Part shown: in pieces, positions 1 through 64,000 of the stretch
Layout of the letters: every line of letters starts with the position of its first letter
Position numbering within the stretch: the stretch's first letter is position 1
Program-made: the position numbers and the translations under genes
The notes under the pieces: model-generated
What the model was told of the DNA's origin: nothing
Database searches by the model: none
What the model saw: only the letters and a program-made list of their open reading frames with translations
Source of the DNA: an uncultured Clostridia bacterium
GTDB lineage: Bacteria; Bacillota; Clostridia; Oscillospirales; Oscillospiraceae
Direction: 5' to 3'
DNA length: 64,000 nt
NCBI GenBank assembly: GCA_946186375.1
Contig: CAMHMZ010000010.1
Coordinates: 1 to 64,000 of the forward strand

Positions 1-72
1 GTTTATAAGAGTGTCCTTGCAACAAAAAAGACGTCAAAATATTATATCGGCAATATTATTACTTTGAGCTGA
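1..72 (+). CDS. 3' end of a second copy of the membrane-protein gene (partial at window edge)
   Basis: The first 24 codons read in frame to a TGA at 70-72. They encode a tail nearly identical to the last residues of the gene ending at 1431 (VYKSVLATKKTSKYYIGN, then one Asn-to-Ile change). This is therefore the end of a tandem paralogue whose body lies upstream of the window. No function can be read from this fragment; it mainly proves that the duplication at 1-368 and 1360-1727 includes coding sequence. Confidence 0.6.
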   Translation, partial: VYKSVLATKKTSKYYIGNIITLS

Positions 73-368
73 CGGGATAGCCTAACAAATATAAGTCATT
101 GGGATATGTGCCTCTGGCTCGCTTCCCCTGTCCCCCCGTCTCCCTGATCGTCAACCGGCAAAAGCATCCCTCACAAACCAAACACGCCCCTTCTTTCCCA
201 CGCCGGGAAAGAAGGGGCGTTTTCTGTTTTCCTCCGCGCCCGTGCGCCGCGAAAGCGCCGGTTCCCCTCGTAGGGGGCGATGCCCTCATCGCCCCGCCTG
301 CACAGGTCGGTTTTTCGGGCCGATCAGGGGATCGGCCCCTACAAAATGCGGCTTCATTCTCTGTGGGA
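1..368. repeat. Copy A of a 368-bp direct duplication
   Basis: Bases 1-368 match 1360-1727 with only scattered substitutions and single-base indels. The unit contains a gene 3' end, a shared stretch starting near the CTCCCTGATCG motif, a terminator-like hairpin (15-bp stem, 185-219, followed by TTTTCTGTTTT), and a GC-rich double hairpin around 269-343 (GGGGCGATG...CATCGCCCC, then GGCCGATC...GATCGGCC). The last two modules recur at 27.4-27.8 kb. Confidence 0.9.
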
Positions 369-442
369 TGTGTGGGACAGGGGACGGTTCCCTGTGTGGG
401 ACAGGGGACGGTTCCCTGTCCCACTATCCTACCCGCGTTTTC

Positions 443-471
443 TTGACAAAGCAGTAAACCGGCTATAGAAT
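443..471 (+). promoter_or_regulatory. Sigma-A promoter carried by repeat unit 1
   Basis: TTGACA (443-448) and TAGAAT (466-471) are separated by 17 bases, close to consensus. The same arrangement occurs in the other copies of this unit at 552-580 and 26257-26285, so the promoter is part of the repeat and not specific to one gene. Confidence 0.55.
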
Positions 472-551
472 AAAAACCAATAGTTTGTCAGAAACACGGT
501 GGGACACAGAACCGTCCCCTGTCCCACGCATACGAGCCTGCCCGCGCTTTC

Positions 552-580
552 TTGACAAAGCGGTAAACCGGCTATAGAAT
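552..580 (+). promoter_or_regulatory. Sigma-A promoter carried by repeat unit 2
   Basis: TTGACA (552-557), a 17-base spacer and TAGAAT (575-580). It is the closest recognisable promoter upstream of the membrane-protein gene starting near 766, although REP palindromes lie between them. Confidence 0.55.
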
Positions 581-765
581 AAAAACCTATCGTTTGTCAG
601 AAACATGGTGGGACACAGAACCGTCCCCTGTCCCACTGTCCCATCGTTTGTCAGAAACATGGTGGGACACAGAACCGTCCCCTGTCCCATCGTTTGTCTA
701 GAATAAAAACCGATAGTTCGTCAGAACTACGGCGGGACACAGAACATTTGAAAGGGGGAACGCCT

Positions 766-1431
766 GTGGGAGCCGCTTCGATCGTGCGCTGCTGTTTATC
801 CTTGCTGCCTACTTCGTTCTTCTTTAGTTTTATTACTTATATGACAGCCTATGATGTGCAGTCCAGGAGTTGGGTTCCGAACAGGTTTTCAAGTGTTGAG
901 AAAGGTGCATTAAACTTCTGGGGAAGATTTATTGCCTTCCCGCGAGGGGATTTTGGACAATACAAAAAACCGTTCTGCATTACTGTTGTCGGTGAAAAAA
1001 TTGCGATCATCAATTTCCTTTCAGATATTGTCGCTCTGCCTGTACTGGTAATCGGTTTTTCTCGTTTGACAACGCAGAGGGACTCTGTTTATCTGTGGTG
1101 TTTTCTCTTCCTGTTTATTGCGCCTTTTGCGGCGACTTCATGGATCCGCTGGGTTGAACACCATATAGTTAAACTTCCGCAAAACAGCTTGATTACTGAT
1201 GCGCAGCTTGACAAGCACATAAAAAACTGCATGAAACAACTCAGTTCACAGTATGCTGCACCGGAATTCCAGACAAGCCTGACCGTAAAGAAAAGCTCCT
1301 CTATGTTCGAGACGAAAGAAATATATATGGCTTCCATATCCACGTCGAACAAAAAACCAGTTTATAAGAGTGTCCTTGCAACAAAAAAGACGTCAAAATA
1401 TTATATCGGCAATAATATTACTTTGAGCTGA
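766..1431 (+). CDS. Hypothetical membrane protein, tandemly duplicated
   Basis: I do not recognise this 221-residue protein. The chosen start is GTG at 766, seven bases after AAAGGGGG; an in-frame TTG at 694 would only add translation of repeat sequence. It has a hydrophobic N-terminal segment (LLPTSFFFSFITYM), then two hydrophobic segments around residues 95-140 (FLSDIVALPVLVIGF and LWCFLFLFIAPFAATSWI), and a basic, Ser/Thr/Lys-rich C-terminal tail of about 80 residues. This suggests a membrane anchor with a cytoplasmic tail. The tail of a second copy is at 1-72. Base composition is lower in GC than the backbone genes, suggesting acquisition. Confidence 0.6.
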   Translation: MGAASIVRCCLSLLPTSFFFSFITYMTAYDVQSRSWVPNRFSSVEKGALNFWGRFIAFPRGDFGQYKKPFCITVVGEKIAIINFLSDIVALPVLVIGFSRLTTQRDSVYLWCFLFLFIAPFAATSWIRWVEHHIVKLPQNSLITDAQLDKHIKNCMKQLSSQYAAPEFQTSLTVKKSSSMFETKEIYMASISTSNKKPVYKSVLATKKTSKYYIGNNITLS

Positions 1432-1727
1432 CGGGATAGCCTAACAAATATAAGTCATTAGGATATGTGCCTCTGGCTCGCTTCCCTTGTCCCACCCGTC
1501 TCCCTGATCGCCAACCGGCAAAAGCATCCCTCACAAACCAAGCGCGCCCCTTCTTTCCCGCGCCGGGAAAGAAGGGGCGTTTTCTGTTTGCCTTGCGCCC
1601 GTGCGCCGTGAAAACGCCGGTTTCTCTCGTAGGGGGCGATGCCCTCATCGCCCCGCCTGCACAGGTCGGTTTTTTGGGCCGATCAGGGGATCGGCCCCTA
1701 CAAAATGCGGCTTCATTCTCTGTGGGA
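1360..1727. repeat. Copy B of the 368-bp direct duplication
   Basis: This copy matches 1-368 and begins inside the last 24 codons of the upstream gene. It carries the same terminator-like hairpin (about 1545-1579) that could end transcription of that gene, and the same GC-rich double hairpin. Similarity stops abruptly after CTGTGGGA in both copies. Confidence 0.9.
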
Positions 1728-1810
1728 ACGAGCATATCCGCCGTCCGCAGACGCGCAACGTCCCTCGCAGGGGTCGGCCTCCTCGACAGCCCGCTCTCGC
1801 TCGCCCGGAT

Positions 1811-1871
1811 AACACGCAGGGCGTGCAGAATAGGAAAACCTGTTCTGCTCGCCCTGCGTGTTTTTCTGTTT
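1811..1871 (+). terminator. Long hairpin terminator
   Basis: AACACGCAGGGCG (1811-1823) pairs with CGCCCTGCGTGTT (1850-1862), with further inner pairing (GCAGAATAGG with CCTGTTCTGC). A T-rich tract follows on the plus strand. It separates the plus-strand repeat region from the 3' end of the minus-strand lipoprotein gene. Confidence 0.6.
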
Positions 1872-1876
1872 TTCCG

Positions 1877-3235
1877 TCAGCCGGTCGAATACATGTGATC
1901 CCAGTTGTAGCCCATCTGCTCGACCAGCAGCTCGTAGCGCTCGCCCTCACGCCAGCCCTCAAAGGTGGGCGTGTCGGTGGTGACGTTGATCACGGTGTCG
2001 GGCAGCCGGCGCTGGATCTCCTCGATCTGCTCCTGCGGGATGCTGTGCACGCAGCCGATCCACAGCCGCTCGAGCTGCGTCAGTCCGTAGAGCGGCGTGA
2101 TGTCCCGGAGCTCATGGATCCAGCAGATGTTGAGATGCTTGAGGTTCGTCAGCTCCGCAAGCGGCGTGAGGTCGGTGCAGTTGGTGTTGAAGATCTCCAG
2201 ATACTCCAGCTTCTTGCAGCTGGCCAGGGGCGTAGCGTCCGACCAGTAGTTGATGGCCAGGATCGCGACCTCGAGATCCGGCATGTACTCCACGAAGGAG
2301 ATGTCGTTGATGCAGTTGTGGCCCAGGTCGAGATAGCGCACCTCGGTGCAGTATTTCAGGCAGGCCACGGTCTCGCCGGTCATGTAATAGCCCTTGATGG
2401 AGGCGAGGATGCGTGTCTCGTCGGTGCGCACGGAGTAGACCGAGAAGTTGATGCGCCAGACGACCTTGATGTTCGGGAAATCGTCGCGCAGGACGGCCAT
2501 ATCCTCGTTGCGGATGCCGCAGTTTTCCATTTCGAGCTGGCGGCAGCTCGTCATATACGGCAGCACCTCGCGCAGCGCGGCGGCGTTGTCATAGATCTTG
2601 ACGTTGTTGAGGTCGATCATGGAGTCGGTCGTGTTGAAGCTGCGGCCATAGAGCTCGAAGGGGCGCTCCACGACGGGCTCGCCCGGCAGCGCCTGCAGCA
2701 TGCCGACGTCCTCCCACTCGGCCGTGTCGGACAGGTGGATCGTCCGCACATTCGGCAGCAGACGCAGGCTCTCGCAGGCGGCGGGGAAGTCCTCATGGGC
2801 CAGCGCCGTCAGATCCAGCTCGGTCTCCGCGCTGTCGACGAGCCTGTCGCCGAGGCGCACGCGGTAGCTCAGCTCCGCCTCCGGGAAGGCCGCGCGCAGC
2901 GCGTCGAGCGTCTCTTCCTCCTCCAGCGGCTCGATGAGCACGAGCTTCTCCAGCTTTGTCAGCTGCCCGGCCTGCGCGGTCAGATCCTCCAGCTCCTCGG
3001 GGCTGACGCGCAGCGTGACGCTGTCCGCGGGCCAGGTATGCTCATAGACGGTCGGCTCCGGCGTCGGTTCCGGGGTGGGTTCCGCGGTCGGTTCCGGCGT
3101 CGGTTCTACCGGGGCAGCGGTCTTCTGCGGTGTGTCGTCTGCGGGCGCCGCGGCCGGGCGCTGCGTCAAGCCGCAGGCCGTCAAAAGCAGCGCACAGAGG
3201 GCGCAGATCAAAACAAGTCTGAACTTCTTGCTCAT
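1877..3235 (-). CDS. Leucine-rich-repeat lipoprotein
   Basis: This is a 452-residue exported lipoprotein. A basic N-terminus and hydrophobic stretch lead to a lipobox (LLTAC, Cys about residue 21), predicting membrane anchoring after signal peptidase II cleavage. A Pro-Glu-Thr-rich spacer (about residues 40-60) resembles wall-spanning linkers. The C-terminal half has repeated LRR-like segments (for example LRYLDLGHN-type and LEYLEIFNTN-type strands) that usually form ligand-binding surfaces. A good RBS (AAAGGAG) precedes the ATG. It lies 34 bases downstream of the esterase gene on the same strand, so the two probably form an operon. The ligand is unknown. Confidence 0.75.
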   Translation of the reverse strand: MSKKFRLVLICALCALLLTACGLTQRPAAAPADDTPQKTAAPVEPTPEPTAEPTPEPTPEPTVYEHTWPADSVTLRVSPEELEDLTAQAGQLTKLEKLVLIEPLEEEETLDALRAAFPEAELSYRVRLGDRLVDSAETELDLTALAHEDFPAACESLRLLPNVRTIHLSDTAEWEDVGMLQALPGEPVVERPFELYGRSFNTTDSMIDLNNVKIYDNAAALREVLPYMTSCRQLEMENCGIRNEDMAVLRDDFPNIKVVWRINFSVYSVRTDETRILASIKGYYMTGETVACLKYCTEVRYLDLGHNCINDISFVEYMPDLEVAILAINYWSDATPLASCKKLEYLEIFNTNCTDLTPLAELTNLKHLNICWIHELRDITPLYGLTQLERLWIGCVHSIPQEQIEEIQRRLPDTVINVTTDTPTFEGWREGERYELLVEQMGYNWDHMYSTG

Positions 3236-3269
3236 AGGGTCTCCTTTGTTTTCGCGGTGTAGGGGAAAG

Positions 3270-4454
3270 TCAGAACAGAAACTGGATCGCGTCGAAGAAG
3301 GAAGTGCTCCAGGTATCCCAGCTGTGGTTGCTGTCGATGGGCTGGCCGAAGGCGTTCTCCCCCTCTTTCAGGCGCTCCACCTGCTCGACGAGGGTGGCAA
3401 AGCCCTGCTCCTGCCGCTCGGAATACTGCGTGTCCTTCAGCCCCCAGGTCGCGTAATAGCAGCGGATGCTGAGGTCCCGGTATTCCTCGCTGCCCAGCCG
3501 TGCCGCGACGGGCTCGGCGTAGGACATGTTGCTGAAGGCGGCAAAGTTTGCAAAATACTCGAGGCACCAGCACATGCCGATGTCATAGGTCTGGATCGAG
3601 CCGCGGCTCAGCCCGCCGATGGCGAAATGCTCGCGCGCGGCCTTGAGCGATTCGGCGTCGGAGCCCTCCGCCCAGGTGGAATAGGTCTCCGCCAGATACG
3701 GCAGGATGCCCTCGCAGATCCACTTTCCGGCGACCGAGGCGTCCACGCCGAAATAGTTGCTGATGCCGACGACGATGAAGGGATCGCAGAGGTGCTGTGC
3801 GGCGATGTGGTCATAGATATAGCTCATATCATAGATGCCCTCGCCGCCGGGAGCCGTGAGATCCTGGTCGATCCAGGCGTTATAGAAGCTCTTGTCGCCG
3901 GGCATAAGCAGGATGACGTTGTATTTCTGCTCCTCGCTGTAATCCGACGGCAGCCAGATCGCCAGCGGATACTGCTGCCCCCGGTAGGGGTAGAATTCGC
4001 GGCGGTGGGTGCCCCGCTCCTCGGGTTTCGCGTAGTACTCCGCGGGCAGGGGCTCGGCATAGACCAGCGGCTCGCGCCCGCAGCCCGTGCAGACGCCGCT
4101 TTCATAATGATGATGACGCTGCGCGCCGCACTGCAGACACACGGCGTCCTCGGACGAATGCGTCTCATGCCGACAGACCTCGCCGCAGAGCTGACAGACC
4201 CCCTCGCTCCAGCTGTGGGGGCAGGGCGTGGGCGTCGGCTCCGGCGTCGGGGTCGGTTCCGGCGTGGGCGTCGGCGCCGCGGCGACTTCGGCGAACGCGG
4301 GCGCGGCGGAGTGCTCGGCAGGGGTCGGCGCGGCCGGCTCCCTGACACCGCTTCTCAGAAACAGCAGCAGCCCCGCCGCCAGCACGAGGATCAGCAGCAG
4401 CACCGCCCCCGGCAGGGAGGCCGCGCCGCGCCGCCTGCGCTTTTTGCCGCTCAT
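3270..4454 (-). CDS. Membrane-anchored esterase with cysteine-rich module
   Basis: This is a 394-residue protein. A basic N-terminus and one membrane segment (about residues 14-35) come first, then a Pro-Thr-Glu spacer and a Cys/His-rich stretch with spaced CxxC pairs (about 90-140) that could bind zinc. The C-terminal domain resembles the esterase D / alpha-beta hydrolase fold: GLSRGS fits the nucleophile elbow, and a His near the C-terminus (NHSWDTW) fits the catalytic histidine. It probably acts outside the membrane on an ester substrate that cannot be named. The gene starts six bases after the pgi stop, and the lipoprotein gene with a similar spacer follows, suggesting a shared envelope role. 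Confidence 0.7.
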   Translation of the reverse strand: MSGKKRRRRGAASLPGAVLLLILVLAAGLLLFLRSGVREPAAPTPAEHSAAPAFAEVAAAPTPTPEPTPTPEPTPTPCPHSWSEGVCQLCGEVCRHETHSSEDAVCLQCGAQRHHHYESGVCTGCGREPLVYAEPLPAEYYAKPEERGTHRREFYPYRGQQYPLAIWLPSDYSEEQKYNVILLMPGDKSFYNAWIDQDLTAPGGEGIYDMSYIYDHIAAQHLCDPFIVVGISNYFGVDASVAGKWICEGILPYLAETYSTWAEGSDAESLKAAREHFAIGGLSRGSIQTYDIGMCWCLEYFANFAAFSNMSYAEPVAARLGSEEYRDLSIRCYYATWGLKDTQYSERQEQGFATLVEQVERLKEGENAFGQPIDSNHSWDTWSTSFFDAIQFLF

Positions 4455-4460
4455 AGTCTC

Positions 4461-5738
4461 TTATTTCGCGCCGGGCTTGCCCAGCATGCGGAACATGTTT
4501 TTCTTATAGGCCTCGACGCCCGGCTGGTCGAAGGGGTTGACACGGGACATATAGCCCGAGATGGCGCAGGCGAGCTCAAAGAAGCAGACCAGTGCGGCAA
4601 AGCCCTCCTCGCTGCGCTCCTCGACCTCCAGGACGATGTTCGGCACGCCGCCCTCGATGTGGGCCTCCTTCACGGCGTCGGCCGCCACGCGGCAGACCTC
4701 GGCCAGATCGCGCCCGGCCACATAGTTGAGCCCGTCGGCGTCGGCCTCCTCGAAGGGGATCGTGTAGGCGTCGCGGGACTTCGTGAAGCGCACAACGGTC
4801 TCCATCAGATCCCGGGGGCCGGCCTGGATGAACTGGCCCATGGAGTGCAGATCCGCGGTGTATTCCACGGAGGCGGGGAAGATGCCGATGCCGTCCTTGC
4901 CCTCGCTCTCGCCGTAGAGCTGCTTCCACCACTCGGCCATGAAGCGGAAGCTCGGCTCGTAGCAGCCGAGGATCTCCGTGCGCTTGCCGATGTGGTAGAG
5001 GTGCTGCCGCGCGGCGGCGTACTGCCAGGCGGGGTTTCCCGGAGAGCGGAGGTTCAGCGCCTCAAACTCCCGGATGGCCGCGTCGATCACGCGGCGCACG
5101 TCGATCCCGGCCACGGCCATCGGCAGCAGGCCCACGGCGGACAGGACGCTGAAGCGGCCGCCCACATCGTCGGGCACGACGAAGCAGGGCCAGCCCTTCT
5201 GATCGGCCAGGGCCTTGAGCGCGCCGCGGCGGGCGTCGGTGGTGGCGAAGATGTGCTCGTCCGCCTGCTCGCCGTACTTCTTTTCCAGAAGCTGGCGGAA
5301 GATGCGGAAGGAGACGGCGGGCTCGAGCGTGGTGCCGGACTTGGAGATGACGTTCACGTCAAAATCCCGGTCGCCGAGCTGGCGCAGCACGTCGCAGAGA
5401 TAGTCGGGGCTCAGGCCGTTGCCCGCGAAGAAGACCTTCGGGTCGCCCTCGCCGGGCAGGGGCTTGAGAAGCTCGATCGCGCCGCGCGCGCCGAGGTAGG
5501 AGCCGCCGATGCCGATGACGACGAGCGCCTGCGAGCGGGAGCGGATCTTCTCCGCCGCCGCGACGATGGCGTCCAGCTCCGTCTCTTTGATGCGGCGGGG
5601 CAGCTCCTCCCAGCCGGTGAAGTCCGCGCCGAGGCCGGACTTCGATGCGAAGGTCTCGTGCGCCAGCCCTGCCAGCGCGTAGTCGGGACCGGCGCCGGTG
5701 AAGAAGCCGGCAGCGCCCGAAAGATCGACTTTGACCAT
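4461..5738 (-). CDS. pgi: Glucose-6-phosphate isomerase
   Basis: This cytoplasmic enzyme interconverts glucose 6-phosphate and fructose 6-phosphate in glycolysis and gluconeogenesis. The 425-residue product has the family features VIGIGGSYLGARG (substrate phosphate loop), SKSGTTLEPA and the C-terminal NPFDQPGVEAYK segment containing a conserved active-site lysine. The length fits the short Firmicutes form. The start is set by AGGAGG eight bases upstream of the ATG. It is the first gene of the minus-strand set followed by the esterase and lipoprotein, an odd pairing of central metabolism with envelope functions. Confidence 0.95.
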   Translation of the reverse strand: MVKVDLSGAAGFFTGAGPDYALAGLAHETFASKSGLGADFTGWEELPRRIKETELDAIVAAAEKIRSRSQALVVIGIGGSYLGARGAIELLKPLPGEGDPKVFFAGNGLSPDYLCDVLRQLGDRDFDVNVISKSGTTLEPAVSFRIFRQLLEKKYGEQADEHIFATTDARRGALKALADQKGWPCFVVPDDVGGRFSVLSAVGLLPMAVAGIDVRRVIDAAIREFEALNLRSPGNPAWQYAAARQHLYHIGKRTEILGCYEPSFRFMAEWWKQLYGESEGKDGIGIFPASVEYTADLHSMGQFIQAGPRDLMETVVRFTKSRDAYTIPFEEADADGLNYVAGRDLAEVCRVAADAVKEAHIEGGVPNIVLEVEERSEEGFAALVCFFELACAISGYMSRVNPFDQPGVEAYKKNMFRMLGKPGAK

Positions 5739-5881
5739 GATGATGCCTCCTGTTATATGGTAATTTTATAAGGGAAACCGGCGCGGCGGCGCCGCGCGAA
5801 AGAGCAAAGATCTCACAACAGATCTATTATATCAAAAGCGGCGGAAAAAACAATGTGTTTTGCTGATAAATGCACACGGGC

Positions 5882-7012
5882 TCAGCGGTGGGCCAGCGTG
5901 TCGTGTGCGGCGATGAGCCCGGCGCAGAAGGCGTCGATATCCTCTTCTCTCGTCAGACGGCTCAGCCCCACGCGCAGCGCCCCGTCGATCACCGCGGCGG
6001 GCAGGCCCATAGCCTCGAGCACGTGGCTGCGCGCGCCCTTTTTGCAGGCCGAGCTCCGCGAGACGTAGACCCCACGCGCCTCGAGGAAATTCATCAGCAC
6101 CTCGCTGCGCCAGCCGGGCAGGGACAGGGAGAGGATGTGCGGCGAGCCGGCGCCAATGACGACAAGCTCCGGCAGCGCCGGGCGCAGCGTCTCGAGCGCG
6201 CGATCTCGCAGCGCCTCCATGTGCGCGCGGTTTCGTTCCAGCCCCGCCGCGGCCAGCTCCGCCGCCGTGCCGAAGGCCGCGATCTGCGGCAGCGCCTCCG
6301 TGCCCGCGCGGCGGCCGTTTTCCTGCGCGCCGCCGACAAGGAAGGGCTTCAGCCGCAGGCCCTGCCGGATGTAGAGCGCGCCCACGCCCTTGGGCGCGTG
6401 GATCTTGTGGCCGCTGATGCTGATGAGATCGGCGCCGAGGCTCTTCGGCGTGAAGGCGAGCTTCCCGAAGCCCTGCACCGCGTCGGTGTGCAGGAGAGCC
6501 GGCGCGCCGGAGGCGCGGATCGCCCGCGAAACGGCAGAAATGTCGGTCACAGCGCCGGTTTCGTTATTGACCAACATCAAAGAAACGAGTATAGTATCCT
6601 CACGGAGCGCCGCGGCGACGGCCTCGGCTGGTATGGCCCCCGAGGCGTCCGGCTTCAGGCGCGTCACCTCGAAGCCGCGCGCCTCCAGCTCGTCCAGGCT
6701 CTTGCGCACGGCGTCGTGCTCCACGGCGGAGCTGATCACGTGGCGGCCCCGGCGGCGCTGGGCTTCGGCCCCGCCGAGGAGAGCCCAGTTGTCGCTCTCC
6801 GAGCCGCAGGAGGTGAACACCAGCTCCTCTGCCCGGCAGCCGAGCGCCGCGGCGACCTGTGCGCGCGATCGGTCGAGAAGCTTTTTGGCTTCGCGCCCCT
6901 TGGTATGCGTGGAGCTGGGGTTGCCGTACTGCTCGGTCATGGCCGCGAGCGCTGCCTGCGCCGCCTCGGGGCAGACCTGCGTGGTGGCGGCGTTATCCAG
7001 ATAATGTTCCAT
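5882..7012 (-). CDS. Cysteine desulfurase (NifS/IscS family)
   Basis: This PLP enzyme removes sulfur from L-cysteine to form an enzyme persulfide used in Fe-S cluster assembly or tRNA thiolation. The 376-residue product begins MEHYLDNAATT, carries the PLP-binding lysine in SISGHKIHAPKG and the active-site cysteine in SRSSACKKGA. The ATG at 7012 follows GAAAGGGATCT and fits the family N-terminus; an upstream in-frame ATG at 7069 would add a basic extension with no counterpart. It is divergent from mtaB, whose product needs Fe-S clusters and sulfur, so a functional link is plausible. No iscU or thiI partner is adjacent. Confidence 0.92.
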   Translation of the reverse strand: MEHYLDNAATTQVCPEAAQAALAAMTEQYGNPSSTHTKGREAKKLLDRSRAQVAAALGCRAEELVFTSCGSESDNWALLGGAEAQRRRGRHVISSAVEHDAVRKSLDELEARGFEVTRLKPDASGAIPAEAVAAALREDTILVSLMLVNNETGAVTDISAVSRAIRASGAPALLHTDAVQGFGKLAFTPKSLGADLISISGHKIHAPKGVGALYIRQGLRLKPFLVGGAQENGRRAGTEALPQIAAFGTAAELAAAGLERNRAHMEALRDRALETLRPALPELVVIGAGSPHILSLSLPGWRSEVLMNFLEARGVYVSRSSACKKGARSHVLEAMGLPAAVIDGALRVGLSRLTREEDIDAFCAGLIAAHDTLAHR

Positions 7013-7080
7013 AGATCCCTTTCTTCTCTCCCTTCGGCGCGTCTGCCGGGGAAAGAAAAGCAAATACAAGTGGTGAAAGC

Positions 7081-8367
7081 ATGAACTACATTATAGCAAC
7101 TTTGGGCTGCAAGGTCAATCAATATGAGACCCAGGCCATGGAGGCGCTGCTGCTTCAGCGCGGACACCGCCCGGCCGCCCCGGGCGAGCGCGCGGACGCG
7201 GTGATCGTCAACACCTGCGCCGTCACGGCCGAGAGCGGGCGCAAATCCCGCCAGACGATCCGGCGGCTGCGGGACGAGAACCCCGGCGCCGTCGTCGCCG
7301 TCTGCGGCTGCTACGCCCAGCTCGACCCGGACGAAGCCGCCGAGCTCGGCGCTGCGGTCATCTTCGGCACGAACGACCACAGTAAGACCGTCGAGGCCCT
7401 CGAGCGCGCCGTCACGGAGGGCGGGCGCTTTCGCGAGATCGACCGGCCCTTTGAACGGCGCGTCTTCGAGGCGCTGCCCGCCGGAGCCGTCGACGGGCGC
7501 ACCCGCGCCATGCTGAAGATCCAGGACGGCTGCGTGAATTTCTGTACCTACTGCATCATTCCTTATACCAGAGGGCGGCTGCGCAGCCTCCCGCTCGACG
7601 CGGCGGCCGCGGAGGCCGCGCGGCTGCGGGACGAGGGCTATCGCGAGCTCGTGCTCACCGGCATCGAGATCGCCTCCTACGGCGTCGACCTGCCGGGAAA
7701 GCCGGGCCTGGCCGACGCGGTGGAGGCCATCGCCGCCGTCTCGGGCGGGATGCGGCTGCGCCTCGGCTCGCTGGAGCCGACGGTGCTGACCGAGGAGGTC
7801 TGTGCGCGCCTGGCCGCGACAGGCAAGCTTTGCCGCCACTTCCATCTCTCGCTCCAGTCCGGCTGCGACCGAACGCTGCAGGCCATGAACCGCAAGTACG
7901 ATACGGAGGCCTTTTTCGCCGTGACCGAGCGGCTGCGGCGCCATTTCCCCGGCTGCGCGCTGACGACCGATCTCATCACCGGCTTTCCCGGCGAGACGGA
8001 GGACGATCAGCGCGAGACGCTCGCCTTTATCCGGCGCTGCGGCTTTGCCGACATGCACATCTTCCCCTATTCCCGCCGCCCCGGCACACCCGCGGACAAA
8101 ATGCCCGGCCAGTGTGACCGCGCCACGAAGGCGCGCCGCGCCCATGAGGCGCAGGCCGCAGCCGACGAGATGCGCCGCGCCTTCCTCGCACAGAGCGTCG
8201 GCGGGACGCTGGAGGTGCTCTTCGAGACGGAGGAGGACGGTCTCTGCACCGGCCACAGCGACACCTATCTGCTCGTCAGTGTTCCGGGAAAAGCCCTGCG
8301 CGGGCAGCTGCGCCGCGTGCGCGTGACGGGCACAGACGGCGAGAAGCTCCTGGGCGAGCTTGTTTAA
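7081..8367 (+). CDS. mtaB: tRNA t6A37 methylthiotransferase
   Basis: This radical-SAM enzyme converts t6A to ms2t6A at position 37 of ANN-decoding tRNAs, using two [4Fe-4S] clusters. The 428-residue protein has the N-terminal UPF0004 cysteines (TLGCKVNQYE, NTCAVT, CGCYAQ), the radical-SAM motif CVNFCTYC near residue 145, and a C-terminal TRAM-like domain. TLGCKVNQYE at the N-terminus favours MtaB over MiaB or RimO. It heads a plus-strand run with serC, serA and gtrA, and only 68 bases separate it from the divergent cysteine desulfurase, so their promoters share that gap. Confidence 0.9.
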   Translation: MNYIIATLGCKVNQYETQAMEALLLQRGHRPAAPGERADAVIVNTCAVTAESGRKSRQTIRRLRDENPGAVVAVCGCYAQLDPDEAAELGAAVIFGTNDHSKTVEALERAVTEGGRFREIDRPFERRVFEALPAGAVDGRTRAMLKIQDGCVNFCTYCIIPYTRGRLRSLPLDAAAAEAARLRDEGYRELVLTGIEIASYGVDLPGKPGLADAVEAIAAVSGGMRLRLGSLEPTVLTEEVCARLAATGKLCRHFHLSLQSGCDRTLQAMNRKYDTEAFFAVTERLRRHFPGCALTTDLITGFPGETEDDQRETLAFIRRCGFADMHIFPYSRRPGTPADKMPGQCDRATKARRAHEAQAAADEMRRAFLAQSVGGTLEVLFETEEDGLCTGHSDTYLLVSVPGKALRGQLRRVRVTGTDGEKLLGELV

Positions 8368-8386
8368 AGGATCAAGGAGAATTCCC

Positions 8387-9472
8387 ATGCTCAGAGAAGA
8401 AGTCTATAATTTTGCCGCGGGCCCTTCGGTCCTGCCGGAGAGTGTGCTCAAGCGCGCGCAGGCCGAGCTTCTCAACTGCCGCGGCACCGGCATGTCCGTC
8501 ATGGAGATGAGCCACCGCAGCGCCGCCTTTCAGGAGATCTTCGACGAGGCAAAGGCCGCGCTGCGCAAGGCGCTGAACGTGCCGGAGAGCCACGAGGTGC
8601 TGCTGCTGCAGGGCGGGGCGACGCTGCAGTTTGCCGCCATCCCCATGAACCTCATGGGCGGCGGGGCCGCCGACTATGCCGTGACGGGGCATTTCTCCCG
8701 CCGCGCTTCGGCCGAGGCCGCGAAATACGGTTCCGTGCGCATCGCCTGCGACAGCTCCGACACCGGCTTTGACCGCATCCCCGCACAGGCCGAGCTGCAC
8801 ACGAGCGCGGACGCCGCGTATTTCTATTACTGCGCCAACAATACCGTCTACGGGACGGAGTGGCAGTATGTCCCCGAGACGGACGCGCCGCTCGTGTGCG
8901 ACATGTCCTCGGACATCCTCTCGCGCCCGGTCGACGTGAGCCGCTTCGGCCTCATCTACGCCGGCGCGCAGAAAAACATGGCCCCGGCCGGGCTGACCGT
9001 GCTGCTGCTCGACAAGAGCCTCGCCGGGCGCGCCCAGCCCTTCACGCCGGAGGTCATGCGCTATGACGTGCTGCTGCGGCACGACTCCATGCTCAACACC
9101 CCGCCCTGCTGGAACATCTATATGCTGCTGCTCGTGCTTGAGTGGCTCGAGGAGCAGGGCGGCGTCGCCGGGATGGAAGAGCTGCGCACGGAGCGCGCGG
9201 GGCTTGTGTACGCGCTTCTGGACGAGAGCCGCTTTTATACGGCCCACGCGCGTCCCGGCTCGCGCAGCGGCATGAACGTCGCCTTCCGCACGCCCTCGGC
9301 GGAGCTCGACGCGCTGTTCGTGCAGGAGGCGGCGGCGCAGGGGCTCATCGGCCTCAAGGGGCACAAGGCTGCGGGCGGGCTGCGCGCCTCGCTGTATAAC
9401 GCCATGCCGCTCGAGGGGGCGCGGAAGCTCGCCGCCTTTATGAAAGAGTTCGAGGTGAAGCACCGTGTTTAG
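8387..9472 (+). CDS. serC: Phosphoserine aminotransferase
   Basis: This enzyme transfers the amino group from glutamate to 3-phosphohydroxypyruvate in serine synthesis. The 361-residue protein starts MLREEVYNFAAGPS, the standard SerC N-terminus, and has the PLP lysine in AGAQKNMAPAG. The ATG at 8387 is six bases after AAGGAGA; in-frame codons from 8360 overlap mtaB and are unlikely to be used. The 3' end overlaps the GTG start of serA by eight bases, so the two genes are translationally coupled. Confidence 0.95.
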   Translation: MLREEVYNFAAGPSVLPESVLKRAQAELLNCRGTGMSVMEMSHRSAAFQEIFDEAKAALRKALNVPESHEVLLLQGGATLQFAAIPMNLMGGGAADYAVTGHFSRRASAEAAKYGSVRIACDSSDTGFDRIPAQAELHTSADAAYFYYCANNTVYGTEWQYVPETDAPLVCDMSSDILSRPVDVSRFGLIYAGAQKNMAPAGLTVLLLDKSLAGRAQPFTPEVMRYDVLLRHDSMLNTPPCWNIYMLLLVLEWLEEQGGVAGMEELRTERAGLVYALLDESRFYTAHARPGSRSGMNVAFRTPSAELDALFVQEAAAQGLIGLKGHKAAGGLRASLYNAMPLEGARKLAAFMKEFEVKHRV

Positions 9473-10628
9473 GATCCAAACCATGAACAGCATCTCCCCC
9501 GTCGGGACCGAGGTGCTCACAAAGCGCGGCTGCGCCGTCGGCGCGGACGTAGAGGCGCCCGACGCCCTGCTCATCCGCAGCGCCGAGCTGCACGGCGTCG
9601 AGCTGCCGCCCTCGCTGCTGGCCATCGGCCGCGCGGGCGCGGGCACCAACAACATCCCGCTCGGCGACTGTGCCGAGCGCGGCATCGTCGTCTTCAACAG
9701 CCCCGGCGCCAACGCCGAGGCCGTCAAGGAGCTGCAGCTGTGCGAGCTCGTCATGGCCTCGCGCGACGTGCTGGGCAGCATCGACTATGTCAAGAGCATC
9801 GCCGGGGAGGGCGCGCGCATCCCGGAGCTCGTCGAGAAGGGCAAGAACCGCTTCGCCGGGCCGGAGCTGCTGGGCAAGACGCTCGGCGTCGTGGGTCTCG
9901 GCGCGACGGGCGCGCTGCTGGCCAATATCGCCCTCGAGCTTGGGATGACCGTCTTCGGCTTCGATCCCTTCCTCTCGGTGGACGCCGCCTGGCGGCTGTC
10001 AAGGGAGGTGAAGCGCGCGGAGAGCCTGGAGGAGCTCTGCGCCGAGGCCGATTATCTCAGCCTCAACGTGCCCTACACCGAGAAGACCCACCACCTCATC
10101 GACGCCGCCGTCCTGCGCGCGGCAAAGCCCGGCGTACGCGTGCTGAACGAGTCGCGCGCCGAGGTCGTGGACGACGAGGCCATGTGCGCCGCGCTCGAAA
10201 GCGGACAGGTCGTGCGCTACGTGACGGACTTTCCCAATGAGAAGATCCTCGGCGCCAAAAACGTGATCGCCATGCCGCATCTCGGCGCCTGCACGCCCGA
10301 GAGCGAGGACCGCTGTGCCGTCATGGCCGCGGGCCAGCTCTGGGATTATCTGCTCAACGGCAACATCAAAAACTCCGTCAATCTCCCGGACCTCACGCTC
10401 AGCCGCATGGGCGTGTGCCGCCTGTGCGTCATCCACCGCAACGTCCCGCGCATGATCACGCGCATCCTCGATTTCATCAGCGCGCGCAACATCAACGTCG
10501 AGCACATGATGAACAAGCCCCGCGGCCCCTACGCCTACACCGTGGTGGATCTGGGCGAGGCGATCGGCGAGGATGTGGCGGAGAGCATCCGCGCCATGGA
10601 CAACGTCCTGCGTGTGAGGGTCATCTGA
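9465..10628 (+). CDS. serA: D-3-phosphoglycerate dehydrogenase with C-terminal ACT domain
   Basis: This enzyme oxidises 3-phosphoglycerate to 3-phosphohydroxypyruvate, the first step of serine synthesis. The 387-residue protein shows the NAD-binding motif GVVGLGATGA (about residue 145), the catalytic Arg in LNESRAE and the catalytic His in AMPHLGACTPES. A C-terminal ACT domain begins about residue 318 (CRLCVIHRNVPRM) and probably mediates serine feedback. The start is taken as GTG at 9465 inside serC; ATG at 9483 is an alternative. No serB phosphatase is adjacent. Confidence 0.93.
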   Translation: MFRIQTMNSISPVGTEVLTKRGCAVGADVEAPDALLIRSAELHGVELPPSLLAIGRAGAGTNNIPLGDCAERGIVVFNSPGANAEAVKELQLCELVMASRDVLGSIDYVKSIAGEGARIPELVEKGKNRFAGPELLGKTLGVVGLGATGALLANIALELGMTVFGFDPFLSVDAAWRLSREVKRAESLEELCAEADYLSLNVPYTEKTHHLIDAAVLRAAKPGVRVLNESRAEVVDDEAMCAALESGQVVRYVTDFPNEKILGAKNVIAMPHLGACTPESEDRCAVMAAGQLWDYLLNGNIKNSVNLPDLTLSRMGVCRLCVIHRNVPRMITRILDFISARNINVEHMMNKPRGPYAYTVVDLGEAIGEDVAESIRAMDNVLRVRVI

Positions 10629-10629
10629 T

Positions 10630-11085
10630 ATGGACAGAGAAAAGGATATCTTCGACCGGCTGATGGACTGGCGGCCCCTTCGCCCGCTGCAGCCCTTCTG
10701 GCAGAAGCACCGGGAGGCGCTGCTGTATCTCTTCTTCGGCGGCCTGACGACGCTCGTGAGCATTCTGAGCTTCTGGCTCTTCACCGCGGGCTTGGGTCTC
10801 AACGAGCTCATCGCGAACGTTCTCTCCTGGATCCTCGCGGTGCTCTTTGCCTATCTCACGAACGCCCGCTGGGTCTTCGAGGCAAAGCCCCGGGGCTTCG
10901 GCGAGCGCGTGCAGCTGCTGCTGCGCTTTTACGCGGGGCGGCTCGCCACGCTGGGCGTGGAGGAGGCGCTTTTGTGGATCTTCATCACGCGCCTCCATCT
11001 GCCCGCCATGCCGGTGAAGATCGCGGCCCAGGTCGTCGTGATCGTGCTCAACTATGTTATCAGCAAGCTTCTGGTGTTTAAGTAA
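10630..11085 (+). CDS. GtrA-family membrane protein
   Basis: This 151-residue protein has four predicted membrane segments, typical of GtrA-like proteins linked to export or flipping of lipid-linked sugars. Family features include the early FFGGLTTLVSIL helix and the LTNARWVF motif between the second and third helices. It starts one base after the serA stop, so it is probably cotranscribed with serC-serA although the roles look unrelated. The last codons and stop lie inside the terminal inverted repeat of the MITE-like element beginning at 11078. Confidence 0.8.
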   Translation: MDREKDIFDRLMDWRPLRPLQPFWQKHREALLYLFFGGLTTLVSILSFWLFTAGLGLNELIANVLSWILAVLFAYLTNARWVFEAKPRGFGERVQLLLRFYAGRLATLGVEEALLWIFITRLHLPAMPVKIAAQVVVIVLNYVISKLLVFK

Positions 11086-11244
11086 ACGCTGATCAAATCG
11101 CCTGCGGCGCCTCCCGGAAAATTTGCGCCCTGATTTCGTCACTTTTTCTTGAAATACACAAAGTATTCCTGCAAAAAAGTGCCATCATCAGAACACAAAT
11201 TTTCTTGGGATCCGCTCTTGCCGATTTAATCATCGTTTACTTAA
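11078..11244. mobile_element. MITE-like element with 23-bp terminal inverted repeats
   Basis: TTAAGTAAACG at 11078 is the exact complement of CGTTTACTTAA ending at 11244. The arms extend to 23 bases with a few mismatches (11078-11100 and 11222-11244), and a second inner inverted repeat (AAAATTTG with CAAATTTT) lies inside. The 167-bp unit has no coding capacity. It sits exactly at the end of gtrA, so the TAA in its terminal repeat serves as the gtrA stop codon, and it lies just upstream of the nucleosidase gene. Confidence 0.65.
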
Positions 11245-11265
11245 GAAAAACGGAGGGAACGCAGC

Positions 11266-11943
11266 ATGAAAAAGATCGGTCTTCTGGTCGCCGTCGAGAT
11301 GGGCGCCGTCCTGGAGCGCTACGGCACGCCGCAGGAAAAGCAGACGCTTTTCGGCTTCGAGCTTCTCCGCTACGACAACGCCGACTACAGCATCTACGCC
11401 GTCAATTCCGGCGCTGGCGAGATCGCCGCGGCCGCGGCCGCGGAGCTGCTGATCGCCGTGTGCGGGGTGGATCTCGTCGTCAATTTCGGCGTTGTGGGCG
11501 GCCTCACGCCGGAGATGAAGCTTGCACGCACCGTCGTGATCGAGCGCGTCGTCCACTATGATTTCGACACCTCCGAGGTCGACTGGGCCGAGCCCGGGCG
11601 CTATCTCGAATACCCCACGCCCTATCTGCCCGCCTCGCCGGAGCTTGTGGAGAAGGCCCTGGCCGTCGCGCCGGAGCTCAAAAAGGTCACCTGCGCCTCC
11701 GCCGACAAATTCGTCGGCCGCGCCGAGGCCAAGCGCGCGCTGCACGAGCGCTGGGGTGCGGACATCTGCGAGATGGAGAGCGCGGGGATCGTGCTCACCT
11801 GCAACCGCGCGGGCGTGCCCTGCCTGCTGATCAAAACCGTCTCCGACGCCATCGAGGGCGGCGGAGAGGAATTTACGCGCGAGGTCGCGCGCTCGGCCGG
11901 GCTCTGTCTCGAGGTCGCCGACCGTATCATCAAAGAATTATAA
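11266..11943 (+). CDS. 5'-methylthioadenosine/S-adenosylhomocysteine nucleosidase-like protein
   Basis: This protein belongs to the phosphorylase/nucleosidase superfamily and probably cleaves adenine from methylthioadenosine or S-adenosylhomocysteine, clearing SAM by-products. The 225-residue product starts MKKIGLLVAVEMGAV, with an acidic residue placed like the catalytic Glu. It has NFGVVGGL (the GxxGG region), CEMESAG (purine/ribose-binding Met-Glu) and SDAIEGG (catalytic Asp). The ATG follows CGGAGGGAACGCAGC. An assignment as a related purine nucleosidase cannot be excluded from sequence alone. Confidence 0.85.
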   Translation: MKKIGLLVAVEMGAVLERYGTPQEKQTLFGFELLRYDNADYSIYAVNSGAGEIAAAAAAELLIAVCGVDLVVNFGVVGGLTPEMKLARTVVIERVVHYDFDTSEVDWAEPGRYLEYPTPYLPASPELVEKALAVAPELKKVTCASADKFVGRAEAKRALHERWGADICEMESAGIVLTCNRAGVPCLLIKTVSDAIEGGGEEFTREVARSAGLCLEVADRIIKEL

Positions 11944-11949
11944 GCAAAG

Positions 11950-11979
11950 CTTGGGCGGCCGGTTCGGGCCGCCCAAGGC
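11950..11979 (+). other. GC-rich intercistronic hairpin
   Basis: CTTGGGCGGCC and GGCCGCCCAAG form an 11-bp stem around a short loop between the nucleosidase stop and the RBS (GAGGAGG) of the next gene. No T-run follows, so it looks like an mRNA-stabilising or weak termination element rather than a strong intrinsic terminator. Confidence 0.5.
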
Positions 11980-11996
11980 ATAGAGGAGGATGTTCC

Positions 11997-13151
11997 ATGA
12001 CCGAGAGGCTTTATAACGCCGACAGTCATCTCTTTTCGTTCCGCGCCGCCGTCACCGGCTGTGAGGAGACGGCCGGGGGCTGGCTTGTCACGCTCGACCG
12101 CACGGCCTTCTTCCCCGAGGGCGGCGGCCAGCGCGCCGACACCGGTACGCTCTCAAGCGCCCGCGTCCTGGACGTGCAGGAGCGCGGGGACGAGATCGTT
12201 CACCTCGTGAGCGCTCCCCTGCCGGTCGGCGAAACGGTCGAGGGGCGGCTCGACGCCGGGCAGCGCCTGCGCCGCATGCAGAACCACTCCGGCGAGCACA
12301 TCGTCTCGGGACTTGCGCACCGGCTCTTCGGGCTGGAAAACGTCGGCTTTCACATGGGCGAGCGCGACATGACCGTCGATCTGAGCGGCGAGCTCACGGC
12401 GGCAGAGCTCGAAGAGCTCGAGACCCGGGCCAACGAGGCCGTGCGGGCAAACCTGCCCGTGCGGGCCTGGTTCCCCGCTCCGGAGGAGCTGGCCGTCCTC
12501 GACTACCGCAGCAAAAAGGAGCTGACAGGCCGGGTGCGCCTCGTTGAGATCAAGGGCGTGGACCTCTGCGCCTGCTGCGCCCCGCACGTCTCGCGCACGG
12601 GGGAGATCGGCCTCATCAAGCTCCTCTCGGCCGAGCGGCACCGCGGCGGCCTGCGCCTGACGCTGCTGTGCGGCATGAACGCCCTCGAGGACTACCGGCT
12701 GCGGCTCGAGAGCGCGGGCGCGGTCTCGCGGGCGCTGAGCGTGCCGCGCGAGGCGATCGCCGGGGGCGTGGAACGGCTTCTGGGCGAGCGCGACGCTCTC
12801 AAGGAGCGCGTGGCGGCGCTGAGCATGGAGCTGGCGCGGCTGCGGGCAGATAATACCCCGGCGACAGAGGGGAATATCTGCCTCTTCGACCGGGTGCTGG
12901 ACGAGATCGCCCTGCGGGAGCTCGTCAATCTTCTCGCGGAAAAATGCGGGGGCTTCGCCGCGGCCTTCTCCGGCGGCGACGAGACGGGCTGGCGCTATAT
13001 CATCGGCAGCCGGCACGCGGATCTGCGCGCCCTCTGCCCGCGCATCAACGCCGCCGTCAAGGGCAAGGGCGGCGGCTCGCGGGAGATGCTGCAAGGCCGC
13101 GCGGGCGCCTCGGAGGAAGAAATACGCCGCGCACTTTCGGACTTGGTTTAG
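11997..13151 (+). CDS. Alanyl-tRNA editing protein, AlaX-L type
   Basis: This free-standing relative of the AlaRS editing domain hydrolyses Ser-tRNA(Ala) (and possibly Gly-tRNA(Ala)), preventing mistranslation. The 384-residue product contains FFPEGGGQ, the zinc motif HSGEH (about residue 98) and the second zinc pair in CACCAPH (about residue 195). A coiled segment and a C-terminal DHHA1-like domain with RAGASEEEIRRAL follow, giving the long AlaX-L architecture. A clear RBS (GAGGAGGATGTTCC) precedes the ATG. It is probably cotranscribed with the nucleosidase. Confidence 0.88.
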   Translation: MTERLYNADSHLFSFRAAVTGCEETAGGWLVTLDRTAFFPEGGGQRADTGTLSSARVLDVQERGDEIVHLVSAPLPVGETVEGRLDAGQRLRRMQNHSGEHIVSGLAHRLFGLENVGFHMGERDMTVDLSGELTAAELEELETRANEAVRANLPVRAWFPAPEELAVLDYRSKKELTGRVRLVEIKGVDLCACCAPHVSRTGEIGLIKLLSAERHRGGLRLTLLCGMNALEDYRLRLESAGAVSRALSVPREAIAGGVERLLGERDALKERVAALSMELARLRADNTPATEGNICLFDRVLDEIALRELVNLLAEKCGGFAAAFSGGDETGWRYIIGSRHADLRALCPRINAAVKGKGGGSREMLQGRAGASEEEIRRALSDLV

Positions 13152-13215
13152 ACAGTTTCCGGCAAATTGTATAAAGAAAAATGACGATTTTTTAACGCGC
13201 GGCGGCTTGCCAGAA

Positions 13216-13244
13216 TTGACAAGGTTTTGCGCTTTTGGTATACT
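13216..13244 (+). promoter_or_regulatory. Near-consensus sigma-A promoter of the dehydratase operon
   Basis: TTGACA (13216-13221), a 17-base spacer and TATACT (13239-13244) lie about 70 bases upstream of the dehydratase start. The near-perfect match predicts strong expression. Confidence 0.8.
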
Positions 13245-13315
13245 GTATTTCGTGAAGTTGGCACAATTCCGTGCCGCACAACAGGGAAGAAACTAATAAA
13301 TTGGGGGGTTATCTG

Positions 13316-14527
13316 TTGAAAGATCTCAAGCATCTGATCTACTTTGAGAATCTGCTTCAGGAAGCCAACAACGATCTTGTCAAGCAGGCGAAAGCCGAGG
13401 GCAAGAGAGCGATCGGCTACACCTGCTACTTCATGCCTGAAGTGCTTCTCGACCTGCCCGGCTGCTTCTCGGCGCGTCTGCGCGCGCCGCGCTGCACCTC
13501 GCCGGACATCGCGACCTACTATCTCTCCGGCCGTGTCTGCCACTACGCCCGCTCTCTGATGGAGCGCGCGCTCGAGGGCGGATACAACTTCCTCGACGCC
13601 CAGATGGCGACCGAGACCTGCACCGCCACCTGCCGCTTCCAGGAGCACCTGCAGCAGAAGCACCTCGATTCCGTCGAGGATATGCGCATCATCGACAACG
13701 ACGACTTCTTCTGCGAATTCACCGACATCCCGTTCAAAAACAACGAGAACAGCTATCAGCACTTCGAGACCCAGCTGCGCGCCCACGTGCTCGAGCCGCT
13801 GCACGAGCACTTCGGCATCGACATTTCCGACGATGCGATCCGCCAGGCCGTGGAGGAGCACAACGAGGTCTGCCGCCTCATCAACGAGATCGGCGACTAC
13901 CGCAAGCTCGACAATCCCACCATCACCGGCTATGAGTTCCACGTGATCCAGCTCGTCTCCCTCGTCTGCCCGAAGTACCTCATCCTCCCCTATCTGCGCG
14001 AGACCGCCGAGGAGATGAAGACCCGCGAGCCCGACACCCGCAAGAACTTCCGCTGCAAGGTCGTGCTGGCCGGCTCCGAGAATGACGACCCCGATTTCAC
14101 CAAGCTCATCGAGGGCTGCGGCGCGCTCGTCGTGTGCGACCGCTTCTGCTACGGCGCCGTCGAGAGCCGCGTGCCCATCGTGCTCGAGGAGGGCAAGAGC
14201 CCGCTCAGATGCATCGCCGAGCACTACCTCAAGACCTCCAACTGCCCGCGCTTCATGCCGCAGGACGAGATGCGCGCCCGCAAGAAGAGACTGGCGGACC
14301 TCGCGAAGGAGTACAACGCCGACGGCGTGATCATCGCCTCCAACAAGTTCTGCGAGTACTGGAGCTATGAGCGCGTGATCGACACCTTCATCCTCCAGCG
14401 CGACTTCGGCCTCCCCGTCTGCTCCATCGAGAAGGAATACATCAACTCCGCCTCCGGCCAGCTGCGCACCCGTTTCCAGGCCTTCGTCGAGAGCGTGGAG
14501 ATCAAGCACATCCAGGAGGGCAAGTAA
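13316..14527 (+). CDS. 2-hydroxyacyl-CoA dehydratase, smaller subunit
   Basis: This is a subunit of a 2-hydroxyglutaryl-CoA dehydratase / benzoyl-CoA reductase-type enzyme, an Fe-S protein that removes water from (R)-2-hydroxyacyl-CoA by a ketyl-radical mechanism. The 403-residue product has family cysteines in GYTCYFMPEV, TETCTATCRF and FCYGAVESR. The preferred start is TTG at 13316, eight bases after GGGGGG; GTG at 13271 would add 15 atypical residues. It is the first gene of a four-gene operon with the larger subunit one base downstream. The natural substrate (hydroxyglutarate, lactate or an aromatic hydroxy acid) cannot be told. Confidence 0.85.
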   Translation: MKDLKHLIYFENLLQEANNDLVKQAKAEGKRAIGYTCYFMPEVLLDLPGCFSARLRAPRCTSPDIATYYLSGRVCHYARSLMERALEGGYNFLDAQMATETCTATCRFQEHLQQKHLDSVEDMRIIDNDDFFCEFTDIPFKNNENSYQHFETQLRAHVLEPLHEHFGIDISDDAIRQAVEEHNEVCRLINEIGDYRKLDNPTITGYEFHVIQLVSLVCPKYLILPYLRETAEEMKTREPDTRKNFRCKVVLAGSENDDPDFTKLIEGCGALVVCDRFCYGAVESRVPIVLEEGKSPLRCIAEHYLKTSNCPRFMPQDEMRARKKRLADLAKEYNADGVIIASNKFCEYWSYERVIDTFILQRDFGLPVCSIEKEYINSASGQLRTRFQAFVESVEIKHIQEGK

Positions 14528-14528
14528 G

Positions 14529-16151
14529 ATGGCGAAAGACATTAAAAAAGCACTCAGAGATTTCTGGTACGGCAAGCCCCACACCGCCGAAGAGGGCGGC
14601 CGCCGTCTGGGCGAGCTGTACGAGGACAAGACCGGCCTTCTCAAGCACAGAGAATGGCGCGGCGTCAAGGACACCTTCTACTACATGTACATGATCTGGG
14701 GCTACAACTACGTCCACATGGTCACCGATATCCTCAAGTTCTCCAACAACCCCATCGACTTCGTCAAGGGCACCTGGCGCTACCGCTGGATGGGCCAGAC
14801 CTATCTGCCCGTCATGCACTGGTTCGAGCGCGGCCTGCAGGGCATGCGCGGCGAGGCCCTGGCTGCCTCCGCCTGGCACTACCGCGCCATGGTCAGCGCC
14901 TCCATTCACCAGATCTGCAACTTCTTCAACGCCGATACCCGTCTGCACGGCGGCAAGCAGAACGACGCCTACAAGCACACCATCTACGCCAACGAGACGA
15001 CCTGCGGCACCCTGTTCTACCCCTTCATGGACGACGGCTATCAGTACCTGCCGATCGAAATGATCCCGTACTTCGTCACCTGCCACGTCAACTCCCACAC
15101 CGTTCTCAACTACATCGACGCGGTCCAGTCCATCGGCCTGCCCGGCGACCCCTGCCCCATGTGCCAGGCCGAGTCCGGCATCTTCGTCCTGGACGACGTG
15201 CCCGACTACGCCCCCGCCGTCATCACCTGCAACGAGGCCTGCGACGCTTCCGTCTCCACCTCCACCCTGCAGGACTGGTTCGCCGACAAGCCGCTGTTCG
15301 CCCTGCCCATCCCCATGCAGTTCGACGATCCCCTGGTCAAAAAGTACTGCATGAACGAAATCGAAGAGATGTGGAAGTTCATCGAGGAGCAGACCGGCGC
15401 CAAGTTCAGCTGGGAATCCATGGTCAAGCGCCTCGAGCGTCAGAACAAGCTGCAGCGTGACGAGTGGGAGAAGTGGGAAGTCGCCGCCAAGACCAACTAC
15501 TACCCCATCAACGGCGTCGCCCAGGCTCTGTTCCGCATCTTCTCCACCCAGTACGGCATCCAGACCAGCTGCTGGGAAGAGGCCAGCGAGAAGGTCAAGA
15601 AGATCATGTACAAGTGCGTCGAGAAGAAGATCAATCCCTTCCCGCAGACGCGCCACCGCGTGATCGCCTGGTCCTGCGCGCCGCTGTACTTCTCCAACTG
15701 GTGCACCTGGGCCTACAACTGCTGGGGCCTGAACACCATCATCAACATGGACTCCCTGATGTTCGACATGGAGATCCGCACCGACTCCTACGAGAACATG
15801 CTCGAGGACGTCGTCCAGTACCACATGTGGGCTCCGATGCGCCGCATGGCCGTCGGCGGCATGCACCACATCTTCGAGCTGTGGGATTACATGGAGCGCT
15901 TCAACTGCGACATGGTCGCCATGTACGACCAGCTGCAGTGCAAGGGCATGCAGGGCGTGCACGGTCTGTTCGAGGACGAGTTCCGCAAGAGAAACATCAA
16001 GGCCTTCTGGATGCCGCACGCGCTGCCTGACTGCCGCACCGTTTCCCGTGCCGAGATCCGTCGCCAGATCAACGACTACATGACCACCGTCATGCACGAA
16101 GAGCCGCTCGATCCCTCGCTGCTGGACTTCGACGATTCCATGACCTGGTAA
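14529..16151 (+). CDS. 2-hydroxyacyl-CoA dehydratase, larger subunit
   Basis: This 540-residue partner of the upstream subunit belongs to the same dehydratase D family. Candidate Fe-S cysteine stretches are PCPMCQAES (about residue 215), TCNEACDAS and SCAPLYFSNWCTW (about 380). It starts one base after the upstream stop, so the two are made in equal amounts. The length exceeds typical HgdA/HgdB subunits (about 375-480 residues), mainly through extra aromatic-rich sequence at the N-terminus, which may shape substrate specificity. No CoA-transferase or electron-transfer flavoprotein genes are nearby, so CoA activation must be encoded elsewhere. Confidence 0.82.
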   Translation: MAKDIKKALRDFWYGKPHTAEEGGRRLGELYEDKTGLLKHREWRGVKDTFYYMYMIWGYNYVHMVTDILKFSNNPIDFVKGTWRYRWMGQTYLPVMHWFERGLQGMRGEALAASAWHYRAMVSASIHQICNFFNADTRLHGGKQNDAYKHTIYANETTCGTLFYPFMDDGYQYLPIEMIPYFVTCHVNSHTVLNYIDAVQSIGLPGDPCPMCQAESGIFVLDDVPDYAPAVITCNEACDASVSTSTLQDWFADKPLFALPIPMQFDDPLVKKYCMNEIEEMWKFIEEQTGAKFSWESMVKRLERQNKLQRDEWEKWEVAAKTNYYPINGVAQALFRIFSTQYGIQTSCWEEASEKVKKIMYKCVEKKINPFPQTRHRVIAWSCAPLYFSNWCTWAYNCWGLNTIINMDSLMFDMEIRTDSYENMLEDVVQYHMWAPMRRMAVGGMHHIFELWDYMERFNCDMVAMYDQLQCKGMQGVHGLFEDEFRKRNIKAFWMPHALPDCRTVSRAEIRRQINDYMTTVMHEEPLDPSLLDFDDSMTW

Positions 16152-16166
16152 TAGGAGGATAAGAGA

Positions 16167-16385
16167 ATGTGCAAAAAGCTTGGTAAGTTTCTGCTGAAGT
16201 TCCTGGCCATCTTCGTCGCGGCCAACGCCGTGCTCTTCGTCGTCTTCTTCTTCGACCTTGACGGCAAGCTGCTGTTCAACGTGGTGGAGCCCTTCCTGAA
16301 GGATCACTACGACAAGATGGAGCGCAAGGACACGCTGAAGAGCCCCTACGACATCGACAAGTTCCCCAAGTACAAGTACGACTGA
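16167..16385 (+). CDS. Small single-pass membrane protein in the dehydratase operon
   Basis: This 72-residue protein has one N-terminal membrane helix (about residues 8-30, LLKFLAIFVAANAVLFVVFF) followed by a charged tail of about 40 residues ending DKFPKYKYD. It has an RBS (AGGAGG) and lies between the dehydratase subunits and the activator with gaps of 15 and 28 bases, so it is cotranscribed. No family is recognised. Its position suggests it tethers the complex to the membrane or links it to a redox partner, but that is inference. Confidence 0.75.
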   Translation: MCKKLGKFLLKFLAIFVAANAVLFVVFFFDLDGKLLFNVVEPFLKDHYDKMERKDTLKSPYDIDKFPKYKYD

Positions 16386-16413
16386 AAATAAAGAGTTTGG
16401 AGGCACACACATC

Positions 16414-17208
16414 ATGAAATACTTTGGCGGCTGCGACGTTGGTTCCACCTACACCAAGGCAGTCATCCTCGACGAGAACGGCAACATGGTTGCCGACACC
16501 ACCATCAAGAGCAAGATCAATTCCGAGCAGAGCGCCATCGCGGCGATGGACGACGTGCTGGCGAAGGTCGGCCTGAAGAGCAGCAAGGATCTGGAGTACC
16601 TCATCGGCACCGGCTACGGCCGCAACAAGGTCCCCTTCGCCGACGAGAACATCTCTGAGATCTCCTGCCATGCCATGGGCGTGCATGTCACGAACCCGAA
16701 CGTCAAGGCCATCATCGACATCGGCGGCCAGGACGTCAAGGGCATCAGCATCGACACGGACGGCACGGTGAAGAACTTCGCGATGAACGACAAGTGCGCC
16801 GCCGGTACGGGCCGCTTCTTCGAGGCCATGGCCCGTTCCTTCGAGCTGAGCCTGCCGGAATTCTCCAAGCTCTCTCTGACTGCGAAGAACGTGATCCCCA
16901 TCACGGCGCAGTGCACGGTGTTTGCCGAGTCTGAGGTCATCACCCTGGTGGGCGAGGGCAAGCCGATGGACGAGATCGCAGCCGGTATCGAGATGGCCGT
17001 TGCGAAGCGCTGCTTCGTCATGGCGAAGAAGGCCGGCGCCACCGACAGCATCACGCTGACGGGCGGCTGCGCGAAGAACGACGGTCTGAAGGAAGCCATC
17101 GAGCACGTGCTGAAGCTGAAGGTCGTCAACCTCAAGACCGACCCCCAGCTCATGGGCGCTCTCGGCGCTGCCGAATATGCCCGTCAGAAGGGCCTCGCCA
17201 AGAAGTAA
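16414..17208 (+). CDS. 2-hydroxyacyl-CoA dehydratase activator (ATPase)
   Basis: This is component C of the dehydratase: a homodimeric ASKHA-fold ATPase holding one [4Fe-4S] cluster that injects a high-energy electron into the dehydratase. The 264-residue protein begins with the phosphate loop CDVGSTYTKAV, then DIGGQDVKG, the cluster cysteine in NDKCAAGTGRF and the second in GGCAKNDG. RBS TTGGAGG precedes the ATG. The length and motifs match the HgdC/FldI/BadF-type activators. It closes the operon, which ends at the terminator at 17241. Confidence 0.92.
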   Translation: MKYFGGCDVGSTYTKAVILDENGNMVADTTIKSKINSEQSAIAAMDDVLAKVGLKSSKDLEYLIGTGYGRNKVPFADENISEISCHAMGVHVTNPNVKAIIDIGGQDVKGISIDTDGTVKNFAMNDKCAAGTGRFFEAMARSFELSLPEFSKLSLTAKNVIPITAQCTVFAESEVITLVGEGKPMDEIAAGIEMAVAKRCFVMAKKAGATDSITLTGGCAKNDGLKEAIEHVLKLKVVNLKTDPQLMGALGAAEYARQKGLAKK

Positions 17209-17240
17209 GTCTTCGGCGAAAAGCAGCGTAAACAGATCGA

Positions 17241-17276
17241 CCGCCGCTCTCCTCTCGGGGAGCGGCGGTTTCGTTT
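17241..17276 (+). terminator. Terminator of the dehydratase operon
   Basis: CCGCCGCTC (17241-17249) pairs with GAGCGGCGG (17260-17268), followed by TTTCGTTTT. Confidence 0.75.
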
Positions 17277-17339
17277 TCCAACGGCCCCCTGTCGTCCGAC
17301 GTCTTCCAAACTTTGCGCGGCTCTTCCACAAATTAGGGC

Positions 17340-17368
17340 TTGACACGCGCGATGCGCTGTGCTATTAT
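17340..17368 (+). promoter_or_regulatory. Promoter of the initiator tRNA
   Basis: TTGACA (17340-17345), a 17-base spacer and TATTAT (17363-17368) lie about 30 bases upstream of the tRNA, with no competing gene between. Confidence 0.8.
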
Positions 17369-17399
17369 AACTAAGCCTCTGAGAGAGGAAACAAAATAT

Positions 17400-17475
<76 letters not shown>

Positions 17476-17480
17476 CATTG

Positions 17481-17521
17481 GGTGGATGTAACGGACTTCA
17501 GTTACATCCACCTGTTTTTTT
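17481..17521 (+). terminator. Intrinsic terminator after tRNA-fMet
   Basis: GGTGGATGTAAC (17481-17492) pairs perfectly with GTTACATCCACC (17501-17512), followed by TGTTTTTTTG. Confidence 0.9.
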
Positions 17522-17592
17522 GTTGCTTTTCCTTGAATTTGACTGAAGTAGTTGCTATCATTCAAACATCCCCCCGACGCAGGAGGTTTCTT

Positions 17593-18336
17593 ATGCAGGA
17601 TCGATACGCCGGCGATATCGGTGATTACGGAAAGTTTGCATTGCTCCGCGCAATGGAAGCGCAGGGTTTAACGGTAGGTGTGAATTGGTATCTATCGAAA
17701 ACCTTGCCCTCGGAGATCCATGACGACGGCAAATACAGAATCCCCACTCAATATGAGAACTTGGATCCGGAGCTCTCTGCGGCTTTGAACAGGATTTTCG
17801 ACCTTCGCGAGGCTCGTTCCGTACAAGCTCTGGAACAGGCTCGCCTGCTTGCCAGCAATCTTTTTGTGAACGACGCGGTTCCCAGGGAAGTCGACCAACG
17901 AACAGCCTGGCATCGGGCAGCCCTTGCAAGACTTGCGGATTGCGACATTGTATTTTTGGACCCTGATAACGGCTTGAACGTGAAGAGCGTCAAGCCGGGC
18001 TCGCAGAAGAGTCCAAAGTACGTTTGGCTCCACGAGGTCTCTGACTGCGTTGCATCCGGTAAAAGTGTGATCGTTTACAATCACAGACCGAGAAAGAAGG
18101 CAGTTGTCTACCTCGCAGAATATGCCGCACGTTTTTCCGTCGATCCTGTGCTAAGCGGGAAGCATTTTTCCGTGATGACATTTCCTCGCCGTTCCATACG
18201 GGACTATTTCATCATTCCCGCATCCCAGGCACACGAGGAAAGAATACGCCGGGCGATTCAAAGCCTGTTGGATGGACCGTTTGGAAGTTCAGGCTTTTGC
18301 TTTTTGCAGCCGTCTTTTCAAGGGTTTACCGAGTAG
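17593..18336 (+). CDS. Conserved-looking hypothetical protein, 247 aa
   Basis: I do not recognise the family. The start is ATG at 17593, six bases after AGGAGG; in-frame codons further upstream run into the tRNA terminator and are not credible. The N-terminus MQDRYAGDIGDYGKFALLR is Gly/Asp-rich. The middle has FLDPDNGL, reminiscent of Asp-Pro motifs in nucleotide- or metal-binding enzymes, then a Lys/His-rich VIVYNHRPRKK strand. There are no membrane segments or signal peptide, so it is cytoplasmic. It is a single-gene unit with its own terminator. Lower GC than the backbone suggests acquisition. Confidence 0.7.
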   Translation: MQDRYAGDIGDYGKFALLRAMEAQGLTVGVNWYLSKTLPSEIHDDGKYRIPTQYENLDPELSAALNRIFDLREARSVQALEQARLLASNLFVNDAVPREVDQRTAWHRAALARLADCDIVFLDPDNGLNVKSVKPGSQKSPKYVWLHEVSDCVASGKSVIVYNHRPRKKAVVYLAEYAARFSVDPVLSGKHFSVMTFPRRSIRDYFIIPASQAHEERIRRAIQSLLDGPFGSSGFCFLQPSFQGFTE

Positions 18337-18346
18337 CATCGATATA

Positions 18347-18379
18347 CCCGGAGCAATGCAGCCTGCTCCGGGTTTTTTT
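18347..18379 (+). terminator. Intrinsic terminator
   Basis: CCCGGAGCA (18347-18355) pairs with TGCTCCGGG (18364-18372), followed by seven T. Confidence 0.9.
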
Positions 18380-18444
18380 GCTCTTCTTCGACCGGCTCGT
18401 TCTCCCTGTCGGATCGCTCTCGCGGCGGGATGCCCTGAACTCCC

Positions 18445-18474
18445 TTGACAAAACGCCCCCTGAGCCCTTATCAT
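18445..18474 (+). promoter_or_regulatory. Promoter of the two small membrane-protein genes
   Basis: TTGACA (18445-18450), an 18-base spacer and TATCAT (18469-18474) lie 40 bases upstream of the gene at 18514. Confidence 0.65.
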
Positions 18475-18513
18475 GGAAAGGAAAGCCGGCGCAGGAAAGG
18501 ATGTGCTGAACAG

Positions 18514-18825
18514 ATGAACGAGAACACCGGGCGTCTGATCGGGCTCGGATTGATGGTTCTGATCGTCATTGTCTATTACGCGGTCCGCGCCGTGAGGGAG
18601 AAGCGCAGTACCGGCAGTACGCTCGGGACCGTGATCGAGACCGGGTATAAGCCCCACAGCCACTACATCCGCTTTGCCTATACGGTGGACGGCCGCCGGT
18701 ATGAGGGGCGGGCCGGCATCTCCGGGCTGCAGGTCAGCCGGTTTGAGCCGGGTCTCCAGATCCGCGTCTCCTACGACCCCTCTGATCCTGCCAAGTACTA
18801 CGTGCCCGACCCTTATTATCTGTGA
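18514..18825 (+). CDS. Small membrane protein, DUF3592-like
   Basis: This 103-residue protein has one N-terminal membrane segment (about residues 8-27, LIGLGLMVLIVIVYYAV). A beta-rich domain follows with YIRFAYTVDGRRYEG and VSYDPSDPAKYYVPD, a pattern typical of DUF3592-type extracytoplasmic domains. Function is unknown. RBS is weak (AGGAAAGG, about 13 bases upstream). It lies 90 bases before another membrane protein on the same strand and may be cotranscribed with it. Confidence 0.6.
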   Translation: MNENTGRLIGLGLMVLIVIVYYAVRAVREKRSTGSTLGTVIETGYKPHSHYIRFAYTVDGRRYEGRAGISGLQVSRFEPGLQIRVSYDPSDPAKYYVPDPYYL

Positions 18826-18915
18826 TCTTCGTGCCTCCCCGGCGCCCTTGCCGCGGGGGCAAAGGCTTTTCCGTCAGACGTCTTTATTCGGGAGACGGGA
18901 AAGGAGCTGGCTATA

Positions 18916-19371
18916 ATGCATCTTCGCTATGAAAGTGCGCTCAGCCCGGAGCAGATCCGGACTCGTATCTCGGTCCACGCCCGCCCCGCGGTCTTCTTCG
19001 GCTGGCGGATGAGCGACAGTACATATTTTTACAAATTCTATAACAGGCGCTGGTTTTTCCTGGTCAAAACAGGCCCCGGCGCGGCGCTCAGGCCATCGGC
19101 CGCGCAGCCGGTCTTTCTGGGAAGGCTGACGGAGAAGGACGGCGGGACCGTGATCGAGGGCCGCTTCGGCTGGGAGCCCGGGCTGACGACCCTGTTTTGC
19201 CTTCTGCTCGCGCTTGTGTTTATCTGCATAAGGCCCGGCGTTTCCATGCTGCTCCTCGCGGGGCTTCTGCTTCTGCTCGGCGCGTTCTTCGCCCGGGCAC
19301 TCCTCTCCTCCCTGTTCGCGGAGGAGGAGCGGGCCGTACTGGAGCTCATAGAAAAGCATTTGCTGTCTTAA
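18916..19371 (+). CDS. Hypothetical membrane protein, 151 aa
   Basis: This protein has a soluble, beta-rich N-terminal part (about 1-90; VFFGWRMSDSTYFYKFYNRR and VIEGRFGWEP), two closely spaced membrane helices (about 92-130) and a short acidic/basic tail. I recognise no family. The ATG follows GGGAAAGGAGCTGGCTATA. Its relation to the preceding DUF3592-like gene is only positional. A strong terminator follows. Confidence 0.6.
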   Translation: MHLRYESALSPEQIRTRISVHARPAVFFGWRMSDSTYFYKFYNRRWFFLVKTGPGAALRPSAAQPVFLGRLTEKDGGTVIEGRFGWEPGLTTLFCLLLALVFICIRPGVSMLLLAGLLLLLGAFFARALLSSLFAEEERAVLELIEKHLLS

Positions 19372-19387
19372 GCTCGTTTTTGGCTTG

Positions 19388-19423
19388 AAGACGCGGCGGC
19401 CGGGCTGCCGCGTCTTTTCTTTC
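19388..19423 (+). terminator. Intrinsic terminator
   Basis: AAGACGCGGC (19388-19397) pairs with GCCGCGTCTT (19407-19416), followed by TTCTTTCT. Confidence 0.85.
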
Positions 19424-19526
19424 TGCAAAGTTTTCCACTTTTGAGTTGCCGAACGGAGAAATTGCTGGTAAAATAGAGATGATTTTGATCCGCACTCCGG
19501 ACGGACCGGGGAGTAAGGAGGAAGCT

Positions 19527-21011
19527 ATGAACGAGAAAATCAGCGGCAGAAAGCCAAACTACGGCTTTTTCAGCAGACTGACCTACGGCGTGGGCGAGAT
19601 CTTCGGCGGCGGCTGCTTTGTCATCATCAACGCGTTCTTCATCGTTTTCCTGACGGACGCGCTCGGCATGAACCCGGCCCTGGCCGGCACGATCCCCATG
19701 ATCGGCAAGATCTGGGACGCCATCACCGACCCCATCATGGGCAACATCTGTGAGAGGACCCGGTCGAAATACGGCGCGAAGCGCTTCTACATCCTGGTGG
19801 GCAGCATCGCCTCGGCCATCACCTTCATCACCATGTGGATCAACATCCACTCCCCGTCGACGACGGCAAACTACATCTTCTATCTCGTGATGTACTGCCT
19901 GTTCAACACGGGCTTCACCGTGCTCAGCGTGCCATACAACGGCCTGCTGCCGGACATGATGGACGACTACGCGATGCGCGCTAAGTTCTCCAACATGCGC
20001 ATGGTGTTCTCCACGCTCGGCGCCGCCGTCTGCGGCCTCGTCCCGGGCATGATCATCAAGCAGACGAACGATCCTTCCCAGTACATGAAATGCATGCTCC
20101 TGTTCGGCGTGCTCTTCTTCGTCTGCTCCATCACCGTGTTCTTCGGCACCTGGGAAAAGCAGAAGGAGCCCGTGAAGACCACGCTCGGAGAGAGCTTCAC
20201 GCAGGCGGCGAGCGTCTTCCGCAGCCGCTCCTTCCTCATCTTCCTCGGTCTCTATCTCTTCGGCCAGGGCGGCATGGACTTCATCTCCGGCATGGCCGTC
20301 TACTACGTGCAGCACACGCTCGGCGCCTATCCCAGCTACTACATCCCCATCCTCGCGGTGCTGATGGTGGCCCAGCTCATCGGCATGCTCATCTTCGGGC
20401 CGGTCATGAGCAAGACCTCCAAGAAGCTCGCGATCGTGATCGCGGCGCCTTTGAGACTCGTGGGCGTCCTCGGGCTCCTCTTCTTCTCGCACCACGGCGC
20501 GCCGCTCGTCCCGATCCTGGCGCTGGCCGCACTGATCGGCCTCGGCAACGCCGGTTCTCTGACCGGCATCTTCGCCGTCATGGCCGATATGACGGATATC
20601 GACGAGCTCATCACCTCGATCCGCAGACCGGGCATCGTCTCCAGCATGGCCACCTTCATCCGGAAGATCGCGTCCGGCCTCTCGGTGGCGATCATCGGCT
20701 TCATGCTCACAGCGGTGCACTATGACGAGGCGCTGGCCAGCGCGGGCCTTGAGCAGGCCGCCGCGACGCAGCACGGCATCGGCATCTGCTACGTGCTGGC
20801 CCCGGCCATCATGTCTGCCCTGCTGCTCATCTGCGCGGTGCTCTTCCCCGTGACCGACAAGGAGTTCAAGATGGTCCAGAAGGACATCGCCCGCCGCAAG
20901 GGCGAGGACAGCAGCACGGCGACCGAAGAGGAAAAGGCGGCGCTCAGGAAGGTGACCGGCTTTGCCTACGACGCGCTCTGGAAGACGGGGAACGCCGGAC
21001 TGAAAAGATAA
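19527..21011 (+). CDS. GPH-family (MelB-like) sugar:cation symporter
   Basis: This is a 494-residue inner-membrane transporter of the glycoside-pentoside-hexuronide:cation family within the MFS, with about 12 predicted helices. Family marks are LTYGVGEIFGG at the N-terminus, WDAITDPIMG in helix II-III (cation-binding aspartates) and the VPYNGLLPDMMDD loop. The start is ATG at 19527 after TAAGGAGGAAGCT; upstream in-frame codons are not needed. The probable cargo is a disaccharide, glucuronide or other glycoside, but no glycosidase is adjacent to reveal it. The cytoplasmic C-terminal tail is long and charged. Confidence 0.85.
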   Translation: MNEKISGRKPNYGFFSRLTYGVGEIFGGGCFVIINAFFIVFLTDALGMNPALAGTIPMIGKIWDAITDPIMGNICERTRSKYGAKRFYILVGSIASAITFITMWINIHSPSTTANYIFYLVMYCLFNTGFTVLSVPYNGLLPDMMDDYAMRAKFSNMRMVFSTLGAAVCGLVPGMIIKQTNDPSQYMKCMLLFGVLFFVCSITVFFGTWEKQKEPVKTTLGESFTQAASVFRSRSFLIFLGLYLFGQGGMDFISGMAVYYVQHTLGAYPSYYIPILAVLMVAQLIGMLIFGPVMSKTSKKLAIVIAAPLRLVGVLGLLFFSHHGAPLVPILALAALIGLGNAGSLTGIFAVMADMTDIDELITSIRRPGIVSSMATFIRKIASGLSVAIIGFMLTAVHYDEALASAGLEQAAATQHGIGICYVLAPAIMSALLLICAVLFPVTDKEFKMVQKDIARRKGEDSSTATEEEKAALRKVTGFAYDALWKTGNAGLKR

Positions 21012-21048
21012 ACCCATTATTCTGCGCCCGCGCAGGGAGGAGATCCGC

Positions 21049-21585
21049 ATGGCTCTGGATCAGGCATATTTTGACGCGATCCAAATCGAGGTCGTGAAAA
21101 AGAAATATTATAACGCCAACAAGGTGGAGGCGGTGTTTGACGATATCCGCCGACAGGCACAGGCGCTCAGCGAAGAAAACGCGCGGCTGCGCGAGGAGCT
21201 TTCCCGCGTCGCCGGGCAGAAGGCGGAGATCAGCGATACGCTGCTCTCGGCCAAGTCCATCGCCCAGGAGATCCTTCTCGAGGCGCAGAAGCAGGCCGAC
21301 GAGATCGTCTCCACCGCGCAGGAGCGCGGCCGCGCACTCGAGGCCGACGCCGCGCAGGAGGAGGTCATGCGCCGGGTGGAGCTCTGCTACGACCGCGTGC
21401 GCGAGCGGCTTCTCGCCTGCGTGGAGGAGCTCAACGCCGACCGGCAGGACTATCTGGCCGCCCGGGAGAAGGCGCCCGCGGCGGAGCCTCCGGCCGATCT
21501 GACGCAGAAGGTGGACGCCATCGCCCGCGAGCTCTTCGCCATCGGCGGCGAGCAGGCCATTGAGACCGAGAGCATCCGGGCCTGA
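21049..21585 (+). CDS. Coiled-coil protein, possibly DivIVA-like
   Basis: This 178-residue soluble protein has a short globular N-terminus, then near-continuous heptad sequence (about residues 25-130) rich in Ala, Glu, Arg and Gln. The order of a small N-terminal segment and long coiled coil recalls DivIVA/GpsB-type or cell-division coiled-coil proteins, but the diagnostic N-terminal DivIVA motif is not clear. GGGAGGAG precedes the ATG. It follows the symporter by 37 bases and may be cotranscribed; a terminator follows. Confidence 0.6.
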   Translation: MALDQAYFDAIQIEVVKKKYYNANKVEAVFDDIRRQAQALSEENARLREELSRVAGQKAEISDTLLSAKSIAQEILLEAQKQADEIVSTAQERGRALEADAAQEEVMRRVELCYDRVRERLLACVEELNADRQDYLAAREKAPAAEPPADLTQKVDAIARELFAIGGEQAIETESIRA

Positions 21586-21640
21586 GGCATCCGTCTCGCT
21601 CTCTCTTCTAAAAACTAAAAACTCAAAACTGAAAACTCAA

Positions 21641-21682
21641 AAAACAGAGTCGTGAAAAATCTTTTTCACGGCTCTGTTTTTT
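21641..21682 (+). terminator. Strong intrinsic terminator
   Basis: A roughly 19-bp stem (AAAACAGAG.CGTGAAAAA against TTTTTCACG.CTCTGTTTT, one wobble) closes on a 2-base loop and ends in TTTTTT. Confidence 0.85.
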
Positions 21683-21694
21683 GCACCCCCGCGC

Positions 21695-21722
21695 TTGACT
21701 TTTCCGTTTCGCGTGCTACAAT
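21695..21722 (+). promoter_or_regulatory. Promoter of the MarR-ABC exporter operon
   Basis: TTGACT (21695-21700), a 16-base spacer and TACAAT (21717-21722) lie 32 bases upstream of the regulator start. Confidence 0.7.
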
Positions 21723-21753
21723 AGGCAGCACGCGACTTATCCGGAAAGAAGGC

Positions 21754-22239
21754 ATGACCATGGATGGCACGATGCCCGTAGGCCTGCGCTTTTCGATCCT
21801 GCACCGCTCCTTTATGAAGCAGCTCGACACGCTGCTGCAGACGGAGGGGCTGACAGGAGTCCAGTTCGGGGTGCTCGGCCAGCTGTGCAAGCTGGAGGAG
21901 GGCGGCACGCGGGAGGTCAACCAGAGGGATCTGGAGACGGCCACGCGCGTGACGCATCCGACCATGACCGAGATCGTCAAGCGTCTGGAAAAACAGGGCT
22001 TTGTCGACTGCGCGCCCTCCGCGCGCGACCGGCGCTACAAAAGCATCCGCTCCACGCCGAAGGCCGCCGCGCTCCACGGGCGCATGGCCGCGCTGGACGG
22101 GGACATCTTTGCCCGGCTCTGCCGGGGACTGACGGAGGAGGAGATCGCCGCGCTCCTCTCCATTACGGACAAAATGCTGGCAAACGCCTGCTGCGGCAAG
22201 AAAGGAAGGGATCCCGACCGTGATCAAGACCCTTGTTAA
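21754..22239 (+). CDS. MarR-family transcriptional regulator
   Basis: This is a 161-residue winged-helix dimeric regulator. The DNA-binding region is VNQRDLETATRVTHPTMTEI (recognition helix), followed by the wing LEKQGFVDC...RDRRYKS. The start is ATG at 21754 after GAAAGAAGGC; ATG at 21760 is an alternative. The gene overlaps the first ABC exporter gene by 20 bases, a classic arrangement in which MarR represses its own operon until a drug or metabolite binds. The ligand is unknown. Confidence 0.88.
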   Translation: MTMDGTMPVGLRFSILHRSFMKQLDTLLQTEGLTGVQFGVLGQLCKLEEGGTREVNQRDLETATRVTHPTMTEIVKRLEKQGFVDCAPSARDRRYKSIRSTPKAAALHGRMAALDGDIFARLCRGLTEEEIAALLSITDKMLANACCGKKGRDPDRDQDPC

Positions 22240-23962
22240 ATGCATCCGGGAATTCAAGCTCCCCACGATCCTCACGCTGCTGTTCATCATCGGCGAAGTG
22301 TTCATCGAGGTGCTGATCCCCTTTTACACGGCCGACCTTGTCAACGACATCAAGGCCGGCGCCCCCATGGCTGAGGTCGTGCGGCTGGGCCTCATCCTCG
22401 TGGTGATGGCGATCGTGTCGCTGTCCTTCGGCGGCGGCGCGGGCTTCATGGGTGCGAAGGCCTCGGCCGGCTTTGCGCGCAACGTCCGGCGCGACGTCTT
22501 CGCGCGCATCCAGCGCTTCAGCTTCGAGAACATCGACAAGTTCTCCACCGCCTCGCTCGTCACCCGTCTGACGACCGATATCAGCAGCGTGCAGATGGCC
22601 TTCATGATGACCATCCGCGCCGCCGTGCGCGCGCCGCTGATGTTCGTCTTCTCCATCGTGATGGCCTGGCGCATGGGCGGCACGCTCGCCATGACCTTCG
22701 TGATCGTGATCCCGGTGCTGCTCGCGGGGCTGCTGCTGATCGCCCGCAAGGCCATGCCCGCCTTCCGCGCGGTCTTCCACAAGTACGACCGGCTCAACGA
22801 GTCGATCGAGGAGAACGTGCGCGGCATGCGCGTGGTGAAGGGCTTTGCGCGCGAGAGCTATGAAAAGCAGAAGTTCGGCGCCGCCAGCGGCAACATCGCC
22901 AAGGACTTCACCTATGCCGAGCGCGTCGTCGCGCTCAACAGCCCCCTCATGACCCTCTGCATGAACTTCAACATGGTCTTCATCCTCTGGGTCGGCGCCA
23001 AGACGATCATCACCAACCGCGCCGCGACCATCGACGTCGGCCAGATCTCCGCCATGCTGACCTACGGCATGCAGATCCTCATGAGCCTCATGATGATCTC
23101 CATGATCTACGTGATGATGACCATGTCCTGGGAGGCCATGAAGCGCATCACGGAGGTTTTGAACGAGGAGCCCACGCTCCACAGCCCGGCCGAGCCCGTC
23201 ACCGAGGTGGCCGACGGCTCGGTGGACTTCGAAAACGTCAGCTTCAAATACGCGCAGACCGCGCACAACGACTCGCTCTCCGGGGTCGACCTGCACATCA
23301 AAAGCGGCATGACCGTCGGCATCCTCGGCGGCACCGGCAGCGGCAAGACCACGCTCGTGCAGCTCATCCCCCGTCTCTACGACGTGTCGGGCGGCTGTGT
23401 GAAGGTCGGCGGGCGCGACGTGCGCGACTACGATATCGAAGCGCTTCGCGAGGCCGTGTCGATGGTGCTGCAGAAGAACCTCCTGTTCTCCGGCACGATC
23501 CGCGACAACCTGCGCTGGGGCAACGAAAACGCCACGGACGAGGAGATCGCCGAGGCCTGCCGTCTGGCGCAGGCGGACGATTTCATCCGCTCCTTCCCCG
23601 AGGGCTATGACACCTATATCGAGCAGGGCGGCACCAACGTCTCCGGCGGGCAGAAGCAGCGCCTGTGCATCGCGCGCGCTCTGTTGAAAAAGCCGAAGAT
23701 CCTCATTCTCGACGACTCCACGAGCGCCGTGGACACCCGCACCGACGCCGCCATCCGCGCCGGCTTCAAGGCCTATATCCCCGAGACCACCAAGATCATC
23801 ATCGCACAGCGCGTGGCCTCGGTGCAGGACGCCGACCTCATCCTCGTGATGGACGGCGGGCGCATCGCCGCGCAGGGCACGCACGAGCAGCTGCTGCGCA
23901 CGAGCCCCATCTACCGCGAGGTATATGAGCAGCAGACCAACGGAGGTGACAGCGATGAATAA
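22220..23962 (+). CDS. ABC exporter half-transporter, subunit 1 (degenerate site)
   Basis: This 580-residue half-transporter has six membrane helices (about residues 1-310) and a C-terminal ATPase. The ATPase shows Walker A GGTGSGKTT, signature VSGGQKQR and Walker B ILILDDSTSAVD. The residue after the Walker B aspartate is Asp instead of the catalytic Glu, the hallmark of the degenerate site in heterodimeric exporters such as TM287/288 and BmrCD. Translation starts at GTG 22220 within the marR 3' end. It pairs with the next gene to export drugs, lipids or peptides. Confidence 0.9.
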   Translation: MIKTLVKCIREFKLPTILTLLFIIGEVFIEVLIPFYTADLVNDIKAGAPMAEVVRLGLILVVMAIVSLSFGGGAGFMGAKASAGFARNVRRDVFARIQRFSFENIDKFSTASLVTRLTTDISSVQMAFMMTIRAAVRAPLMFVFSIVMAWRMGGTLAMTFVIVIPVLLAGLLLIARKAMPAFRAVFHKYDRLNESIEENVRGMRVVKGFARESYEKQKFGAASGNIAKDFTYAERVVALNSPLMTLCMNFNMVFILWVGAKTIITNRAATIDVGQISAMLTYGMQILMSLMMISMIYVMMTMSWEAMKRITEVLNEEPTLHSPAEPVTEVADGSVDFENVSFKYAQTAHNDSLSGVDLHIKSGMTVGILGGTGSGKTTLVQLIPRLYDVSGGCVKVGGRDVRDYDIEALREAVSMVLQKNLLFSGTIRDNLRWGNENATDEEIAEACRLAQADDFIRSFPEGYDTYIEQGGTNVSGGQKQRLCIARALLKKPKILILDDSTSAVDTRTDAAIRAGFKAYIPETTKIIIAQRVASVQDADLILVMDGGRIAAQGTHEQLLRTSPIYREVYEQQTNGGDSDE

Positions 23963-25868
23963 GAAACGGCCGCAGGGCAACCTTCGCGACAACTTCGCCG
24001 CCATCGGCTGGACGCTGAAGAAATTCTTCGGCTTCTACCCCGTGCTCGCGCCGCTGTCCGCCTTCTGCATCCTCTTCTCCGCCGTCGTGGCGGCCATCCC
24101 CAGCATCTTCATCCAGAACGTTCTCGCCGGCATCCAGAACTGGGTCGCCAGCGGCGACTGGGTCTCCGCGAAGGCCGAGATCCTGCCCTACATCTATCTG
24201 CTGATCGGGCTCTACGCCCTCTCCATCGCCTCGCTCACGCTGGAGACGCAGCTCATGGCCGTCATGACCCAGGGCTTTCTGGACAAGATGCGCCGGGAGA
24301 TCTTCAACGGCATGCAGGATCTGCCGATCCGCTTCTTCGACAGCAACAAGACCGGCGATATCATGAGCTATTTCACGAACGACATCGACACCCTGCGCAT
24401 GCTCGTCAGCCAGACCCTGCCCTCGCTGATCCGCTCCGGCGCGATCGTGCTGGCGGTGCTGGCCATCATGCTCTACTACAGCGTGTGGATGACGCTCGTG
24501 CTGCTGCTGGGCGTGCTGGCCATGTTCTACGTGGCCAAGACCGTCGGCGGCGGCTCGGCCAAATACTTCATGCGCCAGCAGAAGGCCGTCGGCGCCATGG
24601 AGGGCTTCGCGCAGGAGATGATGAACGGCCAGAAGGTCATCAAGGTCTTCTGCCATGAGGAGCAGAGCGTCGAGGACTTCGACAAGGTCAACGACGAGCT
24701 CTTCGCTGTCAGCTACCGCGCCAACGCCTACGCCAGCACGCTTGGCCCCATCATCTCCAACATCGGCAACATCCTCTATGTGGGCCTCGCCCTGGCCGGC
24801 GGCGTCTTCATCCTCACTGGCATCCCGAGCCTCAGCCTCTCCGGCAAGCTCTTCGATATCACGGTGCTGATCCCCTTCCTGAACATGTCCCGCCAGTTTA
24901 CCGGCAACGTCAACCAGCTCAGCCAGCAGATCAACTCCATCGTCATGGCCGGCGCCGGCGCACAGCGCATCCTGTCGCTCGTCAACCAGCAGCCCGAGGC
25001 CGACGAGGGCTACGTGACGCTCGTCAACGTCATCGAGAAGCCCGACGGCACGCTGGAGGAGACCGCGGAGCGGACGGGCCACTGGGCCTGGCGGCACCCG
25101 CACCAGGCCGACGGCAGCGTGACCTATACGCCGCTGCGCGGCGACGTGCGGCTCGTGGACGTGGACTTTGCCTACGTCGAGGGCAAGGACGTCCTGCACG
25201 ACGTGTCCGTCTACGCCGAGCCCGGCCAGAAGGTCGCCTTTGTCGGCGCCACCGGCGCGGGCAAGACCACCATCACGAACCTCATCAACCGCTTCTACGA
25301 CATCGCCGACGGCAAGATCCGCTACGACGGCATCAACATCAACAAGATCAAAAAGCCCGATCTGCGCCGCTCGCTGGGCCTCGTGCTGCAGGAGACAAAC
25401 CTCTTCACCGGCACCGTCATGGACAACATCCGCTACGGCCGTCTCGAGGCCACGGACGAGGAGTGCCGCGCCGCGGCGAAGCTCGCCGGGGCGGACAGCT
25501 TCATCTGCCGCCTGCCCGAGGGCTATGACACGATGCTCCTCAATAACGGCTCTAACCTCTCGCAGGGCCAGCGGCAGCTGCTGGCGATCGCCCGCGCGGC
25601 GGTGGCCGATCCCCCGGTGATGATCCTGGACGAGGCTACCTCCTCCATCGACACGCGCACCGAGGCCATCGTGCAGCGCGGCATGGATAAGCTCATGGAG
25701 GGGCGCACCGTCTTTGTGATCGCGCACCGGCTCTCGACCGTCATGAATTCCGACGTCATCATGGTGCTCGACCACGGCCGCATCATCGAGCGCGGCAGCC
25801 ACGAGTCCCTGCTGGCCGAAAAGGGCACCTATTACCAGCTCTACACCGGTGCCTTCGAGCTCGAATAG
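23955..25868 (+). CDS. ABC exporter half-transporter, subunit 2 (canonical site)
   Basis: This 637-residue partner has six membrane helices and an ATPase with Walker A GATGAGKTT, signature LSQGQRQLL and Walker B VMILDEATSSID with the catalytic Glu intact. An insertion of about 40 residues lies between the membrane part and the ATPase (around EKPDGTLEETAERTG). It starts eight bases inside the upstream gene, with GGAGGTGACAGCG as RBS. The heterodimer would have one catalytic and one degenerate ATP site. MarR upstream implies substrate-induced expression. Confidence 0.9.
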   Translation: MNKKRPQGNLRDNFAAIGWTLKKFFGFYPVLAPLSAFCILFSAVVAAIPSIFIQNVLAGIQNWVASGDWVSAKAEILPYIYLLIGLYALSIASLTLETQLMAVMTQGFLDKMRREIFNGMQDLPIRFFDSNKTGDIMSYFTNDIDTLRMLVSQTLPSLIRSGAIVLAVLAIMLYYSVWMTLVLLLGVLAMFYVAKTVGGGSAKYFMRQQKAVGAMEGFAQEMMNGQKVIKVFCHEEQSVEDFDKVNDELFAVSYRANAYASTLGPIISNIGNILYVGLALAGGVFILTGIPSLSLSGKLFDITVLIPFLNMSRQFTGNVNQLSQQINSIVMAGAGAQRILSLVNQQPEADEGYVTLVNVIEKPDGTLEETAERTGHWAWRHPHQADGSVTYTPLRGDVRLVDVDFAYVEGKDVLHDVSVYAEPGQKVAFVGATGAGKTTITNLINRFYDIADGKIRYDGININKIKKPDLRRSLGLVLQETNLFTGTVMDNIRYGRLEATDEECRAAAKLAGADSFICRLPEGYDTMLLNNGSNLSQGQRQLLAIARAAVADPPVMILDEATSSIDTRTEAIVQRGMDKLMEGRTVFVIAHRLSTVMNSDVIMVLDHGRIIERGSHESLLAEKGTYYQLYTGAFELE

Positions 25869-26019
25869 TATTCCGTTTTCAGAAAACAGAACGGGGATCT
25901 GGCGAGGGCTTTGCCATATTGTCGCAGGGGGCGATGCCCTCGTCGCCCCGCTTCCCGTAGGGACGAGCATCGCTCGTCCGCCGATCTTGCATCGCGTCCG
26001 CGGACGAGCAGAATAAAGG

Positions 26020-26075
26020 AACAGAGATCCCCGGCGAATTCGTACCATGGTACGAATTCGCCGGGGCTCTCTGTT
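26020..26075. repeat. 56-bp near-perfect inverted repeat with 38-bp perfect palindromic core
   Basis: The core from CCCCGGCGAATTCG (26029) through the centre CCATGG (26045-26050) to CGCCGGGG (26066) is identical to its complement with no loop. One mismatch later the symmetry resumes (AACAGAGA with TCTCTGTT), and TTTCTC follows on the plus strand. It could act as a bidirectional terminator downstream of the ABC genes or as a cruciform. The lack of a loop is unusual. Confidence 0.9.
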
Positions 26076-26256
26076 TTCTCTCGCATTTTCTCTGTCGGGC
26101 CGCCGCCCCGGCGGCCCGTCTCCCCGTAGGGACGAGCATCGCTCGTCCGCCCGCGCTTCCCCCGCCGGAGGAAGTGGCCGCAGGCCGATAGGGGGCGGTC
26201 GGCCTGTGTGTATGTATGAAAAGCGGGGAGCCGCCGTCTATGCAGCCTGCGATTTC

Positions 26257-26285
26257 TTGACAAAGCGGTAAACCGGCTATAGAAT
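26257..26285 (+). promoter_or_regulatory. Repeat-borne sigma-A promoter upstream of toxin-like ORF
   Basis: TTGACA (26257-26262), a 17-base spacer and TAGAAT (26280-26285), identical in layout to the copies at 443 and 552. It lies 55 bases upstream of the reading frame at 26341. Confidence 0.6.
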
Positions 26286-26340
26286 AAAAACCAATAGTTC
26301 GTCAGAAACACAGTGGGACACAGAACCGTCTCCTGTCCCA

Positions 26341-26760
26341 TTGCCCCTTATTCTGATTAGCAAGGCCTGTTCGCTAAATACCATTATCGGATACATGTTT
26401 CAATCTATTAATGATGGAGGCGGTTATGGATTATATGGACTTGGCGGAGGAACTTGCTTAGACATCGCTAATACACTTAAGCAACTAAACATTGACTACT
26501 CATGGGCAGATTATGATACCCTATGCAACGTTAGCGAATCTAGCGTAATGATTGTAGGTTTTTGGGGGAAAATATACCCTTTCGAGAATAGCGATTTTCA
26601 TATCCCATCAATTCATACTGTTGCTGTTCAGTACACAGGTAGTCAGTATGTTGCTTACAATATGTATAGCGAATATCCCAACGACTATGCCAAAGATACA
26701 TTAGGTGCTCTATTGGGGGGAAAGGAGAAGTTTATATATGGGTTCATCCTCAGCAATTAA
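26341..26760 (+). pseudogene. Orphan C-terminal toxin-like fragment (papain-fold-like)
   Basis: This is a 139-codon frame without a normal start. TTG at 26341 lies within the repeat palindrome; the first ATG is at 26395 and has no clear RBS. The order GGGTCLDIANTL (possible catalytic Cys), SIHTVAVQY (His) and YNMYSEYPND (Asn/Asp) resembles C39/papain-like toxin domains found at the C-termini of RHS or other polymorphic toxins. The likely reading is an orphan toxin tip or relic cut off by the upstream repeat. GC content is low. The next gene overlaps it by 23 bases and could encode the immunity protein. The assignment is tentative. Confidence 0.45.
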
Positions 26761-27184
26761 GAAGATATCCATCATTGCTGCAACACTTCTTGTAATCATT
26801 CTCCTGCTTTGCTGTACTTCATTTGCATGGGGGCGCGGTCTTCTTATGCTTGGCCTTGGGCCGAAACCGCTATATGAAGAATATCCGAATACGGTATGGG
26901 TCAGCAGTGATCCTCAAATATACATGACGGTTTCATCTTCCCCATATGACTGCTCCGGATCATATCTTGTTGTTAACGGTGAGAAGATAGAGGTAGTACT
27001 CTATATTTCACAACGGGAAGGCCACGCGCACATCAGCCTCTTATCCTCAGATGGGAAGTCGGGAAGAACGGTATTGGAGGGGGATCATGTGCGTGTCAGT
27101 GATTCCGAGATCAGCTGGAACGTGACGAATGATGAATTGTTCGACGGGGCGTATTCAACTATCATATTAGAGAGACAAAGATAA
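26738..27184 (+). CDS. Membrane-anchored hypothetical protein, possible immunity protein
   Basis: This 148-residue protein has an N-terminal membrane or signal segment (about residues 9-30, IIAATLLVIILLLCCTSFAW; two Cys near its end could allow lipidation) and an exported beta-rich domain. AAAGGAG about ten bases upstream fixes the ATG at 26738, inside the end of the toxin-like frame, so translation is coupled. Low GC and the toxin-immunity layout suggest an acquired pair. Nothing in its own sequence proves an immunity function. Confidence 0.6.
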   Translation: MGSSSAIKKISIIAATLLVIILLLCCTSFAWGRGLLMLGLGPKPLYEEYPNTVWVSSDPQIYMTVSSSPYDCSGSYLVVNGEKIEVVLYISQREGHAHISLLSSDGKSGRTVLEGDHVRVSDSEISWNVTNDELFDGAYSTIILERQR

Positions 27185-28075
27185 ACACCGTCTGGGACAG
27201 GGGACGGTCCCTTGTCCCACCCGTCTCCCTGATCGCCAACCGACAAAAGCATCCCTCGCAAACCATGCGCGGGACAGGGCGGGACAGGGGACGGTTCCCT
27301 GTCCCACCCCTCAAAGGCAAGGAAACGCAGCTTTGGGATGGGACATGGGACAGGGGACGGTTCCCCGGCCCACCCCTCTCCCTGATCGTCAACCGGCAAA
27401 AGCATCCCTCACAAACCAAGCGCGCCCCTTCTTTCCCGTCTCGGGAAAGAAGGGGCGTTTTCTGTTTTCCTTGCGCCCGTGCGCCGCGAAAGCGCCGGTT
27501 CCCCTCGTAGGGGGCGATGCCCTCATCGCCCCGCCTGCACAGGTCGGATTTGCGGGCCGATCAGGGGATCGGCCCCTACATCGTTCTCGTTCCCTTTATT
27601 CCTCATTCCTCATTAAAAAACTCCCGTACCGGGCGGTACGGGAGTTTTCGCGTGTGGGACAGGGGACGGTCCCTTGTCCCCCCCGTCTCCCTGATCGTCA
27701 ACCGGCAAAAGCATCCCTCACAAACCAAGCGCGCCCCTTCTTTTCCATCCCGGAAAAGAAGGGGCGTTTTCAGTTTTCCTCCGCGTCCGCGCAAAAAAGG
27801 CTTCCCCTCGCAAGGGGAAGCTGTCGGCCTCAAGGCCGACTGATGAGGTCTTATTCCGCGTTCATCGAGCAGGGCGGCTCGTTTCAGTGGCACATGGAGA
27901 CCTCATCCGGCGCTTCGCGCCACCTTCCCCGTGCGCGGGGAAGGCTTTCACGGCGCAGGAACGTCCTTTCGTAGGAGCTGGCGCCCTGTCCCCGCCTGCG
28001 CACGTCGGTTTTGCGGGCCGCCCGGAGGATCGACCGCATCCTCCTCGTTCCCTTTATTCCTCACTCCTCATACAA
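27185..28075. repeat. Mosaic of intergenic repeat modules
   Basis: This gene-free 890-bp region is built from recurring parts: GGGACAGGGGACGGT palindromes (about 27192, 27280, 27347, 27655); CTCCCTGATCG...GCATCCCTC modules (27225, 27367, 27686); CGCCCCTTCTTT...AAAGAAGGGGCG hairpins (about 27423 and 27733); the GGGGCGATG/GGCCGATC double hairpin (27509-27580); and a duplicate of the rpsR terminator (27617-27648). 27790-28040 holds GC-rich sequence related to the same modules. Short frames here are repeat translations. Confidence 0.8.
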
Positions 28076-28107
28076 AAAACTCCCGTACCGGGCGGTACGG
28101 GAGTTTT
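28076..28107 (-). terminator. Terminator of the rpsF-ssb-rpsR operon
   Basis: AAAACTCCCGTACC and GGTACGGGAGTTTT form a 14-bp stem with a GGGC loop just downstream of the rpsR stop (minus strand), ending in a T-run. An identical hairpin with similar flanks occurs at 27617-27648. Confidence 0.9.
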
Positions 28108-28117
28108 CGTGATGCGA

Positions 28118-28357
28118 TCAATCCAGCACGTAGGGCAGGAGAGCGATCTGGCGGGAGCGCTTGATCGCCTCGGTCAGCTCGCGCTGATGCATGGCGCAGG
28201 TGCCGGTGGTGCGGCGGGGCAGAATCTTGCCGCGCTCGGACAGGAAGCGGCGGAGCTTCGCGGTGTCCTTGTAATCGATAAACGTGGCCTTGTCCACGCA
28301 GAACTGGCAAACCTTGCGGCGCTTGCGGTTCTTGGGGTTGTTCTTATCGAAAGCCAA
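28118..28357 (-). CDS. rpsR: 30S ribosomal protein S18
   Basis: This small-subunit protein binds S6 on the platform of the 30S subunit. The 79-residue product has the S18 core [19 protein letters not shown] and [22 protein letters not shown]. It keeps VCQFC near the N-terminus and C..H later, the set of possible zinc ligands of the C+ form. AGGAGG precedes the ATG. It is last in the conserved rpsF-ssb-rpsR operon. Confidence 0.97.
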
Positions 28358-28381
28358 AGCGGTTTCCTCCTTTAATTATTT

Positions 28382-28846
28382 TCAGAACGGCAGCTCGCCG
28401 TCGTCGTCGCTCAGCTCGGTGAAGGCCGAGGGCGCGGGGCTCACGCTCCGGGGAGCGTCGTAGCCCGTGCTGCGCGGGGCTTCATAGCTGCTGCGGCTCT
28501 CGTAGCTGCCTTCGCCGCTGTCGCGGCGGCTCTCGCCGAAATACACGTTGTCGGCGACGATTTCCCAGCTGGTGCGGTTGTTGCCCTCGCGGTCCTGCCA
28601 TTTGCGGCTCTGCAGACGGCCGGAGACCACGATCATGCTTCCCTTGTGGAAGTACTTGGACACAAACTCGCCGGTCTGACGCCAGGCGACGCAGTCGATA
28701 AAATCGGTCTGACGCTCGCCGCCGTCACGCCCGCCGAAGTCGCGGTCGACCGCGACGGTGAAGGACGTAACGCTGACGCCGGACTGGGTGGTACGGAGCT
28801 CGGGATCGCGGGTCAGGCGACCCATGATGACGATATGGTTCAGCAT
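28382..28846 (-). CDS. ssb: Single-stranded DNA-binding protein
   Basis: This OB-fold protein coats single-stranded DNA in replication and repair. The 154-residue product starts MLNHIVIMGRLTRDPELR, has the FTVAVDRD and CVAWRQTGEFV strands, a flexible Ser/Arg/Pro-rich linker (about 110-145), and the acidic tip DDDGELPF that recruits partner proteins. It lies between rpsF and rpsR, the usual Firmicutes order. Confidence 0.97.
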   Translation of the reverse strand: MLNHIVIMGRLTRDPELRTTQSGVSVTSFTVAVDRDFGGRDGGERQTDFIDCVAWRQTGEFVSKYFHKGSMIVVSGRLQSRKWQDREGNNRTSWEIVADNVYFGESRRDSGEGSYESRSSYEAPRSTGYDAPRSVSPAPSAFTELSDDDGELPF

Positions 28847-28857
28847 ATCTGTGCTCC

Positions 28858-29154
28858 TTACTCCGGCTGCCGGGTGATGAGACGGCGCAGGATGCCGTCG
28901 GTGATGCCGAGGATACGGTCGAGCTCAGCGGGGAACTCGGGCCCGCTCTGGAACTTCATCAGCACATAGTAGCCCTCGGAAATGTAGTTGATCTCGTAAG
29001 CGAGCTTGCGCTTGCCGATCTCCTCCAGCTCCTCCAGCGTACCATTTGCTTCCACAAGCCCCTTGAACTTCTCAACGACAGCGGCGGTCTCTTCCTCGCT
29101 GTAGTTGGGGTTGATGATGTACATCACTTCGTACTTTTCGCTTGCTTTTGCCAT
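28858..29154 (-). CDS. rpsF: 30S ribosomal protein S6
   Basis: This ribosomal protein pairs with S18. The 98-residue product begins MAKASEKYEVMYIINPNYSE and contains GKRKLAYEINYISEGYYV, characteristic of S6. The ATG at 29154 follows AGAAGGAGGTGCAACC; an upstream in-frame ATG at 29232 would add a non-homologous leader. Promoter elements lie 80-110 bases upstream. Confidence 0.97.
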   Translation of the reverse strand: MAKASEKYEVMYIINPNYSEEETAAVVEKFKGLVEANGTLEELEEIGKRKLAYEINYISEGYYVLMKFQSGPEFPAELDRILGITDGILRRLITRQPE

Positions 29155-29235
29155 GGTTGCACCTCCTTCTGGTCTTTTGGCCCCCGCTCTCGGGCGGGAG
29201 CAAGGATAACTCTGTCCATACGGACAGGCCATATC

Positions 29236-29263
29236 ATTATACCGATTTCCCCGGGATTGTCAA
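29236..29263 (-). promoter_or_regulatory. Consensus promoter of rpsF-ssb-rpsR
   Basis: On the minus strand TTGACA (29263-29258), a 16-base spacer and TATAAT (29241-29236), a perfect match in both hexamers. Confidence 0.9.
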
Positions 29264-29270
29264 GCTTTTT

Positions 29271-30152
29271 TTACGCTTCCGCCTTCTTTTCCGGCGCGGC
29301 CGGGGGCTGGCGCTTGATATGGTTGCCGACGATCTCCGAAACGTCGCTGATCGTGACGAAGGCCGAGCCGTCCGCCTCCGAGACGATGCGCCGCATGGTC
29401 GAAAGCTCCACGCGCGTCACCACGCAGTACAAGACGCTCTTGCTGCCGGAGATGCGCCCCGCGCCCTCCATCATCGTGCAGGTGCGGCCGAGGCGCTGGT
29501 AGATCGTGTCGGCCATGGCCCTGCCGTCGTCGGTGATGATCATCACGCTCTTGGCCTGCTCCAGGCCCTGCTCCACCATGTCGATCACCTTGAAGGAGAG
29601 GAAGTAGGTCAGCAGGGAGAACATGGCGCGGTCCCAGCCGAAGAGGAGGCCCGCCGTGCCATAGATGAGGATGTTGAAGCCGAAGACCACCTGTCCGACC
29701 GACAGGCGCGTCCTGCGGCTGATGAGCAGGGCGATGATCTCCGTGCCGTCGAGACAGCCGCCGCCGCGCAGCACGAGCCCCACGCCGAAGCCCAGCAGCA
29801 CGCCGCCGAACACGCAGGCGAGGATGGCCGTCTCCGTGGCCTGGCCGAAGGTCTCGAACACGCGCAGCATCACGGAAAACAGCGCCATCGAATAGATCCC
29901 CGTGACGAGGAAGCGCTTGCCGAGCGACTTGAGCCCGATCAGCAGGAAGGGCACGTTCAGCACAAAGGTCAGCGCGCCCAGCGGGAGCTTCGTCAGCGTG
30001 CTGATGATGATGCTCACGCCCACGATGCCGCCGTCGAGGATCGTGACCGGCACCAGAAAGACCGCCACCGCGAAGGCCGCGGCCACCGCGCCCACCGTCG
30101 TCATCAAAAACGAGGGGCCGAATTTTTTCAGCTTTTCCGTCAGATTGTCCAT
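29271..30152 (-). CDS. YitT-family membrane protein
   Basis: This 293-residue protein has about five membrane helices in the first 180 residues (including GGIVGVSIIIS and GGGCLDGTEIIALL, both typical of YitT/DUF161). A C-terminal soluble DUF2179 domain follows (SVMIITDDGRAMADTI...). The start is ATG at 30152 after a GGAGG sequence. The family is widespread in Firmicutes and of unknown role, sometimes linked to transport. It follows the ABC-F gene by 34 bases but has its own promoter. Confidence 0.88.
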   Translation of the reverse strand: MDNLTEKLKKFGPSFLMTTVGAVAAAFAVAVFLVPVTILDGGIVGVSIIISTLTKLPLGALTFVLNVPFLLIGLKSLGKRFLVTGIYSMALFSVMLRVFETFGQATETAILACVFGGVLLGFGVGLVLRGGGCLDGTEIIALLISRRTRLSVGQVVFGFNILIYGTAGLLFGWDRAMFSLLTYFLSFKVIDMVEQGLEQAKSVMIITDDGRAMADTIYQRLGRTCTMMEGAGRISGSKSVLYCVVTRVELSTMRRIVSEADGSAFVTISDVSEIVGNHIKRQPPAAPEKKAEA

Positions 30153-30180
30153 GGTCCTGCCTCCATTTTTTGCTGCCCCT

Positions 30181-30209
30181 ATTGTATCACGTCCGCCCGC
30201 CTTGGGCAA
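30181..30209 (-). promoter_or_regulatory. Promoter of the yitT-like gene
   Basis: On the minus strand TTGCCC (30209-30204), a 17-base spacer and TACAAT (30186-30181), overlapping the end of the ABC-F gene. Confidence 0.5.
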
Positions 30210-31710
30210 GTCTCCGCGCCGGACGCAGCTCGAGCGTGCCGGTGGCCACTCTTTCGCAGAAGCGCCGGTCGTGCTCCACGAAGAGGAGCGTCGGCCGATA
30301 GCTCAGCAGCAGCTCCTCCAGCTGCATGCGCGAGAGCACGTCCACGTAGTTCATCGGCTCGTCCCAGACGTGCAGGTGCGCCTGCTCGCAGAGCGAGGCG
30401 GCCAGCAGCACCTTTTTCTTCTGCCCGGCGCTGTAGTCGGCCATGTCCTTTTCAAACTGCGTGCGTGAAAAATCCAGCTTGCGCAAAATCGCCTTGAAGA
30501 GGCTCTCGTCGATCTCCCTTTCGCGCGCGAAGGTCTTGAGCGAGCCGCGGAGAAAGCCCGTATCCTGCGGCACACAGGAGATGCGCAGGCGGGGGCCAAG
30601 CTCCAAAAGTCCGCCGTGCGGGATCTCCTCACCGCAGAGGAGCTTGAGAAGGCTGCTCTTTCCGCAGCCGTTGGGGCCGACGAGCGCGAGCCGGTCGCCC
30701 CGGTGCAGCTCGAAGCTCAGGTCCTCGAACACCGGCCCCGCGCCGTAGTCGATGCTCAGGCCCTTCGCCCAGAGAAGCCGGTCGCTGTGGTAGCGCAGCT
30801 GCGTGAGCTTGAGAGGCTCTGCCTCCTCCAGATTCTTGAGCAGTTTGGATTTTTCCTCAATGGCCGCAGCCTGCCGCGCCTCGATGGCCTTGGCGCGCGC
30901 CATCTGCTTTTTCGATTTCGCGCCCTGCAGCGGCCGCCAGCCCTTGACGTTATCCACGCCGACCGGATCGATGCCGGTCTTCCGGCGCTCGGCCGCATCC
31001 GACCACTGCGCCTTTTCCCGCGCCGTCTCCTTCAGACGGCGGATCTCCTTTTTGAGCTTTTCGTTCTCGGCCAGCTCAAAGCGATCCTGCCGCTCCCTGT
31101 TCTCCCACCAGCTGGAGAAATTGCCGCGCTGCACCTCGATCGTCGCGCGGTTGATGGACAGGATGTGATCCACGCAGCCGTCCAGAAAGGCCCGGTCGTG
31201 GCTGACGAGGATGAAGCCGCGCTTGCCGTTCAGATAGCGGCTGACCTGCTCGCGCCCGCGCAGATCGAGGTGGTTGGTCGGCTCGTCGATCAGCAGAAAG
31301 CGGTTCTCCCCGGCGAAGAGTAGCGCGAGCAGGAGCTTGGTCCGCTCGCCGTTGGAAAGCGTGTCGAAGGGCCGCTCGAGCAGCGCCTCGTCCAGCGAAA
31401 GGGCCGCCATCTCGCGCTCGAGCCGCCAGCGCGGCGCCTCCGGGCGCGCCTCCGCCGCGGCCTGGCCGGCCGGGAGCGCCGGGTGCGGCACCCGGAAGGG
31501 GAAATAATCGAAGGCGACACTCGAGACGATGCTGCCCTGATAGGGGTACTCCCCCATCAGAAGCTTCAAAAAGGTCGTTTTTCCGCGGCCGTTGCGGCCG
31601 GTGAAGCCCAGCTTCCAGTCGGTGTTGAGCTGGAAGGAGGCGTTTTCGAAGACGCTGTCATAGCTGCCCGGATAGGCGAAGCTGAGATTTGTAACTTTGA
31701 TCTGAGACAT
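30187..31710 (-). CDS. Lsa-like ABC-F ribosomal protection ATPase
   Basis: This 507-residue soluble protein has two ABC domains and no membrane part. Site 1 has GRNGRGKTT, LSNGERTKL and LLIDEPTNHLD; site 2 has GPNGCGKSS, YSAGQKKKV and VWDEPMNYVD. The N-terminus (IKVTNLSFAYPGSYDSVF, then NTDWKLGFTGRNGRGK) closely resembles Lsa/Vga-type ABC-F factors, which remove lincosamide, streptogramin A and pleuromutilin antibiotics from the ribosome. The start is ATG at 31710 after GGGGAGG. A terminator-type hairpin directly before this RBS suggests attenuation control. The resistance spectrum is inferred. Confidence 0.85.
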   Translation of the reverse strand: MSQIKVTNLSFAYPGSYDSVFENASFQLNTDWKLGFTGRNGRGKTTFLKLLMGEYPYQGSIVSSVAFDYFPFRVPHPALPAGQAAAEARPEAPRWRLEREMAALSLDEALLERPFDTLSNGERTKLLLALLFAGENRFLLIDEPTNHLDLRGREQVSRYLNGKRGFILVSHDRAFLDGCVDHILSINRATIEVQRGNFSSWWENRERQDRFELAENEKLKKEIRRLKETAREKAQWSDAAERRKTGIDPVGVDNVKGWRPLQGAKSKKQMARAKAIEARQAAAIEEKSKLLKNLEEAEPLKLTQLRYHSDRLLWAKGLSIDYGAGPVFEDLSFELHRGDRLALVGPNGCGKSSLLKLLCGEEIPHGGLLELGPRLRISCVPQDTGFLRGSLKTFAREREIDESLFKAILRKLDFSRTQFEKDMADYSAGQKKKVLLAASLCEQAHLHVWDEPMNYVDVLSRMQLEELLLSYRPTLLFVEHDRRFCERVATGTLELRPARRLAQGGRT

Positions 31711-31718
31711 GCTGTGCC

Positions 31719-31762
31719 CTCCCCAAAAAACAGATTTGGCCGCAGAAAGCTCCTGCGGCCAA
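31719..31762 (-). promoter_or_regulatory. Transcription attenuator before the ABC-F gene
   Basis: On the minus strand TTGGCCGCAG (31762-31753) pairs with CTGCGGCCAA (31745-31736) and is followed by ATCTGTTTTTT, then at once by the GGGGAGG ribosome-binding site. A second hairpin upstream (CCTGCGT with ACGCAGG, 31829-31812) could use its CCTGCG arm to pair with CGCAGG of the terminator stem, giving an antiterminator. The 24 codons between ATG 31782 and ATG 31710 are open and in frame with the ABC-F gene. Confidence 0.65.
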
Positions 31763-31882
31763 AAGAGGGCATGAGAAGGCATGCTCCTTATGATCGGTCA
31801 AAAAGATGCTTCCTGCGTGTTGACGCAGGCACAACAAAGCGCGCGGTCACTCCGGCCGCGTCTGCTCTATCATACCTGTTCT

Positions 31883-31900
31883 TCAGCAGGAAATGCGCAT
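31883..31900 (-). CDS. Putative 5-residue leader peptide
   Basis: The minus-strand frame ATG to TGA encodes MRISC and is preceded by GGGAG at eight bases. It lies within the roughly 215-nt untranslated leader of the ABC-F gene, where antibiotic-stalled ribosomes commonly sense drug. A second very short frame (MIEQTRPE) follows. The assignment rests only on position and RBS. Confidence 0.35.
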   Translation of the reverse strand: MRISC

Positions 31901-31933
31901 CTTCCCAACTCCCATCTGTCGTTTGATGGGTCC

Positions 31934-31962
31934 AGTATACTTGAAAAGCTGCCGGAATGCAA
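31934..31962 (-). promoter_or_regulatory. Promoter of the ABC-F gene
   Basis: On the minus strand TTGCAT (31962-31957), a 17-base spacer and TATACT (31939-31934). It starts a leader of about 215 nt before the ABC-F start. Confidence 0.75.
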
Positions 31963-31987
31963 GCCGTTTTTCCGGCTTTCTCCCGTC

Positions 31988-32431
31988 TCAGCTCTCCATC
32001 TGCTTGCCGAGGAAGGCCGCGACGGTCTGCGCCAGCTTGAGCTCCACCTCGCCGGCGGGAGAGGCGCCGCGCGGCGCGATAAAGAGCACCGCTCCCATCA
32101 CGTCGCCCTCTGCGAGGATCGGAGCCGCCACGGACAGGCAGTAGCGGTCGTCGGCGGCCGAGACGGGCAGCTCGCTGCTCCCGCTCTCGCGGCGGTAGAT
32201 CCCGCGCTTTTCCATGATCTCGCTCAGAACGGGACTGACGGCCTTCTCCAGCAGCTCGCGTCTGGCCCCGCCCGCGATCGCGATGACGGCGTCCCGGTCG
32301 CAGATGGCGGCGATGCCGTCGGTCGAGCGGCGCAGGCTGTCGCACAGCTGCGCGGCGAAGTCCGTCAGCTCGCCGATCGGCGAGTATTTCTTAAAGATCA
32401 GCTCCCCGTCCTTATCCGTGAAGATCTCCAG
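31988..32431 (-). pseudogene. spoVT: spoVT, 3' part (codons 34-180), separated by element insertion
   Basis: This stretch encodes LEIFTDKDGELIFKKYSPIG onward to AAFLGKQMES, the C-terminal 147 residues of the sporulation regulator SpoVT: the end of the AbrB-like swapped-hairpin domain plus the GAF-like domain. SpoVT acts in the forespore under sigma-G. The missing first 33 codons are at 58756-58854 in the same orientation. Joined at the shared CGGGTCACC they give a 180-residue protein, matching the usual length (about 178). In the present arrangement this part is read as the tail of the recombinase. Whether excision restores the gene in sporulating cells is not visible. Confidence 0.93.
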
Positions 32432-34174
32432 CGGGTCACCGTCACAGATAACATTGGCACGAAAAACCTTGTCCGGACGCTTTTCCGTTTCCTGGACAAT
32501 TGTGACATTTAAGCTATCTTTCGTGCCAGAATTAAAAGTTTCGGCGCTCTTTTCTAACGTTTCTGGCTCTTTTGCCTCTTCCGGCAGCATACCGCAGCGC
32601 AAAATGCTGTCGATATCGTCCTTGAGCTTGATATCGACGTGATCTTCATAGACGTAGATCTTGTCGATGATCAAGTGCAGATCCTTCGGATCGAGCTTGT
32701 CCTTCTCCAAAATCTCATCAAAGACCTCAATGGCGGTCTTGGCGGCTCTATTGACCCGAATGATCGTATTTTCGCGATTTTTGGTCAATTCTATCTGTTT
32801 TTCCAGGCTGGAAATTCGATTTTCGATATCCGCCTCCATCTCGTCATAGGTTCGGTTGATGATGGCTTCGTTCTGCGGGCGCTTGAGAAGATCGCGTACG
32901 CGTTGCCGTTTTGCGATCTGAAGCTCCTCCCGGAGCTCTTCGAGAACCGCTTCCATGTTGTCAGCAGCGGTCTCTTTCTCGGCCAGGTCTTCATCCTGCT
33001 TTTGAATGTCATTTTGTAGGATTTCGATCATATCTGCCGAGGTTTCCCGCACTTTTCGGAGATATTCCTTCAGCAGCTTGTCCAGAACGTCCACCCGGAT
33101 GTAATGGCTGGTGCAGCCCTTCAAGCCCTGCCGATGATAGGTGCCGCAGCGGTAGGCGTCCCGCAGATCGGGCCGACTCATGGAGAACATGGGACTGCCG
33201 CAGTCCCCGCATACGAGAAAACCGGTATAGGTGTTCTCGTATTTTTTTACGCCCCGGTAGTCGCTCTTGGAGCGGGACTTCCTCAGCTCCTGTGCGATCC
33301 GAAAGTCTCGATAGCTAATGATCGCCTGGTGGTGGTTTTCGATGACGATCTGATCATCGACGTCTTTCTTGACGTCCTTGCCGTTAATCTTCTTTCGGGT
33401 GTACTTGCTTTGGCGCATGGTGCCGATGTAAAAGTCGTTGTCCAGGATCCCCTGCACGGTGACGATAGCCCAAACCTGCTTGACCGGACGCTTGTACTCC
33501 TTGCCCTCGGCCTCCTTGCGCTCCCGCTCGGACATGCGGGGCGTGGGGATACCCTCGTCGGTCAGATAGTTTGCGATCCGCTTATAGCCCCAGCCGTCGA
33601 TGTACAGCTCAAAAATCTTGCGGACGACCTCGGCCTCGGTGGGCACAACTTCGAATTCCTGCCGGGCATTGACCTTGTAGCCGTAGGGCGCGGCGGTGAT
33701 CCACTTGCCGTCCTTTTGCCGACGGTTCACGACAGCCCGCACCTTCTTTGAAGTGTCGGTGACCGGCATCTCGTTCATGAGAAAGCGCAGTTGGATGTTG
33801 AGCCATTGGTCATCGTTGGGAAAGTCGATCCCATCCCCGATGGAGATGATGCGTATCCCGGCGTCGCGCAGATCTTCCAGCTCTCCCAGCCCCTTGCTGT
33901 TGCGGCGGGAGAAACGGGAGAAATCCTTGACCACCAGAATGTCGTATGTGTGATTGAGCAGTCCCCTGCGCAGCTTCTGATATCCTTCCCGCTGCTCAAA
34001 GGTGTAGCCGGAGCGGTCGCGGTCTTCAAAGAATGTCAGGCTGCTGCCGGGAAATTTTTCTTTGACAAAGTCCTCGATGATCGCCTTCTGGTTTTCGATC
34101 GAGGTGTTGTCCCGGTCCAGTTCTTCATCGACGGAGATCCGGCAGTATCCCGCAATATCGAAGGTTTCTATCAC
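31988..34174 (-). CDS. Large serine recombinase, fused in frame to SpoVT C-terminus
   Basis: This is a 728-residue frame. Residues 1-581 are a large serine integrase: resolvase domain with catalytic Ser in IAGYCRISVDEE, DFSRFSRRNSKG, a recombinase domain, the zinc ribbon LVCGDCGSPM...CGTYHRQGLKGC, a coiled coil and a C-terminal basic region. Residues 582-728 are SpoVT residues 34-180, entered without stop through the attachment site (ANVICDGDP then LEIF). The start is taken as GTG 34174, just before the catalytic domain. In the excised circle the frame would instead end with the 25 residues now attached to spoVT codon 33. It catalyses site-specific integration and excision of the element. Confidence 0.88.
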   Translation of the reverse strand: MIETFDIAGYCRISVDEELDRDNTSIENQKAIIEDFVKEKFPGSSLTFFEDRDRSGYTFEQREGYQKLRRGLLNHTYDILVVKDFSRFSRRNSKGLGELEDLRDAGIRIISIGDGIDFPNDDQWLNIQLRFLMNEMPVTDTSKKVRAVVNRRQKDGKWITAAPYGYKVNARQEFEVVPTEAEVVRKIFELYIDGWGYKRIANYLTDEGIPTPRMSERERKEAEGKEYKRPVKQVWAIVTVQGILDNDFYIGTMRQSKYTRKKINGKDVKKDVDDQIVIENHHQAIISYRDFRIAQELRKSRSKSDYRGVKKYENTYTGFLVCGDCGSPMFSMSRPDLRDAYRCGTYHRQGLKGCTSHYIRVDVLDKLLKEYLRKVRETSADMIEILQNDIQKQDEDLAEKETAADNMEAVLEELREELQIAKRQRVRDLLKRPQNEAIINRTYDEMEADIENRISSLEKQIELTKNRENTIIRVNRAAKTAIEVFDEILEKDKLDPKDLHLIIDKIYVYEDHVDIKLKDDIDSILRCGMLPEEAKEPETLEKSAETFNSGTKDSLNVTIVQETEKRPDKVFRANVICDGDPLEIFTDKDGELIFKKYSPIGELTDFAAQLCDSLRRSTDGIAAICDRDAVIAIAGGARRELLEKAVSPVLSEIMEKRGIYRRESGSSELPVSAADDRYCLSVAAPILAEGDVMGAVLFIAPRGASPAGEVELKLAQTVAAFLGKQMES
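32432..32440. other. Attachment site, left junction
   Basis: The 9-bp core CGGGTCACC is repeated directly at 58756-58764. Inside the element it is followed by GTCACAGATAACATTGG, which mirrors the inner flank at the other end. Confidence 0.88.
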
Positions 34175-34294
34175 AATAATCACCAGCTTTCTATTTTGCT
34201 TGTTGATAGTATTGTAACATGTTTTTTCGGGATTGCAAGAGATATTTTTTGAAAATGGGAAATGATGCCCGTTTTTATACTCTTCTTCAATAAA

Positions 34295-34470
34295 ACGATT
34301 GAAAATCGTATTATTGCCGGTGAGCTTTCTGCTCACCGGCAAGGGCGCATTGCGCCCTTGAAGAAACCGTGTAATACCAATCTCGAGCAAAGCCTGTGCT
34401 TTGCTCGGCGCAGCAGTGGCTGCGCATAAACCGCTTGATTATCAAGCGGTTTATTGAAGATTGGTATTAT
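34295..34470. repeat. Six-hairpin locus with a cloverleaf-like unit
   Basis: In order: ACGATT/AATCGT (34295-34309); GCCGGTGAGC/GCTCACCGGC (34316-34340); a 10-bp CAAGGGCGCA hairpin (34340-34360); then an 11-bp outer stem TAATACCAATC/GATTGGTATTA (34372-34382 with 34459-34469) enclosing three hairpins: CGAGCAAAGC/GCTTTGCTCG (34384-34407), GCGCAGC/GCTGCGC (34408-34425) and ATAAACCGCTTGAT/ATCAAGCGGTTTAT (34426-34454). Only five bases of the unit lie outside stems and loops. It sits between the recombinase and the mob genes and could be an oriT, a MITE or a structured RNA. Confidence 0.85.
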
Positions 34471-34751
34471 AGCGCCATTTCTCGCTTGACCGCCCGCTGT
34501 TTTTGCTCAACGGCCTGCTTCTCCTTCTCCATTTCCAACTCCCGGATCCGTGTTTTGTTGTAGAGCAGAAGATCCCGGATCGATTCCTTCATGTTTCCGT
34601 TCCCGGAATGAAAGACCGCGACCAGATACTTCTTGGCCTTGTACTCCTTGTAGAGCGGCTTTAAGGAATCCAGCAGCTCCTGATCTTGGCTCTCCGCACG
34701 GGTGAGCCAGATGTTCACACGTTTTTCCTTGTCTTTGACTTCAATTTCCAT
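34467..34751 (-). CDS. Small mobilization-region protein, 94 aa
   Basis: This 94-residue charged protein has an N-terminal beta/alpha part (MEIEVKDKEKRVNIWLTRAE) and a basic C-terminal coiled coil (about 60-94). I recognise no named domain. Position downstream of the relaxase on the same strand (76-base gap) suggests an accessory role in mobilization. The stop codon lies inside the outer stem of the cloverleaf unit. RBS GTGAGGTGAGC precedes the ATG. Confidence 0.65.
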   Translation of the reverse strand: MEIEVKDKEKRVNIWLTRAESQDQELLDSLKPLYKEYKAKKYLVAVFHSGNGNMKESIRDLLLYNKTRIRELEMEKEKQAVEQKQRAVKREMAL

Positions 34752-34827
34752 TTGCTCACCTCACTTTTAATTCTTCCAAATCTTTCCGTTGTCTATGCAC
34801 GGTTTCTCAAATTGTGTTTGTGATAAC

Positions 34828-36294
34828 TTAACGCTCTTGTTCATGGGTTCTCTCTCTTCTCGGTTTCAGATAGCTTTCCAAGGTTCCTTGGATGCCGCGC
34901 AGCTTGAGCATCTCGTCGCGGGCGACTTTCACCTGGGGCGCTTCCTTTTCCAAGCTCGCTTTCAATTCGGCGACTTCCTTTTTCCAGTCAGCCACCGTGG
35001 TGTCTGTCCACTGTTTGCCGGGGCTGAACTCATTGAGAACTCTCCGCGCCCGTTCGAACAGGATCAGTTCGGAGTCGTGTTCTGCCCGGTATTTCTCCTT
35101 TGCCTTTTTGAATCGATGCCCATTCAGAGCTTCTTTGATCGGTAGATACTTTTTGTAAATCGCAGCCTGCTTGATTGCTTCGTTCAGTTTTTTGACCCGA
35201 GCCTCGTTGTTTTTCACACGCTCTGTCAGCTCATCGTAGAATTTGCTGGTCTCTGTAACTTTGGCATCGAGCTCGTCCGCATTGGTGATCCCCATCTCCT
35301 GCAGATCGATCAGCGCCTGCGATGCTTCCTGAATATGGCGGAGAGATTTGCTGCGGGACGGAAGATTGTTCAACTGCTCCTGCACGACCCAGGCCAGCGA
35401 TGGCTCTTCCGGCGTAGGGAGTTGATTCAGTTCCTCCCGTGCGGTTTGCAGCCATTCCCTCAGATCTTTAAGCTTGCGTTCCGTCTCGCGGATCACGGCG
35501 TTGAGCTGCCGGACGAAGCGGTTGTAATCGCCGATCTCGGTGCGGATACCCTTCTTTTCCATCGCATGTACTGCGGGACCTTCGTGGATCTGCGCGAGCA
35601 TTTCCACGCCCTGCCGCTCATAGGAGCGATTGTCCAGGTGAATGTCCAGGCCCTTTTCCGCAAACTTTTCGTTGCAGAGCCTTGCCCAGCTCGCGCGCAA
35701 TTCTTCCAGCGCGCCGCGTTTGTCGAGACCGTTGCAGCTGCGGCTTTCGGTTTTGTATCTTCTGCGTTTTTCATCCCAGATGCGATCACCGTTTTCATCC
35801 AGAACGAAAACCTGCTCCTGCTTTTTGCCGAAAAGACCGTTGGGTTCGATGGCCCGCATGGGGATCAGAACGTGCATGTGCGGGTTGGGTGTGCCGCCCG
35901 GCTCGCGCTCGGGATCGTGCACCGCATAATCGCAGATCAATCCTTTCGAGACGAAATTCTCCTGCAGGAATCGCAGTGCCAGCTCCATGTTTTCTTCGTA
36001 TGTGAATTCGTTCTGGAAAGAAAACTCGTCGCTGTAGGCCAGCTGCGCGTCGCGCCTTCGCTCGTTTTTCTCCACGGCATTCCATAAGGTTTGCCGATCT
36101 GCGTATTCGGGCGGCGCGTGTGCGGGAAGAAGAATCCCGCTGCACACAACGCCGCGCTTTCGTGTGTAGTCGCTGGTCTCACCGTAGCGTTCACTGTGTA
36201 GTTTTTCGCCGGCGCGGTAGGCAGCTGATGCCATTACGCTTGCTCCTTTGGCGCGGGAGATGACATCGCGGTGATAATGATAGAGGGCGATCAG
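34828..36294 (-). CDS. MobA/MobL-family relaxase
   Basis: This relaxase nicks oriT and stays linked to the 5' end during transfer. The 488-residue reading begins at CTG 36294 (IALYHYHRDVISRAKG), overlapping the upstream stop as CTGA. That start supplies the N-terminal strand and region before ASAAYRAGEKL that the family needs; the first ATG at 36234 would cut it off. The HxH metal motif is in NPHMHVLIPMR (about residue 140), and a long coiled C-terminal half follows (240-488). The gene is in a minus-strand mob operon between the two accessory genes. Confidence 0.85.
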   Translation of the reverse strand: MIALYHYHRDVISRAKGASVMASAAYRAGEKLHSERYGETSDYTRKRGVVCSGILLPAHAPPEYADRQTLWNAVEKNERRRDAQLAYSDEFSFQNEFTYEENMELALRFLQENFVSKGLICDYAVHDPEREPGGTPNPHMHVLIPMRAIEPNGLFGKKQEQVFVLDENGDRIWDEKRRRYKTESRSCNGLDKRGALEELRASWARLCNEKFAEKGLDIHLDNRSYERQGVEMLAQIHEGPAVHAMEKKGIRTEIGDYNRFVRQLNAVIRETERKLKDLREWLQTAREELNQLPTPEEPSLAWVVQEQLNNLPSRSKSLRHIQEASQALIDLQEMGITNADELDAKVTETSKFYDELTERVKNNEARVKKLNEAIKQAAIYKKYLPIKEALNGHRFKKAKEKYRAEHDSELILFERARRVLNEFSPGKQWTDTTVADWKKEVAELKASLEKEAPQVKVARDEMLKLRGIQGTLESYLKPRRERTHEQER

Positions 36295-36608
36295 GGATCA
36301 CCTTCTTCCAAAAGAAAGTCGAGCGCGTCGTTTACCTCCGGCATGTCGAGCAGGAAGTCGATCGTGTCGTAGATTTTCGGAATGCTCAGCCGCTTCATTT
36401 CCGGCCTGCGGCTTTCAAAGGCCGCGCCGTATTGGATCAGCCGATGCGTGCGTGCACGGTCACATTTCTTTCGCAGGTACCTTTCTTTTTGCCGATCCCG
36501 TTCCAGATTGTTCGTCAGGATCTCGAGCTCGTTTTCCCGCTTTTCGATCTGATCGCGTTTTTCATCCAGCTGGTCGCTGAGCCATTCTTGATATTGCTTT
36601 TCTGTCAT
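36291..36608 (-). CDS. Mobilization accessory protein, DUF3847-like
   Basis: This 105-residue protein has an N-terminal coiled coil (about 1-48), then RARTHRLIQYGAAFESRRPE and a C-terminal helical part ending LEEGDP. It resembles the small DUF3847-type proteins encoded before MobA-type relaxases in clostridial elements. Its TGA overlaps the relaxase start, implying coupled translation. It probably helps the relaxase bind oriT, but this is inferred from position. Confidence 0.65.
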   Translation of the reverse strand: MTEKQYQEWLSDQLDEKRDQIEKRENELEILTNNLERDRQKERYLRKKCDRARTHRLIQYGAAFESRRPEMKRLSIPKIYDTIDFLLDMPEVNDALDFLLEEGDP

Positions 36609-36644
36609 TCGTGTATCCTCCTAAAATTTTATGATGAGTTAATG

Positions 36645-36845
36645 CCCTCACTTACTAGGCAGTGGGATAGTCGTTTTTACACCCCTTACGGATATTTTTT
36701 TCACTCTTCTGCTTGTACAGAGAGGAAATCTTCCCTCACTAAACGAGGCAGTGAGAAAGGCGTTTTTACAACCTGCCGGGGGAAATTTTTTTTGCAAACG
36801 AACAATAGTCCCTTCACTATACGAGGCAGTGAGAACGGCGATTTT
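36645..36845. repeat. Three spaced direct repeats, candidate oriT or iterons
   Basis: Units starting at 36645, 36733 and 36810 share CCCT(C/T)ACT...GAGGCAGTGAG...CG.TTTTTA-type sequence. Each holds a small inverted repeat (CACT...AGTG), and the first two are followed by T-rich tracts after about 45 bases. They occupy the gap just upstream of the mob operon, the usual place for an oriT, and are too few and too divergent for a CRISPR array. 36609-37314 has no gene that I can support. Confidence 0.65.
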
Positions 36846-37069
36846 ATGGCATTGAGCAGAAAATTTATGAAAAATCTCCTCACTTCCCTATTCCACAACT
36901 TTTTCGGATTTGACCCACTTTTTCTGAAAAAATATTGTGTGCTTTTCAAAAGCAAAAGCCGGGCAGTGTCAGCAGAACGTGGATATCCTGTGACGCCGCC
37001 CGGCTTGTCCGGTGCTTGCATTTAAAAAGCTTGCGCTGTTCAATTATTCATTCGTTTTTGTGCGGGATA

Positions 37070-37206
37070 GCTGCATTTGCAGCGAAAGGGCGGAGCCCTT
37101 TCCGGAACAAAGTTCCGCAGTTTTTTCAAAAAAGTATTTGAAAAAACTGTGATTGACGCACGTATCACAGGAGTGATACATAAGTGCGCCCTTAGATTCC
37201 TAAGGG
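37070..37206. repeat. Second cluster of six consecutive hairpins
   Basis: GCTGCA/TGCAGC (37070-37083), AAAGGGC/GCCCTTT (37085-37101), CGGAAC/GTTCCG (37103-37117), a 13-bp CAGTTTTTTCAAA stem (37118-37149), GTATCAC/GTGATAC (37162-37179) and CCCTTAG/CTAAGGG (37189-37206) follow one another with little spacing. It lies between the mob operon and the Fic gene, mirroring the hairpin cluster at the other side of the mob genes. Confidence 0.8.
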
Positions 37207-37248
37207 ATTTTTTGAAAAGAAAAGTGAACGCATCTTGCGCGATTCTGT

Positions 37249-37277
37249 TTGATATAACAGCGTAAGCATGGTAAAAT
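37249..37277 (+). promoter_or_regulatory. Promoter of the Fic gene
   Basis: TTGATA (37249-37254), a 17-base spacer and TAAAAT (37272-37277) lie 38 bases upstream of the start. Confidence 0.65.
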
Positions 37278-37314
37278 ATCTTTGGAAATGCACAATGGGA
37301 AGGAGTTGAAGTTC

Positions 37315-38409
37315 ATGCCGGAGCAGGACAGATGGCAGCTTGAATTGAGTGAATACATCCGCCAGGGCGAGCCGGAGCGCGCCGAAAAAAGTGCTGCCTG
37401 GCAAACGGCCATCGGACTCCAGGCCGTGGATGGGCTGAAAACTTCGACCTATTTGTTGGAGACCGCGAAGGCGCACATCGAAGGCGACATTGACATTGCC
37501 GGGGCGCAGCGCCGCATCCAAAGCTACTACAAAGAGCAGGCCAACCGCAAAGCGGTGGAAGACGGCACCATGGAGGCGGATATCGTTTCCGCGCGGATCA
37601 CCGAGTTGCTGGGAGAGAAAACATTTCAGTTTTCTCCGGCTGAGCTGCAGAGTATTCACCGTCGTTTGTTTACCGGTGTGTTCGATCATGCGGGAGAATT
37701 CCGCACCTACAACATCACAAAAAATGAGTGGGTGCTCGGCGGCGATACGGTCGTGTATTCGTCCTGGGAGAGCATCCGCGACACGCTGGATTATGATTTT
37801 TCGCAGGAAAAACAGTTCTCCTATGATGCACTTTCTGTTCCGGAATCGATCAAGCACATGGCAAAGTTTGCGTCCGGCATCTGGCAGATCCATCCCTTCT
37901 GCGAGGGCAACACGCGCGCGACCGCGGTCTTCATCGTGAAGTATTTGAAGACCTTCGGCTTCTCGGTGAACAACGATGTGTTTGCCGCCAACTCCTGGTA
38001 TTTTCGCAACGCGCTTGTCCGCGCCAACTACAACAATCTGCAAAAAGGCATTCACGCCACGAGCGAGTATCTCGAAATGTTTTTTGAAAACCTGCTCCTC
38101 GGCACGCAGCATGAATTGAAGAATCGCTACCTCCATGTGGAGTATAAGAGTGAAGTCCCGGTTCAAAGTGCCAACGCTGAAATTTCAAAGTGCCAAAATG
38201 GCACTTTGGATTGCACGTTGGAAGAGCTGGCCGTGCTGAAGGCAGTGAAAGCAAATCCTGCGATCACGCAAAAGGAGCTTGCTGTTGCTGTTGGCAAATC
38301 GGAACGGACAATCAAACGCAGAATGACAGATCTGCAGGAAAAGGGATACCTCCGCCGTGCCAACGGAAAACGCAGCGGCCATTGGGAAGTGCTGGTCGAT
38401 CTCTCATAA
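37315..38409 (+). CDS. Fic-domain protein with winged-helix C-terminus
   Basis: Fic enzymes transfer AMP (or another phosphate-linked group) from a nucleotide to protein hydroxyls. The 364-residue protein has the complete active-site motif HPFCEGNTRA (about 192-201). An N-terminal helical domain contains the IEGDIDIAGAQ region typical of this subfamily, and a C-terminal winged-helix DNA-binding part (ITQKELAVAVGKSERTIKRR) suggests autoregulation. The start is ATG 37315 after GGAAGGAG. No separate antitoxin gene is visible, so any inhibition must be within the protein. In mobile elements such proteins can be toxins or regulators. Confidence 0.85.
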   Translation: MPEQDRWQLELSEYIRQGEPERAEKSAAWQTAIGLQAVDGLKTSTYLLETAKAHIEGDIDIAGAQRRIQSYYKEQANRKAVEDGTMEADIVSARITELLGEKTFQFSPAELQSIHRRLFTGVFDHAGEFRTYNITKNEWVLGGDTVVYSSWESIRDTLDYDFSQEKQFSYDALSVPESIKHMAKFASGIWQIHPFCEGNTRATAVFIVKYLKTFGFSVNNDVFAANSWYFRNALVRANYNNLQKGIHATSEYLEMFFENLLLGTQHELKNRYLHVEYKSEVPVQSANAEISKCQNGTLDCTLEELAVLKAVKANPAITQKELAVAVGKSERTIKRRMTDLQEKGYLRRANGKRSGHWEVLVDLS

Positions 38410-38441
38410 TCGCGAAAGCGATCAGGAGAACGGATACGAAA

Positions 38442-38486
38442 AAATGAGATTAACTTTTGCAAGCGCAGAAGTTAATCTCATTTTTC
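38442..38486 (+). terminator. Strong terminator after the Fic gene
   Basis: AAAATGAGATTAACTT pairs with AAGTTAATCTCATTTT around a 12-base loop, followed by TCTTTT. Confidence 0.9.
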
Positions 38487-38595
38487 TTTTGTATATGGGA
38501 ACGTAGGCGCCTAAGACCGTACTTCTTAGGGCGGTATCTCGTCTTTTTTATTCGATTCGGTCGGATTCGGTCTGTTCTTGCCGCAAGCTTTGTGC

Positions 38596-38601
38596 TATAC
38601 T
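38596..38601 (+). promoter_or_regulatory. Possible extended -10 promoter of the defence operon
   Basis: TGC before TATACT (38596-38601) forms an extended -10 with no good -35. It lies about 75 bases upstream of the MORC-like ATPase start. Confidence 0.4.
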
Positions 38602-38674
38602 GTCATTTTGTAGGATTGTATCCTTTTCCTTGTTTGTATTGCTTTACAGAAAGCTGGTGCCTGCTTTGAGAGAT

Positions 38675-40129
38675 ATGGATATGCCCCCGTTCGCTCCTGT
38701 CCTTATGGAATCAACGCGCGCAATTGGTTATAGCTTGGAAGCAGCCATCGCAGATGTTATCGATAACAGCATTGCTGCCAAAGCAGGGAAAGTATACATT
38801 TCTTTTTTCCCTGTTGGAGATGCGTATGTTTCCATTCTTGATAACGGCAAAGGAATGGACGAAACTGAAATCAATCGCGCAATGCAGTATGGGAGCAAGA
38901 GCCCTTCTGAAGAACGGGATGCTGCAGATCTGGGAAGATACGGCCTTGGACTGAAAACGGCTTCATTATCTCAATGCAGGGTATTGACAGTTGTCAGCAA
39001 ACAAGGAGACAAGCTGATTGGAAGACGATGGGACTTAGATCACGTAATAGATGTACAATCCTGGTCCCTTCTTGTGCTTGACGATGACGACTTTTGCTCT
39101 GTCCCGCATATTGAAGATCTGAAGGCATTGGAGAGCGGCACACTTGTTGTTTGGCAAAACCTTGATCGCCTTCTTATGGGAGAAGTGGACTTTGAAAAAT
39201 CGCTCGGCCGGAAAATGGATGAGGTTCGTGCGCATTTGGAACTTGTCTTTCATAGATACATTTCCGGCGAACCAGGAATAAAGCGTCTCGAGATTTACTT
39301 CAATGAGGTTAAAATCAAAGCTGCAGATCCGTTCCTGATAAAGAAAAGCACTCAGGCAATGGACACTGAAGTCTTGGTTGTGCGGGGGAAGAAGATTTTG
39401 GTCAAGCCGTTTATCCTTCCGCACATCTCAAAAATGACCTTAGAGGAAAGGGAAACGCTCGGAGGAAAAGAAGGAATCCGAAAGCAGCAGGGCTTCTATG
39501 TATATCGCAATAAGCGGCTTGTTGTTTGGGGAACATGGTTCCGGATGATGCGGCAAGGTGACATGTCAAAGCTTGCCCGCGTTATGGTTGACATTCCGAA
39601 TGATCTGGATGATCTTTGGACTCTGGATATAAAGAAATCACATGCAATTCCTCCTGCTGAGGTAAGAAACAATCTCCAGATTGTTATTGACCGCATTGCG
39701 GACAAGAGTAAACGGACATGGACATTCCGCGGCAAAAAAGAAACCACGGATAAAGTGGAACATGTGTGGACTCGTCTCAAAGCAACTGAGGGCGGGGTTA
39801 CATACGAAATCAACAGAAAGCACCCGCTTGTTGAACAGATTAATTCTGAGTTCCCCGAGGCGAAAAGAGCCGTGGAATCTCTCCTGAAGAACATTGAACG
39901 AGGCATACCGCTGAACCAGCTTTATGTTGATTTGAACAATGACGAAAAAATAGATAACGATACCGAGCTGGATGAAACAGAGGTTAGAAACACACTTGAG
40001 CAGATGCTTGCCTCTATGCCGAGCGGTATCGTACGAAAGGAATTCTTGGAGAAAATCGAACATACGGAGCCGTTCTGTGAATTCCCTGAAATGATTCAGG
40101 CACTAATTGACAAGGAGAAAAACGGATGA
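38675..40129 (+). CDS. MORC/MutL-like GHKL ATPase
   Basis: This 484-residue protein has a GHKL ATPase domain: the Mg-binding Asn in ADVIDNSIAA (about 31), DNGKGM (56-61) and GRYGLGLKTA (87-96). An S5-like domain and a C-terminal helical part follow. GHKL ATPases of this kind, related to MORC and MutL, were linked by Iyer, Abhiman and Aravind (2008) to prokaryotic restriction-modification clusters with Z1, AIPR and Vsr proteins, which matches the neighbours here. Such ATPases may form DNA clamps. The start is ATG 38675; TTG 38630 is possible. Its end overlaps the next gene by four bases. Confidence 0.85.
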   Translation: MDMPPFAPVLMESTRAIGYSLEAAIADVIDNSIAAKAGKVYISFFPVGDAYVSILDNGKGMDETEINRAMQYGSKSPSEERDAADLGRYGLGLKTASLSQCRVLTVVSKQGDKLIGRRWDLDHVIDVQSWSLLVLDDDDFCSVPHIEDLKALESGTLVVWQNLDRLLMGEVDFEKSLGRKMDEVRAHLELVFHRYISGEPGIKRLEIYFNEVKIKAADPFLIKKSTQAMDTEVLVVRGKKILVKPFILPHISKMTLEERETLGGKEGIRKQQGFYVYRNKRLVVWGTWFRMMRQGDMSKLARVMVDIPNDLDDLWTLDIKKSHAIPPAEVRNNLQIVIDRIADKSKRTWTFRGKKETTDKVEHVWTRLKATEGGVTYEINRKHPLVEQINSEFPEAKRAVESLLKNIERGIPLNQLYVDLNNDEKIDNDTELDETEVRNTLEQMLASMPSGIVRKEFLEKIEHTEPFCEFPEMIQALIDKEKNG

Positions 40130-42861
40130 ATTCTGTTGCTATGCTTGAAAGCGTCATTTCTGCAGCGGTTAATTCCCAGTATAAAGATGTTCCGCCAACG
40201 GAAGAAGAGTTTGTCACTCTGGCTAACACCATGAGGCAGAATATGGCAGGAAGTTTCCCCGTCAGTGATGATGAGTTTGAGGATATTCTGTTCCGCCTGA
40301 GATCCTCGCTGGTCATTCAGATGGATGTTGGTATTTTCATTAATGACCGAACAAGGCCTCATAAGTCTTGGTTGCCGGCAAGGCGGGCTGATTTAGACTT
40401 TTTCTTTTGGAATCGATATAAGAAGTACCTGGAAGAAGCAAAGCACTGGAATCCGCGCGTCACTGCAACATTAGACAAAGTATCGGACGAAATAGTTGAC
40501 TTGCTTGGAGATCCGGAAAGCAAAGAGCCGTTTCAGCGCAGAGGATTGGTTCTTGGCGATGTTCAGTCCGGCAAAACGGCAAACTACACAGCAATCAGCA
40601 ATAAGGCTGCAGATACAGGATATCGAATCATTATTGTGCTCGCTGGAATGATGGAAAACCTGCGCCAGCAGACACAGTCCCGATTGGATTCTGAGTTTTC
40701 GGGACGGAAAAGTGAGTACTATCTGGATCCGAAAGCAGAGCAAACAATTAAAAATCAGCCCGTTGGTGTTGGCCGATATGGGGCGGGGAAAAGGATCGCA
40801 TCGTTCACATCGGTCACGAAAGACTTTGATATCAACGTTCTGAAAAGCAATGATCTCAACCTGGAGAGCGTTTCAGATCCGATAGTTCTTGTAGTAAAAA
40901 AGAATAAGCGGATTCTGACAAACCTTATAAAGTGGCTTTCAAAAAGCAAAGATCCGGCGACCGATAAGGTCATGCTTCCGATGCTTCTGATAGATGACGA
41001 AGCGGACAACGCCTCAGTTAACACAAAAAGTGAGGATGAGTCGCCCGCAGCAATAAACGCTTGCATCCGCATGCTGCTGAACGGTTTTTATCAAGCGTCG
41101 TATCTTGGAATAACAGCCACACCCTTTGCCAATATCTTTATCAATCCTGAGACTGAGGACGAGATGCGCGGCGATGATCTGTTTCCGCGTGATTTTATCT
41201 ATTCTCTGTCGCCTCCCACAAACTACATCGGCGCGGATAGAGTATTCGGAGAAAACCCTGACTTTTCAAATGCGCTTATTCCGCTTCGAAAAGAAGAAAT
41301 GGATCTCTTCTTCCCGTTTTCACATAAAAAAGATATGGATGTCGATGCTCTTCCGCCCAGCATGTACGAAGCCATGTCGTATTTCCTGCTTTTTAATGCA
41401 ATTCGGGATGTGCGCGGTGATTATACAGAACATCGTTCCATGATGATTCATGTGAGCAGATTCACAGATGTTCAGAATAGGATCGCCGAAGCCGTGAATG
41501 AATGGCTTGTCCAGTCAAAATCTGATATACAGAACTATGCTGCGCTTTCAGAAGCGAAAAGAGAAAAAATTGGAACGCTCCGATACCTGCATAAAGTATG
41601 GGAAAAGCATGGACTTGAAGAGATTGGGCATATCAGCTGGGATGAGCTGTGCAGAACCTATCTTTACCGGGCTGTTGCACCGATCGCAGTTCGGGCGGTA
41701 AACCAGAAAACTGGAGCGACAAGCCTCGATTATTTTGCACACAAAGACGATGGCCTTCGTGTAATTGCGGTTGGAGGAAACAGCCTCTCCCGAGGGTTAA
41801 CACTGGAAGGGCTTGGTGTCAGTTACTTCTACCGCAAATCTCAGATGTACGATACACTCCTGCAGATGGGGCGCTGGTTTGGATACCGTCCGAACTATGA
41901 AGATCTTTTCAGGATTTGGATGGCAGAAGAAGCTGTTGACTGGTATGGCTACATCACAAGAGCAGCAAACGAGCTGAAGGACGAGATCGCAAAAATGAAG
42001 CTGGCAAACCAGACTCCTTTGGAATTTGGTCTCAAGGTTCGCCAGGATCCGAACTCGCTTATTGCTACCGCTCGCAACAAGATGCGCAGCGCAACAGCTG
42101 TGAGCAGACCGGTAACAGTATCTGGCAGACTCCTTGAAACACCGCGGCTTAAGTCCTCGCTTGAGGTACTGAAAAACAATGAGGCTGCTTTCAAGGCTTT
42201 TATCGATCATCTTTCAGCTGACGGGACACTCGACGAGAAAGAAAAAAAGTATTACTGGCGTGGTGTTTCAAAGGACGCTATCGTGCAGCTTCTTTTTGAT
42301 TTTGAGACGCATCCCTGGCATCTTGCTTTTCAGGGCAGAGCGCTTGCTGAGTACATTGAAGAGGCAATGGAAGATGAGAAATGGGATGTTGCTCTTGTAA
42401 CTGATGGTGAGGGAGACCCTTATCCTGGAGGACTAAAGTACGGAAATACTATTCTCCCTATCAATTCCACCGAGCGGCGGACTGTTATAGCCGATGACAA
42501 AATGGTGCGGATCAGCGGGACAAAAGTAAAGGTGGGTTCCGGCGGATGCACCCGTGTCGGCTTGTCTGAGGAGCAGATTAAGACAGCAAAAGAACGCTTC
42601 AGCCAAGCGCAACCGAACAAGAAACATATGTCCGACAGCGCATATCTGATCAAAGAGAGACAGCCGCTTCTGATGCTGCACATAATTCAAACTGATCTTG
42701 ATACCAAAGAATCTACGTGGAAAGAAAAGGTCCCTGATTATCTCTTCGCGCTGGGGGTTGGTTTCCCTGACTCCGGAAAAGGATTGAAAACAGCTAACTA
42801 TATGGTCAACATGGTTGAGCTGAAAAACTGGATGGATCCTGAAGAGGAAGATGACGAATGA
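40126..42861 (+). CDS. Z1-domain helicase-like protein
   Basis: This 911-residue protein belongs to the Z1 family (superfamily-II helicase-like, tied to restriction systems). Visible motifs are Walker A GDVQSGKTAN (about residue 145), LLIDDEADNAS (Walker B), ITATPFANI, GGNSLSRGLTLEGLG and QMGRWFGYR (arginine finger region). It probably moves on or remodels DNA using ATP. The ATGA overlap with the genes on both sides places it in a tightly coupled operon with the MORC-like ATPase and the nuclease-like gene. Confidence 0.85.
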   Translation: MNSVAMLESVISAAVNSQYKDVPPTEEEFVTLANTMRQNMAGSFPVSDDEFEDILFRLRSSLVIQMDVGIFINDRTRPHKSWLPARRADLDFFFWNRYKKYLEEAKHWNPRVTATLDKVSDEIVDLLGDPESKEPFQRRGLVLGDVQSGKTANYTAISNKAADTGYRIIIVLAGMMENLRQQTQSRLDSEFSGRKSEYYLDPKAEQTIKNQPVGVGRYGAGKRIASFTSVTKDFDINVLKSNDLNLESVSDPIVLVVKKNKRILTNLIKWLSKSKDPATDKVMLPMLLIDDEADNASVNTKSEDESPAAINACIRMLLNGFYQASYLGITATPFANIFINPETEDEMRGDDLFPRDFIYSLSPPTNYIGADRVFGENPDFSNALIPLRKEEMDLFFPFSHKKDMDVDALPPSMYEAMSYFLLFNAIRDVRGDYTEHRSMMIHVSRFTDVQNRIAEAVNEWLVQSKSDIQNYAALSEAKREKIGTLRYLHKVWEKHGLEEIGHISWDELCRTYLYRAVAPIAVRAVNQKTGATSLDYFAHKDDGLRVIAVGGNSLSRGLTLEGLGVSYFYRKSQMYDTLLQMGRWFGYRPNYEDLFRIWMAEEAVDWYGYITRAANELKDEIAKMKLANQTPLEFGLKVRQDPNSLIATARNKMRSATAVSRPVTVSGRLLETPRLKSSLEVLKNNEAAFKAFIDHLSADGTLDEKEKKYYWRGVSKDAIVQLLFDFETHPWHLAFQGRALAEYIEEAMEDEKWDVALVTDGEGDPYPGGLKYGNTILPINSTERRTVIADDKMVRISGTKVKVGSGGCTRVGLSEEQIKTAKERFSQAQPNKKHMSDSAYLIKERQPLLMLHIIQTDLDTKESTWKEKVPDYLFALGVGFPDSGKGLKTANYMVNMVELKNWMDPEEEDDE

Positions 42862-43799
42862 TTATCACACCAGACCAGATACACAGCAAGTGGAGATCCG
42901 TCGACTTTTCACACGGCGGGTATATTCAGCTTGAAATAACACATCCGCTTGAATGGTATATCGGCTATAAAGGAATTGACGAGAAGACTCTGCTTGTCAT
43001 CTCAGCAAATGAGCCGGAACGCATACCGTCATCAAAGTCTCTTCTTGTATCTAAGGGGCTTCGTACAGATGGCAGGTGGACCTTAACGTTCACGCTTATG
43101 CGCAAAGACCAAGACAGCGTTTTTGAAACACTGTGCGCGGATATCATTTGCTACTCAGAAACTGCTGCAGACGAAGCGGCTGCTTTGCTGCAAGTTGCAA
43201 AACGCTATAAGCAGTGGGATAAACTGCTGGAGCACCAGAGAAAATCCTTGATGGACGAAAGCAGCCGAAAAGGTCTGTTCGGAGAGCTGGTTTTCTTAAA
43301 CCAGGTAATGGATAACGGCAGACCAGCTCTTCCGGCTGTACAAGGTTGGGTTGGCCCAGATGGCGCAGACCAAGATTTTGCATATGACAGCTTCTGGCAC
43401 GAAATAAAAACAGTCGGGATTTCTGCTGATTCTATTACGATCTCTTCATTGGAACAATTGAACACGGAAAGCTCAGGAGAAATCGTTGTTATGCGCGTTG
43501 ATAAATGCGCGCCGCAGCATGCTGATGCCAGATCACTTGCAGAGGAAGTCGATTTAACCGTAGAGAGGATCTCTTCGGATTCAGATGCATTAACTCTGCT
43601 GGAAAACAAATTGTCAAAATACGGGTACATAGACCTTCCTGAGTATCGTGAACAAAAATACCACTATTCCGGACGGGAGCGTTTCTTTGTAGGTGACGGG
43701 TTCCCCAGACTGACATCTGCTAATGTACCTACTCAAATTACCGCGGCTCAGTATTCTATAAGCCTTGCGGGAATAGCGGCCTGGAAAATGGAGGAGTAA
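42858..43799 (+). CDS. PD-(D/E)XK-motif protein (DUF4420-like)
   Basis: This 313-residue protein has a nuclease-type core: GLFGELVFL (Glu on the first helix), GADQDFAYDSF (Asp) and WHEIKTVG (Glu-x-Lys), the PD-(D/E)XK pattern. It resembles the DUF4420 family found next to Z1 and AIPR genes. It is a probable DNA cleavage subunit of the system. It overlaps the Z1 gene by four bases, and the AIPR gene starts three bases after its stop. Confidence 0.8.
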   Translation: MIITPDQIHSKWRSVDFSHGGYIQLEITHPLEWYIGYKGIDEKTLLVISANEPERIPSSKSLLVSKGLRTDGRWTLTFTLMRKDQDSVFETLCADIICYSETAADEAAALLQVAKRYKQWDKLLEHQRKSLMDESSRKGLFGELVFLNQVMDNGRPALPAVQGWVGPDGADQDFAYDSFWHEIKTVGISADSITISSLEQLNTESSGEIVVMRVDKCAPQHADARSLAEEVDLTVERISSDSDALTLLENKLSKYGYIDLPEYREQKYHYSGRERFFVGDGFPRLTSANVPTQITAAQYSISLAGIAAWKMEE

Positions 43800-43802
43800 A
43801 CA

Positions 43803-45878
43803 ATGGACGTGCAGGAATTTCGCAAAGACTTCCTTGAAAATGTTAAAGCTGAAGCTGCAGCTACCGGAGAGGGTTCCTGCGCGGCATTTGTAGACTCCAT
43901 GGCTCAGTATTTAGTTGAAGCCGAAGTCATTCCGGATTTTACGCCTGCTTTTTATACGAACACTACCAAGACGCGGAAAAGATACCGCGTTGACGGTTAT
44001 ATATTTGATGAATTTGATTTCACAATGAATCTGGTTATCGCAGATTATGACGGAAACGAAGAGAGAGTGTTCGGAAAAGTAGCGGCCAGGGATAGTATTC
44101 AACGCTTGTCTGTATTTGTGGATCAGGCACTGAATACAAGACTCTACAAGGAGATTGAGATGAGCACGCCCTGCGCAGACCTGGTAGATCTGCTTCGTGC
44201 GGAAAAGGATAAAATCCGGAAGTATCGATTCCTGGTTTTCACCGATGCAGATGTTTCTGATACAATTCGAACTTTGGAAGGCGCTGATATCGACGGCATT
44301 CCAGTAGAAGCACAGATTTGGGATATTGACCGCCTGTTTCGTGTCTGCTGCTCAGATTTGGGAAGACAAAGCATCGAAATTGATTTCCGCAACTATACTC
44401 CGGATGGCATTCCTTGCCTCGAGGCGAGCAATGCAGCAACTGCAGATTACAACAGCTATCTTTGCATAATCCCGGGAGAAACCCTGGCGGATATCTATGA
44501 TCAATATGGAAGCCAGCTTCTTGAGGGCAATGTGCGCTCCTTCCTTTCAACAAAAGTTGCAGTAAACAAGAAGATACGGGAAACCATTTTAAAATGCCCA
44601 TCCATGTTTTTTGCCTATAATAATGGTGTCTCTGCGACTGCAATGGACGTTCAGGTTGAGGACACCCCATCTGGAAGAAGAATTGTATCTGCGAGAGACT
44701 TTCAGATTATCAATGGCGGACAAACAACAGCATCTCTTTCGAACACACGGCACAAAGACAAGGCGGATCTTCGCGGAATCTATGTGCAGATGAAACTGAC
44801 AGAGATTGATGAGAGCGATGTTGACCGCTCAACAGAGCTGATCAGAAACATTTCCCGTTCATCCAACAGCCAAAATAAAGTAACAGATGCGGACTTCTTC
44901 TCTACCCATCCGTTCCATGTGCGCATGGAGCAGCACTCCAGACGCATTTTTGCGCCTGCAGAAGCTGGCGCACAGTACGAAACCAAGTGGTTTTATGAGC
45001 GGGCTAAGGGACAGTTCTTCCAAGCTCAGATGCGGCTCACTCCTGCCAAGAAAAAGCAGTTCCTTCTCCAAAATCCCAAGAACAAGGTAATTACAAAAAC
45101 GGATTTGGCTAAGGTGAGAAACACTTGGGCTGAGATGCCGCAGACCGTCAGCAAAGGCGCTCAAACGAACTTCATGAAGTTCGCTGAGATTATTGATCAG
45201 GAATGGTCAGAGAACGATACCCGCTTCAACGAAAGGTACTATACTGAAACGGTTGCACTGGTAATCCTGTTTAAGCATCTGGAAGCGCTGATTCCGAAAC
45301 AATCGTGGTATGAACAAGGCTATCGAGCCAATATTGTTACGTATTCTCTGGCACTGCTCCATAGGCTGATTAAGAAACAGTTTAAGAATATGGATCTTGA
45401 CCTCCAAAGCATTTGGCTTCACCAAAGTGTTCCGCTGGTTGTTACTAAAGCGCTGGAAACCATTTCTGAGCAGGTCTTTTATAAGATTACTGATGAAGAT
45501 AGGCAAACTATCAACGTTACCCAGTGGTGTAAACGTGATGCCTGTTGGAAGAGTGTACAGGAGATAGAAGTAGTATTGCCGCCGGAATTTGAGAGCGTTC
45601 TGATCAGCAAAGCAGAGGCCAAAGCAGCAGAACGGGAAGCAAAAAGCGATCAAAAGTTAATCTCCGGAGCTGAGGCGCAGGCAAAAGTCATAGAGCATAC
45701 TGCAGGCCAGTGGAAAGCTTTGTACAGCTTTTGTGTTCAAAAGAAACTGATGTCTCCGGACGAGTTGGCAGCTGTAAAAATAGCTTGTCAGCTTCCGGCA
45801 AAGCTTCCAAATCCGTACCAGAGTCAGCGATTGCTCGCCTTATTAGAACGTGCGGAATCCGAAGGGTTCAGAATGTAA
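43803..45878 (+). CDS. AIPR-family (abortive infection) protein
   Basis: This 691-residue protein contains the AIPR domain (PF10592), named from abortive-infection phage resistance. The diagnostic part is PSMFFAYNNGVSATA (about 266-280) and FQIINGGQTTASLSNT (about 300-315). An N-terminal region of about 180 residues and a helical C-terminal domain surround it. The biochemical role of AIPR is not established. Position between the nuclease-like gene and the methyltransferase supports a place in the restriction complex. Confidence 0.85.
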   Translation: MDVQEFRKDFLENVKAEAAATGEGSCAAFVDSMAQYLVEAEVIPDFTPAFYTNTTKTRKRYRVDGYIFDEFDFTMNLVIADYDGNEERVFGKVAARDSIQRLSVFVDQALNTRLYKEIEMSTPCADLVDLLRAEKDKIRKYRFLVFTDADVSDTIRTLEGADIDGIPVEAQIWDIDRLFRVCCSDLGRQSIEIDFRNYTPDGIPCLEASNAATADYNSYLCIIPGETLADIYDQYGSQLLEGNVRSFLSTKVAVNKKIRETILKCPSMFFAYNNGVSATAMDVQVEDTPSGRRIVSARDFQIINGGQTTASLSNTRHKDKADLRGIYVQMKLTEIDESDVDRSTELIRNISRSSNSQNKVTDADFFSTHPFHVRMEQHSRRIFAPAEAGAQYETKWFYERAKGQFFQAQMRLTPAKKKQFLLQNPKNKVITKTDLAKVRNTWAEMPQTVSKGAQTNFMKFAEIIDQEWSENDTRFNERYYTETVALVILFKHLEALIPKQSWYEQGYRANIVTYSLALLHRLIKKQFKNMDLDLQSIWLHQSVPLVVTKALETISEQVFYKITDEDRQTINVTQWCKRDACWKSVQEIEVVLPPEFESVLISKAEAKAAEREAKSDQKLISGAEAQAKVIEHTAGQWKALYSFCVQKKLMSPDELAAVKIACQLPAKLPNPYQSQRLLALLERAESEGFRM

Positions 45879-45904
45879 GAATTAGAGAAGAGAGGACGCT
45901 CTTT

Positions 45905-47518
45905 GTGTATAAAGTAGTTGATCTGTTCGCAGGGGCCGGAGGATTAAGCTTGGGCTTTGCGCAAACAAAGAAATTTGATATAAAAGTTGCCTTTGAGAAC
46001 AGCCCTTATATGCAGGAGACATATAAGCTGAATCATCCGAGGGTAGAAGTTCTGGGCGATGTCTGCGCGGCGAATTATGCAGAAATTAAAAAGAAGTATG
46101 GCAGCATAGACGTCGTAATCGGAGGCCCTCCCTGCCAAGGCTTTTCAAATGCAAACAGGCAGAGGAACCACGCTATCAGCCAAAATAACATGCTGGTGAA
46201 ACAGTATATCCGTGCAATTCTTGAGTTGCAGCCGAAAGCATTTGTCATGGAGAATGTCAGCATGCTCAAGTCGGATGTTCACAGGTTTTTCTTGAGCAAA
46301 AGCGACAGATCTATTCTTAGACAGTATGAAATACCATCTAAGAACACTCCTGTTCGGCTCATCGAAAAACAGTATTCTTTCCGCGGAGCAGAGGCAATTA
46401 TCAGAAAAAAAGAAAAAGTTAAGCAGTATCTTTGGCCTGAATCGCATTACTTGGAGATGAATGTTGTTCTTAAGTACTCCAAAAATTCAAAGAAGCTTAA
46501 GAACACACTGGAAAAGCACCAGAAAAAACTGCAGGAAATAGCCCAACAGCATATTACGGAGAACATAAAAGACCACATTCTTCAAAAAGACTCTGAGGCA
46601 TTCAGCGCAGTAAATCAGTATTACTCCGGCGAAATAAATGCAGAGGCGCTCGTCGAGAAAATACTGCCGGCTTTGATGATTCAAAGAATGCTGAGTACAG
46701 CGAATGAAATATATGAAAACAAAATCGTTGTGGACAGCTTTTCAGCAAAAGACGGAGTTGTGGCAAATATTCGTTCTTTTGCAGTATTTGACTACTTAAA
46801 GGCAATTTTGGAATCTGAAAAGAATGGGTACGTCATAAAAAATGACGTGTTGTGTGCAGCAGACTACGGTGCGCCCCAAAAACGGATGCGATTTGTGGCC
46901 ATAGGGATAAAAAAAGAAATCTCACCAGAGATATCACTGCCAAAAGGCACTTTCGAGGAGGAACACTATAGGAAAGTCCGTGAGGCAATTGAAGATATTG
47001 AAGACGTGGAACCGGTGACCGAAGTTGAATCGGATCACGGAATTAAACTGGAGCCCAAAGAAAACCTAAGCGATCTTGCAAGAACTCTTAGAGATTCGAA
47101 AATTCTGAAAAACCACATGATTACGAACACTACGGAAACAGCAATGGACAGGTTTAAGGCGCTCAAACAAGGCGAGAATTTCCATGCACTGAATGATTCA
47201 TTAAAAACCAATACATATACGGACGCATCAAGAACCCAGAGGACTATTTATCTACGCCTGAATTATGATGAGCCGAGCGGGACGGTCGTGAATGTCCGAA
47301 AGTCTATGTGGATCCACCCCACGCTGGACCGGGCGATCAGTGTCCGAGAAGCCGCAAGGCTCCAGACATTCCCGGACAGTTTCGTTTTCTGCGGCACAAA
47401 GGATAAGCAGTACCAGCAAGTCGGCAATGCTGTCCCTCCTATCATGGCCAAAGCAATTGCTGACCATCTTGCCAAAGCACTGGAAAACGGCACAGAGGGT
47501 GAGGACATTGGCAGATAA
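45905..47518 (+). CDS. DNA (cytosine-5) methyltransferase 1
   Basis: This 537-residue enzyme methylates C5 of cytosine in an unknown site, most likely protecting host DNA from the adjacent restriction genes. Motifs: DLFAGAGGLSLGF (I), GGPPCQGFS with catalytic Cys about 77 (IV), MENV (VI), APQKRMRFVAIG (VIII) and QVGNAVPPIMA (X). About 200 residues between motifs VI and VIII form an unusually long charged insertion. The start is GTG 45905 after AGAGAGGA; earlier in-frame codons overlap AIPR. Its end overlaps the Vsr gene by 11 bases. Confidence 0.92.
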   Translation: MYKVVDLFAGAGGLSLGFAQTKKFDIKVAFENSPYMQETYKLNHPRVEVLGDVCAANYAEIKKKYGSIDVVIGGPPCQGFSNANRQRNHAISQNNMLVKQYIRAILELQPKAFVMENVSMLKSDVHRFFLSKSDRSILRQYEIPSKNTPVRLIEKQYSFRGAEAIIRKKEKVKQYLWPESHYLEMNVVLKYSKNSKKLKNTLEKHQKKLQEIAQQHITENIKDHILQKDSEAFSAVNQYYSGEINAEALVEKILPALMIQRMLSTANEIYENKIVVDSFSAKDGVVANIRSFAVFDYLKAILESEKNGYVIKNDVLCAADYGAPQKRMRFVAIGIKKEISPEISLPKGTFEEEHYRKVREAIEDIEDVEPVTEVESDHGIKLEPKENLSDLARTLRDSKILKNHMITNTTETAMDRFKALKQGENFHALNDSLKTNTYTDASRTQRTIYLRLNYDEPSGTVVNVRKSMWIHPTLDRAISVREAARLQTFPDSFVFCGTKDKQYQQVGNAVPPIMAKAIADHLAKALENGTEGEDIGR

Positions 47519-47930
47519 TCACAGCAAAGAAGTCCGCAGCATGAATATGTCTCACATCCGCAGCAAGAACACAAAGCCGGAGGAGATGGTTAGGAAGTAC
47601 CTTTTTTCTAAAGGCTTTCGTTATCGCAAAAACGTGCGAAAACTGCCGGGATGTCCGGACATTGTTCTGCCCAAGTATAAAACGGTTATCTTTGTAAATG
47701 GATGCTTTTGGCACAAGCATGACTGCCCGAGATTTGTGTGGCCTTCTTCAAATCAGGAGTATTGGATACCTAAAATAAGTGCAAATGTTGAGAGAGATAA
47801 ACGGAACCAATCAGCACTTCGAGACGCGGGGTGGAATGTAATTATTCTTTGGGAGTGCCAACTAAAAAAGTTACATGCAAATCAAACCTTAGATGAGCTT
47901 CAGGCGAAAATAAAGGGAAATGAGAGATGA
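47508..47930 (+). CDS. vsr: Very-short-patch-repair endonuclease 1
   Basis: Vsr nicks 5' of the T in T:G mismatches that arise when 5-methylcytosine deaminates, and usually accompanies a C5 methyltransferase. The 140-residue protein matches the family throughout. By position D51, W68 and H69 are kept (PGCPDIVL, GCFWHKH), but the residue at E. coli His64 is Asn (FVNGCFWH). The start is TTG 47508, giving ADNHSKEVRSMNMSHIR, the standard N-terminus. Confidence 0.92.
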   Translation: MADNHSKEVRSMNMSHIRSKNTKPEEMVRKYLFSKGFRYRKNVRKLPGCPDIVLPKYKTVIFVNGCFWHKHDCPRFVWPSSNQEYWIPKISANVERDKRNQSALRDAGWNVIILWECQLKKLHANQTLDELQAKIKGNER

Positions 47931-48835
47931 CAATGAAAAGGTCAAAAATTGATTCGAGAGTTCCGCGGTATACCCAATTAATTGTACCAACATTTGAGGC
48001 CTTAAAAGCTTTAGGCGGATCAGGGAAGAATGATGAGATATTAGATCAAATAATAACCGCCTTGGAAATCCCTGACGAGGTTGCAGATATTCAACATAAG
48101 GGAAGAACAAATAAATCAGAATTATCATATCAAGCAGATTGGGCTAGAACCTACTTGCGGATATACGGTATTATTGAAAACAGCGCAAGGAGCGTTTGGT
48201 CAATTATGCCCGATTATGTTTCGGTCCCAGAGATTGACGCCAAAATGATTGTAGACACTGTTACAAAAGAAACCAAAAAAAGACGGTCGGAAAAGAAGCA
48301 GACTGTTGGTTCAGGAGAGAACGATAAGCCGGAAGATGATGATCCTACTAATGACTATTCTGAGTATCCAGATGAATTAAAACCATGGCGAGAACAACTC
48401 GCTGATATCCTGCAGAACATGGACCCATACGGTTTTGAAAGACTGGCTCAGCGTGTTTTAAGAGAGTGTGGCTTTTCGCAAGTTGAAGTCACCAAAAAAT
48501 CTGGGGATGGCGGTATCGATGGAACTGGAAAACTTAAGATTAATGGTATTTTCAGCTTTAATGTTGCATTTCAATGTAAACGATACAGTGGCTTGGTAGG
48601 CGCACCGGCGATTCGAGATTTCAGAGGATCATTAACCACAAATATTGAAAAAGGTGTTCTAATTACGACGGGTTCTTTTTCAAAGGCAGCAAGAGAAGAA
48701 GCCGCTAGCCCCGGGAAGCAACAGATTGATCTTGTTGATGGAGAGGACTTCATCAATATGATTGCAGAATATGGTATTGGCGTTAAAGAAGTGAAAACAT
48801 ACGAGATAGACGAGAATTTCTTTAAAAAAATATAG
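47927..48835 (+). CDS. Mrr-like restriction endonuclease
   Basis: This 302-residue protein has an N-terminal winged-helix-like Mrr_N domain (about 10-100), an acidic linker and a C-terminal Mrr catalytic domain (about 155-290). The active site is GDGGIDGTG (Asp about 198) and FQCKRY (Gln-x-Lys, about 216-218). Mrr enzymes cleave modified or foreign DNA. It overlaps Vsr 1 by four bases and ends the first defence cluster. If methyl-dependent it could attack differently modified phage DNA; that is inference. Confidence 0.88.
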   Translation: MTMKRSKIDSRVPRYTQLIVPTFEALKALGGSGKNDEILDQIITALEIPDEVADIQHKGRTNKSELSYQADWARTYLRIYGIIENSARSVWSIMPDYVSVPEIDAKMIVDTVTKETKKRRSEKKQTVGSGENDKPEDDDPTNDYSEYPDELKPWREQLADILQNMDPYGFERLAQRVLRECGFSQVEVTKKSGDGGIDGTGKLKINGIFSFNVAFQCKRYSGLVGAPAIRDFRGSLTTNIEKGVLITTGSFSKAAREEAASPGKQQIDLVDGEDFINMIAEYGIGVKEVKTYEIDENFFKKI

Positions 48836-48911
48836 TTAAAGGGTGCTCGCATACCAACTAAACCTGAACTGGCCCGTGCATGATTATATAGCCTTTATCA
48901 AACTTGCACTG

Positions 48912-49178
48912 TCAGACGCAATCAAAAACTACGCCAACAAATTGCGCTGGTAAGTATAAAGCTGAATGGAACTCAAAGATATCAATATCACAGCAAAGAA
49001 TAATCTGCTTTCCTGAATTCATTTTTTCCTTTATTATGGCAGGTTGCCTTTTGTAGCTGAAGCCAATTATGGATAGCATTTTTTGTGCTTCAATGTCAAA
49101 ATAATCAATAATCATTTCATTTGTTGCATTCTGCAGAAAACTACTGAACCGATGGCTGTAGAATAGAACTTTCACCAT
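48912..49178 (-). CDS. Small antisense-oriented hypothetical protein, 88 aa
   Basis: I recognise no family. The ATG at 49178 is preceded by AGGAGGATAAA, a strong RBS, which argues that it is real. The product is short, soluble, rich in Ile/Phe/Lys and ends VGVVFDCV. It lies on the minus strand in the only large gap between the two defence clusters, with 27 bases between its start and the start of the dual-GHKL gene. Transcription of the second module must therefore begin inside this gene or read through from Mrr. Confidence 0.55.
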   Translation of the reverse strand: MVKVLFYSHRFSSFLQNATNEMIIDYFDIEAQKMLSIIGFSYKRQPAIIKEKMNSGKQIILCCDIDIFEFHSALYLPAQFVGVVFDCV

Positions 49179-49205
49179 TTTATCCTCCTGAAAGGGGCTG
49201 TAATA

Positions 49206-51335
49206 ATGAACTCGCGTACTATCGAGATTCCCATGAAATTTCATCCACGTGCTTTTTCTGCTTTCGGTGCGGATCTAGTAACCAATGATTGTGTTGCAAT
49301 CGCTGAGCTTGTAAAAAACAGTTACGATGCTTTTGCGGAAAACGTTATAGTTACAGTCTCATCAGATTATCTTGAAATAAGAGATGATGGGCTTGGAATG
49401 ACAGCGGAAATCATTCGTGATGCATGGGCAGTTATTGCAACCCCATACAAAAAAAGAACTCCTGTTGTCCATAAGGACGGAAAAGTCCGCCGGGTTTCTG
49501 GAAACAAAGGATTAGGGCGGTTTTCTGCTGCACGACTTGGCAGATACCTTAAGATTATTACAAAAAATGACTCAGATCAGTTGATAACTGCTGTTATTGA
49601 CTGGGAAAGCTTTGCTAATTCTAACAACATGTCAGATTGTAGAATTGAGATGACTGTTGGCGGAGAAACTGACCTTAATAGGCTTTCCAATAGTGGAACA
49701 ATAATCCAGATAACTGGATTATATGAGCAGTGGAATGCACAGAAAGTTACGGAATTAGAAAATGCTCTCTCAAGACTGATTTCGCCCTTTGACAGTAAGC
49801 ATGATTTTAGTATTGTTCTTAACTACGAGTCATATGCAGCGCCTGTTTACATTAAACCGCAAGAGTTTATTCAACATCCCACATATAGTATTGAGGGAAC
49901 TGTTGACGACTCTGGGGCTATTTCGTGGAGTTATCGCTATGCCCCAAAGAAACGCCTTTTGACGGAAAAGTCCGGGAAGATTCTTTGGAAAGATGCACAC
50001 AATGGTTTTGATGCTGTTCACACTATTGATTCTGATATAATTGAGTCATATGTTGCTGGGAACTTTACCTTTGAAATCCGTGCATGGGATCTCGATAGTG
50101 ACAGCATCGCCGATGTTTCTGCCGCGTTCAATATAGGGAGGAGAGAAATCAGAGGGAATATTGCCCAATACAAAGGGTTATCCGTTTACAGAGATAATAT
50201 TCTGGTCCTTCCAAAGTCGGACGCTTCTAAAGATTGGCTTGGCATTGACGTAAGACGTGTTAGTTCTATTGGTAAACGAATGAGTACAAGCCAGATTATT
50301 GGCATGGTCAACATCTCATCTGAAAACAATCCAGGCATCAAAGATACTACTGACAGAGAAAAACTGGTTGACACTGTAGAGTATCATCAGTTCTGCAAAT
50401 TAGTAGAAACGATTATTTCTACACTCGAAGATTTGAGATATTCTGATAAAAAACCTGCAGAGAAAACTCCACGTGGATTAAGTGATTTAATTACCCCGCT
50501 GTCTGCCATGCCGTTAGTATCTAAACTTGAAAATGAACTGAGTAAAGGAAGCAATTCAGAACAATTGATCGAGGAGGTTCGAAATTACGCGGCAGAGAAC
50601 GAAAAAACACTAAGCGAATTAAACGAAAGGCTAACATATTATGCTCAGACAGCCTCTCTCGGATCCGTTGCTGTTGTCATTTTACACGAAATCCTTACAG
50701 GAATGACAGTAATAAAACGTTTCCTTAGGAGAATCCGCAAAGTGTTTGTTAATGCAGACCCAAAGACCATAGAGTATCTGGAAGACTCAGAAACTTGGCA
50801 TTCCAGACTAGTAGATGTAGCAAATAGCTTTGCCCCGCTGTATAGGAAGTCGCTCAAAAATGAACACAATACATGTAATATATATGAAGAAATACGAAAA
50901 AGCATTCGCTTGATTTCCAGCAAAAAAGAAGCAGCCGATATTTCTTTTGAAGTTGACGCCGAAAAAACGCTTAATGCTTCCGTTTTTTCTGGCGAGTTGC
51001 AGACTATCCTGGTTAATTTGTTCGATAATGCTGTATTTTGGATTAACTATTCCCAGAAAAAGAGTAAAACAATCTCTGTAAAGGCACGTCAAATTAATGA
51101 TGCCAAAGCAAGAATTACTGTTAGCGATTCTGGAACAGGTATTGCCAGAGAAGATGCCAGCAAGATATTTCAGCCGGGAATAACATCAAAGCCGCACGGA
51201 ATAGGAATGGGACTAGTAATTGTTACAGAGCTTCTAAATAATTACGATTGTAGAATTGCAACAATTATCCCTGGTGAACTGAATGGGGCGACATTTGAAT
51301 TTGATGTACCATTAGAAAGGATTGCGGAAAAATGA
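49206..51335 (+). CDS. Protein with two GHKL ATPase domains (Hsp90/MutL-like plus histidine-kinase-like)
   Basis: This 709-residue protein has two different ATP-binding folds. N-terminal: Asn in AELVKNSYDA (about 38), DDGLGM (60-65) and GNKGLGRFSAARLG (about 100-113), the HATPase_c_3 type. C-terminal: a helical segment with VVILHEILTG (possible phospho-His about 493), then LVNLFDNAVFWI (N box about 602), VSDSGTGI (G1) and HGIGMGLVIV (G2), as in sensor histidine kinases. The next gene encodes a receiver domain and overlaps by ATGA, so phosphotransfer between them is likely. No membrane segment: sensing would be cytoplasmic. Confidence 0.85.
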   Translation: MNSRTIEIPMKFHPRAFSAFGADLVTNDCVAIAELVKNSYDAFAENVIVTVSSDYLEIRDDGLGMTAEIIRDAWAVIATPYKKRTPVVHKDGKVRRVSGNKGLGRFSAARLGRYLKIITKNDSDQLITAVIDWESFANSNNMSDCRIEMTVGGETDLNRLSNSGTIIQITGLYEQWNAQKVTELENALSRLISPFDSKHDFSIVLNYESYAAPVYIKPQEFIQHPTYSIEGTVDDSGAISWSYRYAPKKRLLTEKSGKILWKDAHNGFDAVHTIDSDIIESYVAGNFTFEIRAWDLDSDSIADVSAAFNIGRREIRGNIAQYKGLSVYRDNILVLPKSDASKDWLGIDVRRVSSIGKRMSTSQIIGMVNISSENNPGIKDTTDREKLVDTVEYHQFCKLVETIISTLEDLRYSDKKPAEKTPRGLSDLITPLSAMPLVSKLENELSKGSNSEQLIEEVRNYAAENEKTLSELNERLTYYAQTASLGSVAVVILHEILTGMTVIKRFLRRIRKVFVNADPKTIEYLEDSETWHSRLVDVANSFAPLYRKSLKNEHNTCNIYEEIRKSIRLISSKKEAADISFEVDAEKTLNASVFSGELQTILVNLFDNAVFWINYSQKKSKTISVKARQINDAKARITVSDSGTGIAREDASKIFQPGITSKPHGIGMGLVIVTELLNNYDCRIATIIPGELNGATFEFDVPLERIAEK

Positions 51336-52417
51336 GAGTATTAGTGATTGATGATATTGAGGATTCCGTAAAAGAGATACTTGACAGCTGTGATGAAAAA
51401 GGTTGGGATAAGCGATTATCCAGTTTTGATCAAGCCTATTCATCAATTATTGAATTTGATCCAGACGTAATAGTTCTTGATTGGCGTGAGGATGCGGAGA
51501 GCATTGATACAGGAGAAGTCATTCTTGAAAAAATATGGAATATTACATTCAGACCCGTTGTTGTTTTTACGGCAAATGCAGGAATCATTAATATTGATTC
51601 AAAGCTTGCAAAAAGCAAATTGGTAAAAATAATCTCCAAAGGTGACGAGTCTCCAGTTATTGATTTTTTAGCAGAAATGGAGAAGTTTGCTTCTGACTTG
51701 TCGTCTTTCCGGGCAAAAATGAGTTCCGCACTAATTGAGTCATCGAATTCAATCTATTATCTGAGCTCTGAAGGTGAAGTAGAGTCTTCTGCGGTTGAAT
51801 ATCTATTATCAAAGCGAACATCCGCATTCTTTGATGATCAGTTTATTTCAGAGCTCTCTCCCTCATGGGTTCAATATTTGTGTCCGCCCATAAGTGAATG
51901 CCTTAATGTCTGTGATGTTATTCGGGTTAGAAGTTTAGATACAGACATTAATTCTGCTGGGAATCCAGAAGAGTACTTGCTGGTTTTGACTCCTTCGTGC
52001 GATATGTATCATAATGCTGGTCGAACTCCTAAGGTTTCACATGCACTATGCGCCAGATGCTATCCTAAAGAAAGCTTTCACAAGCTGGGGTTGTTTGATA
52101 CTCCATCTTCAAAGAATGTAGATAAGGTAAAAAGCGAACTTAATCGAGGATACAATGAATGCTTTGTTCCCCTTCCATGTTTCTCTAATATTATCCCATA
52201 TATGACCGCCGATCTGAAAAAAATAGAATTAATACTATTAGATAAGATAGCAGTTAATAGCGCTCAAATCACAGAAGACACAACGCATTTTAGAGTTGCA
52301 TCCATATGTAGTCCATTCAGAGAGCAGATCGTTTGGGCGCATTTACAGAATTCGTGTCGGCCAGGGGTACCGGATCGCAACACGGAATTATGGGCAAAGG
52401 AAATATTACAGAAATGA
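51332..52417 (+). CDS. Receiver-domain protein with novel cysteine-rich C-terminus
   Basis: This 361-residue protein begins with a response-regulator receiver domain (about 1-115): acidic pair in VIDDIEDS (Asp 7-8), phospho-acceptor Asp 50 in VIVLDWRED and Lys in IISKGDE. No DNA-binding output domain follows. Instead there is an unrecognised region of about 240 residues with clustered Cys (LTPSCDMY, ALCARCYP, PLPCFS) and an end rich in charged residues. It could bind metal or nucleic acid. The four-base overlaps with both neighbours tie it to the kinase-like ATPase and the second methyltransferase. Confidence 0.78.
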   Translation: MRVLVIDDIEDSVKEILDSCDEKGWDKRLSSFDQAYSSIIEFDPDVIVLDWREDAESIDTGEVILEKIWNITFRPVVVFTANAGIINIDSKLAKSKLVKIISKGDESPVIDFLAEMEKFASDLSSFRAKMSSALIESSNSIYYLSSEGEVESSAVEYLLSKRTSAFFDDQFISELSPSWVQYLCPPISECLNVCDVIRVRSLDTDINSAGNPEEYLLVLTPSCDMYHNAGRTPKVSHALCARCYPKESFHKLGLFDTPSSKNVDKVKSELNRGYNECFVPLPCFSNIIPYMTADLKKIELILLDKIAVNSAQITEDTTHFRVASICSPFREQIVWAHLQNSCRPGVPDRNTELWAKEILQK

Positions 52418-53442
52418 ACGCTGTCGATTTTTTTTGTGGCGGCGGAGGCATGACACGCGGCTTGTTGAATGCCGGAATACATGTGCAATTTGGCCTTGAT
52501 ATTAATCCCGCTTGTCAACATACTTACGAGTATAATAACGGAATTCCATATTTATGCAGGGATATATCTTCTATAACGCCAGAAGAATTGACCCGAGACT
52601 ATCCTGTGTTGCTTAATAACGGTGATCTGTTGTTGGTGGGATGTGCTCCGTGCCAGCCTTTTAGCAAACAACGTCGATCCGACCACGAACACATTTCAAC
52701 TAATCTGCTTGATGATTTTGGACGCTTTGTTAGAGCACTCGAGCCGGTTTGCGTTTTAATCGAAAATGTTCCTGGAATACAAAACCGAGGACATGTTGTT
52801 TTCGAAAGGTTTCTAACACTTCTTGATGAAATGCATTATCACACGTTCTACACTGTGGTTAATGCTCAAAACTATGGTGTTCCTCAAAAGCGGAAACGTT
52901 TAGTGCTTATAGCTGCTCAAGACTTTTTCCCGGATGAGCCTCCAGTCACTCATGGTGGGGGCTTGTTGCCTTATATGACGGTGCGCGATGCTATTGAACG
53001 TTTTCCCGCTATTGAAGCCGGAGGAACAAATGAAGCTTTTCTGAATCATAGCGCTTCATCTCTTAGTGACATAAACCTCAGAAGAATTGAAGCGACGCCG
53101 CATGATGGCGGAGGCCGACTTGATTGGCCCCCAGAACTAGTTCTTGCTTGTCACAATCACGGACACAACGGACATACTGATGTTTATGGAAGAATGTCAT
53201 GGGATAGCGTTTCGCCGACATTGACATCCAAATGCTTTAGCCTATCTAATGGGCGGTTTGGTCATCCAGAGCAGAATAGAGCTATTTCATTACGGGAGGC
53301 GGCTGCACTTCAGAGCTTTGATGATGATTATCAATTTTTTGGAAGTACGCAAGAAATCGGAAGACAAATTGGAAATGCAGTACCCGTACTTCTTGCACAG
53401 CGTATTGGAGAATACATTCTGGCACATCACCAACAGAATTAG
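52414..53442 (+). CDS. DNA (cytosine-5) methyltransferase 2
   Basis: This 342-residue compact C5 methyltransferase carries DFFCGGGGMTRGL (I), APCQPFS with catalytic Cys about 80 (IV), LIENVPGI (VI), PQKRKRLVLI (VIII) and QIGNAVPVLLA (X). Its target-recognition region differs from the first enzyme, so the sites probably differ. The start is ATG 52414, overlapping the preceding stop as ATGA; ATG 52390 is an alternative. It is followed 12 bases later by its own Vsr. Confidence 0.92.
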   Translation: MNAVDFFCGGGGMTRGLLNAGIHVQFGLDINPACQHTYEYNNGIPYLCRDISSITPEELTRDYPVLLNNGDLLLVGCAPCQPFSKQRRSDHEHISTNLLDDFGRFVRALEPVCVLIENVPGIQNRGHVVFERFLTLLDEMHYHTFYTVVNAQNYGVPQKRKRLVLIAAQDFFPDEPPVTHGGGLLPYMTVRDAIERFPAIEAGGTNEAFLNHSASSLSDINLRRIEATPHDGGGRLDWPPELVLACHNHGHNGHTDVYGRMSWDSVSPTLTSKCFSLSNGRFGHPEQNRAISLREAAALQSFDDDYQFFGSTQEIGRQIGNAVPVLLAQRIGEYILAHHQQN

Positions 53443-53454
53443 AAGGTATTCATT

Positions 53455-53883
53455 ATGGATGTCCATTCAAAAGCAGTCCGCAGCTATAATATGTCCAAAG
53501 TCAAGAGTAGAGATACAAAACTAGAGGTAAAGGTTAGAAAATATCTGTTTGCACATGGCTTTCGATACAGAAAAAACGACTCTCGCTATCCTGGCCGACC
53601 AGATATCGTTTTGCCGAAGTATAAAACAGCTATATTTGTAAACGGATGCTTTTGGCATATGCATGCCGGATGTAAGTACTCTTGCGTGCCAAAAACAAAC
53701 TCTGACTTCTGGAAACAAAAACTAGAACAGAATAAGCAAAGAGATGAGAGAAACATCACACAGATGGAAGATCTTGGCTGGAATGTAATGATAATTTGGC
53801 AATGCGAGCTTAAAGGATCTGCGTTTGAATCCAGAATGGACGCTTTGATCAAGCAGATTACAGATAATCACTGTATGGTCTGA
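53455..53883 (+). CDS. vsr: Very-short-patch-repair endonuclease 2
   Basis: This 142-residue Vsr pairs with methyltransferase 2. It has MDVHSKAVRSYNMSKVK at the N-terminus, PGRPDIVLPKY with the catalytic Asp (50), and FVNGCFWHMH with Trp/His (67-68) but Asn where E. coli Vsr has His64, as in copy 1. It is clearly diverged from copy 1, so the two modules were probably acquired separately rather than by recent duplication. Confidence 0.92.
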   Translation: MDVHSKAVRSYNMSKVKSRDTKLEVKVRKYLFAHGFRYRKNDSRYPGRPDIVLPKYKTAIFVNGCFWHMHAGCKYSCVPKTNSDFWKQKLEQNKQRDERNITQMEDLGWNVMIIWQCELKGSAFESRMDALIKQITDNHCMV

Positions 53884-53962
53884 AAGGCGACACATAAAAA
53901 GCATCTGCGAGTCATTTTTGGCAGCATATACGTATTTACGTATGAGAAGCGGATTCCTAAAA

Positions 53963-54002
53963 CAGAGGACACAAGAGACGAATCAGTCTTTTGTGTCCTC
54001 TG
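53963..54002. terminator. Bidirectional terminator between Vsr 2 and the RHH gene
   Basis: CAGAGGACACAAGAGAC pairs (one mismatch) with GTCTTTTGTGTCCTCTG. The right arm overlaps the last codons of the minus-strand RHH gene. Confidence 0.7.
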
Positions 54003-54168
54003 TCGGTAATTCGATATTGTACTTTGTCAGTAGGTCCTCGATCGCTTCATCCAGCAGCCGGCTTTTCGGGATTCTTGTCTTCTTCGCAAGCTGATCGAAA
54101 AGCGGAACGAGCTCATTTTTCAAGGATGAAGTGAAGCGTGTGCGATATTTCAAGAAGGGCTCAGCCAT
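53983..54168 (-). CDS. Ribbon-helix-helix-like small DNA-binding protein
   Basis: This 61-residue protein shows the RHH pattern: a short strand (KYRTRFTSSL) and two helices (ELVPLFDQLAKKTRI and PKSRLLDEAIEDLLTKYN). RHH proteins bind DNA as dimers and often regulate their own gene. The ATG at 54168 follows GGGAGGCATAATT. It is divergent from the SLOG-like gene, and an inverted repeat in the shared gap could be its operator. Confidence 0.7.
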   Translation of the reverse strand: MAEPFLKYRTRFTSSLKNELVPLFDQLAKKTRIPKSRLLDEAIEDLLTKYNIELPTEDTKD

Positions 54169-54234
54169 AATAATTATGCCTCCCGTTTGGAACTGTCCAT
54201 ATTCTATATGAGCTGCAAGTTTCAAACAATTGGT

Positions 54235-54269
54235 TGCAGATAGTGTCTATATAGTGTATAGTATCTGCA
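54235..54269. promoter_or_regulatory. Inverted-repeat operator in the divergent RHH/SLOG gap
   Basis: TGCAGATA (54235-54242) is mirrored exactly by TATCTGCA (54262-54269). Between them TAGTGT occurs twice (54241 and 54252). The symmetry suits a dimeric repressor such as the adjacent RHH protein. Confidence 0.55.
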
Positions 54270-54296
54270 GAAACGAGAGAGATATGAGGCTGAGAC

Positions 54297-54815
54297 ATGA
54301 CCAAGACCTGTGCCATTATTGGCTGTTCCCCAATGTGGTTTCCGTGGGGATTTGATGAGGAAGACGAAGGCTGTGCGGCGCTGAAACTGATCCTGATAAA
54401 TCAGATCACCAGGCTGAGAAGTGAGGGCTGCACGCGCTTTTCGGTCAGCATGGACTGCGGCGCGGGGCTGTATGCGGCTGAGATCCTTCACGGGCTGAAA
54501 GAAACAGACGGAGAACTTGAGGCAATTTGCTATGTCCCGTACGAGGAGCAGGCGACCAAGTGGACGCCGGAGCTGCGGGATCGGTATTTCAATGCTCTGG
54601 CGGCCTGCTCGGAAGTCGTAAATGTGGCCTATGAGAAAACAGTGGGCTGCGAGTTCAAAGCCCACCTTGAGGCCATAAAAGAAGCCGACACAGTGATTGC
54701 GGTCTACGATCCCGATAATCCACGCTGTGAGCAGGAGGCTGCGGCCGTGGCCGTTGCGGGAATGCTGAACAAGCAAATCCTCACGCTTGATCCCAAAGCT
54801 ATCCGCTTAAAATAA
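54297..54815 (+). CDS. SLOG-superfamily (DUF1273/YspA-like) protein
   Basis: This 172-residue Rossmann-like protein fits the SLOG superfamily: TCAIIGCSPMWFPWG at the start, FSVSMDCGAGLYAAEI (glycine-rich nucleotide or ligand loop) and ADTVIAVYDP near the C-terminus. Some SLOG proteins sense or process nucleotides in conflict systems, others act in cell physiology, so the role here is open. It is a single gene divergent from the RHH regulator and ends at a terminator. Confidence 0.78.
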   Translation: MTKTCAIIGCSPMWFPWGFDEEDEGCAALKLILINQITRLRSEGCTRFSVSMDCGAGLYAAEILHGLKETDGELEAICYVPYEEQATKWTPELRDRYFNALAACSEVVNVAYEKTVGCEFKAHLEAIKEADTVIAVYDPDNPRCEQEAAAVAVAGMLNKQILTLDPKAIRLK

Positions 54816-54859
54816 AACATGGATGGACAATTTGGGCTATTCCGTTATCTTTTGCTGAT

Positions 54860-54904
54860 AAATGCCGAAAAGTGTGAGCGATTCACATTTTTCGGCATTT
54901 AAAA
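54860..54904 (+). terminator. Terminator after the SLOG gene
   Basis: AAATGCCGAAAAGTGTGA pairs (one mismatch) with TCACATTTTTCGGCATTT. A-rich sequence follows, so it may serve both strands. Confidence 0.7.
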
Positions 54905-54915
54905 TTGCAATAGCA

Positions 54916-54944
54916 TTGACTTTTTCGGCGGATACGGTTATGAT
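54916..54944 (+). promoter_or_regulatory. Promoter of the AAA+ ATPase gene
   Basis: TTGACT (54916-54921), a 17-base spacer and TATGAT (54939-54944) lie about 40 bases before the gene. Confidence 0.65.
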
Positions 54945-54985
54945 GGTCTCACACGACACTGCGATTGAAAGGGCTGATGCGTCAT

Positions 54986-56290
54986 ATGAAACGGGATATC
55001 ACGCAGGAGCTGCTTGCCTGGAAGGAGCAGCCGAACCGCAAGCCGCTGGTATTGAAGGGCGTGCGCCAATGCGGGAAGACTTATATCCTCAAAGAATTCG
55101 GGCAGGAGTATTATAAGGACGTCGCTTATTTCAACTTTGAAGAAACCAGATCCCTGAGCTCGCTCTTCGAGCAGGACTATGACGTGAAGCGGATCCTGTT
55201 CGAGCTGGGGCTGTTCCTCGGCAGGACGATCGCGCCCGGCAACACGCTGATCATCCTGGACGAGATCCAGGAGTGCCCGCGGGCGATCACGGCGCTGAAG
55301 TATTTCTGCGAGAACGCGCCGGAGTACCATGTGGCCTGCGCCGGTTCCCTGCTCGGTCTCGCCATCCATGAGAACCAGTCCTTTCCGGTGGGCAAGGTGG
55401 ATATCCGTACGCTGTACCCCATGTCCTTCTATGAGTTCCTTTCCGCAACGGGGAATGAGGCCCTGGCAGACTATCTGACCAGCTTTCAGCAGGGCTCATC
55501 TGTTTCGGAATTGATCGGGGGGAGGCTCCGCACGACACTGAAGCAGTACTATGTGGTCGGCGGGATGCCGGAGGCGGTCTCTGTTTGGTGCGAGACAGGG
55601 GATCTGGAAAAGGTCGAGGCTGTCCAACAGGATATTCTCGCAAGCTATGAGCTGGACTTCGCTAAGCATGCCCCGCCCAGCGAGTTCCCCAAGCTCTCGG
55701 CGATTTGGGCGTCCGTGCCGCAGCAGTTGGCCAAACCCAATAGCAAGTTCATTTTCAGCCATGTGAAAAAGGGCTGGCGCTCCAAGGACCTGGAGGACGC
55801 GCTGCAATGGCTGATCCGGGCCGGGCTGGTGTATCAGGTCTGCAAGGTGGAGAAGCCGTTTATGCCGCTGTCCTCCTATGCGGACGCCACCAGCTTCAAG
55901 CTCTATCTCTGCGACGTAGGTCTGCTGCGTCGGCTGGCTCGTCTGCCTGCCCAGGTAGTGCTGGAGTCCTCCGGGATCTACACGGAGTTCAAAGGCGTCA
56001 TGACCGAGAACTATGTGCTCGGCGAGCTGGTCAAGCACGTGGACGCCACACCGTATTATTGGGTTTCGGGCAACAGCGCCGAGGTCGACTTCATTGTTCA
56101 GTGCGGCGCCCATATCGTCCCCATCGAGGTGAAGGCGGAGAGCAACGTGAAGGCGCGCTCTTTGGCCGAGTACCGCAAAAAGTACACGCCGCCTGTTTCA
56201 GTCAAAACCTCCATGCTCGACGAGGTCAGTGGAAGCGAGGTGCGCCTAATCCCGCTGTATCTGATTGGGTCCATGGGGACGATGATTTAG
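54986..56290 (+). CDS. AAA+ ATPase with DUF4143 nuclease-like domain
   Basis: This 434-residue protein has an N-terminal AAA_14 ATPase (Walker A GVRQCGKT at 25-32, Walker B LIILDEIQE) and a C-terminal DUF4143 domain. Its end contains NSAEVDFIV and PIEVKAE, the Asp and Glu-x-Lys of a restriction-endonuclease fold. Such proteins are abundant in gut Clostridia and Bacteroidetes, and their role is unproven. The start is ATG 54986 (MKRDITQELLAWK fits the family); ATG 54977 is an alternative. GC is higher than in the defence genes before it, suggesting a different origin. Confidence 0.85.
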   Translation: MKRDITQELLAWKEQPNRKPLVLKGVRQCGKTYILKEFGQEYYKDVAYFNFEETRSLSSLFEQDYDVKRILFELGLFLGRTIAPGNTLIILDEIQECPRAITALKYFCENAPEYHVACAGSLLGLAIHENQSFPVGKVDIRTLYPMSFYEFLSATGNEALADYLTSFQQGSSVSELIGGRLRTTLKQYYVVGGMPEAVSVWCETGDLEKVEAVQQDILASYELDFAKHAPPSEFPKLSAIWASVPQQLAKPNSKFIFSHVKKGWRSKDLEDALQWLIRAGLVYQVCKVEKPFMPLSSYADATSFKLYLCDVGLLRRLARLPAQVVLESSGIYTEFKGVMTENYVLGELVKHVDATPYYWVSGNSAEVDFIVQCGAHIVPIEVKAESNVKARSLAEYRKKYTPPVSVKTSMLDEVSGSEVRLIPLYLIGSMGTMI

Positions 56291-56339
56291 AGAACAGGCA
56301 AATTATGGCGCGGATACGCAAGTGTTCAAAGGAGTTTTT

Positions 56340-57299
56340 ATGTTCATTACCAAATATACTGACAATCCCGGCTCAGATGAAGAACTCATACCCTGTTCTG
56401 GTACATATGATGATGGATTCGAGGAAGAGTATGAAACACACGTTCGCAGTTTAGACCGCTTCATATTTCTTGTTGATATGTTCAGAATTGTAAAGTCGTG
56501 TACGAGTGATCTGCTCAATCTCAAAGGGGGGGGAGATGTTCCTTTCTGGCTAATCAACAAAACACTTATAAACTATCTTAATGCTGTGTACAGCTATAAA
56601 GAGTACATCAATAGTTACGAACCACCCCTGAAGAAAATCACGGATGGATATTACTACAACCGAAAATGGTATAGATTTGTTTGTGACTATCGGAATCGCG
56701 TCATACATCAATCCACAATTATAAAAGATAGATCAACTAAAACGGGCGACATTTATATTGATTTGGACGAGATGGTTCTTGCACAAAATGAAATAATTGC
56801 AGAATTGCTCTCAGACCCCAATTCATCAGAATCTTCGATAAAGAATGCAAAACGCTTCTTAAAAGAGATACAGTCTTTGCTGCCGGAACAACCAGTGGGA
56901 ACCTATAATAGGAAAAAACTTCAAAGCATGAAAAGAATAGCACAAGACGCAGATTCTGAAATAACGTTAATGAATAACGAGATTCTGTTGCATGCTTACA
57001 GAAACAGTGTCCTACCGCATCTGCGCTGGCTTCTTTCAATTTCCCACAAAGAAAATGATCGTTACTGGTACACATTTATCGTCAACGAAGATTGGGGGCA
57101 TCTTCCTGAGAAAAGTGATGTTGCTTGTTTTGAGCCAAACTACTCGGTGGAATTGTTTTATCAGTATTTGTTACGAGCCCTTGGAAATGAAAGCCCTGTT
57201 TGTAAGGCAATAAAAAATATCCTCGAAGCAGATGGATATACATATGTTTATGAACAGGCCTGCTCCCTTAACGAATTCTTCGAAAGAGAAGGGAATTAA
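56340..57299 (+). CDS. Hypothetical protein with RNxxxH motif (HEPN-like)
   Basis: I recognise no named family for this 319-residue, mostly helical, soluble protein. CDYRNRVIHQS (Arg118-Asn119-His123) matches the RNxxxH signature of HEPN ribonucleases, which act in abortive infection and toxin-antitoxin systems. The flanking helices are consistent with that fold, but a helical context with RNxxxH can arise by chance. The ATG at 56340 follows AAAGGAG. It lies 49 bases after the AAA+ gene on the same strand and is low in GC. No obvious nucleotidyltransferase antitoxin is adjacent. Confidence 0.6.
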   Translation: MFITKYTDNPGSDEELIPCSGTYDDGFEEEYETHVRSLDRFIFLVDMFRIVKSCTSDLLNLKGGGDVPFWLINKTLINYLNAVYSYKEYINSYEPPLKKITDGYYYNRKWYRFVCDYRNRVIHQSTIIKDRSTKTGDIYIDLDEMVLAQNEIIAELLSDPNSSESSIKNAKRFLKEIQSLLPEQPVGTYNRKKLQSMKRIAQDADSEITLMNNEILLHAYRNSVLPHLRWLLSISHKENDRYWYTFIVNEDWGHLPEKSDVACFEPNYSVELFYQYLLRALGNESPVCKAIKNILEADGYTYVYEQACSLNEFFEREGN

Positions 57300-57311
57300 A
57301 CAATTGTTCAT

Positions 57312-57340
57312 TTGACTTGGCGAGATTCACATGATAGTAT
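57312..57340 (+). promoter_or_regulatory. Possible promoter upstream of a small ORF
   Basis: TTGACT (57312-57317), a 17-base spacer and TAGTAT (57335-57340). Confidence 0.5.
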
Positions 57341-57455
57341 TTGATAGGATTTGTAGCACTGCGAGGCACCGCTTTATTAAGGTTTGGTTACGATGAGGTC
57401 CAAGCTCATTCCACGCACAAGCTTGGGCCAAATCTTAAGAAAGGCGGCCATTATT

Positions 57456-57650
57456 ATGCCGAACGAAGAAATTGTTGTTGTAAACGAGGGGAGAATCAGT
57501 CTTAAAGAGGAAACTCGCATGGCGTGCAAGCGTTATGCGACTGATTGTCTGCAGCATGCAAAAGCGCCCCTCAAGCAGTTAGCAGCTTCTTGGATTGAAG
57601 AGGGTGTTAACCGTCTAATCATTTACATTCAACAAAAGCTAGCTGCATAA
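57456..57650 (+). CDS. Small hypothetical protein, 64 aa
   Basis: This 64-residue helical, charged protein starts MPNEEIVVVNEGRIS and has no recognised domain. The start at 57456 follows AAGGCGG; longer in-frame forms from 57384 lack an RBS. A promoter-like sequence lies 115 bases upstream and a hairpin follows immediately, so it looks like a complete transcription unit. Confidence 0.45.
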   Translation: MPNEEIVVVNEGRISLKEETRMACKRYATDCLQHAKAPLKQLAASWIEEGVNRLIIYIQQKLAA

Positions 57651-57654
57651 CCTG

Positions 57655-57683
57655 AAGAGGCAGAGTACCTTCTGCCTCTTTAC
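57655..57683 (+). terminator. Hairpin terminator after the small ORF
   Basis: AAGAGGCAGA (57655-57664) pairs with TCTGCCTCTT (57671-57680). The T-run after it is weak. Confidence 0.6.
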
Positions 57684-57695
57684 TATTTCCTCCAA

Positions 57696-57845
57696 ATGAA
57701 ATGTAAAACATCATTCATTCAATTCATCGAATACAGAGACATGATTGATGAAGCTTATCTGGAAGAAGACAGGATGTACTTCCATGAAATTTACAACAAG
57801 GAAGACAAACCAAGTTTTGTCAGCACTGATGCTCAGCAGAACTAA
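57696..57845 (+). CDS. Very small ORF, 49 aa
   Basis: ATG to TAA encodes a charged peptide rich in Glu, Asp and Tyr (MKCKTSFIQFIEYRDMIDEA at the start). A CTCC-type region precedes it instead of a clear RBS. It may be a gene or a relic. Confidence 0.25.
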   Translation: MKCKTSFIQFIEYRDMIDEAYLEEDRMYFHEIYNKEDKPSFVSTDAQQN

Positions 57846-58677
57846 GCTGCTCTTTACGGTTCGTTGTAAATAGTTTATTCTATTTACAACGAAGGGTTTA
57901 TTGAGCTTGCGTCAAACATTTTCTCGTCAAAAAACGATGCACTTTTTCTGACAGATCTGCAAACAACAAAAAACGATCCGGGATCGCGGTACGGCAGTAC
58001 AGGCGATCCCGGATCAGTGTTAGTCTCCGGCCAAGCTAAAATCACGAAATCTGAGCGACATTTTGGTGTTTATATCACGAAATCATAGCGAGATTGCGTG
58101 ATGATCATCACGTTTTCCGAAAATATACAAAGTTAAACGTCCACAAACTGGTTTGAGATCCGCATGGCAACGGCTTCCCATATCTTTAAGATAAATTAAA
58201 AGCAATATCTTGCTTCTTAAATTTGATAAGAGAATTAAAAGCGTAAAATATTACGTTTTAAAATACTGCCTCGTTCTCGTTTGACATCCCGGCAACAGTG
58301 AACCTGCTGGATCGGCTGCTCAGGGGCATCCTCTCATTCCGGGTCCACAGGGCGAAGGCCGGGCCCTCCGGAATTACGAAGGACAATGAAAGAATGTCAA
58401 ACGCAAACGAAAAAATATCAAAGCGGATTGACTTTTTTCGTTTGCGAAAAGATAGAGTTTGACTAATGAGGGTTTGCAGCACCCGAATCGGCTGTTTTGG
58501 GACTGTTTTTCGGCTAAAATGCACATATTTATCGGGGCCTGATTTACCGCTGCTGAAAACATTGAAAAGAGTATAACGGCAAAAATCCAGTCATCCCAAG
58601 GCCTTAGGACCTTTGTGCAACTTTTTTGACCCATTGCGAATGTGCATGGTAGAACACCCGTTGTCCGTCGATATGTA
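57846..58677. other. Element-end intergenic region with repeats, no supported gene
   Basis: This holds a 14-bp hairpin TTCGTTGTAAATAG/CTATTTACAACGAA (57857-57890), a GATCCGGGATCGC/GCGATCCCGGATC inverted repeat (57975-58016), two direct repeats ATCACGAAATC..AGCGA (58041 and 58074, 33 bases apart), a perfect CGTGATGATCATCACG palindrome (58097-58112), AT-rich sequence, and a CGCAAACGAAAAAA/TTTTTTCGTTTGCG hairpin (58402-58446). It ends near the right junction and probably carries regulatory or recombination-accessory sites. Confidence 0.6.
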
Positions 58678-58854
58678 CTATTCCCAGCCCTGCCTCTTAG
58701 CCAAATCCAACATAGAAAAGCTGAATTTTTGCCAGGTTTCCAATGTCGTCTGTGACGGGTCACCCTCGCGGATGCGCATGGTGCGGCGGATCTCCTTGGG
58801 GATGACCACCCGCCCGAGGTCGTCGATGCGCCGCACGATCCCTGTTGCTTTCAT
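58678..58854 (-). pseudogene. spoVT: spoVT, 5' part (codons 1-33) with an element-derived tail
   Basis: The frame starts at ATG 58854 after AGGAGGATTATTGCAT and encodes MKATGIVRRIDDLGRVVIPK, then EIRRTMRIREGDP, the DNA-binding N-terminus of SpoVT. At the junction it enters the element and gains 25 foreign residues (SQTTLETW...QGWE) before a stop. The 58-residue product keeps only the start of the AbrB-like fold, so it probably cannot work as SpoVT. After excision codon 33 would join codon 34 at 32431. These same 25 codons would then become the end of the recombinase frame in the circle. Confidence 0.93.
58756..58764. other. Attachment site, right junction
   Basis: The 9-bp core CGGGTCACC is a direct repeat of 32432-32440. 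The inner flank CCAATGTCGTCTGTGA is the mirror image of the left inner flank, with two mismatches in the shared stretch. Confidence 0.88.
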
Positions 58855-58918
58855 ATGCAATAATCCTCCTGTTTTTCTATCGGTTCTCTCCGATAGTATT
58901 TGCAGGAGGATTTTTGTT

Positions 58919-59023
58919 ATGCAAGACGCGCAGCCGATCAAAAATGACGCGGCGGGAGAAGCAAAAAGCGAACAAAACCACCTTGCGGCGGAGGTGCTGA
59001 CTGAGCCTTTTGTCCGAGTATGA
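58919..59023 (+). CDS. Possible 34-residue peptide divergent from spoVT
   Basis: ATG 58919 lies nine bases after AGGAGG and the frame ends with TGA at 59023, encoding MQDAQPIKNDAAGEAKSEQN and 14 more residues. The RBS-containing CAGGAGGATT (58903-58912) is the exact complement of AATCCTCCTG (58861-58870), which carries the spoVT RBS, so the gene and spoVT flank a symmetrical repeat. Whether the peptide is made is uncertain. Confidence 0.3.
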   Translation: MQDAQPIKNDAAGEAKSEQNHLAAEVLTEPFVRV

Positions 59024-59060
59024 CAAACGGACCCGCCGAAGCCGATCCGTTTGCCATATT

Positions 59061-62000
59061 TCATCGAGGAGCTTTTTCTCTTCTCCCAAAGCACCGATCC
59101 ACCAGCTTTTTCAGCGTCCCGTTCTTGGACGCTTCCGCGGCGTCGGCCTGGACGAAGTGGTGCGTCTCGGCCTTCAATTCCTCGTCGAAGCCGAGGATGT
59201 AATTGGTGGCGATAAGATAGATGATCCGCGTGGGCGCCATGCCGTAGACCTGGTGCTGCAGAATGTGCCGGATACGCGCCTTGTCGTCCGGGAAGGCTGC
59301 CTTGATGGCCTCGCTGCGGTAGAGGCGCTTGACGATCTCCGTGATATACAGCCCGGACTTCATGTACAGATCCGCGAAGGTCTTGTTCGGATCATCGAAG
59401 CAGCCGGGGTTCTCCTCCTCCAGCTTGTCCACCATCATCTTTACGATCCGCTTGGGTGTGTAAATCTGATTGGTCTTCTGCGGCGGGATGTAGTCGAAAA
59501 TATCCTCGGTCTTGCTCTCGTCAAAGTAATCCGCCAGCTCCGCACGCTTGCGCAGGAACTCCCGGATGGAGTCGTTGAATACGCCCTCGTCAAATAGGTG
59601 CCCGTCGAAATGCTCAACGAGCCCGGTTTCCGGATTGAGCTTGTTGCCGCCATCCCGCAGGAAGCGGAACTCCTCCTCGCTGATCCCGGTGACCTCCAGG
59701 AAAACCGCGTCCTCGGTATAATCGTCGAAATTGGCAAGGGTCAGATTCTCGTCGCCGTAGGCCATGATGAAGGACGGGATCGTCCGGGCAAAGCCGCGCA
59801 GATGGGCGCGGATCTCATCCTCCACGGACTTTTTCTTGTCCTCCTCCTTCTTCTTCTCCAGCCGCTCCACGAGCTCCTTCGGCTTCTCCTGCAGGGTTTT
59901 CTGCACCGTTTCCGTGACTGTCTGCGTGAGGGCTTTCAGCGCGTCCTGCATGTCGGCGGCAAACTCGCTCTCCGCCTTTTTCACTTCCTGCTCGGTCTCG
60001 GCGCTCTTGCGCTTGGCGTCCAGCGCGGCCTGGGCGATCCGCTTCTGCTGATCGAAATCGTCCCTGGCGCGGGACATGGCAACTTCGATTTCCTTGCCGG
60101 CCTGCTCCTCCATGCGCTTCTTCGCCTTTTGGGTCATGCCGTAGCTGTCCGCGATGGGCGCGATGATCTCCTGTGCGACCTTTCCCTTGACCGAATCCGT
60201 CAGCGCTTTGACATGGCGTTCCACCTCGTCCGGCTTACTCTCGGCCACGGTGGAAACGGCCTTTTCCACATCGGCGGGGATCGTCTCATAGATCTTATCC
60301 CCGAAAAGCTCCTGGGTCTTGCCGATCACGATGCCTTCATCCGGGACGGCGTTGCCCTCGCCATCGACCTTGACGGTGCTGATGGCGTCCAGCTTGTCCT
60401 TGTCGGACTTGCCGCCCTCCTCGTGGGCGGGCGTGAGCTTTTCGATGATCTCCCGCACAAAGCCGGCCGCGCCGAAAATGCCGCTGATATTGGCAAACAG
60501 GAAATTGGACATGAAGCCGTGGCGCACGACCTCCGCGCTTTTCAGCTTGCGCGGGATGGTCAGCACCTGGGCGGCGTCCAGCTCCACCATGCGGCCTTCG
60601 TCGTCTTCACCCAGCACGGGGAAGAAATTCAGCAGCCGCTTGATGTTCTTTTCCCGATCCTCCGTCGTGCCGCCGGTGGCCGTCTCACGGATCAAGTTAT
60701 TGGCAAACTGATCGTAGATAATCAGCGTCCGGGCCGGGTCGAAGTCAAAGAGATAGGCCCGCTCCTTGCGATACCGGCGCCCGTCCGCGCCTTGGAAGCG
60801 ATAGGGATTCTGTGCCCGGAACGCCGCCTGCATATAGGACGAGGGGCTCTGCATGTTGCAGAGCATGAACACGCCGCTCCACTCCGGGATCGTGACGCCG
60901 ACCGTCAGCTGCCCGACCGTGAGCGTGATGGTTTTCTCATGGGCGGCGATGGCCTCCTTCACCTTGTCATAGGAGCGCTTGGTCTCCTCTTCCTCGGTGA
61001 GCCGTCCGTCGCCCGCCGCCAGCACGATCTCATACTCATCAAACAGCGGCTTTAAGTCCTCGTCCTCCCGCATCAGCTTGTGCAGTGCCTTGGCAGAGGC
61101 CACGCGGTTCAAGTACCACATGGTATGGCTCAGTTCCTTGCGCAGCTCCGGCGTGGAGAAGGGATACTTCTCGCCCTTGAACAGCATCAGCAGGAACTTT
61201 TTGATATCGTCCCGGTGCAGGAACTTCCCGTTGTCGTCGGTCAGGAAAAACTCATTCAGGTCAAAGGCCGGATCAACGGCCTCGTCCTCATCCTCCAGCA
61301 CGATCCCGCGGCTGAGCGTGTCGTAGATCATGGGGCCCAGCTGATAGGTGTACATCAAGAGCTGAGGCAGACTTTCGTAGGGGTTGTATTCTTCGCCCTC
61401 CCAGCGGCTCTTGGCGTCCTGCTCGTCGGCATAGGACCAGTTGAAGATCTCCCGGTCGGAGAACTGATCCCCGGCCAGCTGCTTGAAGGGCGTACCGGAC
61501 AGATACAGCGTGTGGGCGCGCTGTATGTTGTCGAAGGCTTTTTCGGTCTTGTAGGTCTCCACGCCCTCCTGCGCCTCGTCCACCACCAGCAGATCGAAGG
61601 CCAGGCCCTTTTTCTTCTCACCTGTGGCGCGGTCCACATACTCTTTGGCCATCCAGCCCAGCTTTTCGTGGTTGCCGCCGAAGTAGATGGAACCCTTCAG
61701 ATCCTGCAGGGAGACGAAAGCCACCATGCCCTTGTCAAAGCGGCCCTGGATGTACTCGTCCCGGGTCAGAACGCCGGGCTTGCCGCGCAGGGAGTCCGTG
61801 TCGCTGACAAAGCATAGATCATGCTGCCAGCCGATGAACTTGTTGAAATCCTCCGCCCAGGAGTTGGCGATGCTGGGGCGGTTGGTGACGATCAGTACCC
61901 GCTGAAAACCCATCCGCACGATCAGATCGTAGGTGCTCAGCGTCTTGCCGAAGCGGGGCTTGGCGTTCCACAGGAACTGCTTTCCGCCGTGAGAAAACCA

Positions 62001-62423
62001 GTCCGCTGTCTGGGAGACGGCGCGCTCCTGCTCTTCGCGCAGCGTATAGCTCAGGCCGCTTTCCTCCGCAGAGGGCCGCCGTGCGGCAAACTCGTCGAAG
62101 TACGCCCGCGCTTCCGGACCGTCCACTTGGAACCACTCGGTTTTTGGCTTGCGCTTTACATGAGCGACGGTGCTGAGATAATGGTGGAACTCATGGTCGG
62201 TAAAGGGCAGGCCGCTGCCATCCTTATAGATGGCATTGTCCCGCCAGAGGATCTTGTAGGCGATGTCCGAGGTATGGTGCTGCTGTTTGACCCGCTCCTC
62301 CACGCTCTGCTTTTCGGTGTAGCCGATCTTCGTCCATCCCAGGTGCGGCGTGTAATCCGGGTGGGAATAGGCGTAGATCATCGGGACGACGGGCTCAAAG
62401 GAGCGAATGTTGGGTGCGCTCAT
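59061..62423 (-). CDS. T5orf172-helicase restriction protein
   Basis: This 1120-residue protein is modular. An N-terminal GIY-YIG-like T5orf172 domain (about 15-100; LGWTKIGYTEKQSVEERV) is followed by a superfamily-II helicase with WNAKPRFGKT (about 152-161), VVDEAQEG and LYLSGTPF. A long charged coiled region (about 780-930) comes next, then a C-terminal stretch starting YTPKRIVKMMVDKL with DLYMKSGLY that resembles the N-terminal part of an N6-adenine methyltransferase. The next gene upstream carries NPPY, so the methylase appears split between the two. It starts one base after the upstream stop, with AAGGAG overlapping that end. Confidence 0.82.
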   Translation of the reverse strand: MSAPNIRSFEPVVPMIYAYSHPDYTPHLGWTKIGYTEKQSVEERVKQQHHTSDIAYKILWRDNAIYKDGSGLPFTDHEFHHYLSTVAHVKRKPKTEWFQVDGPEARAYFDEFAARRPSAEESGLSYTLREEQERAVSQTADWFSHGGKQFLWNAKPRFGKTLSTYDLIVRMGFQRVLIVTNRPSIANSWAEDFNKFIGWQHDLCFVSDTDSLRGKPGVLTRDEYIQGRFDKGMVAFVSLQDLKGSIYFGGNHEKLGWMAKEYVDRATGEKKKGLAFDLLVVDEAQEGVETYKTEKAFDNIQRAHTLYLSGTPFKQLAGDQFSDREIFNWSYADEQDAKSRWEGEEYNPYESLPQLLMYTYQLGPMIYDTLSRGIVLEDEDEAVDPAFDLNEFFLTDDNGKFLHRDDIKKFLLMLFKGEKYPFSTPELRKELSHTMWYLNRVASAKALHKLMREDEDLKPLFDEYEIVLAAGDGRLTEEEETKRSYDKVKEAIAAHEKTITLTVGQLTVGVTIPEWSGVFMLCNMQSPSSYMQAAFRAQNPYRFQGADGRRYRKERAYLFDFDPARTLIIYDQFANNLIRETATGGTTEDREKNIKRLLNFFPVLGEDDEGRMVELDAAQVLTIPRKLKSAEVVRHGFMSNFLFANISGIFGAAGFVREIIEKLTPAHEEGGKSDKDKLDAISTVKVDGEGNAVPDEGIVIGKTQELFGDKIYETIPADVEKAVSTVAESKPDEVERHVKALTDSVKGKVAQEIIAPIADSYGMTQKAKKRMEEQAGKEIEVAMSRARDDFDQQKRIAQAALDAKRKSAETEQEVKKAESEFAADMQDALKALTQTVTETVQKTLQEKPKELVERLEKKKEEDKKKSVEDEIRAHLRGFARTIPSFIMAYGDENLTLANFDDYTEDAVFLEVTGISEEEFRFLRDGGNKLNPETGLVEHFDGHLFDEGVFNDSIREFLRKRAELADYFDESKTEDIFDYIPPQKTNQIYTPKRIVKMMVDKLEEENPGCFDDPNKTFADLYMKSGLYITEIVKRLYRSEAIKAAFPDDKARIRHILQHQVYGMAPTRIIYLIATNYILGFDEELKAETHHFVQADAAEASKNGTLKKLVDRCFGRREKAPR

Positions 62424-62424
62424 T

Positions 62425-64000
62425 TCAGCTCATCTCCTTTACATGGGTTTCGATGAATTCGATCTCGGATGCGTCCAGACCGTACTTGGCATAGAGCTGC
62501 CGGTCGATCTCTGGGATGGACTTGGACCAATCAATGTCGGAAGCGGGGGTGAAGTCCTGGAGGGGGACGTATTTCCATTTTGGGCCAGGGCAATCTTGGG
62601 TGATTTTAAGAACTCCTAACATCGCCCTTGCAAATTTAGTCTTGATGTATTTACTAAGATTTTCAGCAGAGACGCGATCATTGAAGGAACCAACGCCAAT
62701 AAAGGTCTGTGTGTAGCCAACACCGGGTTCTGCTATTTCAGGAGACGACAACACCTCACCAAATTGTCCAGCTCCATTTGCCTTGGCAATAAGCAAAGAA
62801 TAACTATCCAGTGTCGAAGATGAATCAACAATGTAATCTCTTCGAACAAAACGCCGAACTCTTCTCCCTCCAAGAAGACCTACCATTTCAATATAAGAAT
62901 GATTATCATCGGGTTCTTTTTCATGGAATATCTCATTAAGATTTGTAAAAGCGCTGCTTCGCAGTCTACCTACCGTATCAGGGTGTTCTTGTAGCATGCG
63001 TTCAGACAGTTTATAACTGAGCGGTGAAGAAATAATACTCTCCAATGAAGATGGATGATAGGACCGCACCTTTTTCAGAATTTGATTCAGCTGAGGATAT
63101 TTCGTAAAAGTACCTATTGCGCCGTAGTCTTTGCATCTGTCTCGAAAGGAGATTATTATACCGCCTTTTATATCAGTGTTTGGGAAAATGAGCGAACTAT
63201 TTGTCTCATAATATAAAACCTTAAAATGAGTATCGGCCAGCATTTTTTCATTCCATGCTTTTGGTGTGTATCCGGCATTAAAAAGAAATCTTGCAGGCGT
63301 TATGAGTTCGACCTTATCTGAGAGGCAATATGACTGGTCCATGAAATGGTTATAGATAGGGGGCATTCTTGTGCTATCGCTCTCTGTTTCTTCCTGATAC
63401 GGCGGATTGCCGATGATGAAATCAAACTTCATGGCCTTTGTTCCTTTCTCTCGCAGCTTTGTATAACTGATGCTCCGATCCCCGCGCCAATCGAACAGGC
63501 GGCAGGGAATGCCATGCTTTTCTATTTCCCCGAAGAGATTTGCCTGCTCCTCCACGGGCGGGAACAGGGAAAGCTGCTCTTCCGTGGGCATCGGCGGGAC
63601 GGGGACGCAGCCGTGAATCCCGTCCATCTGCCACAGGTTCCAGGCGATCACAGTGCACAGCTTTTCCAACCACGCTCTGTCCGCCTTCTGCCGCCAGCGG
63701 TGGAACAGATGCTCCTCCACGGTGCAGAGGATATTCACACGGGCGATCAGCAGGTTGTCCCCCTGCAGCTCATAGCCGTAAGTGGCCTGCACCGCCCGCA
63801 GCGCCCAGCGTTTCCATTCCTCTACATCCTGTGTGTTTTCCGATACCGCCCGCAGTTTCCGGTCCAGAAGGCCGATCCGATCTTCCACCGGGATGGCCTC
63901 GCCGGTCTCCACGTCATAGCGCGTCGCCAAAAACGGCGCCTCGCCGCAGGTGATCTCCAGCCGCCTCGCATCCACATACAGTTTCCAGTGCTTCTGCTTG
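62425..64000 (-). CDS. N6-adenine DNA methyltransferase-like protein (partial, runs off window)
   Basis: The frame is open to the window edge, so at least 524 C-terminal residues are visible and the true start lies beyond 64000. The catalytic motif FIIGNPPYQEE (IV) marks an N6-adenine methyltransferase, and ITCGEAPFLATRYD with GLLDRKLRAV is typical of Eco57I-type restriction-modification methylases. The region after it probably recognises the target sequence. It is cotranscribed with the helicase protein downstream (one-base gap). Together they form a chromosomal restriction-modification locus next to, but outside, the spoVT element. Confidence 0.8.
   Translation of the reverse strand, partial: KQKHWKLYVDARRLEITCGEAPFLATRYDVETGEAIPVEDRIGLLDRKLRAVSENTQDVEEWKRWALRAVQATYGYELQGDNLLIARVNILCTVEEHLFHRWRQKADRAWLEKLCTVIAWNLWQMDGIHGCVPVPPMPTEEQLSLFPPVEEQANLFGEIEKHGIPCRLFDWRGDRSISYTKLREKGTKAMKFDFIIGNPPYQEETESDSTRMPPIYNHFMDQSYCLSDKVELITPARFLFNAGYTPKAWNEKMLADTHFKVLYYETNSSLIFPNTDIKGGIIISFRDRCKDYGAIGTFTKYPQLNQILKKVRSYHPSSLESIISSPLSYKLSERMLQEHPDTVGRLRSSAFTNLNEIFHEKEPDDNHSYIEMVGLLGGRRVRRFVRRDYIVDSSSTLDSYSLLIAKANGAGQFGEVLSSPEIAEPGVGYTQTFIGVGSFNDRVSAENLSKYIKTKFARAMLGVLKITQDCPGPKWKYVPLQDFTPASDIDWSKSIPEIDRQLYAKYGLDASEIEFIETHVKEMS

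Follow-up and report, generated by a model that had tools for sequence, protein, structure and literature searches.

Sporulation-gene intervening elements such as skin, SPbeta and gin are an already known kind, to which we assign the element described here; what is new is the setting in forespore genes. As described in PMC5595907, gin of Bacillus cereus ATCC10987 (GirC/GirX) is a non-prophage element with a serine recombinase, a small directionality factor and a 9-bp shared core, and it splits the spore regulator gene gerE. The spoVT element has the same layout, with the factor as a candidate, but gerE acts in the mother cell and excision of gin was shown experimentally. The skin element in sigK of Clostridioides difficile (CD1231/CD1234) is prophage-like and excised in the mother cell. 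Its constitutive recombinase, with a sigma-A-type promoter, needs a separate recombination directionality factor (RDF) (PMC5025042; discussion of PMC5595907), and a similar arrangement is inferred for the spoVT element. In skin the RDF is under sigma-E/SpoIIID, whereas no spore promoter was found before the candidate RDF of the spoVT element. In SPbeta (in spsM) and phi3T (in kamA), excision of an attL-int-rdf-attR unit rebuilds the gene during sporulation, according to PMC6957869 and PMC4191935. Unlike the spoVT element, these are phages, with other target genes. The staphylococcal cassette chromosome (Ccr) resembles it in combining variable cargo with a serine recombinase, and has a target different from spoVT.

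Architecture of the spoVT element

In the window, i.e., the whole 64-kb stretch of DNA analysed, a 26.3-kb element lies between spoVT codons 33 and 34, with CGGGTCACC at both ends. Codons 1–33 (58756..58854) and codons 34–180 plus stop (31988..32431, codons at 32431–31991) are both on the minus strand. The 9-bp core has two copies in the window, starting at 32432 and 58756, and none on the other strand; by sequence match, they occupy 58756..58764 at the 5' junction (attR) and 32432..32440 at the 3' junction (attL). Joining the flanks in silico gives a single open frame of 180 residues, a full-length SpoVT that aligns with model TIGR02851 over positions 1–180 at 222.5 bits, slightly below the cut-off of 235.9. 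The original prediction of an insertion in spoVT at a 9-bp core, with a serine recombinase at one end, is thereby borne out. As in other sporulation-gene intervening elements, the coding sequence of a spore gene is split at a short shared core and can be rejoined in frame, and the recombinase is encoded by the element. At its best centre, the near-palindrome formed by the joined element ends scores 18 of 25 arm positions, against 14 at the next-best centre and a mean of 6.6; 0 of 10,000 arm shuffles, which were not maximised over centres, reached 18. No second, intact spoVT, of the kind that would argue against a switch, was found in the source genome (a MAG of 133 contigs, 83.9% complete). 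In the portions of the literature searched, spoVT was not described as a target of such elements, and the available main text of a large serine recombinase survey (PMC10083194) does not mention the gene.

The large serine recombinase (32432..34174, minus strand) extends over 581 codons up to the core with no stop, and contains the Pfam domains Resolvase, Recombinase and Zn_ribbon_recom with an invariant S14. Among the named recombinase models of NCBIfam, CcrB scores highest, but at 112.5 bits against a cut-off of 900 an identity as CcrA, CcrB or CcrC was rejected. A sigma-A-like promoter, TTGCAA-16-TACAAT (34211..34238, minus strand), is predicted from its motif, which recurs, also as close variants, before most of 24 aligned recombinases, L029 excepted. 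Upstream lies a gene for a 94-residue small protein (34467..34751, minus strand), present in 24 of 35 recombinase loci and in 6 of 8 carriers of the spoVT element versus 0 of 53 other genomes of the genus (61 in total; Fisher 5e-7), although in L017 it is absent from 5.5 kb upstream. From this conservation it is a candidate directionality factor. Its alignment excludes L022 (two stops), L020 and L027. The structure model (pLDDT 86.5, pTM 0.47) gave no match at E <= 0.001 in a fold search, and a profile search of the PDB found no solved relative (best E 0.028). Among 22 sequences upstream of the small gene, motifs were found for sigma-G in one, sigma-F in one, and sigma-E, -K or -H in none, none above chance. 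Thus, the motif scan detected no sporulation sigma promoter on either the recombinase or the candidate RDF, and other control of excision is possible. A sigma-G-like promoter pattern is located before spoVT itself (GCATA-N17-AATACTA, 58894..58922, minus strand), and occurs in 27 of 44 distinct spoVT upstream regions, intact and interrupted, compared with 0.26 expected from mononucleotide shuffles.

The remainder of the element carries further genes. On the minus strand lie those for a MobA/MobL (MobQ-like) relaxase (34828..36234; PF03389, 6e-73; NCBIfam MobQ, 199.5 bits, cut-off 200) and a DUF3847 protein assigned by Pfam (36291..36608). On the plus strand, PADLOC and Pfam identify MZA-type defence cargo with MzaB, MzaC, MzaD and MzaE models (38630..45878). 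Domain and defence scans place a C5 DNA methylase, Vsr and an Mrr-type endonuclease at 45710..48835, and a double GHKL ATPase, an unknown protein of 361 residues and a second C5 methylase with Vsr at 49206..53883; the domain scan adds a YpsA/SLOG protein and an AAA_14/DUF4143 ATPase (54297..56290). In four elements compared end to end, only the recombinase, the small protein and the attR tail region are common, and the cargo differs. A relaxase of its own would be expected of an integrative mobilizable element, but that of the window has no homologue at E 1e-6 in the elements of G046, G054 and G084. A prophage origin was rejected, as 20 frames contained no phage structural family in Pfam, and a PHROGs scan of ten element proteins matched integrase/invertase and a single family without known function, nothing else. 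Viral contigs contained no close relative (two matches of 25–26%). A plasmid stage was likewise rejected, the closest plasmid relatives being about 30% identical.

Excision of the cassette versus loss of SpoVT

We consider it probable that the element is a mobile serine-recombinase cassette, of a family dedicated to an attB in spoVT, that is excised in sporulating cells in analogy to skin and gin, but from forespore genes. Competence for excision as such is very probable, while its timing to sporulation, the least certain part, is close to an even call and falls just short of one. The attB would be a single site within the AbrB-domain codons of spoVT; the sequence shows that integration splits the gene and leaves it exactly restorable. 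The recombinase would be expressed constitutively from the sigma-A-like promoter and favour integration, and the conserved small protein would allow excision. Cells completing sporulation would have lost the cassette, so that spoVT could then run off its own sigma-G-like promoter, and the excised circle may reintegrate on outgrowth. Against this, a cassette excised in the forespore would be lost to the germ line if reintegration did not follow. Frameshifts in the recombinase of L035 and in the tail of L095 also count against it. In C. difficile, spoVT mutants are reported to form no heat-resistant spores (PMC3789822). Because the family is dedicated to one target, the analogy to skin and SPbeta is stronger than it would be from one locus. 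Of the originally proposed switch of this type, the precise and reversible-looking recombinase insertion holds up; regulated excision is a proposal, and neither an excised circle nor an attP joint pattern was found in viral contigs or among 135 collected loci. Two phage-collection relatives (65% and 53%) were rejected as excised circles, since one scaffold stops short of the core and the second itself carries a fusion to SpoVT_C.

An ordinary mobile cassette that lands in a conserved gene and simply abolishes SpoVT, with rare excision unlinked to sporulation, is in our judgement unlikely but deserves serious weight. Carriers would then be asporogenous, or poor sporulators, until the cassette is lost. 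The cargo that is unrelated from element to element and the lack of a spore promoter upstream of the small protein favour such a cassette, as does strong horizontal spread. The recombinase is 97% identical to that of L011 while the host SpoVT_C is merely 56% identical, and recombinase dS (up to 1) is lower than spoVT dS in 37 of 45 pairs, a count from which L035 is excluded, as it is from the recombinase omega. Judged by these divergences, the family is horizontally mobile and most carriers are not vertical, and therefore intact spoVT halves may merely reflect recent insertion. As for related genomes, spoVT is unfused in 33 of 41 SpoVT-bearing genomes of the genus.

Four pairs of loci (L026/L027, L013/L035, L024/L025 and L030/L031) share cargo and host flank within the pair. 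The first two, in which the divergences agree best, look vertically inherited on this basis, with host dS in the better-supported frames of 0.14–0.30 (L026/L027) and 0.16–0.22 (L013/L035). Their interrupted SpoVT_C halves differ by 31:1 and 20:2 silent to replacement changes, respectively, which speaks against an ordinary cassette. On the other side, even in L026/L027 the right element end is mismatched and recombinase dS (0.12) is below SpoVT_C dS (0.39). L016/L017 have similar dS (0.40 vs 0.31), yet neither cargo nor host flank in common. The SpoVT_C omega is 0.226 in 11 fused genes hand-picked as similar, 0.377 in all fusions and 0.223 in intact genes; codons 1–33 have an omega of 0.039 among 18 distinct interrupted N-halves. 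Selection on SpoVT_C could also operate on the fusion protein.

The retention of spore genes also argues against abolition. In the genus genomes, which are incomplete and phylogenetically non-independent MAGs, SpoIVA is present in 16 of 19 carriers, 18 of 22 intact genomes and 1 of 14 genomes without sigG and spoVT, and SASP in 15 of 19, 20 of 22 and 2 of 14, respectively (G016, G023, G026, G029, G036 and G047 fall outside all three groups). Carriers thus keep both at about the intact rate, and genomes without both regulators have mostly lost their spore genes at similar completeness. For spoVT carriers alone against genomes with neither gene, the values are 5/8 vs 2/14 for SASP (P 0.05) and 6/8 vs 1/14 for SpoIVA (P 0.002). 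Together with the near-silent change of SpoVT_C, this fits reversible excision, and the originally suggested alternative that the insertion simply abolishes SpoVT becomes less likely without being refuted. Unexpectedly, unrelated elements interrupt another forespore regulator gene, sigG, in the source genome and, at one place, in 14 of the 61 genomes of the genus, which also speaks against an ordinary cassette. G025 and G050, where the gene lies at a contig end but reads uninterrupted through the site, are not counted. A split of sigE/sigK was rejected because two near-full-length frames are present. With mobile cassettes in spoVT here and in many other gut bacteria, and with a second spore gene split in the source genome, spore formation may therefore need cassette removal.

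Exchange of protein ends at integration

The recombinase frame crosses the core without a stop into codons 34–180 of spoVT (Pfam SpoVT_C, 6e-37, at residues 602–727 of 728), an in-frame fusion that the original prediction had overlooked. All 27 of the close recombinase relatives with a contig reaching the junction have the same fusion. L020 and L022, whose contigs stop short of the core, and six unfused relatives at 27–30% identity do not enter this count, and one phage-collection scaffold adds a further case. In G003 the fusion is deduced solely from the length of the open frame. At the other end, a 25-codon tail plus stop (58678..58755, minus strand) continues in frame after SpoVT codon 33 and would be the recombinase C-terminus in the circle. 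The reading frame of the recombinase passes through the attP of the enzyme itself, so integration swaps protein ends: as read from the frames, the recombinase loses the 25-residue tail and gains the 147-residue C-terminal domain of SpoVT, whose first 33 residues gain the tail.

It is improbable, though compatible with the excision that we favour, that recombinase–SpoVT_C and SpoVT_N–tail are functional and couple integration to a switch of direction or timing. The reciprocal in-frame fusions throughout the family point this way; however, the frame agreement may be a single ancestral coincidence (1 in 3). With an omega of 0.24 beyond the att arm versus 0.88 in the same frame past the stop, the tail is, by this measure, evolving as protein under purifying selection, but use in the circle alone could explain its conservation, and the tail is broken by a frameshift in L095. 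SpoVT_C is predicted to be folded (pLDDT 82–91, residue blocks 611–720) behind a disordered linker (528–601) and to resemble 2w1r (TM 0.86 by target length), but confidence in the model of the whole fusion is low (mean pLDDT 64, pTM 0.41) and recombinase residues 525–571 are weakly constrained (omega 0.55). The sole spore-type promoter found is the one upstream of SpoVT_N–tail. A precedent is mycobacteriophage BPs, where attP also lies within a coding gene and integration alters the C-terminus of the repressor, although there the protein is shortened, whereas the recombinase here would gain a host domain (PMC4557955). The portions of PMC5595907 considered describe no recombinase–target fusion for gin, unlike the spoVT element.

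A joint reading, which we regard as doubtful, is a germ-line DNA rearrangement switch at sigG and spoVT with its trigger built into the split spoVT. Cassettes in these two late forespore regulators would exit in the spore-to-be cell and reinsert on outgrowth; the sigma-G-like promoter would produce a SpoVT_N–tail peptide with the detached C-terminus of the recombinase, and the recombinase would bear the SpoVT sensory domain, so that integration would rewire its direction and timing. An assembly or binning artefact, for which a MAG in 133 contigs leaves room, can be dismissed, as the original concern about misassembled junctions is answered by recurrence of the junction, at an identical codon and in the same frame, on 27 other contigs and in 18 distinct attR sequences; two of these contigs (Ruminococcaceae bacterium P7 and Lachnoclostridium sp. 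MSJ-17) have titles without a MAG label.

Implications for spore-forming anaerobes

Where the compartment of excised spore-gene elements is stated, as for C. difficile skin and gin, it is the mother cell (PMC5025042; PMC5595907), and because the mother cell dies, excision there costs the element nothing. The targets here are forespore regulators, spoVT for one family and sigG for another, and the forespore becomes the next generation. The reciprocal protein swap at integration would also provide a new means of controlling serine integrases, which serve as tools in genome engineering. Either mobile DNA blocks sporulation in many gut and rumen bacteria, or the spore lineage has a cycle of cutting and reinsertion, and both alternatives bear on the spread of gut anaerobes.

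The interrupted spoVT and its reciprocal fusions

The original prediction of an element inside spoVT at a shared 9-bp core is upheld in the genome in question, a metagenome-assembled genome (MAG) of 3.29 Mb in 133 contigs with a completeness of 83.9%, whose contig C10 contains the window. Codons 1-33 (58854-58756) and codons 34-180 (32431-31991), both on the minus strand, flank the element, CGGGTCACC is present at both junctions and nowhere else within the window, and the flanks joined without the element form a single 180-residue frame. The joined protein covers the whole length of the SpoVT model, at 222.5 bits slightly below the 235.9 cut-off. No second spoVT, which would have argued against a switch, was found in this 83.9% complete assembly. 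The joined element ends give a near-palindrome (18/25 matches at the best centre), the usual attP form for serine integrases, as stated for phage enzymes (PMC5595907). Upstream of spoVT, a ResIII helicase-type protein and an Eco57I-type methylase (59061-63975, minus strand) indicate that another restriction-like locus adjoins the interrupted gene.

Fusions at both ends had been overlooked. The recombinase frame (34174-32432) reaches the core without meeting a stop and continues into SpoVT codons 34-180 (SpoVT_C), and at the other junction (attR) codon 33 is followed in frame by 25 codons and a stop. Since both are in frame, integration exchanges protein ends reciprocally, and the 25-codon tail would be the recombinase C-terminus in the circle. 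In the fusion model, whose overall confidence is low, a disordered linker (528-601) joins a serine integrase to the folded C-terminal domain of SpoVT.

Distribution, shared parts and mobility of the element family

A genome-collection scan for recombinase relatives gave 35 loci, recorded mainly as Oscillospiraceae, Ruminococcaceae and other Clostridia, with several of rumen origin. Identity is about 40% or higher in 29 of them; two whose contigs stop before the core were left out, and SpoVT_C directly follows the recombinase in the same frame in all remaining 27. The other six loci (27-30% identity) are without the fusion. The recombinase frame is open in 23 of 24 loci read through, L035 being frameshifted. 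Intact spoVT in related genomes, which the original prediction had proposed to look for, is common: open-frame length indicates no fusion in 33 of 41 SpoVT-bearing genomes of the genus, and the two halves are contiguous in all 23 unfused genes fetched, one (L065) with a frame break.

A search with codons 1-33 plus tail (34 loci or genomes, some genomes entered twice) found a colinear tail in 18 distinct attR sequences, window included, two of which stop one or two codons early. Three divergent attR (L096, L097, L098) have longer tails, and that of L095 is frameshifted; the other genomes searched gave only AbrB-like paralogues or no match. Omega is 0.24 for the tail beyond the att arm versus 0.88 in the same frame after the stop, and 0.039 for codons 1-33; the tail evolves as protein.

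End-to-end comparison of the window element with those of G046, G054 and G084 (homologue threshold E 1e-6) showed only the attR tail region, a small protein of 84-111 residues and the recombinase-SpoVT_C region to be common to all four. In the window the cargo combines a MobQ-type relaxase with defence genes, MZA-type ones among them; in the other three elements, a scan of ten proteins gave helicases and an AbiEii-family protein (G046), ABC transport (G054) and type I restriction (G084). The small protein (94 residues in the window) lies upstream of the recombinase in 24 of the 35 loci, all of which belong to the 29 close relatives; of the five close loci that lack it, four are on contigs with <250 bases upstream, and it is truly absent from L017 (5.5 kb examined). 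Within the genus it occurs in 6 of 61 genomes, all among the eight with fused spoVT. It matched no family model or fold, and is the natural candidate for a directionality factor. A sigma-A-like promoter (TTGCAA-16/17-TACAAT, variants included) precedes the recombinase in most of 24 loci aligned.

Divergence comparisons indicate that the family is mobile. The recombinases of L011 and the window are 97% identical and their SpoVT_C 56%, and of 45 pairs compared, 37 have a lower dS for the recombinase than for spoVT. Host flank and cargo are common within the pairs L026/L027 and L013/L035, with like divergence: host dS is 0.14-0.30 (frames of at least 180 residues with low omega), cargo dS 0.14-0.20 and recombinase dS 0.12 in the former, where the right element ends do not match, and host dS 0.16-0.22 and cargo dS 0.26 in the latter. 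If the insertions predate the splits, the SpoVT_C changes (31 silent, 1 replacement; 20 silent, 2 replacement) point to strong purifying selection on the interrupted half in both pairs. The N-half of L026/L027 (1 silent, 0 replacement) is too short for a verdict.

Further copies were also observed. MT836658.1, filed as a bacteriophage, carries the same recombinase-SpoVT_C fusion, and is thus probably bacterial DNA or an element rather than a phage genome. L107 (G040) holds a decayed second N-half-tail copy (3236-3406; no start codon, VGFP in place of VVIP) 2.3 kb before the intact one (5499-5672). Strain P7 has two such copies and one SpoVT_C; its tail-like element ends (L110:392, L111:1747, L112:4123 and 2688, L113:1093) are preceded by similar sequence around CATATATATCCA..TTCTGACCCG, not SpoVT, possibly a second target or a small repeat family.

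A second split sporulation gene, sigG

A sigG search made to judge sporulation showed that this gene is also split in the same genome. The N-half (C36:24111-24401, L122) and the C-half (C74:10650-11162, L121), which adjoins a serine recombinase, share a GTTCC core, and the joined element ends are symmetric. The same split occurs in 14 of 61 genus genomes, this one included (L121, L122, L126-L135, L145-L158), and in each at least one junction was read in the sequence. The site is uninterrupted in 30, of which 28 have a full-length gene and two (G025 and G050) are truncated elsewhere by contig ends; 17 gave no sigG-grade match. Both halves share a contig in G018 (~22.7 kb apart) and G057 (~17.4 kb). 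Where they align, the sigG recombinases share 68-98% identity with the one in G000, the genome of the window, and that one matches the spoVT recombinase in pieces (24-43%); the two elements are unrelated. Both genes are split in G000, G027 and G037. Genes like those for sigma-F, sigma-E and sigma-K, named from the best model, appear near full length in G000. A small gene starting MTRKQAL or similar closely follows the sigG 5' junction in L122, L126, L129, L131 and L135, and is possibly the partner of the sigG recombinase.

Reversibility and the forespore

In MAG counts that ignore kinship, SASP and SpoIVA are found in 15 and 16 of the 19 genomes in which sigG or spoVT is split (completeness 82.7%), 20 and 18 of 22 genomes with both genes intact (87.4%), 2 and 1 of 14 with neither (81.9%), and 5 and 6 of the eight spoVT carriers alone. 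Of 44 spoVT upstream regions, 27 retain a sigma-G-like promoter. The spoVT gene of C. difficile is controlled by sigma-F/sigma-G, and its mutants lack heat-resistant spores (PMC3789822); deletion of spoVT severely impairs sporulation in B. cereus and does not do so in B. subtilis (PMC5061766). The retained spore genes and promoter and the role of spoVT in sporulation count for reversibility. Against it count the mostly horizontal spread, the absence of an excised circle or attP joint from viral contigs, 135 loci and a phage-collection scaffold, and the absence of a spore-type promoter before the candidate directionality factor. The originally proposed skin-like switch is strengthened as a plausible reading, in which excision may be regulated.

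No report of spoVT or sigG as an insertion target was found among the openly licensed papers searched, judged by listings. In C. difficile, skin is excised only in the mother cell, which is terminal (PMC5025042), and GerE acts as a regulator in the mother cell (PMC5595907), whereas the spoVT element would have to leave forespore DNA and would be lost from the line unless reintegrated. A recombinase expressed vegetatively and integrating by default would permit such reintegration.
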